From: Monosiga brevicollis MX1
Lineage: Eukaryota > Opisthokonta > Choanoflagellata > Craspedida > Salpingoecidae
DNA: 58,257 nucleotides
Assembly: GCF_000002865.3 (NCBI RefSeq)
Contig: NW_001865051.1
Location: forward strand, 927,808 to 986,064
Direction: 5' to 3'
Part shown: piece by piece, positions 1-58,257 of the stretch
Layout of the letters: the number at the start of each line of letters is the position of its first letter
How positions within the stretch are numbered: position 1 is the first letter of the stretch
The notes under the pieces: generated by a model
Seen by the model: the letters and a program-made list of their open reading frames with translations, nothing else
Told to the model about the DNA's origin: nothing
Databases searched by the model: none
Translations under genes and position numbers: made by a program

Positions 1-13
1 GAAGAAAGCCAGG

Positions 14-1858
14 ATGCGGGCGCTGTTGGTTTTGTTTAGTGTCGGTGTGGCAGCCCTGGCGCTGCTGGCGGCCCGGGATGTGCCCGAGGTGCGCGAGGCC
101 ATGGATGCCTTTCAGTTGCAAGTTTTGCAACCAATGGGTACGCATCCGGTCAAAGCACGGGGGCAGTGCACTTGGACTGACGCGCCGCATGTTTTGACAG
201 GCTTGGATGTGGACCGGTTGGTGCAGCTGCTGCCCGTTCCCAAGCGGCCAGCAGTGGAGCTGTCATCGGGCGTCTTGCGCTACTTCCAGGGCCGGGGTCG
301 GGCCGAAGTCATCCGTCTTTTGTTGGAGGATGCCGCTGTACGTGATGCCACCACACGCACGGCCATGCCACTGCCTTGGGCAAACCGATAGGTTGAGACT
401 GAGCTATTCATTCTCCTCTCGCTTGCAGGTTCCATATACTCAAGTGCAGTATACGAAGGAGACATGGCCGGCAGCCAAGGCTGCGGGCATCAAGAATGGG
501 AGTTTCCCCTTTGGACAGGTCAATGCCTGCCCGCTTTCACCTGAGTGGGACTCACGCTGGCAAGCTGAGGGCGGCGTGCCAAGCTCATCGATGGTCTTGC
601 CTTTTGTCATCTGCTCTCGGCTGTCCTGGAATGGCACCGCTCTTCCTATGCTACAGGTACCGAGCTTTGCGACAAGTGACGGTCGCGAGCTGGTGCAGAC
701 CAACGGTTCGTATTGCTACACACCATGTGGCCCTGCTGTGGGGACAATCCTCCCCGGGTCCTTCACCCCCCCCCCCCCCCGCCAGCATGTGTGTGAACAT
801 GAATTTGCATGTGCAGGCTCTATCTGACCCCGAGCGTTTGGTCATGACGGCTTTCTTTCACCTAGCCATTCTTAAGCACATTGCCAACGCCAAGGGCTAT
901 GCCTGCAAGTTTGAGGAAGAGTACCAGTGCGATCTTTTGACCATGGGTGCGGGTTGGTCTTCATCAACTTGTTCAAGGCTGAACTTGGGAGGCATGGCCA
1001 AGCATGGTTGGCATTGCATCTTTGCTCATGGGATGAGGTCTGACTGGCATATTAGAGGACCTGCGTCGCCGCATCTCGCAAGTTTTGTATGACCCTTCTT
1101 TCAGCAACAGCGCGCGTGCAACTCTGCTTGAGACGGACGTTCCCACTTGGCTCGGCTACTTGGAAAAGTTGAAGCGGTTCGTCTTTTGCACGCACACACA
1201 CACATACATGCGCGCGCGCACGACGTGGAGCCGCACCCCCATCTTACCATTGCTACTATTTTTGGCCCGGCTTACCCGTGTTCTTCCAACCTGATGTTGA
1301 TACGATCCCTAACTTTGCAGTGAAGATGCGCCCTACTTTGTGCAAGCCACACACCCGACCTGGGCCGACTTTGTGCTCTTTGATTTGCTCGATCTGGTTG
1401 AGTCTTTGGCCACGGAGCCGGTGTACACGGGTGAGGGCGAGGACCAGGCCTCGCTCCATCCAGGCGCCGTCTTTGCCGGCTTTCCAAAGCTGCAAAACTT
1501 TTACTACCTGTTCAAGACGCGGTGAGTTTCTTTGTTCCAATGGCGTTGGGCATCGGCTATCAGGACTGCAGCTGCTTCGTTCTCACCCTGTACATGCATG
1601 TTTGCTAGGCCGCGCGTGGTAGCTTACTTGAACAGCGATCGTCGCCTCCCCTTTCGTCTCCCGTACCCGCCACAACCTGCACCAGTGCCAGCACCGGCCC
1701 CAGTCCCGGCACCTGCCTCCGAACCCGTTCCAGCGCCTGTGCCTGTGCCAGCGCCCGTGCCAGCGCCCGTGCCAGCGCCCGTTTCAGCGCCCATTCCAGC
1801 GACCACTCAGGAGCCCACCCAGGAGCCCGTCAAGCCGCCTACATCAGCTAAGCCGTAG
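14..1858 (+). CDS. Secretory glutathione S-transferase-like protein with Pro/Ala/Val tail
   Basis: Seven exons join in frame: 14-337, 429-518, 657-737, 817-946, 1056-1176, 1321-1521 and 1609-1858, giving about 398 residues. The start codon opens a hydrophobic leader (residues 1-20), so the protein probably enters the secretory pathway or is membrane-anchored. After an unrecognised stretch of about 65 residues comes a GST N-terminal thioredoxin-like domain: a tyrosine at about 90 followed by a GRGRAE motif, then GQVPSF and LVQT, the usual glutathione-binding segments. Exons 4-6 fit the helical GST C-terminal domain. The last exon encodes a repetitive tail of PAPV/PVPA units. Family knowledge suggests glutathione conjugation or isomerisation with Tyr90 as catalytic residue; the class (sigma or alpha-like) is a guess. 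The end of exon 3 (GCT followed by gtgggg) is the weakest junction, because it disrupts the usual segment after LVQTNGS. A leader peptide is unusual for this mostly cytosolic family. Confidence 0.8.
1674..1836 (+). repeat. Pro/Ala/Val-coding degenerate tandem repeat
   Basis: Degenerate repeats of a 6- to 12-base unit (ccagcgcccgtg type) lie in frame in the last exon of the GST-like gene and encode the PAPV-rich tail. They read as a flexible low-complexity C-terminus rather than a folded domain. Confidence 0.8.
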
Positions 1859-4800
1859 ATTCTCAGCTGGATGCTCAGATTGGGCTTGTCGAGACACGCG
1901 CTGCCTCCAAGTGGCGTATCCCCCCGCTGCTGATCCATGAGCGAGACAAAGCCATACACGAGTCAGGCTAGCTGCTGATCAGGTTGCTGCAGCCTGACCC
2001 AGGACTGCTGGGAGAATTCATGGGTGTCGTGTCTATTTCTCGATTAAGTACGGTGCAAGAAATGTGAAAGGGCTCGTCAGGAAACCGGCCTAGCCGGAGC
2101 AGCGCCCCTTGGATACGTACAACGTGGCTGTGTGACGTTGCCCATGTCATGACAGACGCAGTGGTAGTACGGAGCTGGGAATCTGATGAATGCGCGATCA
2201 CCCGTTTTGTGCGGTGTGTGGGTCTTTCATGGCATGATAACATCATCATGCTCGAGATGGTTTGAGCGTGTGAATGAAGGCAGGTGCATGTGCATGCGCC
2301 GGGAATGGAATCGGGGTGTCGGTTATAGATGATGACATGATGATGGTTCGTTTCTTCGCTAGCTGCACTGAGAGCCAGGCCGTTGGACAGGACAACTCTG
2401 ACGGGGTGATCGCATATCCCCGTCTCTCTCTCCGCAAGAGATGCGTTTTGCCTGAAGCGAACGGAACCGACTTGTGGAGCCTGTGGCACCAATCCTGACA
2501 AACACACAGCGCAGACGCACCCAACGAGACGCTGCGCCTCTGCGCAGCATGATGCCAAGTTGCACCAACATGCGTTTTGTTGTGATCCGCTTCCACGCCG
2601 TACGAGTCGTCCATCTGCCTGCAGTCAACAACGTGTGCACTCCTCTCTCCTGCAAGCCCACACCGTCTACCACGTGGTTTGCTAGCAGACCCACAAATCA
2701 GGACGTTTGGCAGGGGTCCCCTATGACCCACTCGTGGGCTTATGATGATGAACAAGCGTCCGCTGGCATCAGTGGATTGGGCAGTGCGCTTCAAATGGCA
2801 GCGGCTTGGCCGTGGAAGAGCTTGTTAGACAGTGCCCGGTCATGGCGTCAAAGGAACAGCGGTCCACTCGAACATCACAACAACGAGAAAAGAAAGCAAG
2901 AAAGATGGAAAGAAAGGGCAGCCAGGGGAGCCAAAGAAGTCCTACGTTCTGCGAGGTGCAGATTACAACTGACTTGCGGACTTGGCAGACCCCCCTTTGA
3001 TGACGTTCAACCCATTGTTCCCTGGAAGTCAAAGGCAGGCGTGTTACATGTAATACAGTCGAATCGTATGGGAAAGGGCGCCACTCCAGAAAGCGAGAGA
3101 CAGTGTGGGCGTTGTGGATTCTCGAGGCACTGCATTTGTATTTTTCTTGTTCCTTTGCCAGGTGAGCTGTCAGGCGTCAGTGACGGTCGAGTTCCTCACT
3201 TTGCCGGTGTGTGTGTTTGTGTTTGTGTTTGTGTGAGTGAGTGAGTGAGTGTGTGGTGTGTGGTTGTTGTTGTTGTTGGTTGTTTGCCATCTCGCGCTCC
3301 AACGTGTTGTGAGGATTCTGACTCATCATCCAACCTTGATTCTCTTCAATGCCGCCACGCTGGCGGAGCGGGAGGGCCATTGATATTGTCGTTTGTTGTG
3401 TTGTGGTCGTCAATAATTTGGTCTGTGACTCTCTCGACCTGTTTGTGCGCCTTGGTCAACGGCGGAGACACACACAGACACACAGACACACAGACACACA
3501 GACACAGACACAGACACGGACACACGGACACACGGACACACGGACACAGACACAAACACACAAACAGGCACAGGCACAGACACAGCGCGAGTCACAAGGC
3601 ACAGGACGAAAGACAGTCGGGGGCCCCGAGCGCCGCTGCCATCCGACCAGCAATTGCGACATTCAGGTCATTCGGCATGAGCCATTCTTGCTTCATGTCA
3701 TTTTTGCTACCTTCGACCCCCAACACCTTCACTTTTTTCCTCTTGCGGCCCCACCTTGGTTCTGCACGAAAGATCTATCACGGTCCCTACTTTGCATGTT
3801 TTGTCTATGAAACAACCCCATCGGATGGTTTTCATCATCGCCCCAACCCCTGCTCACACCTTTTTTCTTCCACATTTCGTAGTCATAGTATCGCCTTTTC
3901 GCACCATAAACAACCATATGACAAAAACTCGACCGAACCCCCGACAAGTGTCTTGGTCCATGTCAGTTGAAGTTTCATCAGTACAACCCCTTCGGGCTCA
4001 TTCCTCACTTCCATTGCCTCACTCCTCCCCTTCCTTTCGCTCCTCTGCCCTTGAACCATGCTCACCTCACCTCATAGCGCACCTCACCCAACGTAACGTG
4101 GTGTGCGTGTTAAGGACTGGCTTGCTTTGTGGTCGCGAGATTGGGCGCCGATTTTCATGTCATTTTCTTCACTCCTCTTGAACCGCGTGGTGGTGAGCCT
4201 GCCAGGGGAAAAGAAAGGGAATGGATTGTGCCTCGCCGACTATGGCGGCGTCGCCGGCCCCAGCTCCTGTCCCAGTGTCGTGCGATGCTAGTTGACTTGT
4301 TTCTCTGGCCTTGACCGCGAATGACCTTTTGATGTGATGATGATGCGCTCGCTCATTCCTAAAACCTCCCTGGGTCAACCTGTAACAGATTGAGTGATTG
4401 ATTCGATGCACACGAAGCGCGCTTGAAGACTTTTCAAGGTAAGCTTGACCATCTCGACGCGTGCAGGTGCCAACATCACATGTGGCATCCTAGCCAACCT
4501 CTCGTGCGCGTAAACCACAACAACTCCTTCCCCCCCACTCGTATCATTCGTGATATACAGTTCGAGTCAAGGATTATGTCCGCCGGGCGCTGTTTATGAT
4601 CTTTTGTTGTGGGGGGGTTGCGTGCCTCTGCTTCTCTTCGCTTGAGCCCTATGCTCTTTCTCCGTCACCACCCCACACAGCACGATAGCGAGACCATCAG
4701 TTCGCACATGTTTCGTCCATTTTGATGGGTGGTCCAGCCACCCAGGATCTACTACTCATGGTTGGGCTCACTTTTTTTTTTGACCCTCGCCTTGACAAAT

Positions 4801-4893
4801 ACCGTCTTTCTTCCAGCCCAACGCTGTCAAATTGCCGCGTTTTCAAGTACTGGCCGACCCTGTGGTTGCTCCTACCTGCCAATACGGTCCAGG
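1859..4893. other. Intergenic region with simple repeats, no gene recognised
   Basis: About 3 kb between the GST-like gene and the first receptor cyclase. The open frames here are short, mutually inconsistent on the two strands, and match no protein family I recognise. It holds GT/TG-rich tracts near 3206-3285, an ACACAG-type array near 3469-3590, and a T tract at about 4771-4781. A donor-like site near 4438 (AAG/GTAAGC) could mark a 5' untranslated intron of receptor A, but nothing confirms it. Confidence 0.6.
3469..3590. repeat. ACACAG/ACACGG microsatellite
   Basis: About 120 bases of repeated acacag and acacgg units with few interruptions. They create long but meaningless open frames on both strands. 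Confidence 0.9.
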
Positions 4894-7800
4894 ATGGCAG
4901 CCCGTCAAGTATGCCTTGGCGTGCTCGCCGCAACCCTGGCAATGGCGATGGCGACATCCACCTATCGTATCGGTGTCGTGCATAACAGTGAGTTGTATCC
5001 TTACGTGGCGCTTGGGAGGGTCAAGCTGCGGTCGTCCCGGCAGCGGTGGCGCATCGTCATGCACGCAACTTCCATCGCCTTACTTACCCGTTTGGTTTGA
5101 TTACTCACCACCATAGGCTACCAATCAGTTGCTGAACTCGATATGAAAGCCACCTTCGAATCCCTCGGCATCAACTACACCTTTGTCGTTGGAACCATGG
5201 GCGAGCTTCGCGAGGCTGTTCGCCTCAGTGAGGTCGACTTGATTTACAGCCAACCCGATCTCCTGACATGCTTGGACACCGAGTATGACGTTCGTCTCCT
5301 GGGCACCGTCTCTCGGATTGAGCGAGGTCGGTCTATCATGGCTCCTTGTGAATGATGAATTATAACGTATATCCGTCCACGCACTATACACCATATGATC
5401 TTGCAGGATGAAAGGCGCACTTCTCATCTCAATTCCAAATTCTGTCGCCTCATCTCTAGTTGGTGAAAGCCTGAGCGTGGCTGGCGGAGTCATCTTCACT
5501 CGCTTCGATGATCACATCTCCCATGTCACAGACATTACAGATCACGTGATTGGCGCCGTTAGCCCCGATTCCCTCTTTGGCTACATGGCCCAGCGTCGAG
5601 AGTTGCTTGATCAAGGCATTCAGCTCCTGCGAGTGGCCAAAGCCGTGCGTACAATGTGCTCCAACACGCCTTTTTTTTGGACAGCGCTCAACTTTTTTCC
5701 AAGAAAGCTTGCGCTTGTTTCTTGTGGTTGCGCCAAGACTCCAAGTTCACATTTTGCATACGTCTGTCCATACGCAGCTGAGCTTCGCTCAAAGTCACTA
5801 TCAAGTGGTCTACGACGTTCTTAGCGGTGTGGTTGACATTGGATTTGTGAAATCTGGTATCCTCGAGGGTGAGTTCCAGTGGTTCACGCAGCTGCCACGA
5901 GCACATTTGCACACGCGCGCGGAAGCTGACCGCGTTCCTGCCTAACACTTTGCTGCTTTTGTGCTTTTTTGAAAAACAAAACAAAAAACTCAGCCATGTC
6001 AGATCTAGGTCTTATCAAAATTGCCAACGTCAAGATCATCAATGAATTACGCGTCGAGATCCGTGAGGACGAACAGTACCCCTACCACATATCTACTGAA
6101 TTGTACCCTGGTCAGCCCCCCCCCGCCCCCTTTTTTTTATAATATTGTGGTGGTTGTTGTTGGTCACTTTCAAGCATTCTTGACATTCTAACATCCGACC
6201 ACTCGCATTTGGCCATGACACCAACTTGAGCAGAATGGGCTTTAGGTGCCGTCGCAAGCCTTGACACGCAGGCATGTATTTTTTTCAACTTCTTGTTCTG
6301 ATGAACACAAGGTTGACACATTCTTGATATCTTATTCGTTCTTGTGTGTGTCACGTTTGAACTCGGATGCAGGATGTTCGCGATCTTGCTCTCCAGCTGT
6401 ACAGTTTGAATCACACGCACTTTGAGGCACACGGTGATTCTGGGCTTGATTTTTGGGAACTGCCTCTGTCCAATCTTGAAGTTCACAACCTTTTGGTACG
6501 TTTGATGTCGCGCCACCTTTTGGGCTCTTGACACGTTTGTGGTTGCAGACACCTCTTCATGTTTTTTGAAACACTCCAACAGGAAGAGCTCTCGCTCGTG
6601 GTTGATAATTCAAGCGGTTGGAGTTGCGGTGAGCTAGCCAGTGATCTCTCTGGCTTGACTTGCCCCGATGGCTACAAAATGACCGCCAACACGACCTGCG
6701 GTGTCGAGGCCGGCTTTGTCTGTCCTGAGCGCGCCAACGTCACCTATCTTTGCGCGTGCAATCCCTGTGAGCCCATCTGCGGAAAGAATGAGGTTTTCGC
6801 CTCAGATGGCTCCTGTGACTGCCAATCGGGAACAATCAGAATAGGTTCTTCTTGTCAAAGCGTGGGTTTGGCTATTGCCCAAGTCGTTGCGCCTATCTTG
6901 GTGGCTCTGCTCATCCTCATTCTCTACTGCGCCCACCGCCAACGCCGCAAAGCCGACGGCATCTGGCAAATCAAAGCAGATGCTCTCATCTTTGACAACC
7001 CCCCTGATGTGCTTGGTGCCGGCTCTTTTGGCGTCGTTTTGGCTGCCAAGTATCGTGGCGAGCGAGTCGCCGTCAAGCGTGCCTTTGCACATAGCCGAAG
7101 CCGCGGCAAGTCCAAAGCGACTCAATCACGCTTCAAGCGCACAGCCACCTCGGGTTACTCGGAGACATTTGCTACAATGCAGGCCCGTGATCGGGCAGTC
7201 AAGGCCCGCCTTCGAGATTTTTTCGTCGATGCAGAAGCCAACGCCCACAACAGCTCTCGCGCTGTGGGTAAAGCAAGTCAAATTGGTTCCGAAAGCAACT
7301 CACGCCCACAAGTGCCATGGTACACTCGTATTTTTCACCCCACGGCGGGCACGCGCGCACGTAACCAGCTGATTCAAGAGATGCGCACCCTGAGTCGCCT
7401 GCAACATCCCAACATCACGCAAATGCGTGGTGCCGTCATGGAGTCAGGAATGGAGCCGCTGATGGTGCTGTAAGTATGAGTGTTCTTGTCTCAGACACAG
7501 CAGTTGCCAAACTTCAGATCGGGCGATCTTCCGCTGTGCAGCACTGAAAAGATCTTATCCACTTTTTCCTTGGTGTGACGTAGTGAGTACATGGAAATGG
7601 GCTCACTCTACTCGATGTTGCACAACGAGGCCATGAGCTTTGACGACGACTTCCGTTATGACGCCGTATTCGACATCATCAGTGGAATGCGCTATCTGCA
7701 CAGCAGCGAGTTTACTCACGGTGACCTCAAAGCCATGGTCAGTCAAAACCGATGAAACTTTTTTTTTTCTGGCTTGTTCATTGCGCAGTTTAAGCTCTTG

Positions 7801-9658
7801 ACAACCCGAACACGCATGAGCTTATTTTTCCTTTCAGCTTGTTACATGGCATCAGCTCACCATCGAAACTTGCCCGTGTTTTAGAACTGTCTAGTGAACG
7901 CCAAATTTCAAATCAAAGTAGCAGACTTTGGCATGGCAGCTCGTGTGAGCAGTCGGGGTCAGCGGGGCGGTACCTTGGCTTGGATGGCTCCTGGTATGCT
8001 GATTTGAGTCCAACCTCAAGTGTTTTGCATTTCTTTCTTTCAAATGCCAGCTTCTCATCATCTGATCTGGCTCTTGACAGAGGTTCTGATGGGAGGAGTC
8101 ATTACACAAGCCAGCGATGTGTACAGTTTTGGTGTGACGATGTTTGAGATTTTCTCTCGGGAAGACCCGTATGATGAGGCTGGACTAGACTCGCAAACGC
8201 TTGCCCAGCACATCATTCGCCGCAAACTACGTCCTGGCATTCCAGAGAACATGCCTCCCGAGTTCTCGGTGCTCATGAACGTAGGTTTCAAATCAGCCTA
8301 CGTGCAGCCTTCCAGCCCTCCTTACTGTCATGTGTACGGGCATCCAAACTTGCGATTGGTCTCATCTTTCGTCGTCCTGGTGTCTCTTGCATTGTAGGAG
8401 TGCCTTTTGGCCGACCCCGATACTCGCCCCACCTTCATTGAGCTGCTGCGTCGTACCGAGCCACTCGAGGGCAAGATGAAGGCCAGTTCGCGTAAGGGCA
8501 ACCCGGCCTTCCAGGACAACGCCTTACTGGAGCAAGTCTTCCCCAAACACATTGCAGCTGCCCTGCGCGAGGGTCGGCCCATCGGTGAGGTTCTGCGTTT
8601 GCTTCTAAGCATGTCAAGTCAATCGGAAGTGAACCAAGGGTCTTATCGTTTTTATTTTTTGGGGTGTGTGTGCAGAGCCGGAGCACCATGCCGAGGTGAC
8701 CATCTTCTTCTCGGACATTTGTGGCTTTACGGACATGAGCGCTACGCTGGAGCCGGTGCAGGTGTCCAACATGCTGGATCGCCTGTACACAAAGTTTGAT
8801 AAGCTGTGCGACCAGCACGGGCTGTACAAGATTGAGACGATTGGGGACGCGTACATGTGCGTGGGCAACCTGTTTACGCCTCAGCCGGATCACGCGGCGC
8901 GTGTGGCGCGGTTTGCGATGGATGCGATGGAAGCCGCCAATGCGATTCCGATTCTGGAGGACGAGCCGGATGGTGCCCACATTGACATTCGTGTGGGCTT
9001 CCACAGCGGACCTGTTGTGAGCAACGTGGTGGGGACGTTGACGCCGCGATTCTGTCTGTTTGGATCGACAGTGAATTGTGCATCGCGGATGGAGAGCAAC
9101 AGCGTGCGGAACTGCATTCACATGTCGCCGGAGGCGGCAGCGCTGGTGCAGAAGCAAGATGTGTCGCTGAATGTGATTCGTCGTGACCCGATGGTGACGA
9201 TCAAGGGCCTGGGCAAGATGCAGACGTACTGGCTCAATAAGGAGCCCAAGGCCGACGATGTGGAAGCGTCTGCACTTGAGCCACCGCGTCGCAAGCGCCT
9301 GAGTAGCACTGCGTCCATTCGTACGGCACGCATTTCTGGCGTGTCTCACCAACATCATCTGACTGAGAGTGCGTCGAAGCGCGCCTCAATGGACGCCGAC
9401 CTGATCCTTGGGTCACAGGCAAAGAATGTGCCTCAGCGGGCTCGCGTGATGTTTGACGATGTGGCGATTGATATGGTGCCCGTCAATGCGATGGAAGCGG
9501 CATCCCCTGATAAAGCCGAAGAGCGTGCTGACACCCCACAGACTTCCAACACGGATATTGACACGGCCACGGACTTGGGCGATGTACCGATGCCCGATGC
9601 CAACGGAACTACTGACGATCACGGAACGGGCAAGACGGTGGCTGACAGCGTCGTCTGA
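4894..9658 (+). CDS. Receptor guanylyl cyclase A (first and most divergent array member)
   Basis: Thirteen exons: 4894-4987, 5117-5326, 5460-5644, 5778-5868, 5994-6110, 6234-6271, 6373-6495, 6583-7469, 7584-7737, 7885-7993, 8081-8280, 8398-8584, 8676-9658; 1,125 residues. In order they encode a leader peptide, a PhnD/TtrS-like binding domain (exons 2-7), a Cys-rich stalk and one membrane helix (exon 8), a kinase domain (exons 8-12) and a guanylyl cyclase domain (exon 13). The kinase has GAGSFG, VAVK, HGDLK...N and DFG. The cyclase has both metal aspartates (FSDICGF, IGDAYM), the guanine-selecting Glu and Cys (ETIGD, FCLFG) and the Asn/Arg pair (VNCASRM). By family knowledge it converts GTP to cGMP at the plasma membrane. 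Its ectodomain differs most from the others (for example REAVRLSEVDLIYSQPDLL). Intron 6 has a GC donor (gcatgt). The tail carries VMFDDVAIDM and ends DSVV. The start was chosen for its clean leader peptide and its match to exon 1 of the other copies. Confidence 0.92.
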
Positions 9659-10329
9659 TGAGCCCGCCTTCATTAGAGATAGAGAGAGAGAGAGAGAGAG
9701 AGACCTTTCCTAAGCTTCTACATCAATGATTTTACTTGTTGGTTCAAGTCGTTGTGATTGTTTCATTCATGTTAAGTGTGTGTGTGTGTGTGTGTGGTGT
9801 TTTGTGCCTTCCACCAGGCCTGATTGCCGTTTTTCAGTTGTCTCGTCTGAGTTGTGTGTTGTACGCACGTGATTACACTCTTTCGCCAGCCACGTTGTGA
9901 GATCTCTGATCACATCTGCGTGCATGTGCTTGGCAACCAAGCAATTCGAAGCTGAAGCTGCTCTGCACTGGTCGAGTGGGTGATGGCTCGTGACATCGGC
10001 GCAGGGCAGCTGCAAGCAGCACATGCCGTCAAAGGACGGAGGGGGGCAACATTATCACAATGTCATTATCGTTAAGGAATAATAGGTGCTAAACGCACTT
10101 TTCACATGATAAAATTTGACAGGTCATGTCGAGGTTTGGTGAATGTTGGGTGAACTCTGTCAGGGGAAGGCTGCAATCGTGTTGCCCCATGGGAGGGGCC
10201 CGCGTTGGGGTTCCTTGAGCCAAACTCCATGTGTGGGTCAAAGAAGCCTACAACAACAGAATCCATTGTGGGTGCGAGCCGTTGCAGGGTTTTCTTATTG
10301 TGATTTTTTTGAAACACACACTTTGTGCT

Positions 10330-10476
10330 GTCTGTCTCTCTGGCTCTCTGGCTCTCTGGCTCTCTGGCTCTCTGGCTCTCTGGCTCTCTGGCTCTCTTGT
10401 GTGTGTGTGTGTGTGTGTGTGCCTGCCTGTGCTGTGTGTGTGTGTGTGTGCCTGTGTGCCTGCCTGCCTGCCTGCC

Positions 10477-10527
<51 letters not shown>
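10330..10527. repeat. Compound microsatellite: TCTCTGGC, GT, GCCT and GTCT units
   Basis: An eight-base unit (tctctggc) is repeated about seven or eight times, followed by GT runs, then gcct and gtct tetranucleotide runs up to about 10527. Its long open frames in several phases are artefacts of the repeat. Confidence 0.92.
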
Positions 10528-10848
10528 AAACACCTCAACACACTGACAAAAATCAACAAACGCATGCACTCACGCGCCGACCGAAAGGGTTGGGTGCATG
10601 TGTTGGGGTTGGAGAGCCAAGCATTAATGAGTTGGTATAATCTGTGGGTCCGGACAAAAAGTTTGTTGTATCCCCATCAAAATCCCACAAATTCAGCCTC
10701 TTTTTGGAAGACGAACAAAATAGGCATTGGATTTGAGCGAGCTCATGGAAACACTCCCCCGACGTTAGCTGCGCAACCCTCGCAACGTGCGCCTCGCTGG
10801 GCCCTCGCCTCCCTTCCCTCTCTTTTTTTTTTTTTCAGAAGGACAAGA

Positions 10849-10860
10849 GGCATTTTTTTC
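10849..10860 (+). promoter_or_regulatory. Possible shared upstream motif GGCATTTTT (receptor B)
   Basis: The string ggcattttttt lies 128 bases upstream of receptor B. The same core occurs at 23852-23860 (95 bases before D), 29766-29774 (148 before E) and 35824-35832 (163 before F); receptor C has cgccattttttttt at about 17688-17701. Receptor A has only a T tract. Its place in otherwise unalike upstream regions suggests a promoter or transcription-start element, but T-rich tracts are common and this is weak evidence. Confidence 0.3.
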
Positions 10861-10976
10861 ATCTAGACCACCTCTGCCACGTCTCCTTGTTCACGCTCCC
10901 ACTGCCCTTTGTGATACCGCTCTGCACGTTGGTCGCTTGCGCCGGGCACGCCTCTCGATCGTTGGCGTCCCGCAAA

Positions 10977-13900
10977 ATGGGGTCGTGGGCGGTGGCGCTC
11001 GTCGCCATCTTCATGGTGGCGGTGGTCACGGAAGCGTCGCTTGTCATCCCCCGTGTGGGCCTGATTAAAAATGGTGCGAACCACTTGACCTGAATTCGTT
11101 GACAAGCACACCTGTGACTGTCGCCATGCCCGCCTTCTGACCCGCTTGTTCTCTAGACATGTATGACCAAGCTCTTCACGATATCAATGCCACCATGTCT
11201 CTTCTTGGCGCCACAGCCGTCTACGTCACTGGTTCAGCGCCTGAAATTCAAGAATATGCTCGACTCGGCAAGATCGATTTGGCCTTTACGCCCAGCCACA
11301 TCTTTGGTTGTCTGTCGGCCGAGGTTGAAGCCGCACCCATTTGTTCCATCGTTCGCCGTTACAACTGTAAGTAACACCAACATCTTCTGCTGCAGTGGTT
11401 CCATTCCTCGTGCAATGGCCATTTTTGTCCATTCTGACTGACTTATTTGCGGACCCGCTTGCATGCAGCCGTCGATGTTTCAATGGCTGGAGGTGTCATC
11501 TTTACCAAGTATGGCAGCGACATTTCATCTCTAGACGACATCCCTGGCAAGATTATCGCAGCCGTTGGCCGCGACTCTCTTTTCGGCTATGCTGCCCAGC
11601 GTCACGAACTCCGTCGTCACGGCATTGAGATAGTCACAAGCTGCCCTCAGGTGCGAAAGCCCCCGTTAACAGAATTTAGCAACTGGACATGCTCACATTT
11701 TTTTCTTCTGGCTTCTCGTGCAGATTATATTCGCGGGAAATAATTACCGAGTGGTTTTTGATGTTTTGAACGGGGTTGCTGATGTCGGCTTCGTGCAGAG
11801 CGGCGTCATCGAAGGTAGAGGCCGTGTCGTGACTAAACGTGCTGCAAAGTCACACATTTTAACCCAAGTCTTCTTAATATTATTGTTATTGCTCCCTTCA
11901 TGCCCACTCCTCAATCTTTAGCAATGACTACGCTGGGCATCATATTCGTCGCGGACGTCAAGTTTCTCAATGAATACAACCACTACAACAAGCTTGGTGT
12001 GGCGTTCCCGTTTCGTTCCTCCACGAATCTTTACAGCGGTAAGCCAGCCACCCAGCATATCGCTCGCAACGCCTGTCGACGACGGACAGTGTCTCACACC
12101 CATGGTGATTGCTGTGTCAACCCATCAACCTAGATTGGGTGCTGTCGTCCATCACGGATCTCAGCGAAGGAGTGCGTCACGCTTCAGTTAATCCCCTGAG
12201 CAACACCATGATCACAGGTGTCCTCTCAACTCATCTAATTTGATTTGTACTTTCAATAGGAAGTCCATGGACCTGTCTCAGCCGTGTTTTCTTTGAATCA
12301 TACGCAATTTTCAAGCGCAGGCGCGTCTTCCATCAGCTACTGGCGCACGCCCCTTTCTACCGTCAAGGTCGTGGACATGCTGGTAAGTGACAAGCGTGTT
12401 TTGCGTGACTTTGGCTCGGACATGACTAGGTCTTTGCCCCATTGATAACTCATGCCCATTCCCCTCTTGCAGCGAGAATTGTCGTTACTGAAAAGCTCAG
12501 ACGACGGTACATTGCAATGCGGCAACATGGGCGCTGAGCTGGAGCATTTTGTGTGTCCCGAAGGTTTCAAGCGCAAAGCAGACATTTCATGCGACAACAC
12601 CAAGGGGTACAGCTGCCCCACGGCCGAGAACGTGAGCTACCAGTGCCTTTGCACGCCATGTGTACCTGTCTGTCAAGCCAACGAGATTTACAGCGATGGA
12701 TCCTGCGACTGCGACTCGGGTTATGTCATGTCCGGTGGAGCATGTGTGCCCTTTGGTATCCTCATTGCCCAAGTTTTGGTGCCCGTGATCATTGTTGTCA
12801 TTCTCCTGATTCTCTACAACAATCATCGTCAACGCCTCAAAACGGACGGCATTTGGCAAATCGACGCCAAAGATATCATCCTTGATCACCCTCCGGAGGT
12901 TTTGGGATCAGGCTCCTTTGGTGTGGTGCTGGCAGCCAAATATCGTGGCCAAGCCGTTGCAGTCAAGCGAGCATATGTCAGCAAGCACGGCAAGAACCTT
13001 AGCAAGAGCAAGTCATCAAGCAGACAAGGTCACGCAACAGCGAGCAACACTTTTCAGCTCACCATGGGCAAGAATACGATGAAGCAAAAAGAGCAGCTTG
13101 CCCGAGATCGCATGCGCGCCTTCTTCGTTGAAGCCGAGGCAGCCGTTGCCAACACGGGGGCCAACCATGCATCCAGCTCCAAATCGGGCCGCACCGTCAA
13201 TGGCACCGAGGTGCCTTGGTGGGACAAGTTGTTTGGTCCATCAGCCGAGACGCGTGCGCGCCGCCAGCTCTTCCGCGAGATGCGTTTACTCAGCCGTATG
13301 CAACACGACAGCATTTGTCGAATGCTGGGCGCTGTCATTGAGTCTGGTATGGAGCCTCTTATGGTGTTGTAAGTCAAGCCTCAAGCAACCCGATGGATTT
13401 TAGCAGGCGAGCTGCATGTATTGGTTGTTCCCATCATCTCACCGTGTTATTTTGTCCTTCTCACATCTCAGAGAGTACATGGAGATGGGCTCGCTCTACA
13501 ACATGCTGCACAATGAAGCCATGGAACTGGACGATGAATTTCGCTATAACGCCTTGCATGATATCACCAATGGCATGCGCTATCTGCACAACTCCGACTT
13601 GGTCCATGGTGACCTGAAGGCTTTGGTCCGTGCCAGCTCGGTTGATCCAGCACAATGTTACACGCCACTAACCCCTATGCTTGCTTGCTGCTGTAGAATT
13701 GCTTGGTAGATAGCAAGTTTCATGTCAAGGTGTCCGACTTTGGCATGGCAGGGTTTGCTTCAGAACATAGTCAGCGCGGTGGCACTCTCGCCTGGATGGC
13801 ACCCGGTATGTATGATGCTCCGTACAATGCTATGCTTAAGCCTGGGAAGGAGCTTGGACCTTACACAGGGCTGCCGCTCGATGTTTCTTCAGAGCTACTT

Positions 13901-14418
13901 CGGGGTGATTCTTGCAGCTTTGCCAGTGATGTCTACAGCTTTGGCATTGTCATGTTTGAAATATTTTCTCGCGAGGACCCCTACGAGGATTTGAATTATG
14001 ATACAGCAATGTTGGTGCAAAACATTCTTGGTCGCAAGTTGCGACCCACAGCTCCTGCCAACATGCCATCGGAACTGGCCGTTCTCATGAGTGTAAGTGG
14101 TCTGAGCAATTAGCGATCATTTTTTGAAAAGGGCAAGATCTGATCGACGTGCGTTTGCACCATTGATCAAATGAAAATAGGAAGCGCTGTCCGCTGATCC
14201 TGACACGCGACCGACGTTTGTGGAGTTGCTCCGGCGCATTGAGCCGATGGAGGGGAAGATGAAGGCCAACTCGCGCAAGGGCGGGTTCCAGGACAACGCG
14301 TTGTTGGAGCAGGTGTTTCCCAAGCACATTGCGGCGGCGCTGCGCGAGGGTCGCACAGTTGGTACGTTGGACTCGTGTGTGTTGCTGTCTGGAGGTCTGG
14401 GGCCTTGAGTTTGGACTC

Positions 14419-14460
<42 letters not shown>

Positions 14461-15475
14461 GATTGTTTCGAGCTATGCACTCACACAGTGTTTGTTTCTT
14501 TGTCTTTGTCTTGTGTCGTGTTGCATAGAGCCGGAGCACCATGCCGAGGTGACCATCTTCTTCTCGGACATTTGTGGCTTTACGGACATGAGCGCTACGC
14601 TGGAGCCGGTGCAGGTGTCCAACATGCTGGATCGCCTGTACACGGTGTTTGACAAGCTGTGCGACAAGCACGGGCTGTACAAGATTGAGACGATTGGGGA
14701 TGCGTACATGTGCGTGGGCAACCTGTTTACGCCCCAGCCGGATCATGCGGCGCGTGTGGCACGATTTGCGATGGATGCGCTGGCGGGAGCCAATGCGATT
14801 CCGATCCTGGAGGACAAACCGGATGGTGACCACATCAACATTCGTGTGGGCTTCCACAGCGGACCCGTTGTAAGCAATGTGGTGGGGACGCTGACGCCGC
14901 GATTCTGCCTGTTTGGATCGACAGTGAATTGTGCGTCGCGAATGGAGAGCAACAGTGTGCGGAACTGCATTCACATGTCACCGGAGGCGGCGGCGCTGGT
15001 GCAGAAGCAAGATGTGTCGCTGAATGTGATACGTCGTGATCCTGTTGTGACGATCAAGGGCCTGGGCAAGATGCAGACGTACTGGCTTGGGCACCCTCCC
15101 AAGTCTGACGATGTGGAGGCCACGGCAAAGATGCCACGCACTAAATCCCGCGTCAGTGCGCGATCTGGCCGCACCTCCCGAGGATCATTTCTGCGCGACT
15201 TTCCCCTCCTGCCCGCGCCATCGTTGAGTGGTCTTGACAACACAGACGCTTCTTCCTCTCACGTCATGTTCGATCAAGTTGCTATCGACATGGCGCTTGG
15301 TTCTTCCCCAGATGAGGCCGAGGGTGATGATGCGGACAACACTGTTCTAAATGCTGCAGCCACCAAATCGTCCTCGATCCGTGACCTTTGTGACAGTGGG
15401 CATCCCAGCGAGGGAGCCTACCTTGAGAAGCATTTGCCTCCCATCTTTGAGCCTACTCAAGATTCTTGTGTTTAA
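10977..15475 (+). CDS. Receptor guanylyl cyclase B
   Basis: Thirteen exons: 10977-11073, 11157-11366, 11469-11650, 11724-11814, 11922-12038, 12134-12171, 12260-12382, 12473-13368, 13472-13625, 13697-13805, 13893-14092, 14181-14361, 14529-15475; 1,114 residues. A leader peptide (MGSWAVALVAIFMVAVV) opens the PhnD/TtrS-like ectodomain, with the GGVIFT, DSLFGYAAQR and VVFDVLNGVADVGFV segments typical of these proteins. The stalk holds about a dozen cysteines. The kinase keeps GSGSFG, VAVK, HGDLKALN and DFG; the cyclase keeps all metal, purine and transition-state residues. Intron 12 contains a GT microsatellite (14421-14456). The tail carries VMFDQVAIDM and ends DSCV. Exon 12 and the ends of intron 12 resemble those of receptor C, a sign of sequence exchange. 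The truncated copy just downstream derives from the 3' end of a gene like this one. Confidence 0.93.
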
Positions 15476-15947
15476 TGCATATCGGTGTTGCTACTGACTC
15501 GCCGTTCATCCGCAGTCGTAGCTTTTGTACCTTGTTTGCTTTCACTGAATGTGTCTTTTTTATATCGGTTTAATTGACAACCTGAAGAACACGACTTCTC
15601 ACGCGACAAATCAGAATTCAGATCTCTTCTTGAAGCGCTATGGAAACAACCTTTTGACAGCAGCCTGGCGCACGCTATGGCCAGAGCGTGAATCGCGGAC
15701 AGGCCTGCATTTGTGTGGCTGCTAGTTCTGTTGAGGCTCCCGAGCGTTTTTGCTCAAAAACGATCATGCTCTAATGTGGTTGTAGCGAGTGCCATAACTG
15801 CACCACGCCCCTCGCGCCGTCGTCGCGTTTTTGCGTCTTCCACCAGCACGTGAATCTCCTCTGCCAGTGACCCCGAGGGCTCGCGCAAGCCATCTTTGGT
15901 GTCCATTTCGCCGGGTATCTCGTCGGGCTACTCCACTGAGTCGACAA
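15476..15947. other. Intergenic region before the truncated cyclase copy
   Basis: About 470 bases holding the 3' flank of receptor B and unique sequence. I see no gene and no upstream exons that would belong to the truncated copy that follows. Confidence 0.5.
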
Positions 15948-16312
15948 GTGGAGAGCAACAATGTGCGGAGCTGCATTCACATGTCACCGGGGCGGCGGCG
16001 CTGGTGCAGAAGCAAGATGTGTCGCTGGATGTGATTCGTCGTGACCCTGTTGTGACGATCAAGGGCCTGGGCAAGATGCAGACGTACTGGCTTGGACACC
16101 CTCCCAAGTCTGACGATGTGGAGGTCACGGCAAAGATGCCAGTCAAAAACTCCCGCGTGAGCACATGGTCCGACCACACTTCGCGAGCTTCTCGCACGTC
16201 GTTTATGCAAAAAGTCAGTTTTCATCCTTCCAAGCTTGTGCTTGAAGCAGCAGCGAGGAGCGATGGCATGTCGCTTGATGCGACTCCAGTCGACGTTTCC
16301 CTTAGGCACTGA
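15948..16312 (+). pseudogene. Truncated guanylyl cyclase 3' fragment related to receptor B
   Basis: Homology begins abruptly at gtggagagcaac, inside what is exon 13 in the intact genes, and runs through the end of the cyclase domain (KGLGKMQTYWL) into a tail matching that of receptor B (LGHPPKSDDVE, then TAKMP). Compared with receptor B, the segment encoding SPEAAALVQ has lost one base (ccggggcgg in place of ccggaggcgg), so the upstream and downstream parts lie in different frames. No kinase exons, binding domain or leader peptide lie nearby. The tail ends SLRH, without the conserved VxFDxVxxDM motif or the DSxV end. It is a relic of an unequal exchange that copied only the 3' end of a unit. 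It cannot encode a complete cyclase domain. Confidence 0.88.
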
Positions 16313-17839
16313 CCAAGATGTGCCAAAGCCCATACGCGAGTCAATTTCATGCGCTCGACGGCGTCAGTCCTTGCCTCGCTTAATCAACCCTCTCGTATTA
16401 CAATGTCATGTATGTCGATACTCGTGTGTCATTGCCGTAGTCTTTTTGATGGTTTACACGTTAGTCAGAATGTGTCAAATTCTGCATCTTGTGTATCATC
16501 AAACCTGACAATTTTCTCCTATTTTGACCCCAATAGATGTCCCCCGGAACGCGACAAATTTTAATTATGAATTTTGTATTTTGCACCAAAATGACCGTTA
16601 CAGAGCCAAATGTCAGACTTTTTGAGTGCAAAATATAAAATTCAAAATATAACCCAGCAGTGAAAATACAAAATATGTTCTGTCCGCAGAAACGTATTTT
16701 GATGTTTTTCATATTTTGCAGTTCATCTAGATGTGACTTTAGCTACACTTCAAGGACTCTATTTGTGACTTAAATCACACTGTGTAGTGAGTGATTTCGA
16801 GCACACTTTGGGTCGCTAGTTCATCTGATCATAATTAAAATTCAAAATTAAAATTTGTTGAGTTTCCGGGAAGCACTTCGCTCCAGCATATTTTGCACTT
16901 CTTCAAATTCAAAATTCAAATTCAAAATTCAAAATTCGATTGGCACCTCCAAGGGACACCTATTCCACCTGAATGTGATGGTGTGTAAAAAAAAAAGGGG
17001 GTTTGGTACTGTTCGGTCATGCTGGCAATTTGTCTCGTCAGGCTCAGGCTTGTGCATGGGGTCACGTGGTGGTGCGTCATAGCGTGGGAACTTTGCCCTC
17101 GTTGCCAATCAGAGCAACCGAGGTTTATTATGAGGGTTGTGCTGTTACAAAGGGGACGTATAAAGGTCTACACGTAGCAAAATGCGAGTTTTGTGTTGTT
17201 GTGATGGACCCCAACCAAACTTGGGGAAGACGGCTTGAGGCACCTGCCACACACTTAAAACAGCCGTGCTCTTTTTCCTGGGCCTGATGAATAAACAGGC
17301 CAAGCCAGAGCATGTCATGGATCATGACAAGTAAGACGGGATTCGAGACGCTTGGGTTGGTTGACCCCCATCAAGCCCCATGCCAATTCTGCTCCTGCTT
17401 CTTCCTGATGGAGCGCCTTGTTGTATGAAATATTGAATCTTATGCTGAATTGTTAACCATGATTGAGGTAGTTATCGTCGAGAAAAGTGCGATTGGAACG
17501 GTGGTATGTTTGTTGGGGTGCGAAGCTTGTGTTGGGTGGTTGCACCTTCGCAGCCCAGCCACGACGACGCGTCTGCTTGGGGCTCCCCACACTGACACTG
17601 CACGAGGGGTCGGGGCCGCTGGTTTCTCGTCCGCCATGTTCAGCAGGTCGTCAAGCACGAGAGGAAAGTGAGAGGCTTGGCAACGGTCGCCATTTTTTTT
17701 TCTCCTTCCGAGACCGAGACCGAGACCATTTTTCTACTGCTGGCGCACACACGCTGCCATATTTTCGGAGAGCACACCCAAGTTCTTTTTTGAAAGGTGG
17801 CTTGTGCCCTTGTGCCATCTCGAGGCGATCGGGTTTAGC
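16313..17839. other. Intergenic region with AT-rich island before receptor C
   Basis: No gene recognised. The first part is an AT-rich stretch (about 16490-16970) unlike the surrounding DNA, containing an inverted repeat and runs of aaattc. The rest (16971-17839) returns to normal composition and should hold the promoter and 5' untranslated region of receptor C. A TATA-like string (gtataaag) lies near 17158, too far from the start codon to assign. Confidence 0.55.
16490..16970. repeat. AT-rich island with 18-base inverted repeat and aaattc repeats
   Basis: Arms gaattttgtattttgcac (16569-16586) and gtgcaaaatataaaattc (16626-16643) are reverse complements at 17 of 18 positions, around a 39-base loop. 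Near 16905-16938 the unit aaattc or aaaattc repeats five times. The low GC content and palindrome could be a small non-autonomous DNA transposon (MITE-like) remnant or simply an AT-rich insertion. I found no clear target-site duplication and no transposase. Confidence 0.5.
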
Positions 17840-20800
17840 ATGGGTCGAACTGTGGCCAAGGGGCTGTTGGCCCTGCTCTTGGTGGTGGCGGCAGCCATGG
17901 CTCAAAATGCAACCATGCCCACCCTTGAGCCCACCACCCCGAGCACGGACATGAGCCTGGCCACAAGTGAGAGTAACGTCACTACTGCCGCTGCACCATA
18001 CTACCTCATCTACTATCGCGTTGGTCTCGTTGATAGCTGTAAGTCGCGCGCAACGCTCTGCAACTCCAGCTTGCGTGTCCCTCCCTCTATTGTCTCACTG
18101 CCTTGGGCTGTACCAATTTTCCCCAGACGAGTTGGAACAGGCCAAGCAAGAGCTTTTCATGACATTTCACATGCTGCGACTTGGTGTTATTTTCAAAATT
18201 GGTTCTTCGGATGAAATCATGGAGTTGTCTCGTGTGGGCAAAGTCGAAGTGGTCTACTCGTCGAGCGAATTCTACAGCTGCCTCTCTGCCCAGTTGAACA
18301 TCCCACCCGTTGCCAGCGTGGTTCGCCGTCAAAATGGTGAGCGCGAACCGTCGCAACGAGTCCCTCACCTGCTTGCCAGCATTCTGCTCATTTTGAATAA
18401 TAACGACATAGGTGTTGACACGCCTTACGCAAGTGGTGTCATGTTCACGTCTTCAAAGCATGAGAACATGGAATTGGCTGACATGAAGGGCACTACTCTC
18501 GCTGCCGTGAGCCGGGATTCTTTCCTCGGATTTCAAGCTNNNNNNNNNNNNNNNNNNNNNNNNNNNNNNNNNNNNNNNNNNNNNNNNNNTTCCGGGCCAT
18601 GGCCAAAAACCCCGCCTCCCCCCCCCCCCCCCCCCCCCCCCCACCCTTTTTTTTTTTTTTTGTCTCGCTAGATCATCTTCACGCGAAGCAGTGAGCAAGT
18701 CGTGTGGGAGGTGCTCAATGGCACTGTTGACGTTGGCTTTTTGCCCTCGGGCGTGATCGAAAGTATGTGACAACATGGGCCTGCTACTCATCTCGGTGCT
18801 CATCTTTGAGTATGATCCCATCAATGAGGGACTGGGTGCTCAATTGGCTTGTCTCGCGTAGAAATGTTCTGAGGGAAAGATTACACACTCCAAATGTGCG
18901 TACCTGAACGAGTACAATCATCGCTTGCGTGATGGCACAGCCTATCCCTACCGTTCCTCCACGTCAATGTATGGAGGTACGCACCCATCATTTTCTCTCA
19001 GATCCAGATTGGTTCCATCGTTGGCTTGAGCAAGCTCTGATGGCCATTGTATTTCTCAACGCACAGACTGGGTCATGAGCGCTGTCAAAGAAATGTCGGA
19101 AACTGTGAGTGCGCTGCGTACTTGCAGCATCATTGCTTTTACCCTTTGCAGTGTCTATGAACGATAGCTAATGCATACTCTGCATCTTTTGAAAATAGGC
19201 TGTGCATACTGCTATCTCTGCTCTTTTCACTCTCGACAATTCCCACTTTACGAGCGCGGGCATCCCCTCAATCAGCTACTGGCGTCCGGCCCTGGCCTTT
19301 GCAGATACGCTCGCAATGCTGGTATGAATTGGCTCGCGTTGGCTTAATATGAAAGCTCTTGATCTTTGTTATCTTGCTCACCCCCACTGGTTGTGCTTAA
19401 CTAACCTTGTGTGAAAACAAAAGGCCGACCTGAACATCTTGGTCACAAATGGACTGGAGCAGACTTGCACAAGTCTTAGCCCAAACATTAGTGCTCTGGT
19501 GTGCCCAGTGGGCTACAAGCACACCAAAGACATCACATGCGAAGACTCCGATGTGTATGATTGTCCAGTGCGTGAAGGCTTCGAGTACGAGTGCGTCTGT
19601 GCACCATGCGAGCCCATCTGCGGATCTTCCGAAGTTTACGATGAAGACGATGATAGTTGCGACTGTCAGTCGGGGCACATCCCTGGCATTTACGGCTGCA
19701 TACCACTGGGCGTGTTCGCTGCTCAAGTTTTAATCCCGGTTGCTGTATTGATTGGCCTCTTGGTCTTTTTTCTCATTCATCGACAACATCTCAAGGCCGA
19801 TGGCATCTGGCAAATCAAGCCAAGTGAGTTGGTTCTCGAGCAACCTGCTGAGGTTCTTGGCTCTGGCTCTTTTGGAGTGGTTCTTGCTGCTAAGATGCGT
19901 GGGCAGACAGTTGCTGTCAAACGCGCCTACGTGAGCAAGCACAGCAAGTACTCAACTCAAACAAAAAGCTCTTTGAAGACGGGCACGGCGTCCAATGCCT
20001 TCGGATTACCTCTTCGACTCAACCGCCATAGCCCCAAGGACAGAGATCGTGTTGCTCGACAACAGATGCGACACCTTTTCATTGAAGCCGAGGCGTCAAC
20101 AAAGAAGAACAACTCAATTCATGGATCAAGTCTCAAGTCGAGCCGAGCCACAACCATGGCGGCAAAGCCCTGGTATGAGCGGCTCTTTGGTCCCTCAGAT
20201 GAGACGAGGGCTCGCCGTCAGCTGTTCCGTGAAATGCGTCTGTTGAGCCGTATGCAGCACGACAATATTTGCCGCATGCTAGGTGCAGTTGTTGAATCTG
20301 GCATTGAGCCACTCATGGTTTTGTAAGTCGGCAAATGCGGAGAACGGCTCGTTCTTGCCTCTTTACATATATTCTCTGACGACGTTTTGCGTCCTGCCTT
20401 GATTCCAAACTCTTAGGGAGTACATGGAGATGGGATCTTTGTATAGCATGTTGCACAATGAAGCCATGGAGCTGGACGACGAGTTCCGCTACAACGCAAT
20501 CTGTGATATCTCTACGGGCATGCGCTACTTGCACAACTCAGATCTCGTTCATGGTGATTTGAAGACTTTGGTAGGTACACATGTGCACTGCCTTGGTGTA
20601 ATACTCTTCAAGTCTACAGAGAATGTACTCACGACTTCTGGGCATATTTCCAATGATGTGTATCAGAATTGCTTAGTGGATGGCAAGTTCCATGTCAAGG
20701 TGTCTGATTTTGGCATGGCCAGCTTTGCCTCTGAAAACACGCAGCAAGGAGGCACTCTTGCATGGATGGCGCCTGGTACGTCGGGCAACACAAACCCAAA

Positions 20801-22406
20801 GCTTGCCTTTGCATTACTTGATTATGAGTTGAGTGTCGATCAACTCATCCAAAATGTGGTTTCTTTTGCACAGAATTGCTGCAAGGCGCTACAACGTCTT
20901 TTGCCAGTGATGTGTACAGCTTTGGCATTGTCATGTTTGAAATTTTTTCTCGCGAGGACCCCTACGAGGATGTTGACTATGACTCGGCCACCTTGGTGCA
21001 AAATATTCTGCGTCGTAAACTGCGTCCCACTCCGCCATCGAGTATGCCCCCGGAGTTTGTTGTCCTGATGAACGTAAGATAGCGCGCATGATAATGCGAC
21101 CACGTCCTGATGACTGTTGCCATTTCCAGGTGTTGCCCGTCAAGATCTAACCTGCGGGCCTTGGCGTACGTGGAAACTGCCACCTTTTAGGAATCCCTTT
21201 CGACGGATCCAGACATGCGTCCAACTTTTGTGGAGTTGATTCGCCGCATTGAACCAATGGAGGGGAAGATGAAAATCAAGTCTGGCAAAGGCGGATTGCA
21301 GGACAACGCGTTGTTGGAGCAGGTGTTTCCCAAGCACATTGCGGCGGCGCTGCGCGAAGGTCGCACAGTTGGTACGTTGGATGATGCTATCTGGCTCGCT
21401 AGTTTTCTGGTCTGAACTCAGGGTCTCGGGTTGGAAAAGTCACGCACATGCCATGTCCTCACACGGTGTTTGATTTTGTTGTCGTGTGTCGTGTTGCATA
21501 GAGCCGGAACACCATGCCGAGGTGACCATCTTCTTCTCGGACATTTGTGGCTTTACGGACATGAGCGCTACGCTGGAGCCGGTGCAGGTGTCCAACATGC
21601 TGGATCGCCTGTACACGGTGTTTGACAAGCTGTGCGACAAGCACGGACTGTACAAGATTGAGACGATTGGGGACGCGTACATGTGCGTGGGCAACCTGTT
21701 TACGCCACAGCCGGATCATGCGGCGCGTGTGGCGCGGTTTGCGATGGATGCGCTGGCGGGGGCCAATGCGATTCCGATCCTGGAGGACGAGCCGGATGGC
21801 GACCACATTGACATTCGTGTGGGCTTCCACAGCGGGCCTGTTGTGAGCAATGTGGTGGGGACGCTGACGCCGCGATTCTGTCTGTTTGGATCGACTGTGA
21901 ACTGTGCATCACGAATGGAGAGCAACAGTGTGCGGAACTGCATTCACATGTCACCGGAGGCGGCGGCGCTGGTGCAGAAGCAGGATGTGTCGCTGAACGT
22001 GATTCGTCGTGATCCTGTTGTGACGATCAAGGGCCTGGGCAAGATGCAGACGTACTGGTTGGGACATGCACCGTCTACCCAAGAGGCTGTGGTGGCGAAA
22101 CCGGCGCGGAAATCACTGAGCAGCATTGCTTCCGCACGCAGCTCTCGCCGTGCATCGATGCAAAAGACCTCGGCCCTCAACCCGGCGCAGCGTGTGGTTT
22201 TTGATGATGTGACCATTGACATGAGCCCCTCGGAACTTGTGGATGAGACCGCCCCTCGGAAATCTAAGTCTCAACTGGGCCATGATTCCATGTCGGTGTT
22301 GGTCGAATCACCCTCAGGAAGCCCTTCTTCGAAAGCTGAGTCTCTGAGCCGTCTGGGCTCCATCGATCTGGCCGAGTCGCAAATAACCGCCGACTCGCTC
22401 GTGTGA
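17840..22406 (+). CDS. Receptor guanylyl cyclase C (assembly gap and frame problem in the ectodomain)
   Basis: Visible exons: 17840-18038, 18127-18336, 18412 into the N gap, 18672-18762, about 18862-18976, 19067-19104, 19199-19321, 19424-20322, 20417-20570, 20667-20775, 20874-21073, 21191-21371, 21502-22406. The leader (GLLALLLVVAAAMAQ) is followed by a Thr/Ser-rich stretch with Asn glycosylation sites before the PhnD/TtrS-like domain. Kinase (GSGSFG, VAVK, HGDLKTLN, DFG) and cyclase domains are complete. Exon 5 is 115 bases here but 117 in all five sister genes; read from the only nearby acceptor it does not stay in frame with NEYNHRLRDG. Either the copy carries a two-base loss or the sequence is wrong close to the gap. 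The part of exon 3 in the gap is unknown. The tail carries an RRAS site and VVFDDVTIDM and ends DSLV. Confidence 0.85.
18540..18589. other. Assembly gap (50 N)
   Basis: Fifty N lie within exon 3 of receptor C, followed by long C and T homopolymers (about 18615-18661) that explain the failed assembly. The true length is unknown; the round number suggests a placeholder. Confidence 0.99.
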
Positions 22407-23946
22407 GACGTACATTTTCTTCAGCCTCTGACATGATCTTTTGCTCTTTGATTTGTGAGAAATAAGCGAATTGAAAACGAATAGAACCTCTCTGAGAGAA
22501 GAATCCTTCAACACAGCACAGTGTTCGCCTTCGAGCAGACTGCATCTCCTGTGAAATCATGATCTTTCCAGGTCCTGCTTGCAAGGGCAATGCCAAGCCA
22601 CATGCTACTCCTCGATCTTGTGTTCAGGGGTTTAGGTGGGGAAGGTTCAACTTGGGCTGTGTTTTGGTCGAGCCAACACTTCAACTCGCACACAGTAGCT
22701 CGGAGCAGCTTGGACATGATGGACTGAAGTTTGTGTCTTCCTGCTTCTTTGTTCAGCAGAAGTAATCAGGCGATGACGATTCAATGAGTGGCTGCAAAGT
22801 CATCATGACGTGACTAAGAGCTGTGCCATGGTTCATCTTTGTGAACCTTCCATACAATGTCATCATCGTCCTGAGTAGTGGTGGCTGCAAGGTGCAAGGC
22901 ATTGGCGATGCTCCCGAAACGAAGATTCTTACAGCAATTGCCTTTCACTCAACACACAACAAAACAGCGGGCAAACAACATCATGAAATTTGCTTCGCGC
23001 CTTGGATGATTGACCATGCGCCCCCGCCTCCAAGTATTAGAACCACAACAATGTCCAGCGCGAAGGAGCGAGCCAATCCAAACAGGCGGGTGCAGCGTTG
23101 TTATACATCGAACACCACAACCATTGTAAGTGTGCTATGAAGCATCCTGCCTCACCACGCACCCTAAATAATGCACCGGTCGCACATACCGCGACCCGCA
23201 CCGCCGTTAACATGCCCGAGAGTTCAATTTCAAGGAGACTGAAGGGGTATGGTTTTGTTCTGCGTTCACGTGGTTATCGTGTGCGTGTCATACGTGGTGG
23301 GGTCACACATCATGGGACACATGGGTATACGCGTGATCTTCCATACTTACATGCATGCAGTATAGCTTTCGTAGATGGAAGGTTGGGTGATATGTCCCAA
23401 GTCGCAACGGTCTGTCCACCTACTTTCTTGCACGCTATGGTTTTAGCTTTTTCGTCTGGTTCGTGAATGTCGGACGCTGACTGCGGACGCAACAGAACCT
23501 TTTGCGGTCTCAAGCATGCTTGTAAGGGTGTGTGTCATGAATAGTTGTTGGTGAGAATGATGTGTTCGCGCTCCATTCGCACCTGCCCAGAACGATATGG
23601 TCCACAGGCACACTGCTCGTTCGCAGATAAATGATCGCCTGGAAAAGCGCCACCCCACCATCTCACGTCACTTCTTGCCAACAACAACCCGCATTGTTGG
23701 GCGTTGTGCCGGTTGCCGGTTTTGCGATCTTCTGTACACCAACAGACGCCTTTACTGCCTTGGCGGCTGCCACCCAGCAGGTCAAGGACTGCCCTCTCAT
23801 GAGCGGACCATGCCATCGTCCAATCACTTGTGCTGCCCCAACTCCATCCCTGGCATTTTTCACAGGGTCACAGCCAGAGTGATCAACACACCGCCCCCCC
23901 GACACACACCCGTCGCAGTTCTGTTTTTTTCTAAACCATCTCCACC
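22407..23946. other. Intergenic region between receptors C and D
   Basis: About 1.5 kb with no gene I can support; open frames are short and overlap on both strands. A GGCATTTTT string sits at 23852-23860, 95 bases before the start of receptor D. Confidence 0.55.
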
Positions 23947-26900
23947 ATGCAAGGTCTTTGCCTGTCGGCAGGCCACGCGCTGCCCTATGTTCTCGCCATG
24001 GCTTTCATGCTAAGCACAACCTCTACTAATGCGCAGGCTACGCCTGCATCAACAACAGCCACGGCTGCCGGCTTCTCCACAACCAACGCCTCTGCCCAAT
24101 CGACTCTTACTATTGGCCTGGTCAACAACTGTAAGCCCCCAAGCCTCACCACACTACAGTTGCACTATTGTCCAACCCCGCACTCCCCTCATGTTGGTCA
24201 CCTTGTCTTAACCTTTAGATGAATATGCCCAGGCTCGTAAAGAAATGGAGGCCACTTTTCGCCTGCTGGATGTCGAGCCAGAGTTTGTAGTTGGGACGGC
24301 CCGTGAGATTCGTGAACTCGCCCGCATTAGCAAAATCGACCTGGCGTACTCCTCGAGCTCTTTTTTCGCCTGTCTTGCTGCCGAGTATGATGCGACCCCG
24401 GTGGCCAGCGTTGTTCTTCGTCAGAATGGTACGTGCCAGCTAAGGATGAGAGAGTCTTTGTCAATGATTGCGACCACTTTCAGGCTTTCATGGAAGCTGA
24501 CTATCTCATAATTTGGATCTTTTGGCTGGAGTAGGCATCGATGTATCAAGATCTGGCGGTGTCATGTTTGCCGCCTCCAACAACAGTGCCGTGAAGACTA
24601 TGGACGACTTTGCGGGCAAAATATTGGCTGCTATTGGTCGTGACTCTCTCCTGGGGTTTCAAGCCCAACGCCAAGAACTCCTTCGCAATGATTACAACGT
24701 CTACGACCTCTTTCCACAGGTATCCTCCATGTGGCATGAGACAAACACATCACATTTCATTGCCATGCTCGATCACGTAACAATCCAATCTTATGCTTGC
24801 TTGTGGTTTTGACAACCAGGTCATTTACACGGGTGATGCGGAACAAGTGGTGTGGGAAGTGTTGAACGGTGTGGCCGACGTCGGCTTTGTCAAAAGCGGT
24901 GTGATTGAAAGTAAGTTTGAGTTTCCGATGGCAAGAATTGCAACATAGCATTCACCTCTGACAACGGCGCACTGTACGGTGCCTCAGGCATGATCAAGCG
25001 AGGGCTTGTCTACGATCCCGACATCCACTTTATCAACGAATATAATCATCGATTGCGCAACGGCGATGCTTATCCTTTCCGCTGCTCCACCGATCTCTAT
25101 GGCGGTTAGAACTTTGAGCACCTGTGCCTGAGCGACAATCACCAAAGACTTGTAGCTCACTCTCGCCTTTGCCATTGTAATCACCGCTCCTCCTAGAATG
25201 GGTTCTGTCCTCGATCGGTGAACTTTCTGAGCTGGTGCGAAAGACTGATGACATCGCACAAATACACGGGCATGGCATTGGCCGACCATTTCATCATTCT
25301 CATAGCCCTTGTCCATTTCCTATCCTCTAGGTGATTCACACCGCAGTGGCACAGCTTCTGGAGTTTGATAACACAGATTTCGTCCGAGTCGGCTTACCTA
25401 GCATCAGCTATTTTCGCCCCCCTCTGGCCTACATCAATACGCTTGATTTGCTGGTCAGTCGACGAGTAACGTGGTCCACACTATTTTTTTGTTCTTCTTG
25501 TTCACACGTATTTGACACGCACGTGCGCCACCCCGGCAGGAGGACCTGACAATTATGATCGACGATGGCGTCAGCAAGAGTTGCGACAGTTTGAGCTCCG
25601 ACATCGAGGACGTTGTTTGCGCTTTTGGTTGGGCCCAGGCCGCTGACGTTTCATGCCAGAGCTCCACCAAGTACACGTGCCCTGATCGTGGTGACATCAA
25701 CTACTCTTGCGTCTGTGAGCCTTGTGTCAAAGTCTGCAGCTCGGATGAGGTGTATACCCCCAACGGGAACTGCCGGTGCAAAGCGGGATTTGTTCGCTTA
25801 GGCTCCACGTGCCAGCCCATGGGCGTCTTCATTGCCGAGCTGTTGGTGCCATTGGTGTTTCTCGTGGTGCTGCTGGTTGCGTATCTAATGCATCGGCAGC
25901 GCCTGAAAGCCGATGGGATCTGGCAGATCGAAGCCCACGAGCTCGTCTTGGAACAGCCCACCGAGGTTCTCGGCTCTGGCTCGTTTGGTGTTGTGCTGGC
26001 TGCCAAGTTGCGCGGGCAGAGGGTGGCGGTTAAACGTGCCTACGTCAACAAGCGTCAAAAATACCGGACGGATAGCAAGGCCCCTGACAGCATGATCAAG
26101 GGCAGTGCGAACAACGCATTGGGTCTTCCCTTCCGCTCGCATCGTCACACAAGCAAGGGCAAACATCGCACAACCCGGCATCATGTGCGCAACGTCTTCG
26201 TGGAGGCTGAAGCTATTGCTGAAAAGGTTGCCAGCTCCAGCCATGGCTCTACCTTTCAATCAGGTCGCGTCACCACCATGTCTACTCGTCCATGGTACCA
26301 ACGCATGTTTGGTCCTTCCGCCGAGACCTTAGCACGTCGCCAATTGTTTCGTGAGATGCGCCTTCTGAGTCGGATGCAACACGATAACATTTGCCGAATG
26401 ATGGGCGCCGTGATTGAGTCTGGCATGGAACCCCTCATGGTTTTGTACGTTACTGTTGCTGACTCGCGCGCTTGTGACAAGTGGAAAGAGGGGAAGGACC
26501 TGCTGTTTCACCTGCTCATGCCGCCTGCTTACCGGTCTGTCGTTAGGGAGTATATGGAGATGGGGTCTTTGTACAGCATGCTCCACAATGAAGCCATGGA
26601 TCTGGACGACGAATTCCGTTACAACGCTGTCCACGATATTACCAGTGGAATGCGTTACTTGCACAACGCCGACCTCATTCATGGAGACTTGAAGGCGCTG
26701 GTGAGAAAAGTTGTGCCATGAGCTCGCGCTCTTGATTGCCATGACATAACCACCTCTAATTCCAATTTTGTTCTTGCGCCGGCAGAATTGCTTGGTTGAC
26801 AGCAAATTCCACGTCAAAGTATCCGATTTTGGCATGGCAGGTTTTGCCTCCGAGCACAGCCAGCGCGGCGGCACCCTCGCGTGGATGGCACCAGGTGAGT

Positions 26901-28535
26901 TTGCTGTCAAGGATGCGATCAGCGGACCTGAAGACGCCTGTTCTCACATGGCCCATCATTGACAGAATTGTTGCAGGGGGACGTGACCTCGTTTGCGAGT
27001 GATGTCTATAGCTTTGGCGTCGTCATGTTTGAGATTTTTGCCCGTGAGGACCCATATGAAGACACCGACTTTGACTCAGAGACCCTTGCTCAGAATGTTG
27101 TGCGCCGAAAACTTCGCCCATCGGCACCATCAAATATGCCCCCGGAGTTTAGCGTCTTGATGAACGTATGTTTGCACGCGCGTCGACGGCTGGAATCACT
27201 GGACACTGGATATATTTGCGGTACACACGCGCTCATCTTTTACACCAATGCATCAATAGGAATCCTTGGCTGCAGACCCTGACACACGACCCACGTTTGT
27301 GGAATTGTTGCGGCGCATTGAGCCCCTCGAAGGCAAGATGAAGATCAATGCGCGCAAGGGCAATGCTATGCTGCAAGACAACGCCCTGTTGGAACAAGTC
27401 TTCCCCAAACACATTGCCACGGCCCTCCGCGAGGGCCGAACTATCGGTACGCGTCCTTGCTTCTTTCGCAGCACATGCTGACGAAGGCGTGCCCTCAGAG
27501 CATGACAAGCATCTCAACCCCACACACATTCACCTCACTGAGTCTTTTCGCTTTTCTGTTCCGTTCCTTTGCACAGAGCCGGAGCACCATGCCGAGGTGA
27601 CCATCTTCTTCTCGGACATTTGTGGCTTTACGGACATGAGCGCTACCCTGGAGCCGGTGCAGGTGTCCAACATGCTGGATCGCCTGTACACGGTGTTTGA
27701 CAAGCTGTGCGACAAGCACGGACTGTACAAGATTGAGACGATTGGGGACGCGTACATGTGCGTGGGCAACCTGTTTACGCCTCAGCCGGATCATGCGGCG
27801 CGTGTGGCGCGGTTTGCGATGGATGCGCTGGCGGGGGCCAATGCGATTCCGATTCTGGAGGACGAGCCGGATGGCGACCACATTGACATTCGTGTGGGCT
27901 TCCACAGCGGACCTGTTGTGAGCAACGTGGTGGGGACGTTGACGCCGCGATTCTGTCTGTTTGGATCGACAGTGAATTGTGCATCGCGGATGGAGAGCAA
28001 CAGTGTGCGGAACTGCATTCACATGTCACCGGAGGCGGCAGCGCTGGTGCAGAAGCAAGATGTGTCGCTGAACGTGATTCGTCGTGACCCTGTTGTGACG
28101 ATCAAGGGCCTGGGCAAGATGCAGACGTATTGGTTGGGGCATGCACCGTCTACTCAAGAGGCCGAGGCGGCGAAACCGGCACGGAAGTCACTTTTGAGCG
28201 TGGCTTCGCGTCGTAGTTCGCGTCGTGCTTCCATGCTTCAGGATACCAACGCAGCCGCATCCGTCCGGGCTCGCATCCCTGAAACGCCTCATGTCATCTT
28301 CGATGAAGTGGCCGTGGACATGGATGCGGGGTGGCAGGATGAGGATGAGGCTCTTGCTAGGTCCAACACTGCTTCGGAAACGAACACCGATGACGGCGAA
28401 ACGCAACTGTCCTCTCTATCTGAGTCGGCCACAACCGTTAGCATTATGCCTGATGAACCCAAGCTGAACCTGACTCAGCTTGCCCCTGTCTCCGCAGACC
28501 AAAACGTCAAAGTCATGGGTGACTCAGCTGTTTAG
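23947..28535 (+). CDS. Receptor guanylyl cyclase D (reference copy)
   Basis: Thirteen exons: 23947-24130, 24219-24428, 24535-24719, 24820-24910, 24988-25104, 25197-25234, 25331-25453, 25540-26444, 26547-26700, 26786-26894, 26966-27165, 27260-27446, 27577-28535; 1,153 residues with frame kept throughout. Leader peptide about 1-34; PhnD/TtrS-like binding domain about 55-320 (GGVMFA, DSLLGFQAQRQEL, VVWEVLNGVADVGFV, PFRCSTDLYG); Cys-rich stalk about 330-408; membrane helix about 410-432; kinase about 450-775 with GSGSFG, Lys481, Asp665 in HGDLK, Asn670 and DFG at 683-685; a basic, Ser-rich insert of about 90 residues between strand 3 and helix C; cyclase about 836-1030 with both metal aspartates and the Glu/Cys pair for GTP. 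The tail has SSRRASM (a PKA/PKG-type site) and VIFDEVAVDM and ends DSAV. By family knowledge it makes cGMP on ligand binding; ligand and kinase substrate are unknown. Intron 12 is almost identical to that of receptor E. Confidence 0.95.
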
Positions 28536-29913
28536 GACGTGATCGTGACGAGAATTTTGCATTGCTGCCACGTATGTCTTTAGGAGAAACGGCGTGACAG
28601 ATTTCGCTTTTTTCGTGTTACACGACGATGTAAATGTGTGTCTTTGTACCTTAAGAGAGACCTGGGTCTCGGCTCTTCAATGCAGGCCATTACGAGTTGA
28701 TGGACAATTATTTAGACGTATGATGAATGTTATCTCGAGGCTGGCATGCCATCGCGCACTGTTATCAACTTGCGTTCCTTAGATCAGGGAAAAGCGAGGT
28801 TCGACCACTTTCTATTGAATCATGTTAAACATGTTTCTTTTTGTTGAAGCCACGAGGTTTGGCACGCCTCCTGCCTCGTCTGCAAATGCAAGAAAAGACC
28901 CCTAAATGAAAGAGGGTCTCGCAAAACAGGGTCGTGTGTGCTGTTGGCGGCTGTTGTGGCAGGCAATCATGAGTTGACGTGCTTGTTCTGCCCCAATCAT
29001 CAAGAAGGGTGCGGCCTGGTAACCCAGCCGCGTCGCTTGGGTGGTCAGAAGACCAGATGCCAGCCTTCTGGCTGGTGGTTGGGTTCGCTGGTCAATCGTG
29101 TCAGGCACAACGAGGCACCAGCCCGCTGCACCAGCCATGGCCGTCATGTCATGGCTTCTGCCCGATCGCCTTTTGGTTACATTGAACTTGGTTGTGCTTG
29201 AACAAGCGTCCGGTCCAATTGCTTTCATCACAAGCATGAGATGATGCCCATCAGACTTGAACACCCGTCTATTCTGCCGAAGTGGAAGACAGCCAAGTCA
29301 TGAAGAGACAACAGAATCCCATTCACAACAAAATCGTTATGTGTATGAGTATTTGTGGCATTTGAGTGTGTGTCTGTGTGTGAGTGTGGGTGTGGTTTTA
29401 CGCTGACAATACGAAATCAAAGTTCGTGTCCTAGTTCAGAAGAAAAAAGGATGCTTTTCGTTGAATCATGAAGGTGTGAGCCGAAGTCAGAAAGTGATGT
29501 AAGCACTGTCCCAACACTCAATCTTGGATTGGGGCGATCTCGCAGGGTCCGCTCAACAACCCCTGTCAATTTGACATGCGAGTCAGTTGCATCGTGAACA
29601 CAAACTCTCGCATCGCATGGTATGACATCGCATAGCGTGGCATGGCATGGCATGGCATGGCATGAACATCAACAAAAACGGCTCGTCCCTGGGTTTCAAA
29701 TCATAACAACGTGTGCCTCGTTGTTGCTGAGCGCCACTGGTTGTCAATTGTCTCCCTGAAAAAAAGGCATTTTTATCCTCGACTCGGTGGACACAACACC
29801 TTGCCACTCTCAACTTGCAAGCTGGTTGCTCCTGCTGCTTGGCAAAGGACTGCGCACCCGATCTTTTGATCAAGGCTGCTTTCTGTTCGGTAACCGCAGC
29901 ATCGACCAGCGCT
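28536..29913. other. Intergenic region between receptors D and E
   Basis: About 1.4 kb without a recognisable gene. It holds a short TG-rich tract near 29365-29395 and five tandem copies of ggcat around 29638-29662. A GGCATTTTT string at 29766-29774 lies 148 bases before the start of receptor E. The longest open frames (minus strand, about 29583-30215) overlap exons of receptor E and are shadows. Confidence 0.55.
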
Positions 29914-32900
29914 ATGCTGGCCCGCATTGCCCTGGTGGTGATCGTGGCAACAGCCATTGTAGCTGCCCAAAATTCAACCGTCACCACGACCATGGCACCG
30001 GTGACAAAGCAGCCTTTTCGCCTCGGTCTGCTTGATAACTGTAAGTCTTGCCCCAAGCACAATGCCACGATCATTTGAAATTTCTCGCCTTGCACCTCGC
30101 GCCTCACCGGGGTCTTGTCCCGCGTTCCATAGATGCGCGCACGCGTGCTGTCGAGGAAATGAAAGTCACCATGGAGTTGCTGGGCCTCGACGTTGATATC
30201 ATCGTCGCGCCACACGCTACCATCCGAGACCTCGCCCGCATTGGCAAGCTAGACGCCACCTACACACCCAGCGATCTGTTCGTGTGCATGGCCACCGAGT
30301 ATGGTGTCACTCCTTTGGCAGGCGTCGTGCGCCGCCTCAACGGTCCGTTTGCGGGAGGACTCTTCTTTGCAAACTCAGATGATTCTCTTCACTAGGGTTC
30401 ACCCCTTGCATGCCATGATCGCCACTGACACAGATGTGGATGTGGCCTATTCGGGTGGCGTCATGTTTACCTCTATTCACAGCAGTGTCAAGAGCATTGA
30501 CGACTTCAAAGGCAGGGTCTTGGCTGCCATCGGGCGCGATTCGCTTCTCGGGTTTCAAGCTCAACGCCATGAGCTCTGGAAGCAAGGCCTCAACGTCTAT
30601 GAGCTGTTCCCCCAGGTACACACCTTGGCTGGAAGATAGGATTTCTTGACAATATTAGGGGTGGCACTCGCCCTGCTGAGCTTTGACTCAAAGTTTAATC
30701 TTCTTGTTTTATTTTTAGGTCATTTACACCGGCGATGCCGAACAAGTCGTTTGGGAGGTTCTCAACGGCACTGCGGACGTGGGATTTGTCACAAGTGGCG
30801 TGATCGATGGTATGTTAGCCACTGGTAGACTCGCCCAAACTGAAAAAGCCCAGGAGCCTGCTCGAAAAACCTACTTTTGATGAAACCTTCTGGTTGCACA
30901 GCCATGGTAAAGCAGGGTCTTGTGTTCACGCCAGACATCAACTTTCTCAACGAGTACAACCATCGTTTTGCTAGTGGCGAAGCTTACCCTTTTCGTTGCT
31001 CCACGGGTCTATTTGGTGGTAAGCACAGAACGTCTTTGCGCTGAAATCTTCTTGTGGTTGTATCAACTTGACCTGCACCTTACCAATGCATATCTACTGC
31101 TCATCCTAGAATGGGTCTTGGCGTCCGTGGGTAACTTGCCCGAGCAGGCAAGTACAGGCGTGTGGCCTCGTCTTTGAGCATGTGTGCACCTCAGAACCAG
31201 CCCTTGAAGCCAGCATCTCTGACCGGCCTTGTTGGATGTGAGTAGCTGGTTCACACCGCAGTGTCGGATCTTTTCGAGTTTAACGCAAGTCATTTCGAAG
31301 CGCTCGGCTTGAACGGAATTAGCTATTTCCGCCCACCCCTCGCGTACATCAATACGCTGGGCTTGCTGGTGAGGTCTTGGCCATGTCTTTGGCTTTGTTC
31401 TTGTTGTCTCGATAACCAAAGCGTTGATAAGACAAACACACTGGTCGATCAGCCATAGTGTTCTCACAATGCACACGTACTGTGGATACCTCCTTGGCAG
31501 GAGGATTTGACAATCATGGTCGAGGATGAGTCATACCAAAAAAGCTGCGAAAAAATGAGCTCGAGCACGGCAGACGTGGTCTGCGCGTTTGGTTGGACTC
31601 AAGCCAAAGACGTTTCCTGTGACACCACAAGCCTGTACTCCTGCCCTGAGCGCGAGGGTTTCAACTACACTTGTGTTTGTGAACCTTGTGTCCAGATTTG
31701 TCCCTCCGACGAAACCTACACCATGGACGGAACGTGCCGTTGCAAAACCGGCTTCGTGCGAGTCGGCGCCTCTTGTTTCGAGCTTGGCGTCTTCATTGTG
31801 CAAGTCATTGTTCCCATTGCACTGCTGGTGGGTCTTTTGATTGTGTATCTTCTCTACCGCCAGCGCCTCAAAGCCGACGGCATTTGGCAAGTTGATCCCA
31901 GTGAGCTGGTCATTGAACAGCCAGCTGAGGTCTTGGGTTCAGGATCCTTTGGTGTTGTGCTGGCTGCCAAGCTCCGCGGGCAAATGGTGGCTGTCAAGCG
32001 TGCTTATGTCAGCAAGCACGGCAAGTTTCGAACCTCCAGCAAGACCACCGAAAGCATCATGAAGAGTGGTACCAATAACGCGTATGGCTTGCCCTTTCGC
32101 TCCCACCGACAACAAACGGGCAAAAGCAAGGAGCGCACGGCCCGGCAACTCGTGCGCAACGTGTTTGCAGAAGCCGAGGCCGTGGCCGAAAAGCTTGGAA
32201 GCACCCACGGCTCGACCAATCGATCGGGCCGGGCAACGACCATGTCTCGACGCCCTTGGTATGAGCGTTTGTTCGGCCCTTCTGCTGAGACGCGCGCTCG
32301 GCGCCAGCTCTTTCGTGAGATGCGCTTGCTGAGCCGCATGCAGCATGACAACATTTGTCGCATGATGGGCGCCGTTGTCGAGTCGGGCATGGAGCCTTTG
32401 ATGATTCTGTACGTGCTAAGGACCGCGTGGGGGATGGGGTTGAAGCCATTCCTGTTTGCAATCTCATATGCTTGGCGCGTGCTGTTGTGGCAGGGAGTAC
32501 ATGGAAATGGGCTCACTATACAGCATGCTTCACAACGAGGCCATGGATCTGGACGATGACTTTCGCTACAACGCACTTCATGACATTACCAGTGGAATGC
32601 GATATCTGCACAACGCAGATCTTATTCACGGCGATTTGAAGGCTTTGGTAAGTGCGTGCCACCTCGACTCTTGTTTGAGGGCATAGACGAAGGCTCACGA
32701 CCAGAACACACCGCAGAATTGCTTGGTGGACAGCAAATTCCACGTCAAAGTGTCCGACTTTGGCATGGCAGGCTTCGCCTCGGAGCATAGCCAGCGCGGC
32801 GGCACACTTTCATGGATGGCACCCGGTCAGTAGCTCGACTTTTTTTCCGCTTCTCGCTTCAGAATTGCGGTATAGCGCTTCCGGCTGATATAAATAAATA

Positions 32901-34456
32901 CGTGCGCATGCGGTATATATGCAGAGCTGCTCCAGGGCGGCATTACCACCTTTGAAAGTGATGTTTACAGCTTTGGCATCGTCATGTTTGAGATTTTTGC
33001 TCGCGAAGATCCCTATGAGGATGTGGAGTATGACACACAGATGCTTGTGCAAAACATCGTGCGCCGAAAGCTACGCCCAACGCCACCTTCCAGCATGCCT
33101 CCGGAGTTTGCGGTCCTCATGAATGTAGGTTTGCAAGAGGTCTTCCTTCGAATGCCATGTTCTTGATCTTAGCCTGGCACTGGCATGATCTCACCCCTCT
33201 GTTGAATTCGTAGGAGGCATTGGCTTCCGACCCAGACACCCGGCCCACCTTTATCGAGCTGATGCGTCGCATTGAACCTCTCGAGGGCAAGATGAAGGTC
33301 AATGCGCGCAAGGGTGCCTTTCAGGACAACGCCCTGTTGGAACAAGTCTTCCCCAAACACATTGCCACGGCCCTCCGCGAGGGCCGAACTATCGGTACGC
33401 GCCCTTGCTTCTTTCGCAGCACATGCTGACGAAGGCGTGCCCTCAGAGCATGACAAGCATCTCGACCCCACACACATTCACCTCACTGAGTCTTTTCGCT
33501 TTTCTGTTCCGTTCCTTTGCACAGAGCCGGAGCACCATGCCGAGGTGACCATCTTCTTCTCGGACATTTGTGGCTTTACGGACATGAGCGCTACCCTGGA
33601 GCCGGTGCAGGTGTCCAACATGCTGGATCGCCTGTACACGGTGTTTGACAAGCTGTGCGACAAGCACGGACTGTACAAGATTGAGACGATTGGGGACGCG
33701 TACATGTGCGTGGGCAACCTGTTTACGCCCCAGCCGGATCATGCGGCGCGTGTGGCGCGGTTTGCGATGGATGCGCTGGCGGGGGCCAATGCGATTCCGA
33801 TCCTGGAGGACGAGCCGGATGGCGACCACATTGACATTCGTGTGGGCTTCCACAGCGGGCCCGTTGTGAGCAATGTGGTGGGGACGCTGACGCCGCGATT
33901 CTGTCTGTTTGGATCCACTGTGAACTGTGCGTCGCGGATGGAGAGCAACAGCGTGCGGAACTGCATTCACATGTCACCGGAGGCGGCGGCGCTGGTGCAG
34001 AAGCAGGATGTGTCGCTGAACGTGATTCGTCGTGATCCTGTTGTGACGATCAAGGGCCTGGGCAAGATGCAGACGTACTGGCTAGGACATGCACCGCCGA
34101 GTGAAGCAAGCATGGAAGTGCCAGTGAATCGCAAATCGCGCAAGTCACAATTCAGTGTGGCTTCGATGCGCAGTCTGGCCTCGGTTCCCAACTCGCGCAG
34201 GCCTTCAAACATTCGGGATTTGGTGGTCCCTCCTTCGCCCATGGCCCCGCAGGTTATGTTTGACAGCGTGGCTGTGGATATTATTTCCGACGAGCCTTTG
34301 GTGAAGGAACAACAACATCTCATCGGCTCACCCCTTTCCAAATCAGCTGTGACGCTCAAGATTGATGACGATAGCAGCTGCGCCAAGTCGACGGATACGG
34401 ACCTCACCGCAGCTAGCGTGGTGGATATTGAGCTCGTTATGGACAGCAGCGTCTAG
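29914..34456 (+). CDS. Receptor guanylyl cyclase E
   Basis: Thirteen exons: 29914-30040, 30133-30342, 30434-30615, 30719-30809, 30902-31018, 31110-31147, 31246-31368, 31501-32408, 32494-32647, 32717-32825, 32925-33124, 33214-33394, 33525-34456; 1,123 residues. The ATG at 29914 opens a clean leader (MLARIALVVIVATAIVAAQ); an in-frame ATG at 29815 would bury it and match no other copy. Domain order is as in receptor D: PhnD/TtrS-like ectodomain, Cys-rich stalk, membrane helix (FIVQVIVPIALLVGLLIVYL), kinase (GSGSFG, VAVK, HGDLKALN, DFG) and guanylyl cyclase with all catalytic residues. Intron 6 uses a GC donor (gcaagt). Intron 12 (130 bases) differs from that of receptor D at only two positions. 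The tail has SVASMRS and VMFDSVAVDI and ends DSSV. Confidence 0.94.
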
Positions 34457-35865
34457 CGTAAGATTTTTCAATTTCTTCAGAACCATGTCATCAACGGTCC
34501 AATTGGGGTTCTGTTGAAATGTTGGGACGCCCTGCCAAAAGAGTCCTTGAGGACCAAAGAGCGCCCCCCGCTCACCCTGTTTTATCCAATGTCAATATCA
34601 TCCGAGGCAAAGGACCTCTCACATTTTGCAAACCTGACTGATTGAATTGACGCCTTCGAACTCCTCAACAATGGACCCAACCCAATTGCGATTCCTGCCC
34701 AACCATAGCTGCGCGCCGTTTGCTTTCGAACCCAACCCAAGTGTGGTGCAGGTGTGCCTCTTTTTATCGCTCTGACAGGCTGCCCATGGCAACTTCCGTA
34801 CTCAGCCAACCTTGAGGCCCTGAGCCGCCAGACCAACCATTCCCGGGTAGAAAAGAGACGATCATCATTCGCTTGCCTCTTCGATACTCTTGAGTGCCCA
34901 CAACGGTCCTGGCTTGCATTGGCAGCCGAAGGCAGAGAAGGAGGTAGGAGGAGGAGGGACAAGGAGAGCCAATGCTAACTGGCGAGGGAGGGGACAAGGC
35001 AGGCATGATATGATGCCCCCCCCCCTCCCTCCAATGCCTTCTGAAATACACGCAACGAACAGTAAAATCGGATTGAATTGCACCTTCTGCTGTTTTGTTA
35101 ATCGAACCAAAGGTAGTTTATGCATGTAAACTTCAAGTTTAAGTTGTGACAACCAAAACTCTTGCATGATGACAATGTCGATTCCGACGAAAACAGCGTG
35201 ACCGACCGACTATCTTGCGTGTTTGTCCCCAACGCCATGTCTTGGGGTACACACCGCGTTGGGTGTGAGTAAGGTCGAGTGAGGACGTCGTGGGTGAGTT
35301 CACAACATTCATTCCAATGTTTGATGCAAGCTTAACTCAATATTCACGCATGTTGCATGACCTTGACAACACTGCTGACGGTCATCCTGTCCGCTCAAAG
35401 TACTTTGTACCGTTTTTCTCTCTTTCTTTTACGTAATTTGACCCAACCCTGTCCGCGTTATGTCCGGAGACATCAACCCATCATGCAAGTACATGTACAG
35501 GGCAGGGCCATGATGTTGGGGGGGCTGGTGCCCATGATGGGGGCTGGTCGGGCTGGGTGATGTTGAAGCGGAGAGCCGGGGGGCGGAGGGGGGGAGCGAA
35601 GCGAAAGCGGGGTTTACTGATCATTGTGGGCTTGCGCAAAAAGGTTCGATTCGTCCTGTGTCAGTGAGTTGGTTTTCAGCGAACCCCTCCCAGCGTCGTG
35701 GTGGTATGTTTGGCTAGTTCGAATCACCCCTTCCTGCCCCACAATGAGCTGGGCAGTAAGAAGCCCCTCGCCCGCACCGCACCCTGAGATCTTGGCTGTT
35801 GGCCGCGCCCGCGTTCAACATCGGGCATTTTTCTCCATCGCGCCCTTCCTCTCAGAACAACTACA

Positions 35866-35911
<46 letters not shown>

Positions 35912-35986
35912 CTATTACTTCTACAACGACAACAACAACACGCTTCTCTCTCGCCGCCGTTTCTTCATCTTGCGTGAACCGGGGCT
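34457..35986. other. Intergenic region between receptors E and F
   Basis: About 1.5 kb with no gene recognised. It holds C and G homopolymers (about 35013-35026 and 35516-35524), a CTA trinucleotide run at about 35868-35911 close to receptor F, and a GGCATTTTT string at 35824-35832. Two tRNA T-loop-like strings (near 35644 and 35718) have no surrounding cloverleaf. Confidence 0.55.
35868..35911. repeat. CTA trinucleotide microsatellite
   Basis: About 14 copies of cta, roughly 75 bases before the start codon of receptor F, so probably in its 5' untranslated region or core promoter. Length changes here could affect expression; this is an inference. Confidence 0.9.
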
Positions 35987-38900
35987 ATGACCTCACGTCA
36001 CCTGCTGATGGCCTTTGCCATCGCGGCCCTCGTTGGGCCTTTGGAAGCCGCCCTGATTTCGGTCAACGGCTCACGGCCCCGTATTGGCATGGTCGATAAC
36101 TGTGCGTCATCTCCTGCCCACTGCTACCCACTGCCAATCATCGGCTCAATCAGCTGACGCTGCTGATGTTGCTTTTTTTCTCCTCCTTCCCTCTATTCAG
36201 TTGGCTACCACATTGCACGCAAGGACATCGATGCCACTATGTATCTTCTCAACATCGAACCCAAATACGTGATTGGCACTGCCACAGAAGTCCGTGAGCT
36301 GGCCCGTGTGGGCAAGATTGATCTTGCCTTTACACCAAGCGATCTCTTTGGCTGCATGGCTGCTGAGTACAACATTGCCCCTGTGGCAACCATTGTGCGC
36401 CGATTCAATGGTACGCCTTTTCTTTTTTTGGGGCTTTTTTGTTTTTAATGATTTATTATGTATTCCACTCTTTTGATTCTTGCCCATAACTCGGCTCGTG
36501 TGGATTCAGGCGTGGATGTGTCCGACTCTGCTGGCGTCATCTTCACTCGCCACGAGCTCAAGAACATCAAAACAATCGAAGACATCAAGGGCAAGACGGT
36601 GGCTGCTATGGGCTTTGATTCCCTCTTTGGATTTCAAGCCCAGCGCTACGAAATGTACCGTGCTGGCATGATACTCTTCGACGAGGTCCCCGAGGTACGC
36701 AACGCAGTCTAACGATCCTCAAGCTGCTCTGCTGCACACCCGCATCCTTTCCTCATGGCCTCTTTCTCGGTCTGTGAATGATTAGGTTATCTTTACTGGA
36801 AATTTTTTTCAAGTCGTCTGGGAGGTCCTCAATGGCACCGCCGACGTTGGTTTTGTGCAGAGTGGTATCATCGAAGGTAAGAACAAAAAAAAAAATTATG
36901 AGCAGACCGATTATGCTTATCTCACGTTGATCACGTTCTTGTCTTAGAAATGGTCGAGGCCGGTCTGATTCACACGCCTGATATTCGATTTATTAATGAG
37001 TACAACCATCGCCTGCGCAATGGCGTCCCATATCCGTTTCGTTGCTCCACTGATCTCTACGGCGGTAAGGCGTACTTTGCATCTCGCAGCCGGGGCACAA
37101 GAACAAACTCACTCTCATAGAGGCTGCGTTGTTTTCTCATTATGAACCGATGCGCTTGCTACGAATCTCTTAGACTGGGTCCTGTCTGCCATTACCCATT
37201 TGAGTGAAAATGTAAGACTGCCGGTTTGCTCAGCTTCTGATTTTGAGGTGTGGGCACATCTACTGGTGATGGTAGCAAAGGCCTGACAACCTTGCCTTGG
37301 GCTCCAATCTCGCTTGTTCTTTGCAGGATATTCAAGGTCCTGTGGCATCCCTCTTTCAGTTCAACAACTCGTTTTATAAGAAGGCCAACGCTGCCACACT
37401 CAGCTATTGGCGCCCTCCCCTGGCCTACATGAACACCATTGATCTGCTTGTACGTCCTCCTTGTCGAATTTATCAGCTGCTTTTGTCTGCATTGCAGTCT
37501 TACAGCTGTCCCAATTTTGATGGTGCCCACAGGAGGACTTGAGCTTGTTGCAAACCGTCGACGGCGTCAAGAATTGTGCCAGCATGAACTCCGACTCAAC
37601 TGACATTGTCTGTCCATTTGGTTTCAAGCAGGCCAAAGACATGTCCTGCAGTGCCGCCAAGGGTTATTCATGCCCCTATCGTCCCGGCTACAACTACACC
37701 TGCGTGTGCAGGCCCTGCATCAGAGCTTGTGGAGAGTTGGAGACGTACTCGATCGATGGCTCTTGTACTTGCAGCAACGGTGCCATCAAGGTCATTGGCG
37801 TCTGCCAACCACTCGGCGTCTTAGCCGCCATCATCCTGGGCCCCGTCATTGTCTTTGTTGCCGTTCTGATCTTGTACCTGGTTCACCGCCAACATCTCAA
37901 GGCAGATGGCATCTGGCAAATCAATCCCAGCGAGCTCATTCTGGAACAACCTCCCGAGGTGCTGGGAGCTGGCTCCTACGGTGTGGTCCTTGCCGCCAAG
38001 CTGCGTGGCCAAATGGTGGCCGTCAAGCGTGCTTATGTTAACAAAAGCAACAAGTATCGCCATGCATCACGCACCAACACCACCAATGCCAGCACCTCGT
38101 CTGGGTTCCATTTTGGCGGACACAACCAATCTCGGGCTCGCGATCGCAGTGCGCGTTTGCGCATGCGAAACTTTTTCATCGAAGCCGAAGCTGCCGCTGC
38201 CGAGTTTAGCAGCCATGGTCACTCTGCTGCGCGATCCACCCACGCGACTCGCGCCGCCAAGCCGTGGTGGGTGCGCATTTTTGGTCCTTCCGCCGAGACA
38301 CGTGCGCGTCGCCAACTTTTCCGTGAGATGCGCCTGCTGAGCCGCATGCAGCATGACAACATCTGCCGCATGCTGGGCGCCGTTGTCGAATCAGGCATGG
38401 AGCCTCTGATGGTGCTGTGAGTCTGCAAATGGCCTCAACAATGCTTCGCATGCCGCTGATTGTCGATCTCATTCTGTCAGAAATCCTCATCTTTTGCTTA
38501 CGTCTTGCCCATCACAGGGAATGCATGGAGATGGGCTCTCTCTACAACATGCTCCACAACGAAGCCATGGATTTGGATGACGACTTCCGCTATAACGCCC
38601 TTCACGACATTATTAGTGGCATGCGTTACTTGCACAATTCCGACCTGGTTCACGGTGACCTCAAGGCCTTGGTTCGTTGGTCCGCTTGAGTGATCGTTGG
38701 CACTGCATTTGTCAAAGCAAAGCAACCATGTCCTTCCCTCGCCTATCCTTGCTAATCGTACATGCACCTGCCCTATATTACAGAACTGCTTGGTGGACGG
38801 CAAATTCCATGTGAAGGTGTCTGACTTTGGCATGGCCGCCTTTTCGGATGAACACTCCCAGCAGGGTGGCACCCTGGCCTGGATGGCGCCTGGTTCGTGT

Positions 38901-40508
38901 CATGCTCAATTGCCGCTTTTCCTGTAGCGTAACCATAGTTGCCATGTACACACCTAACCTCCTGTCTTCTTTTGACTACGGGGCTTTTGTGTGTTTATAG
39001 AGCTTTTGCAGGGTGGCAGCACCTCATTTGCCAGCGACGTGTACAGCTTTGGCATTGTCATGTTTGAGGTCTTTGCTCGCGCGGATCCCTATGATGATGT
39101 GGAGTACGACTCGGAGACCCTGGTACAAAACATTCTGCGCCGCAAGCTTCGCCCTGCTGCCCCACCGAACATGCCCAACGAATATGCCGTCTTGATGAAC
39201 GTGCGTGAAACTTGCTCGAGGCTACTTTGACGGCGAAGTGCCAAACGCACCTGAAGCTACATCTCAACTTACAAGGGGTTTGTGTTTCGGGCGTATCTTT
39301 GAGTAGGAAGCTCTCTCGACGGATTCCGAAACGCGTCCTACATTTATCGAGCTGCTCCGCCGCACTGAGCCTCTCGAGGGCAAAATGAAGGCCAATTCTC
39401 GCAAGACACATGCCACCCTCCAAGACGATGCGCTCCTGGAGCAGGTCTTCCCCAAGCACATTGCAGCAGCCTTGCGCGAGGGGCGCACTGTCGGTATGTG
39501 TCTTTAAAAGTCCTTTGTGTACCCGTGTCGTTGCCTTTCACACTCTTGATATCTATGCAAACCTTGCTCTCATGCGTTGGGTGCCTTATCACAGAGCCGG
39601 AACATCATGCCGAGGTGACCATCTTTTTCTCGGACATTTGTGGCTTTACGGACATGAGCGCTACGCTGGAGCCGGTACAGGTGTCTAACATGCTCAACCG
39701 TCTCTACACCGTGTTTGATGCCCTTTGCGACAAGCACGGACTGTACAAGATTGAGACGATTGGGGACGCGTACATGTGCGTGGGCAACCTGTTTACGACA
39801 CAGCTGGATCATGCAGCGCGGGTGGCGCGGTTTGCAATGGACGCTATGGAAGCCGCCAACGCCATTCCGATTCTGGAGGACGAGCCGGATGGCGACCACA
39901 TTGACATTCGTGTGGGCTTCCACAGCGGACCTGTTGTGAGCAATGTGGTGGGAACGCTGACGCCGCGATTCTGTCTGTTCGGATCGACTGTGAACTGTGC
40001 GTCGCGAATGGAGAGCAACAGCGTGCGAAACTGCATTCACATTTCACCGGAGGCGGCGGCGTTGGTGCAGAAGCAGGATGCTTCACTCAAAGTGATCAAG
40101 CGCAACCCGATCGTGACGATCAAGGGCTTGGGCAAGATGCAGACGTTCTGGCTGAACCAGGCCCCCGACACGATGGAGGCTGAGGCTGCAGCCAAGAACA
40201 AGCGCCGCTCACACGTGAGTGCCTTTTCGGTGGCCAGTATGGCCAGTCGCGTCTCCAGCGTGCAATACCTGAAGGAAGCGGACGATAGCAAGATTGACTC
40301 TGTGAGCGTAATTCTCGACAATGTGTCGAGCAAAAACCGCCGTCGATCTTCGGCCACTTCGGCACGCGCCAAACCCCGCGCAAGTGTGGGCTCGCGCAAC
40401 CTTGTGCGCTTTGAAGATGTCACCATTGACATCGACGGGTCCAAGGAAGCACCCGAAAGCAAGGTGCTGCCTGAAGTCAATGAGCTCGGCGAGACGAGCA
40501 TGATTTAA
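35987..40508 (+). CDS. Receptor guanylyl cyclase F (last array member)
   Basis: Thirteen exons: 35987-36101, 36201-36410, 36510-36694, 36786-36876, 36948-37064, 37174-37211, 37327-37449, 37533-38416, 38518-38671, 38784-38892, 39001-39200, 39307-39493, 39595-40508; 1,108 residues. The leader is MTSRHLLMAFAIAALVGPLEA. The PhnD/TtrS-like domain (GVIFTRHELKN, FDSLFGFQAQRYEM, VVWEVLNGTADVGFV), Cys-rich stalk, membrane helix and kinase (GAGSYG with Tyr in the glycine loop, VAVK, HGDLKALN, DFG) follow. The cyclase differs from the others at several places (LNRLYTVFDALCDKHG, DASLKVIKRNPIV), so it has escaped part of the homogenisation. It still has both metal aspartates, the Glu/Cys pair and the Asn/Arg pair. 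The tail has SVASMASR and VRFEDVTIDI and ends TSMI, a different but still S-x-hydrophobic C-terminus. Confidence 0.94.
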
Positions 40509-40609
40509 ACGATGACTGTCTTCGTAATCGACCATTTTACCCAGCCTTGTAGGCCCCAAGCTCCAGAGTGAGCTCTGGGATATATTTCTAACCGCGCACG
40601 CTTGGTATC

Positions 40610-40672
<63 letters not shown>

Positions 40673-40989
40673 ATTCTCGAAATTGAATGCACTTGACGAT
40701 TGATGAAAGCACTCAGTGCCATGCACAACATGATCGGATGAGATGGTGCTTCGAAGGAGGTTGGGATGTACATGGCATCTCCAGATCGCTTTGTCTCTCT
40801 GGCTGTATGTCCGTCTCGGTCGATGGAAGCAACTTGGCACATTTATCGACAACGGCTTGATCCACTCGGGGCAACTGGGGCAACGCGATCCTTTCCCTGC
40901 GTGTACATGTTGATGTACATGACACATTGTATTTCGCTGGTGTGGGCAGGCCGCCTGGCTTTTGAGGCAATTCACATCTTGATGCCAAT

Positions 40990-41255
40990 TGTCTCTCTCT
41001 GTCTCTCTCTGTCTCTCTCTGTCTCTCTCTGTCTCTCTCTGTCTCTCTGTCTCTCTCTGTCTCTCTCTGTCTCTCTCTGTCTCTCTCTGTCTCTCTCTGT
41101 CTCTCTCTGTCTCTCTCTCTGTCTCTCTGTCTGTCTGTCTCTGTCTGTCTCTGTCTGTCTGTCTGTCTCTGTCTGTCTCTGTCTGTCTCTCTGTCTGTCT
41201 CTGTCTGTCTGTCTGTCTCTGTCTGTCTCTGTCTGTCTGTCTGTCTCTGTCTGTC

Positions 41256-41336
<81 letters not shown>

Positions 41337-41389
41337 GTCTGTCTGTCTGTCTGTCTCTCTCTGTCTGTCTGTCGGTCTCTCTCTCTCTG

Positions 41390-41449
<60 letters not shown>
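40990..41449. repeat. CTCTGT/CTGT simple-sequence array
   Basis: About 460 bases of tctctg, tctg and tc units, becoming pure CT next to the gap, so the true array is probably longer than shown. Confidence 0.97.
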
Positions 41450-41499
41450 NNNNNNNNNNNNNNNNNNNNNNNNNNNNNNNNNNNNNNNNNNNNNNNNNN
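41450..41499. other. Assembly gap (50 N)
   Basis: A placeholder gap at the end of the CT array; its true size is unknown. Confidence 0.99.
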
Positions 41500-41588
41500 A
41501 GCCGTGTTTTTGCCATTCGTTTAATACAGAGTTTTGACGCTCGGCTCTGCTGCGATACTCGTCCTCGGAAAACCCGTCCAGCAACAAA

Positions 41589-42603
41589 ATGGCAGCGCTT
41601 TCCGCCCGCATGGCGCTCTCGCGCGGCCTGCTTCACCGTGTGCCAACTAACCTTGCACGCTGTACGTTAAGAAAAAGTCGTTACTGATCTCTTGGGCTCA
41701 AGACAACTGCGCGCTTGGCTCAATCTCGCATCTGTGTGAGGCGAGGTGGAAAGGGCTGAGCGCTCAAGGATGTGTTGTACTCATGAGATGACTCTTGTCA
41801 CAATGCTTCTGCAGCGGCTGTGCGCTCCATGGCTCCCGTGCGCGCCATGAGCGTCAAGGTTGATGAGCGTCACATTGGTGACTATCCCGACTTTAAGGTC
41901 GTCAACGCACAGGTGCGTCGCAGCTCACTTGTCTTTGCACGCCTCGTGGCGGCTCGTCAAGTTGGCGCAACAAGGGCCACAAGGTTTTGAAGAGCTTAGC
42001 TTGATGCTCACGTGTTCCTATTTGGGACCTTCTTCAGACCAAGGCACCATGGGGCTTTTGGGACAAGCAAGACCGCCGCAACTTCAACGAGACGGTGTGT
42101 ACACCTTGCTCAGGATTGCTACGACCCATCCGCACAGTGCATTGCCTTGTCACTTGCTGAGCACTCACATTGATATTCCGTGTTTGCAATGGACATACTA
42201 TGCCTCGGCTTTGACTCGCCCAGCTTCACGAAGACGATGAGATTCACTCAGTGTGGAGCCCCGACGTCGTCTACGCCAACAACCGTGTCAAGGAGTAAGT
42301 CTGTTTTTGGGAGGAAAAAATATCCAATAAACTCGTGCGTGCGCACACACACGCACACGCACCATTCGTACACGCAATGTTCCATTGCTGTGCGAACCTG
42401 TCAGACTAGATGTGCTGTACGTGCGCTCATCAACTGAACCTTTTTGTGTTCATGTTCTGTGCTCTAGCTCCAATGCTCTGCTCCAGCTGCTCATGCTTTT
42501 GGCGGTGCTGGCGGGAGTCTATCAGCTGGCCAAGGCCATCAACTCGCCCGAGAAGCGACCGGTTGAGAACCGGGAAAAGCTCATTCCCGCCCAGCTTCAA
42601 TAG
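41589..42603 (+). CDS. NDUFB8: NADH dehydrogenase 1 beta subcomplex subunit 8-like (complex I, ASHI family)
   Basis: Five exons join in frame: 41589-41661, 41815-41912, 42038-42094, 42224-42294 and 42468-42603, giving 144 residues. The basic, Ser/Arg/Ala-rich N-terminus (MAALSARMALSRG) looks like a mitochondrial targeting peptide. The core has the ASHI-family pattern GDYPDF, then WDKQDRRNFNET, then an acidic HEDDEIHSVWSPD segment, followed by one membrane helix (ALLQLLMLLAVLAGVYQLA). It is an accessory subunit of the membrane arm of complex I in the inner mitochondrial membrane. At 144 residues it is shorter than the animal protein (about 186), mostly at the C-terminus. Assignment rests on motifs only. 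Confidence 0.82.
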
Positions 42604-43601
42604 ATTTCGTTTCGAGCGAGCAATTGTCTCGTCGTGCCTTGCCGTCTTGTCTCGTTTTTTTCTTTTTTCTTTTTCCCTCGATGCCCGCGACCTGTCGTCC
42701 AAGGCCCTCTGGAAGTGGTCTGCGACAATAACTGTGCCCCCGGTGGTTGATTGGCCACATGATTCGTAGTGTTGCAACCCTGATACCCTCGTCCATCCCG
42801 TTTGCCCGTGTTTTCATTTGCCCCATCCTCCTCCCCTTCACAATCAACCCAAGATGATCCCTGAAGCTGCCTTTTGCGCCACCCCAAAAATCTGACAACG
42901 ATCCATCACGAAGAAACCACCTATAAATAGATGTCTTGGAGCCCTTGCAGATGCAGGTGATGATGAAGCAGTTGCTGCTGCTGCTGCTGCTACTGCTGCT
43001 GTTGCCTGCTGCTGGCTAGTATTGATAATGGTGGTGATGATGATGTGTGGCTGAGACATTAGTGGCAGGAGCGCAGGGTCAAGAATCATCGTTTCTTCTC
43101 AGTCCATCTAATTTATATGTACATGGTGCCTGATCTCGGACGCACATTCAGAGATGCGTTGTGCGTGCACGAGGGCGAGCGGACGAAGTTGGTGATCGAC
43201 CCAGCCGTGGTGCACACCGTGCCGTTGTACGACGATGCCTTCCACGGGTCTGGCCAGATCATGGCCAAGTGGCCGTGACAATTTGTGTCACCTTGTCCGC
43301 CATGGAAGGGCTCTTCCCCGCACCGTTTGTCATCCACCGCCACCCCACCAACGATTCAAGGACTTTGACCTTCACTTGCCAATGCCCGGTCTGCAAAGCT
43401 TCTTCAATGAGCTTCGCCCCTGCTCTGATTGCATTTTTCAACTGTATTTCGGCTTGCTACCCTCGTGACATCCGACACTTGACAAGAAGCCTTTCATCCC
43501 ACAGCTCGCCTCGCCCCTCGGGTTGCCCTTTCCTGATCCACGTAACCCCGACGCATCCCAAGAACCGTTGCGCATAGCACCGCCTCTCAGTGACCAGCGC
43601 C
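42604..43601. other. Intergenic region with a CTG repeat
   Basis: Contains the 3' flank of the NDUFB8-like gene, a TATA-like box (tataaata, 42922-42929), a CTG/CTA trinucleotide run at about 42972-43016, and a small open frame listed separately. The promoter and 5' leader of the SPX-DRAM gene should lie at the right end. Confidence 0.55.
43117..43278 (+). CDS. Small ORF with weak actin-like motif, possibly an isolated exon or relic
   Basis: A 53-residue open frame, roughly 190 bases after a TATA-like box. The segment TKLVIDPAVVHTVPLYDD resembles the actin segment around VTHTVPIYEG, but the match covers only about 25 residues and the usual following residues are absent. No flanking exon with more actin sequence was found on either side. 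It could be a decayed actin-related fragment, a short real peptide or chance. Confidence 0.2.
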   Translation: MYMVPDLGRTFRDALCVHEGERTKLVIDPAVVHTVPLYDDAFHGSGQIMAKWP

Positions 43602-46183
43602 ATGAAGTTTGGCCGCCGCTTACAATCCGGCCTCATGGAGAATGGCCTGGAGGGCTACTACATCAACTACAACATGCTCAAACAGATTGTCATCCGCCTG
43701 AGCGACCCAGACGACAAGAAATATTTGTCTGAGGACATGATCAACCTCTTTGTCTCCACCTTGCAAACGGATGTAGCTCGCGCAGACTGTAAGTTCCCTC
43801 GTTTTCTCCCCCCGCGTTGGTACCAGAGAATACATGAAACCTGGCCGAGCGCAATGCTGCTGGCCATTCGTCAAACACCAGCTCTGCGCCTGCGGCTATC
43901 CGTCTTCTTCATCTTGATTTGTTTTTGTTTTTTTTGTTTTTTTTCCTCGCCTCCCCAATAGCCTTTGTGCTGCGCGAACTTAATCTGTATGAGCAGCTTG
44001 CCTATGATCAGGCCGAAGGGTCCCTCACGCGACGCCTCGAGAAACAACTCCGTCTTCATGACTACCAAGATTGCGTGCGTTGCTCTCGCGGCCAGTCTTT
44101 CCTTCCATGCCTCGGACCGATGCGCGCGCACCCCCCTTCTCATACCCGTTTTGTATCTGCTGCATGCACGGTGTTTCAGGATCCATCCGTGTCCAAGGAC
44201 AAGGCCGCAGAGCGGCTGCTACGCACCATGGTGCTCATCCAAGAACAACTTGCGGCCATTGACAGGTTTATTGCCGTCAACAAAGTTGCGCTGCACAAAA
44301 TTCTCAAGAAGTTTGACCGCCGCGTACTCTCCTTGCTGGCCAAGGGCGAGCGCGCCTCCCCAGACGAGGGCGTGGAAACTATTGATGACATGCCCGATCC
44401 CGACAAGATTCGAGTGCTCCAAGAGCGCCTCGCCACCATTCAATTGACTTGCGCCGAAGACACCTGCGTAGAGCGCATCACCCAGTGTCGCCAGGCCATG
44501 CGCAAGGTCAGGCTGGCTTGAACCTCCTATCTCGTCTCCATTTTCGTGGTATCATGGCACGCGCACCCTCTGCTGATGCTGCAACACGTTGCCTCATGAT
44601 GATCCTCTTGTACAACAACTTTTCTGGCACTCACTAGGTGGAACACTACGTCCTTGCGCGTTCGCTGTCCTTTTACGGCTACGTGCAAGAGCTGCGCCTT
44701 CAGCATTGGTCTGCGCGCTTTGATTACGACTACCAACAGTCGACGCTGCGCGCATTTGAAGAGAGCAATGCGCCGCTCCAGCAGGTGGCGCGCTGGTTCA
44801 ACTTTAAAGAAACCGTCCAGCCCTCAGTCATTCTGCTGTTGAACATTCTTATTCCGATCATCACCGTCGCCATCGTCTACCCCGTCTCCGCTTCAGTCAT
44901 TATCAACGACAAGAATCAAACCATCTTTGATACTCAGGGTATGTTTGGCTGATATACGGGCTTACGGAAAACAGAAGCAAACCCATCAGGCAGGATCGTC
45001 ACTGCATCGTCATAGCTTATGGACCTGGTCGTATAGGCTATTTCATCTCCTCGGCCATCACCATCCCACCAGCCAGTCACATTGGCACGCTTGGTCTCTC
45101 CATTTCTTGCATGTGCATTCTGATCAACGCTCTCGTCCGTTTTCGAGTACGTTTTTATGGCAACCGCACCACCCTTCACTGCCGACGGGTTTGTTGTTTT
45201 AAAGACCATGCGTCGCTTTTTCATCTCACATTCAAATGACCATCCCGCCTTGCCTGACACCTTTCAGTTACGCCAACGTCAACTGCTAGGACGCGGCTCT
45301 TTCATGTCTGGCATGGCATTCACCGTCTGTTGCATCTCTACACTAGCTGGTCTGGGTGTGGCGTCCTTTCAGCTGCACTTGAGCGTGGTACCACACGACA
45401 TTTTTGCTCTGATATTCTTTGCCATGGGCGTGTTGTATCTCGCCTTGGAGTGTTATATGGACTGGATCTATGAGGTGAGATGTGACTCTAACCTTCTAGT
45501 CCTGGTGTGAGCCTCCTTCCTCCTGTTGTGTTGCTTTCACTCATTCTCGTCCTTCGCGGTGGCTCTCGTCGCTGGCTTCTCTTTTTTTTTTTTTTTTTTT
45601 GCAGCTCGAAACCAGACGCATGCGCGTATTCCGCCTGTCATTGGTGGCAACAGCTACCTTATGTGTAACCATTATGTTTATTTTCATGTTTTTGGGTCAG
45701 CCATCCCCCGAGTTTCCGGGCTACAACATGGATCTGCTCTTGATCTCCGCCATTGCAGAAATTATCGGCTTTGGCGCTTTCCTGGTCTACTTTACCACCT
45801 TCTTTCCTTCCTTTGCCCATACACGCATTCATGCCGTGCTGGTGCAAAAGGAGGTCCGCCGCGCTGCTCTACGCCCTGTCCTGCCCGACAAGGGACTGCG
45901 CCACACTTCCATTTCCGCTTTGATGACATCGCCAACTGAGAAACGCAACCGAACCCACTCGGTGCTTGACAACTTTGTTGATGCTGTATGTTTCTAGCCC
46001 GCCATACTTGTCGAGAGTCCATGCGTAGCTTGGCACAGCTCACATGAGTACTCATTTCCATAGGCGTCAACCTCGCTGGATCAGAAGGTGCAAAGCATTT
46101 TTTCCACATCCAAGGAAGATGAGTCAACAGCCGTCCGCGACGCTACGACCAAGGAAGCCAATCTCACCACCATCCAGGAGTAA
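43602..46183 (+). CDS. SPX domain fused to a DRAM/Frag1-type six-pass membrane domain
   Basis: Eight exons: 43602-43788, 43962-44074, 44180-44506, 44638-44938, 45037-45146, 45268-45474, 45605-45985, 46064-46183; 581 residues. The first exon starts MKFGRRLQ and continues YINYNMLKQIV, the classic SPX opening; exon 3 has the Lys-rich helix KVALHKILKKFDRR that in known SPX domains binds inositol pyrophosphates. From about residue 265 come six hydrophobic segments. The loop after the first has YFISSAITIPP and the fourth starts HDIFALIFFAMGVLYLALE, both matching the DRAM/Frag1/Sfk1 family pattern. The tail is Ser/Thr-rich. SPX domains report cellular phosphate status; DRAM proteins act in lysosome and autophagy control. 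The fusion suggests phosphate-sensing control of a vacuolar or lysosomal membrane protein, which is inference. All introns keep frame, so the two halves appear to be one gene. Confidence 0.85.
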
Positions 46184-46657
46184 GAAAGATGGTTGTTTTG
46201 CGTGGTCTGTACGAACGTGAGAAAATTGTCTTCCAAGGGACATGGTGCGGGGCGCCATACATACTCGAGCGTGCCGCCCATCATGATTATGAGCATCGAG
46301 TTTTGCTCTTTGGCGCTTCGTCAACAATCGATAAGAGAAACATGAAAGGGTTTTCAACAAAAAGCAGAGCAAGGCCTGGACATTGATCGGTTTGATGTCT
46401 AACTCAATTACTTGCACAAAGCAAGCGCCCCGACAAACAAGTCATTTCTGTCAGGCAGAGCGCCAAGCTTGGACCGCTCTCAATCTTCCTTCATATCTCG
46501 CCCAGCGAGCATTGAGGCACGATCCACGTCAAGCGCAGCAGTGCTTCTGACCAGCACGATTTTGGGGAGGGGAGTGTGCATCACATTGCAATAGTAAACT
46601 CACAACATGAGTCGCTGCAACAGTGAAGAATAGAGCCTTATCGAAGAATTGGCAACA
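46184..46657. other. Space between convergent genes
   Basis: About 470 bases between the stop of the SPX-DRAM gene and the stop of the minus-strand PX-LRR gene. It should hold the 3' untranslated regions of both. No additional gene seen. Confidence 0.6.
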
Positions 46658-49600
46658 TTATAGATGCTTCCCATCAATGGTCAGGCGACGTTCTGGCATG
46701 CGTGCCATGATGCGCGTGCGATATTCCTTTTGTTGCGCCAAAGGATTGCCCTATACCAAACACGCATCACCACCATCGTCATCAATCAGAATGAGGATGG
46801 GTGAAAAAAAAAAAAGGTGCAATGATGACCCAATGCTTGCTGACCTCTAGCAACAAGGATCTCAGCAGCGGCAAGTTAATCAGAGCAGCACATGCGGACT
46901 CCGAGGCCAGGCGATTATGGCGCACATCCAGCTTCTGCAGATTCCCCAGACGCTCCAAGCCTACATCGTCGCTCATTGTCGCAAAGTGAGCAACCCTGAG
47001 GGAATGTGTACTTGGGGCTAAGAGTTGTCGACGACCATCAACTCCATTCTCGCACCTTTGAGGGAGGATAGGAAATTGTGAGCCAAGCACAGCTCAACAA
47101 GGTTGGGCGCCACCACAGAAAAATGTGACGCGGAGCGCGGAGGCATCCAAGCACTGTGGTTCGCGGAACGCCATGCAACAACCGTGTCAGCAAGTTTGTG
47201 CGATGTCAGGCCAAGCCGATTTGAGACATTGCAAATAAGCAAACATTACTACCTGCTGGCTTCGCTGGTGATGCTCGCACGACGACCATTGTAGTAGTTG
47301 GGACGCGCAGGCATGGCCACGTCACCCCTCGAAGTTGTCACGCTCGAGTTTGAGGACACGAGTGAGTCCGCACGGCGTCGGTTCAAGGATGCACTGTGCA
47401 GCATGGCGTCCACTTGACCGCCCGACGTACGGCCAGGGCTTTGGCCTGTAGCTTCTGCCGAGCTGGTGCGTAGGCTTGATGAAGAATTGCCACTAGTGTG
47501 CTCCAAACGTCGGTCTTGCTGTTCTTGACGCGCCAACGCAGCCGAGGCTGCCACGACCTGTTGTACGGCCTCGGTCATGATCAACGATCCTGAAACCTGT
47601 TGCACCCCGGACAAAGAATGGGAGGCATGAACGACAGGGCACACTCAGCGACCATAAAAATAGAGCTGAGGTTGATTGTTGATTGCGAGCGTGTTCGTAC
47701 CTCCTCATCGCTGCTGTCGGCCAAAAAGTCATCTGAATCATCGTCGGCTGCGACAAGTCGCTGGCTTGAGGACGTGGACGTGTCAAGGAGCTGGAAGTAT
47801 GCAAGCAACAGGCATGATCAGAGGGAAGTTCCACGAGAGCAATAGTAACCCAGGCGAATGATCACGCAAAAAGAGAGTCGGACAAACCGACCAAAGAATC
47901 CAGCTGCTCCGCAGTGTCCTCTACTGGAGTCTCGTGGTAATTGGCAATGACGCGTTTGGATGAAATGCGGCGAGGCTGCGCCGTGCGTGCTGCAGCCAGT
48001 TCACTCAGTGCCGATGAGGCCCTGCAAGGAGGGGCATGCAGTGAGACGGCATGGGTGGGTGGAATTGATTCAAGTGGTTGCAAGTTTTGCTTGAAACATT
48101 TGCTTGATACATGATCCCCACATACGTTGAGACATGGATTTGGCGAGACTGGGGGGCCCGCGCGGGGCTGGAACGGGTTGAAGAGGGGGGTGAGTATGCA
48201 GGAGAGGTGCCAAGCGCGGCGGGCTCGGTGGGTGCTTGCTGGCGCAAACGCTACCACACAAAATAGCAACGTACATGCCGGGATGTCAAGTCAAGTGAGC
48301 GTGTCACGGCATCCAAACTACACGCAACCAGGGATGCCATACCTCAGCACGTTGTCGCTGCAGCTCGTCCAAGGGTGCATCGGGATTGTGGGTGGAAATC
48401 AAATGGGGAGCATCGTAGCTGCGATTTTGACGTGGGAAAAAAAAGCGCGGTTAGCCGAGGCGCACACCAGCGACGGGATACCGCTATCTGAGCTCTTGCG
48501 TTGACGGGCGCTCGGATCAAAACAGCATCATCAGCACTCCTTGTCAGCACGCCTGACCTTGGAGGCGCGGTGTTTGCGGGGGTCGGCATAATGACGGGGG
48601 GGGCAATAGCTGCATCGTCAACACTGCTCGGTTGACGTTGGAGACGAAGCTGCTGGCGCACCGTTTCCCGGGCGGCCACTGCGGCACTGCTGGCATTGCT
48701 GCCACCTGTGGCTCGCCTGGGACTTTCTGCTGCACTGCACGGTGGTAGCAGGGTATAACTGTGAGGCAAGCGAATCGCTACCGATACGCAGCAGCCCCTT
48801 TGGAGGTGAAGCGCTTTGACTGCAGGCTAGAAAAGGACAAGGGATTATAAGAAGCATTTGAGGAAAAAAAGGAGATCGAGGCATACCTGCGTCCGGCTAC
48901 CGATTTTGCCGAGGGGAAAGAAGCCACCCTAATTGAAAAACACAAACAGGAAAGAATAAAACGGCTCGTGTGAGGCGACATAGGGGCATGTGACTCTCGA
49001 TACATGGACGGGTGGTCACTCGATGATCGCACTCTTCATCCCCGATGGTTGGTGCAATCATGCTGGTGATGATGTTGTTGGAAAGATTGAGCCGGGTCAA
49101 ATGCTCCAATACAAGCCCCTACACCAGATCGCAGAGTGAGCTTGCTTTCTGATGCAAATTCAAACGGGAGTGGCCGAACGAACCTTGTACAGCCAATGAT
49201 TGAGGTTTTCAATCTGATTACTGGAAAGATCGAGAACTCGAAGACCGAGCGTGAGCTCTAGACAGTGGGGGTCGACACCGGATATCCTAAGCGATCCGAG
49301 CGGCAGCCGGATAGAAAGAGTTGAGTCTGCTGATTTGCACCCCCAGCGTTCAAGGTCGTTGGTTCATGTTCTTACTCATTGTGCGAAATATCAAGACTAC
49401 GCAGGCTGTGCCAGGGCCGCACGACCGTATGGTGTTGTGCAAATCGCGAAATTTGAGTTGCTCGCCAAGATTCTGCTTGACTACGCGACGGCAACGCAAG
49501 CGGATGGCAGTGTAAGGTGACACAGCAGGCGCGGACGCGAGGTGTCTCCATGAAAGCGGGCGGTCTGTTGGGTAGAACTATGCTGATGGCAGCACGCGGA

Positions 49601-51041
49601 AGGGCCGATACCAACCTGGAGTTGGCTGTGCTGGGATCCTTGTGTCGTGTTGCAATGGGATCGCGCAACAGTTGCCGCATGTTTGATAGTTTGGCGTGGA
49701 TGCAGCTATTCGGATGACGTCGTGAGGGTACGCTGGCAGGAACCCAGAATGCTGGGTTCTTAACCACGACCGGTGCTTGAACCAAGGTATGCTTACCGAA
49801 GAGCCTCAAGATTGCTGTGCACGGCGCTCAAGCCACGCAGCTTACTGCCGAGGTGGTGCGAAAGCTGGCGTGGACCAAGAGGCAGGGATTGAATGAGTGA
49901 GCCGAGTGTCCATTTCTGAGAGCGGCTGCACACGAGTCGGTGGCCCCACCTCCAGGATGTGCAGGGACCCAAAGATGGAAAGGTCGATGAGCGTACTATC
50001 GATGGGTTGAACTGTGGGGATACAATCGCAGCCGATCGGTCAAATCTGGCAGAGTCTGGTGAAGGCTCACAGCAATGGTAACGGCCCAAAGTAGAACCCA
50101 CCATCCTTTGGGCCTATGCTCGGATCGCGACGAGGATGGATGCAGACGTGCTTGACCTTTTGAAGAAACTCATACAGGAAGGGCAAATCGTCTGGGTTTC
50201 CATACGTGCTGGGGTCGCTCGTCATGCGGCTCTTGGGCACAACCGCATCCATGGGCAGCAGGCGTCGTCGGGCAGCACAGCGACACTGATTGGGTGTGAG
50301 GCGAAAGGGTGTCTGTTGCTGCAAAAGCTCGTGGGAGTGTCGGCGAAAATGTGCAGAGAGCTTGGCGGCCACGGCCACAACATCATGCTGATACACTTCG
50401 AGAAACTGAGCGCGGTGCGGGTGGCACGGCACGTGAGAAGTGATCGGGACCAGTTTGGAAAGGTCGCTGCCGGCAAAACAATGAGGCAAGGCAGAACAGA
50501 AGAAAGGATCAGGCATACCTTGAGTAGGGGTACGGCAAACGCTAGGTCTTCATGGCCGTGGATCAGGCGTTGAAGATAGGCTTGCAAGGATTCTCGGCGC
50601 GCGAGCACCACACTGGCCGAAAGACCTCCTGTAAGCGTGCATGACGTGGGGTTGCGGGTAAGATTCAGACCAAGATGGCAGAGCAAAGAACATTTTTGGT
50701 GAGTCGTCAAGAGGAACAGGATGCGCGCAATGGTTGGACTCACCCGTGAGACGCTTGGCTGGCAAGAGGCTCTTCTTGACGAGTTTGAGGCGGAGGAGCT
50801 GCTGGTGCAGCTCATTAAACTGGCTGAAGCGGCGAACCAGGGTCCACTGTTCTGAGGCCGTCGCCACAGCAATTTCATAAACCTGTTTGAATTAGGTGCC
50901 AGTGCAACAGAAAGAGTGAGATATGCCTTTGCAATCAAGGCGCTCTGCCACGCAGTATGGCTCGGGCCACAAACGCACGACGTGGGGGCTCGGAAGGGAT
51001 CGCATGCTCGTTGAAATGATGGATATGTCGCGCACGCGCAT
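46658..51041 (-). CDS. NISCH: Nischarin-like PX and leucine-rich-repeat protein
   Basis: Read on the minus strand, exon 51041-50979 (MRVRDISIISTSM, ending PHV) joins exon 50882-50746 (VYEIAV, then WTLVRRFSQFNELHQQL and LLPAKRLTG), and the next exon near 50630-50516 continues LSASVVLARRESLQAYLQRL. Together these make a complete PX domain, which binds phosphoinositides on endosomes. Following exons give FLEVYQHDVVAVAAKL, as after the PX domain in nischarin, then leucine-rich repeats (SLRSLDISHNE, LRVLDLSSNQIENL, LTRLNLSNNII). A Ser/Thr-rich, acidic, probably unstructured region (about 48700-47250) follows, then more repeats (LVELCLAHNFLSSL, LQKLDVRHNRLAS) and a closing cap EYRTRIMARMP, with the stop at 46660-46658. 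Exons in the middle were not all placed, so the total length is not given. PX plus leucine-rich repeats is characteristic of nischarin/IRAS. Confidence 0.75.
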
Positions 51042-51720
51042 CTCTTGTCGAAACCGACGTTCTTCTTCATCTAAACAGCCATTGCAATCGTGAGTTGGCC
51101 ATCAAGCTCCTCTCTCTATCAAGCCCTGGCCTTCTTCTCAGTGCAAGCCATCGCCTCTCCAGAAAATTTGGCCAGCCAAATCGTAGGCTTCCTCCCCGCC
51201 CGGCCCCCGCGGCCCGTCATTCGTCATAGATCAAGCCTCAACGCATGCAAGAGCCAACCACACCCCCAGCACAATCTCATACTTTGCATAGATTGTGGTG
51301 TCAACCCCCATCCTCCACTGCTGCCACCACCGCCGCCGCCTCCACCGCCGCCGCCGGCGGGCAGGGCGTCGCTCAACGAGGTCATCTCGAACAGAAAAAT
51401 AAAATAAAATAAATTTGAAAACCAAAAAAGTTGATGACGTTGTTGTAGCTCTGATTTAGAAGTAAAATACTTTATATTTATAAGGCAGAGATGGCCTCAA
51501 GCCGGATAATGATAAGTATAATAATACATGTAATAGGAATAACAGCAACCCCATTGACTGTGGTGCTCTTCGAAAGATGCGCGGCATGCATGCGGCTGGG
51601 CGCTGGGTCAGAGGCGTGAAAGTGGCTCTCGGGGATGAGAAAGGAAAAGAGTCGACTTGAAGGAGCGTTAGAATATTGACGCGTGCCATTCATCAACAAA
51701 AGAGGGGGGTGGAGGCGGTG
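51042..51720. other. Space between two minus-strand genes, with CCG repeat
   Basis: Holds the 3' flank of the SET gene and the likely promoter of the nischarin-like gene. A CCG/CCT-rich run lies at about 51310-51362, and an AT-rich stretch at about 51395-51485. No gene recognised. Confidence 0.55.
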
Positions 51721-52554
51721 TTACCAGATGGTGAGTGGTAGAAAGCCTCTGCAAGTTGGAGCACCACAGCGGCAGGGCTTGGCGCTCAAGGCCAACTCGG
51801 GGGCCGTAACGTGGCGTTTGTGACGTGGGGCGCCCGTGTCGGTATCTGCAGGTAATGTGGTGGCAATTTTGGCGCTTGGTGGCGCGCCGCCGTAGTCAAA
51901 GGTGAGCTCCGTCTCCGCAGGAATGTCGGTGAGGGCGAAAAAGGCCAGGCGTGGTACAAAGCCAAGCCGAACGGGCCGCAGCTCAAGGTTTGGCGCACAG
52001 CTGTGATTGATGAAGCGTGTGAGATTGCCGTACTCTTTGGCATCGACCGCCGTGGTGAGAACGCCGCGTTGCGTGTGCTCGCGCAGAACGAGAAGGTAGG
52101 TGTGCACGGGACTGACTGCGTCTGCAGCAGAATCTCGGGCTCGGGCGGTGGCAACATTCACAAGCTGGCCGGTATAATGCCCCACATAGGTACCGACGGG
52201 GATGCGAGTGCCGGTTAGGAGCCCATGTCCCCGCTCTGAAGTCCACACGAGACGAATATCCAGCGCCGTCGGTTGTTGTGTGGTACGGCCAGCACGGCAT
52301 GTAGCTACGTCACAGGCACAATTGTCGTTGCACTCGTAGTAGCGCGCTCGTCCATTACAAAGGCACGAACAGGTCTCCGGCGCACAAGGCCCCGTGCAAC
52401 TGCAGCCCGAGTAAACATTATTCCGGCCCTGCAAGCGAGCAGGCAGCATCACTTCGTCCACGCTCGTGTAGGGTGCCGGTGTCGGCATTGGCTGCGTGAC
52501 AGCATTCCCATCATCACCTTTGCCGGCCTCGCTGCCCCGCACCACCTGGTCCAT
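51721..52554 (-). CDS. SET-domain histone-lysine methyltransferase (SUV39/SETMAR-like)
   Basis: One uninterrupted exon of 277 residues from the first in-frame ATG (MDQVVRG). The frame stays open upstream to 52638 and beyond but contains no earlier ATG before a stop, so either this ATG is used or a short upstream exon is spliced on. A Cys-rich pre-SET module (CSCTGPCAPETCSC, then ECNDNCACD and C) binds a zinc cluster in this family. The SET core has GHGLLTGTRIPVGTYVGHYTG for AdoMet binding, RFINHSCAPNL, and ELTFDYG with the catalytic Tyr. A post-SET CRCGAPTCRG motif follows. This order is that of H3K9 methyltransferases of the SUV39 group; the CTGPCxPETC spacing is closest to SETMAR. No chromodomain is seen. 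It should act on chromatin in the nucleus; the target residue is inferred from family. Confidence 0.88.
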   Translation of the reverse strand: MDQVVRGSEAGKGDDGNAVTQPMPTPAPYTSVDEVMLPARLQGRNNVYSGCSCTGPCAPETCSCLCNGRARYYECNDNCACDVATCRAGRTTQQPTALDIRLVWTSERGHGLLTGTRIPVGTYVGHYTGQLVNVATARARDSAADAVSPVHTYLLVLREHTQRGVLTTAVDAKEYGNLTRFINHSCAPNLELRPVRLGFVPRLAFFALTDIPAETELTFDYGGAPPSAKIATTLPADTDTGAPRHKRHVTAPELALSAKPCRCGAPTCRGFLPLTIW

Positions 52555-53831
52555 GTCCAGCTCAATGCAAGACGACTCTTCCCCTCGCCTTGCACCGACG
52601 CCTGCCCTGCCCCTCCCCGTCGTCGTTCTCGCCGCCAACTTGTGAATGCCACACGACGTGACATCAAAATGATGACATTGTTATCTGACATTCTGACAAT
52701 GAGCTGATCTGTCTGACAATGATCCAAGCGATGCGCGTCGATAGTTTCGGCGATGTCTCGGCGGATGGGTGAGAGGACCTTGTCACCCTCTATCACCCTC
52801 GGATCGATGGTTATACTGGCAGTTTGTTTGATTGCGTGCCACCGCCGCTCCGGTATGGTCTGCTTGTCGACGCTGACATGTTGTTATGATGCTTCGCATT
52901 TCATCTGCCGTGGAACATTGCGCGTGACCGTTGTTTAGGGAAGTGGTGGCTGGTTTGGATTCTCATTTGGGTATCGACATCAGACGAGTAGAACAATGCC
53001 AGAGCCGTGTCGGTCACGGTGATAGACGCACGGCGAATGAGGATACAATGTCATGTCAAGCATAGCGAACACTCTAGGGACAACAACTCCAGAGCAAAGG
53101 CACCGAGGCCAAAGCAACAAACCCGAACAGCATGCCCAAAAGCACAAAGTGGAGGGTGGCCTGCAATCATATGAGCATTCCCATCATCAAAAAAGAAAAT
53201 TTAATGGCCCTTAGCAAATGAATTTGTTGTGGTGACAGAATTGGCCTTGATTCTGCAATTGTGAGTGGATCACCGGTCGACGAATTCGTCTCTGTGTATC
53301 ACATATTGACGGCCGTCCCACGACGCCCGGGCACGAATGGGTTGCTGTGTTCGGTCACAACAATCAGCAGCAGCGCAACTCACGGCTTTTGGAACTCTTA
53401 CGACTTGATGCGACCACTGCTCGCACACTGCCCCACACATCATGCGGAGCGTCATCTGACGTGGTCGCCGTGTGGCTGTAAACGCCATCTGTCTTATAAT
53501 GGTGGGTGGTTCTCGTGATTGGGTGGTACAGGCGCGAGCAATGCTCTCGTGTATCACGGTTCCCACACACTCTCACACAGAGCCGCCCACCAACGCCCTC
53601 TGCCTCTATGCCTGCCTTGAGCCGAGATCCCCCTCTGGTACAATCAAAACAAACCCCCTCCCCCCCAAAAAAAAGAAACGCCACACTCGACGGCTTGTGG
53701 ACGGAAGCGCTTTGACGCTGACCGCCTGCCCTCACCTGGGGGCTCGAGCCGCCTCGGGGTATTTTCCCCCAAAGCGCCCCGTGGTTACCTTTCTCTTTCT
53801 ACTTTGAGTATCATCACCCGGCTTCATACTC
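52555..53831. other. Divergent intergenic region between the SET and JmjC genes
   Basis: About 1.3 kb, probably holding promoters for both divergently transcribed genes; part of the first 84 bases may be coding for the SET gene. Open frames here are unconvincing. A C-rich tract (about 53657-53667) and scattered homopolymers are present; no RNA gene seen. Confidence 0.5.
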
Positions 53832-56800
53832 ATGCGTGTGCTACACCCAGTGCGTCGGCTTTGCCGGCGCCCGCGATCGTCGTGCTCAAACAAAACATCA
53901 ATGTTGCTGCTGGCTGCCTTTGTGACCCTGTTGGCTCACATCGCCCAAGGCTTACCCGTGACGGATGACGCCATGGCAAAACTGCTGGGATCAAACAGCA
54001 CCCATTTTGTGCGCGAAATTTACGGACAGCGGCACGCCATCTTCCCTGCTCCGCTCGCGCCCACGGACAATTGGCTCGCTCGCGATCCGCTCTTGAATTC
54101 GTTTGCGGCCGAGGCCGATCTCAACCGATCGCTGGCCACACTGGTCAACCTTTACGGACGCAGCCAAGATGCAATCGCTTTTCGTGACCGTCACGCTGCT
54201 AATGTACCACTTGATACACTCCTGGAGCGCGTGTCCTTGGAACACCTCTACGACTACCTCGTCCAGCACGGCTATTCGGTGGTGATCCGTGAAGAGTATT
54301 TTCCCACATACACCCAAACAAGCCTTGAAGAGCTGATTCAGACGGCTTTTGGCACCTCGACCGTCACCTCGCATGTGTATCTCTCGGGCAGCGAGGCTCA
54401 TGCTCTCAACCCCCACACCGATCCGTATGTCATCCGGGCACCTTGAACGCGCTTGAATCACCTTGACCCGCAATTAACCCTGGTCCCCCAACGTGTTGAT
54501 AGTTACGACGTACTGGTCCTGCACCTGCATGGCCAGAAGCATTGGACCGTCTGTCATCCGTTGGATTCCAGCCCCGAGTGGGCCGATGCGTCCCAAGCTC
54601 AGCTGGCCCAGCTCTTTGAGATCCAGCGCAAGAGTGTCGACGGTCAGGCCAATGCTTTCACCGTGTGGTCTTTCGCATCACGTCCTTGAAAATCGCAGCT
54701 GACCTCTACCCCACCATTCTCCATGTGTGTGTTAGGCTGCACAAATTTTGACATTGCAGAGACGGACAAGATGCGCTGCGAGCATTTCACCCTCAGTCCA
54801 GGCGATGTACTCTACCTGCCAAAGTCCACCATCCACTTCGCCACAACATCGCCCAACACAACTACCGCGCATATCACCTTGTCCTTGGAGCGACAGGGCC
54901 AATCTTGGATTGATCTCGTCCGCCGTGCATGTGCGGTCCTTGACAACCAGGCTTGCACCGTTATCGAGAGTACCCTTGCCTCGCTAGAGACTTCGCCCTC
55001 TGGCCTCCGCTGGCTTGAGCTGGCCACGTTTCCCACGGACGAGCCGTGTCAGATGGCCCAAAAGCGCCTACTTGGTTTCGAAAAGGACTCTCTGCGTACG
55101 CTCGTGGCCCAGGACCCACAACTCAGCTTCACCTACGTGACCTCCAAGGATATCTTGACCACCCTTCAGCGCTTGGCCAGCTGCACCGCCTCTTTGGGTT
55201 GGGATTCGCGAGAACGTGAAGTAACTCTTGAGGGCCTTCTCACCAACCCAGCAACCCATTACGACGTACGCTCCGCACATGCTTGTGTTCGTCTTGGCGA
55301 CTGCCGAATACGCGCACTCACAATTGACCCATCGGCAGATTGTCGAACGTCACCGCCGCTCGGCTCCCTGGACGGCACCCGGCAATTCTCTTGGTGGCTC
55401 TTGCAATGGTTGTGTCTACTACGAGTGCACGTATGTTCAACACGTTGCATTTTTTTTTTTTTTTTTGCTTTGCCAGTCGGGCGGCCACCTCACGCTATTT
55501 CAAAATGCTACTACTGCAGTAATGCCTGCGCCAGTAGCTGCAACAGCTATGTATGTCTTTTTTCAAGCCAAGCTGCAGAAAAATAAGCAGGCGTCAACTC
55601 ATCAGCGTACCTTGGCTCTCGCCAAATATAGGGCTGCAATGGCGGTTGTGACAGTAGCTGTGACAATAGCTGCAGCTTTTGGGTACGCCAAGGCACACCA
55701 GAGGCTTGTCCAATCACTTGAAATGATATTGTCGAGCTTTATTGTATTCATACTGACCCCCGGCGCCTCTTGCTTTCCTTTCATAATTAGGGAAACAGTT
55801 GCAATAGCGGGTGGGTATTTGGACCTCTTGAAAGTGACTAAGGTCTTAACTTACTTTGAAACCCCGCGCGCCTGTGACAGTTGTGACAGTAGCTGCGATG
55901 ACTCATGCTCCACCAACTGTGCCACCTGCACGGGAGGCTGTGTATGTTCTATGTGTCCAAGTTGCCGGCTTGCAAAGCACGTGAAAACGAACAATGACTG
56001 CCTCCACCACCGACTGTTCGCCATGTTACGAATAGAACTCGGGCAAGACGCGATGCAGCTCCTGCAATTGCCGCGCTGGCCACTACTTTCAGGGGGGTAA
56101 CAGTCTCAACATTGCCACCAGCGGGTGTCGAGGTAGGCGCTCGTGAAATTACGCATGTCCTTTGCATTTCATCATCACGACTCAATGCACCAGATCTCTC
56201 TCATCTTCTGAACAGATTGCACAGCTGGAAAATATCAAGATCAGACAAGCCACTTGTCACTTTCTTGCAAAAACTGTGCAGCAGGCACATACAGTGGTAG
56301 CACGTCGCGCACAAGCCCGTGTTCAACCTGCCCCTCGGTGGGTAGTCGTGGAACAAAAGCATTCCCTTCCAATGCTCGAGAGTGTGATCATTTTCTAACC
56401 ACCTGTTATTGTCAACACCTTGCTTACCGGGGTTGACGATTGGTTTTCTTCCAGGGTACCTTTCAACCGTCCACGGGCGCCACATCATGCCTGTCATGCT
56501 CCAGTAGCGGCACCAAGTGCAACACGGGTCGCTACACCACAGGTTGTGCAGGCGCTTCCGCTGGAAGTTGCACGGCATGTGCAACCAACTACTATCAGTC
56601 TCAAAACAGTGTATACAAGACGGCCTGCACACAGTGCTCTACTTGCAATGCCGGTCAATCCTACACGTGCAACGCCAACTCAGGACTTGCATGCACGGTT
56701 TGTGTTGCTTAGAAAGAGTGAACAATACTGGCACAGGTGACAGCCTCACCCTTGCGCGCTTACATGATCTGGTCTCTGTAGGCATGTGGAGTGGGCACAT

Positions 56801-58257
56801 ATCAAGCTTCCAACGCCCACCGCAGCACCAGCTGTTTGGCTCAAAACACATGCGGAGCAGGCTCTTATTTTTCGGGTAACATCTTCTCGGCCGGCTCGTG
56901 CACCACTTGCAGTTACGGTACCTACATTGCCACCTCTGCCCACCGCACTACCTCGTGCACGCCGTGGCCCACCTGTCCGGCGGGCACCTTCAAGTCTGGA
57001 GCCACCACATCAAGTGGTGGCTCGTGTGCCGCATGTGGCAGTGGAACTTTTCAAACTACAAACAGTCACATCCTGACGTCTTGCTCTTCTTGCGCCGCCA
57101 CGGGCAAGGTCTGCGGCACTGGCCAGTATCAATCGGGTTGTGCTGGTCCATCTGCTGGTGCCTGCTCCTCCTGCCCAGCCAACACCTATCAAGCCTCTTC
57201 CTCGCACCGCCTGGCCAGCTGCACAAACTGCAGAACGTGTGGCAAAGGCCAGTATCTTGCCAATTGCGCTGGTGCCACTGGCCCGGGCATTTGTCAAGTG
57301 TGCAACTCAGGCACCTATCAGAGCCAAACTGCACACCAAGAACGCACCTGCCCATCCTGCGCTTCCTGCAGTCCGGGCTATTATCGTGACGGTTGCGGTG
57401 GTGAAAGCGCAGGAACCTGCGTTGCCTGCGCGAGCGGATTCTACCAAAGCCAGCAGGTCGGACTGCGTCAGCCTCTTTCCAAGCCCCGCATAGATCAAGA
57501 ATCCGCCTTCTCACACCTTGAATGCCTCTTTTGTGCGTATGTGCTTTCTCCACTTGTCCTCCTCTGCTTCTGCCCCACCACAATCGCAGACATACGCTAC
57601 ATCTTGCTACCCATGCCCTGGCTGCCCGAGTGGCTACACCCGCACTGGCTGTGGGGGCTCCGCAGAGGGCACCTGCGTGGGTCTAGTCTGCCCCGCTTTG
57701 CCCGCAGTCAGTAGCGCCGTGCTCACGTACAGCAATTCAGAGCGACGCTATCCCGTTATCGCAACGTTTGCGTAAGTGCACCTGCCGGCTCGTTGAGAGG
57801 CGTGTTGTCAGTCAGGCTTGCCTCGCGAGTAGCCTCATGTCGTTCCTCCTGTGTTGATCTTGATCCTGTTCCAGCTGTGTTGCGGGATTCGAGCAGACCG
57901 GTGGGGATGCAAGTCGCTCGTGCACACCGGCGCTGACCTGGGCAGGAGCAGAAATCATTTGCACCCGTGTCTCTTGTGGGGACCTGCCCGCGCTCAGCAA
58001 TGGCTTTGTGGACACGAGCGGTGGCGTTGATTTTGAGAGCGTGGCCACGTTTTCTTGCGATGAGGGTTATACCCGAAGCGGCCCGGCGAGCCGCACCTGC
58101 CAAGCCAGCGGCGAATGGTCCGGCTCCGCGCCCATGTGCGTGGCCTTACCTTGCCCATCCCTGCCCGTGTTTGCTCATGGGTCGGCGACTAGCTCGAGCA
58201 GCAACCCGATCGTGGGTGCGACCCTCACTTACGCATGTGATGCCGGCTACACTCTTT
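53832..58257 (+). CDS. Secretory JmjC oxygenase fused to Cys-rich repeats and sushi domains (3' incomplete)
   Basis: Fourteen exons keep frame to the window edge: 53832-54424, 54503-54642, 54736-55265, 55339-55430, 55520-55550, 55632-55682, 55791-55814, 55843-55941, 56036-56132, 56216-56337, 56455-56697, 56782-57456, 57590-57771, 57875 onward; about 1,087 residues seen. A clean leader begins at an internal ATG (53901, MLLLAAFVTLLAHIAQG), so 53901 may be the true start. Counting from 53832, the JmjC core resembles the ribosomal-oxygenase group: HTD (His195, Asp197), Lys210 in GQKHW for 2-oxoglutarate, and His278 in GDVLYLPKSTIH, so iron binding looks intact. Then come short CxxC-rich segments, repeated modules of the GCC2/GCC3 or TNFR-like type (CxxGTYQ pattern), and two complete and one partial sushi domains. 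A secretory 2-oxoglutarate oxygenase that modifies Cys-rich or other surface proteins is the natural inference. The weakest joins are the short exons 5-8. Confidence 0.72.
55520..55941 (+). other. Cluster of short Cys-rich exons inside the JmjC gene
   Basis: Exons of 31, 51, 24 and 99 bases encode short variants of one theme (CASSCNS, CDSSCDNSC, NSCNSGW, CDSSCDDSC). All four fit between the JmjC part and the GCC2/GCC3-like repeats without changing frame, and the exons of 51, 24 and 99 bases could each be skipped without a frameshift. The pattern suggests duplication of a small Cys-Ser-rich exon and possible alternative splicing. Confidence 0.5.

Follow-up and report, generated by a model that had tools for sequence, protein, structure and literature searches.

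Six intron-containing genes (A–F), arranged in tandem on the + strand of a 58,257-nucleotide stretch of the Monosiga brevicollis MX1 genome (contig NW_001865051.1; the window, numbered from its first letter), most likely encode a family of chemoreceptors that join TtrS-type sensors for diversified ligands to a single cGMP output. This reading draws, at the level of sequence, on the domain architecture, the homology of sensor, kinase and cyclase, the motifs, the divergent sensors and the homogenised cyclases. All six models share a signal sequence, a PBP2 sensor, a Cys-rich region, one transmembrane (TM) helix, a kinase and a guanylyl cyclase, and suggest a home-made set of chemical detectors in this choanoflagellate, a unicellular organism related to animals. 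Knowledge of the receptors for chemosensory responses in choanoflagellates is described as incomplete (PMC10770216), and the family A–F provides concrete candidates with ectodomains that might be expressed and screened.

The array occupies 4894–40508, exactly from the first ATG of A to the last stop of F as originally delimited, and the models contain no internal stops. They were derived from genomic DNA by an in-house spliced aligner that took paralogues as its guide; errors persist where the E sensor ends, in the neighbourhood of the gap in C and in three C-tails (A, B and F). Gene A (4894..9658, +) begins with an ATG in frame with its first modelled exon and closes with the stop of the cyclase frame (sensor ∼4969–6495, cyclase exon from 8676); a C-tail follows its cyclase. 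The corresponding positions, all on the + strand, are 10977..15475 for gene B (sensor ∼11055–12394, cyclase exon from 14529), 17840..22406 for gene C (sensor ∼18014–19321, broken by an assembly gap of 50 N at 18540–18589; cyclase exon from 21502), 29914..34456 for gene E (sensor ∼30016–31367, its end placed by eye; cyclase exon from 33525) and 35987..40508 for gene F (sensor ∼36083–37449, cyclase exon from 39595). Gene D (23947..28535, +) served as the reference model, with 13 exons from 23947 to 28532 (23947–24130, 24219–24428, 24535–24719, 24820–24910, 24988–25104, 25197–25234, 25331–25465, 25540–26444, 26547–26700, 26786–26894, 26966–27165, 27260–27446 and 27577–28532). Its PF12974 ectodomain (24106..25465, +) is spread over seven exons, the final few residues being uncertain, and is followed by the Cys-rich juxtamembrane region with the single TM helix (25540..25881, +; helix ∼25825–25881), the kinase domain (25942..27319, +; GSGSFGVV, VAVK, HGDLKALN, DFG and APE) and the guanylyl cyclase domain (27446..28136, +; FSDICGF, KIETIGDA and RFCLFGSTVN), which lies nearly entirely in the exon from 27577. 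Exon lengths of 38, 154, 109 and 200 recur in all six models, and 91 and 117 in five. One Munc18 exon of the same genome is 47/47 identical to PDB 2XHE, in agreement with M. brevicollis as the source. At least ten receptor genes of this architecture are present in the genome, four of them outside the cluster, and one gene of the family has three binding domains. The shared exon lengths and the four further genes, together with the E-values given below, argue that the family is not a product of chance.

By sequence homology, the ectodomain of A–F is a type II periplasmic-binding domain, and the size originally given for it, about 260 residues, was right. The profile search proposed with that prediction returned a confident match to PF12974 in five of the six genes (E 1e-17 to 1e-23): 1.3e-23 for A, 8.8e-20 for E, 1.7e-19 for F and 9.2e-19 for B, each scanned as its sensor part, and 1.4e-17 for D, scanned as the whole protein. 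These five pass the curated cut-off of 27 bits, as do C13, the C23 minus gene, C23 copies 2 and 3, and C49 outside the cluster; the frame holding C23 copy 1 was without a match to PF12974. The two pieces of gene C, scanned alone, reached just 0.0035 and 0.056, below the cut-off, and its conserved sensor segments are still readable despite the 50 N. Among ten receptor domains scanned whole, PF12974 is the sole Pfam family above cut-off for the sensor. An ANF-receptor (type I) ectodomain was ruled out, in keeping with the original prediction, by the absence of a Pfam match at E ≤ 1 in five proteins (D at full length and four other sensors). Relatives of the sensor in the PDB, found by sequence, are PtxB (profile E 1.8e-7), ArrX (3.3e-6) and a phosphonate-binding protein. 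PHROGs gave no match for the D sensor. The shared motif strings first proposed are recognisable as segments, although their exact wording was overstated: only E has GGVMFT to the letter (GGVMFA in D, GGVIFT in A and B, AGVIFT in F, SGVMFT in C), and D, E and F match VVWEVLNGxADVGFV and PFRCST exactly, of which A, B and C have close variants.

PhnD, PtxB and ArrX have a PF12974-type domain in common with the window receptors and are binding proteins not known to act as membrane receptors. The assignment of the ectodomain to the PhnD/TtrS type was upheld by PF12974 and the PDB relatives, with a preference in score for bacterial membrane sensors. With a receptor profile, four bacterial sensor frames scored 117–143 bits, and four frames of 306–315 aa from three genomes scored 25–41 bits. 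Each of nine single receptor domains preferred the set of 22 bacterial sensors (best 66–96 bits), which had themselves been found with the receptor profile and are thus a biased draw; four free proteins or fragments, with PtxB and ArrX entered as fragments, scored ≤23.5 bits with any of the nine. A closer kinship with free PhnD-type proteins is disfavoured by these scores, while the NCBIfam models are split: TtrS ranks first for A, which has the highest TtrS score, and for C23 copy 3, and PhnD or its subfamily ranks first for D, E, F and C13 and, by a narrow margin, for B. Against the TtrS equivalog NF040750, whose cut-off of 750 bits applies to a whole sensor kinase, the best score was 66.5 bits with the sensor domain only. 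TtrS and the PBP-GGDEF-EAL relatives have ectodomains homologous end to end with those of the window receptors, and the bacterial sensors can be aligned with the receptors over the whole domain, including the ST-LYPEW region. The output domains of 23 scanned bacterial relatives (L044 being a repeat of L039) comprise histidine kinase in 12, GGDEF in six, EAL in three and SpoIIE in one; Guanylate_cyc is absent from the table of these 23, some of whose frames are cut by locus ends.

The sensor probably derives from a bacterial membrane sensor, and a horizontal origin is compatible with the tree of receptors and bacterial rows. In this tree, computed without gene C and the partial C23 copy 1 (repeats L044 of L039 and L020–L022 of L017–L019 were dropped; L024, a free protein, was kept and L025 dropped), the receptors form a clade with support of 98/95. 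The same clade sits on a long branch (0.77) with weakly supported placement among the bacterial rows, and six introns split the D sensor, both of which would also fit vertical inheritance of an ancient eukaryotic or holozoan domain with no lateral gain. Such a history carries some weight but appears unlikely, as the receptors align at full length with the bacterial sensor subfamily and, in the tree as drawn, are nested within it, a placement qualified by the midpoint rooting and by the very long branch of one free-protein row. Ligand binding by the ectodomain is a candidate function, and the bacterial-prey ligand originally suggested is likewise conjectural, because the His and Arg of the TtrS-type pocket are mostly changed in the receptors. 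The pocket His is found in 18 of 22 bacterial sensors versus one of ten receptor domains (gene A alone within the window), and the pocket Arg, which all 22 bacterial sensors have, gives way to K, Q or T in 7/7 receptors. The C23 copies stand outside the Arg count, and copy 3 retains the Arg by eye. A phosphite motif S-T-S-H has been described in binding proteins (PMC5700983); the receptors read S-L-[LF] at its position, with the His mostly lost. These changes would be expected if the ectodomain kept its fold as a dimerisation or protein-binding module that binds no small molecule, its divergence reflecting relaxed constraint. We consider this improbable, since the modelled sensors are all free of stops and many columns conserved in bacterial sensors are unchanged in seven receptors (e.g. 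G183, D200, S214, G217, D262, G264, P311, S315, T316, L318 and W322, alignment numbering). The pocket-His column is itself variable but unexceptional, as 32 of 259 columns are at least as variable.

The order of kinase followed by class III guanylyl cyclase was established by Pfam scan for D (PF12974, kinase at residues 583–795, then Guanylate_cyc at 839–1025) and is the same in the other models. The closest solved chain to the kinase and cyclase of D is GC-A (colinear, E 9.2e-78), in agreement with the single-pass plan, kinase plus cyclase and guanylyl-cyclase motifs shared with animal receptor guanylyl cyclases; GC-A has an ANF (type I) ectodomain, whereas the window receptors have one of type II and thus show, beyond the animals, receptor guanylyl cyclases coupled to another binding fold. 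GxGS[FY]GVV, VAVK, HGD, DFG, APE and the cyclase motifs occur in all six genes. In cyclases, a Glu/Cys pair determines GTP specificity, and Asp, Asn and Arg act on GTP and metal; motifs with these residues are present in 6/6. In the D kinase, a variable insert of ∼90 residues follows VAVK, the N-lobe match preceding it, and the signalling-helix region before the cyclase gave a gapped alignment to GC-A, with a short linker and LLEQVFPKHIATAL retained. All six kinases carry HGD and DFG, whereas GC-A has HGN and DYG. The kinase-homology domain of animal receptor guanylyl cyclases appears inactive (PMC1592074), and the HGD/DFG kinases of the window bear on the origin of this animal pseudokinase.

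The original prediction regarded the architecture as undescribed, which stands within the open-access literature for the complete arrangement but not for the kinase–cyclase plan: transmembrane kinase–cyclase receptors have been published for Acanthamoeba, with 67 nucleotidyl cyclases described as carrying an extracellular domain, a single TM and, between two kinases, the cyclase, and for Physarum, with a family of 43. The cluster might accordingly be a choanoflagellate version of these receptors, its plan shared and not new. This is unlikely, because gene D has a single kinase, before the cyclase, whereas two kinases flank the cyclase in the amoebozoan accounts; a second kinase was looked for in the D C-tail, with no match at E ≤ 0.1. 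The best solved kinase–cyclase match is moreover GC-A, with no amoebal receptor noticed among the solved chains listed. The cyclase scan of viral contigs yielded 36 loci (frames measured for 23), and the five that were scanned lack a eukaryotic-type kinase and encode CHASE2, GAF/histidine-kinase/receiver or bare cyclase proteins; the sensor scan of viral contigs gave none that was confirmed. In favour of a shared plan, some kinase–cyclase proteins of amoebae and giant viruses have another kind of type II binding domain. Venus kinase receptors, which are not known to contain a cyclase, resemble the window receptors in part, by a Venus-flytrap ectodomain on a receptor kinase, but are described with an ectodomain near class C GPCRs and a tyrosine kinase. 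Finally, as the models depend on genomic DNA and a paralogue-guided aligner, sensor exons and kinase–cyclase exons could be separate genes artificially joined. This is highly improbable, given that order and spacing are repeated six times and that the C23 paralogue holds sensor, TM and kinase in a single open frame of 1024 residues; the fusion is thus not reliant on predicted splicing only, which supports the original claim that the ectodomain is joined to the kinase–cyclase. A PF12974 protein at C34 was rejected as a receptor, its frame having no Pfam kinase or cyclase match, and at the C48 cyclase (L014) the spliced aligner saw no sensor.

Returning to the chemoreceptor reading, a small ligand would close the two lobes of the sensor, and the change would travel along stem and helix within a dimer, with the kinase relaying or permitting the signal and the cyclase being activated to form cGMP. 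Differing pockets may then confer differing ligand specificities on one common output, which gene conversion would hold uniform within the cluster. In its fullest form, namely a bacterial TtrS-type sensor on a kinase–guanylyl cyclase chassis with a perhaps active kinase and two possible outputs, evolving like a repertoire with pockets diverging and gene conversion homogenising the cGMP module, the proposal is tentative, a little short of an even chance. Diverging sensors with homogenised cyclases would be clear modular evolution within a receptor cluster. Sensor identity averages 48.3% (21 pairs, C excluded) with synonymous sites near saturation, and cyclase identity averages 94.4% (28 pairs). 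Cyclase pS is 0.083–0.203 among A–E and 0.57–0.68 between window and off-cluster copies. Such near-identical cyclases, with low synonymous divergence inside the cluster only, suggest gene conversion, although mis-assembly could produce an apparent signal of this kind. A probable conversion tract in D lies at 27411..28110 (+), where D and E are 91–100% identical per 80-column window. Identity is 99–100% in the intron at 27447–27576, compared with 70–85% in the exon preceding the tract and 79%, then ≤59%, after it.

The six receptor genes A–F lie in tandem on the + strand at 4894–40508 of the window, which is a section of contig C44 of the 39.47 Mb genome. Spliced models were made with a home-made aligner, the reference being adjusted to splice sites common to the paralogues. 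None of the six models contains a stop, and each opens with an in-frame ATG and a hydrophobic stretch, a putative signal sequence. One shared sensor intron apparently has a GC donor instead of GT (window 31148 in E, GCAAGT; 6272 in A, GCATGT). In the reference model, gene D (1157 residues modelled), Pfam finds PF12974 first, then PK_Tyr_Ser-Thr and then Guanylate_cyc. The PF12974 profile also matches four further window sensors (E 9e-19 to 1.3e-23), in agreement with the PhnD/TtrS-type ectodomain of the original prediction; the two pieces of the gene C sensor, which is interrupted by 50 N, match weakly (just 0.0035 and 0.056). A second 50-base N run, at window 41450–41499, is outside the receptor genes. 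One strong hydrophobic helix separates sensor and kinase in each gene; B has two weaker ones, one of them in a doubtful tail. Kinase (GxGS[FY]GVV, VAVK, HGDLKxxN, DFG, APE) and cyclase motifs (FSDICGF, KIETIGDA, RFCLFGSTVN) are found in all six genes, whereas the aligned GC-A chain has HGN and DYG in place of HGD and DFG. No kinase match was obtained in the C-tail of gene D.

At least 10 genes make up the family: the six of the window and four elsewhere in the genome. The + strand gene on contig C23 (L009:741–8672) encodes three tandem binding domains, then one TM, kinase and cyclase. Within this gene, PF12974 (100–299) and kinase (723–940) share one uninterrupted 1024-residue frame (L009:4282–7353); thus, the predicted joining of sensor to kinase is real in this paralogue. 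Copy 1 of its binding domain is partly modelled, its own frame giving no PF12974 match, and Cys-rich and possibly Ig-like stretches (a weak call; DUF5001, E 0.07) separate the domains. The other outside members are a C13 gene (L011), a separate C23 minus-strand gene (L013) and a divergent C49 gene (L010; sensor E 8.8e-10). A PF12974 protein on contig C34 (L012:3572–5578, minus, E 1e-6) is apparently not a receptor, as its frame gives no Pfam kinase or cyclase match; this locus has 2399 bases of N at its edge.

The NCBIfam TtrS model matches A (1.7e-18), C23 copy 3 (5.6e-13), C13 (7.6e-8), D (6.4e-7), B (1.2e-6), F (4e-6) and E (1.5e-5), but PhnD or its subfamily outscores it for D, E, F, C13 and, marginally, B, so that NCBIfam alone does not decide the branch. 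With a profile built from six receptor domains, bacterial relatives turned up in Gallionella, Desulfobulbaceae and Sulfuricurvum; scores in these three genomes were 117–143 bits for four frames of 794–1028 aa and 25–41 bits for four frames of 306–315 aa, the shorter ones being regarded as free binding proteins. In single searches, every one of nine receptor domains favours the 22 bacterial sensors (best 66–96 bits, medians 49–74); the four free proteins or fragments compared reach no more than 23.5 bits. At E<=1e-12 the receptor profile matched 24 of 200 genomes of one phylum, 25 of the 26 matches lying in frames of at least 455 aa. Pfam scanning of 23 bacterial sensors (L044 duplicating L039) gave PF12974 in all, histidine kinase in 12, GGDEF in 6, EAL in 3 and SpoIIE in 1; Guanylate_cyc was unlisted among these frames, some of which are incomplete. 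Receptor and bacterial sensor domains align over their full length. In a tree with the M. brevicollis receptors as its sole eukaryotic rows, all nine receptor domains group together (98/95), with the 22 bacterial sensors alongside; the point at which this clade attaches is weakly supported.

PtxB is described as binding phosphite via an S-T-S-H motif (PMC5700983), and TtrS as likely binding tetrathionate through its PhnD-like domain (PMC5408782). Of the S-T-S-H positions, the first Ser is conserved in 18 of the 22 bacterial sensors and in 7 of the 9 receptor domains readable there; the pocket His, likewise present in 18 of the 22, persists in 1 of 10 receptor domains. An Arg that all 22 bacterial sensors share is replaced by K, Q or T in each of the 7 receptors compared. 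As His and Arg are mostly changed relative to the bacterial sensors, the receptors probably sense something other than these ligands. Eight different residues occupy the His column among ten receptor domains, a variability that is unexceptional (equalled or exceeded by 32 of 259 columns), and individual receptors may sense different things from one another. The sequence shows the anatomy; in the most likely mode of action, ligand would close the two lobes of the sensor, the receptor dimer would rearrange upon closure, the kinase would permit or add a signal, and the cyclase would make cGMP.

No description of this receptor architecture was recognised in the open-access literature searched. Automatic Pfam annotation of the public M. 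brevicollis genome probably exists. For Acanthamoeba, 67 cyclase receptors are reported that combine an extracellular domain with a kinase on either side of the cyclase; giant viruses are said to share this configuration (PMC4053784). Physarum is reported to have a 43-member family (PMC4758236). The present plan is thus a variation on an existing one rather than a new category. As cGMP seems to be involved in apical constriction of Choanoeca flexa (PMC10770216, a review), a behavioural output of the receptors is plausible.

Over eight genes, mean identity is 48% for the sensor (21 pairs, omitting C), 81% for the kinase core and 94% for the cyclase (28 pairs each). A variable insert in the kinase N-lobe, 3′ of VAVK (window 26060–26330 in gene D, and equivalents), spans ∼93 alignment columns with a mean identity of 41% (28 pairs; eight single-sensor genes). 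Cyclase pS is 0.083–0.203 among A–E (10 pairs), 0.31–0.40 for F versus A–E, and 0.57–0.73 for pairs involving C13 or the C23 minus gene; sensor and kinase-core pS in the pairwise list is 0.68–0.91. The gene E sensor is nearest to C13 (77.9%), but at the protein level E, C and D have one and the same cyclase. D–E identity of 99–100% continues across the intron at 27447–27576. The low in-cluster cyclase pS, the shared E, C and D cyclase and the D–E intron identity are read together as gene conversion, which probably homogenises the output module within the cluster; the probable tract covers the cyclase exon at window 27411–28110 (D) and its equivalents in A, B, C and E, with the intron included for D–E. 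As the comparison rests on one assembly, mis-assembly could also account for the D–E near-identity and the cyclase uniformity.

Other frames in the window match a SET domain (51724–52680, minus, 3.5e-19), JmjC_2 (54690–55583, 1.1e-5) and a TNFR Cys-rich region (56782–57711, 1.1e-10).
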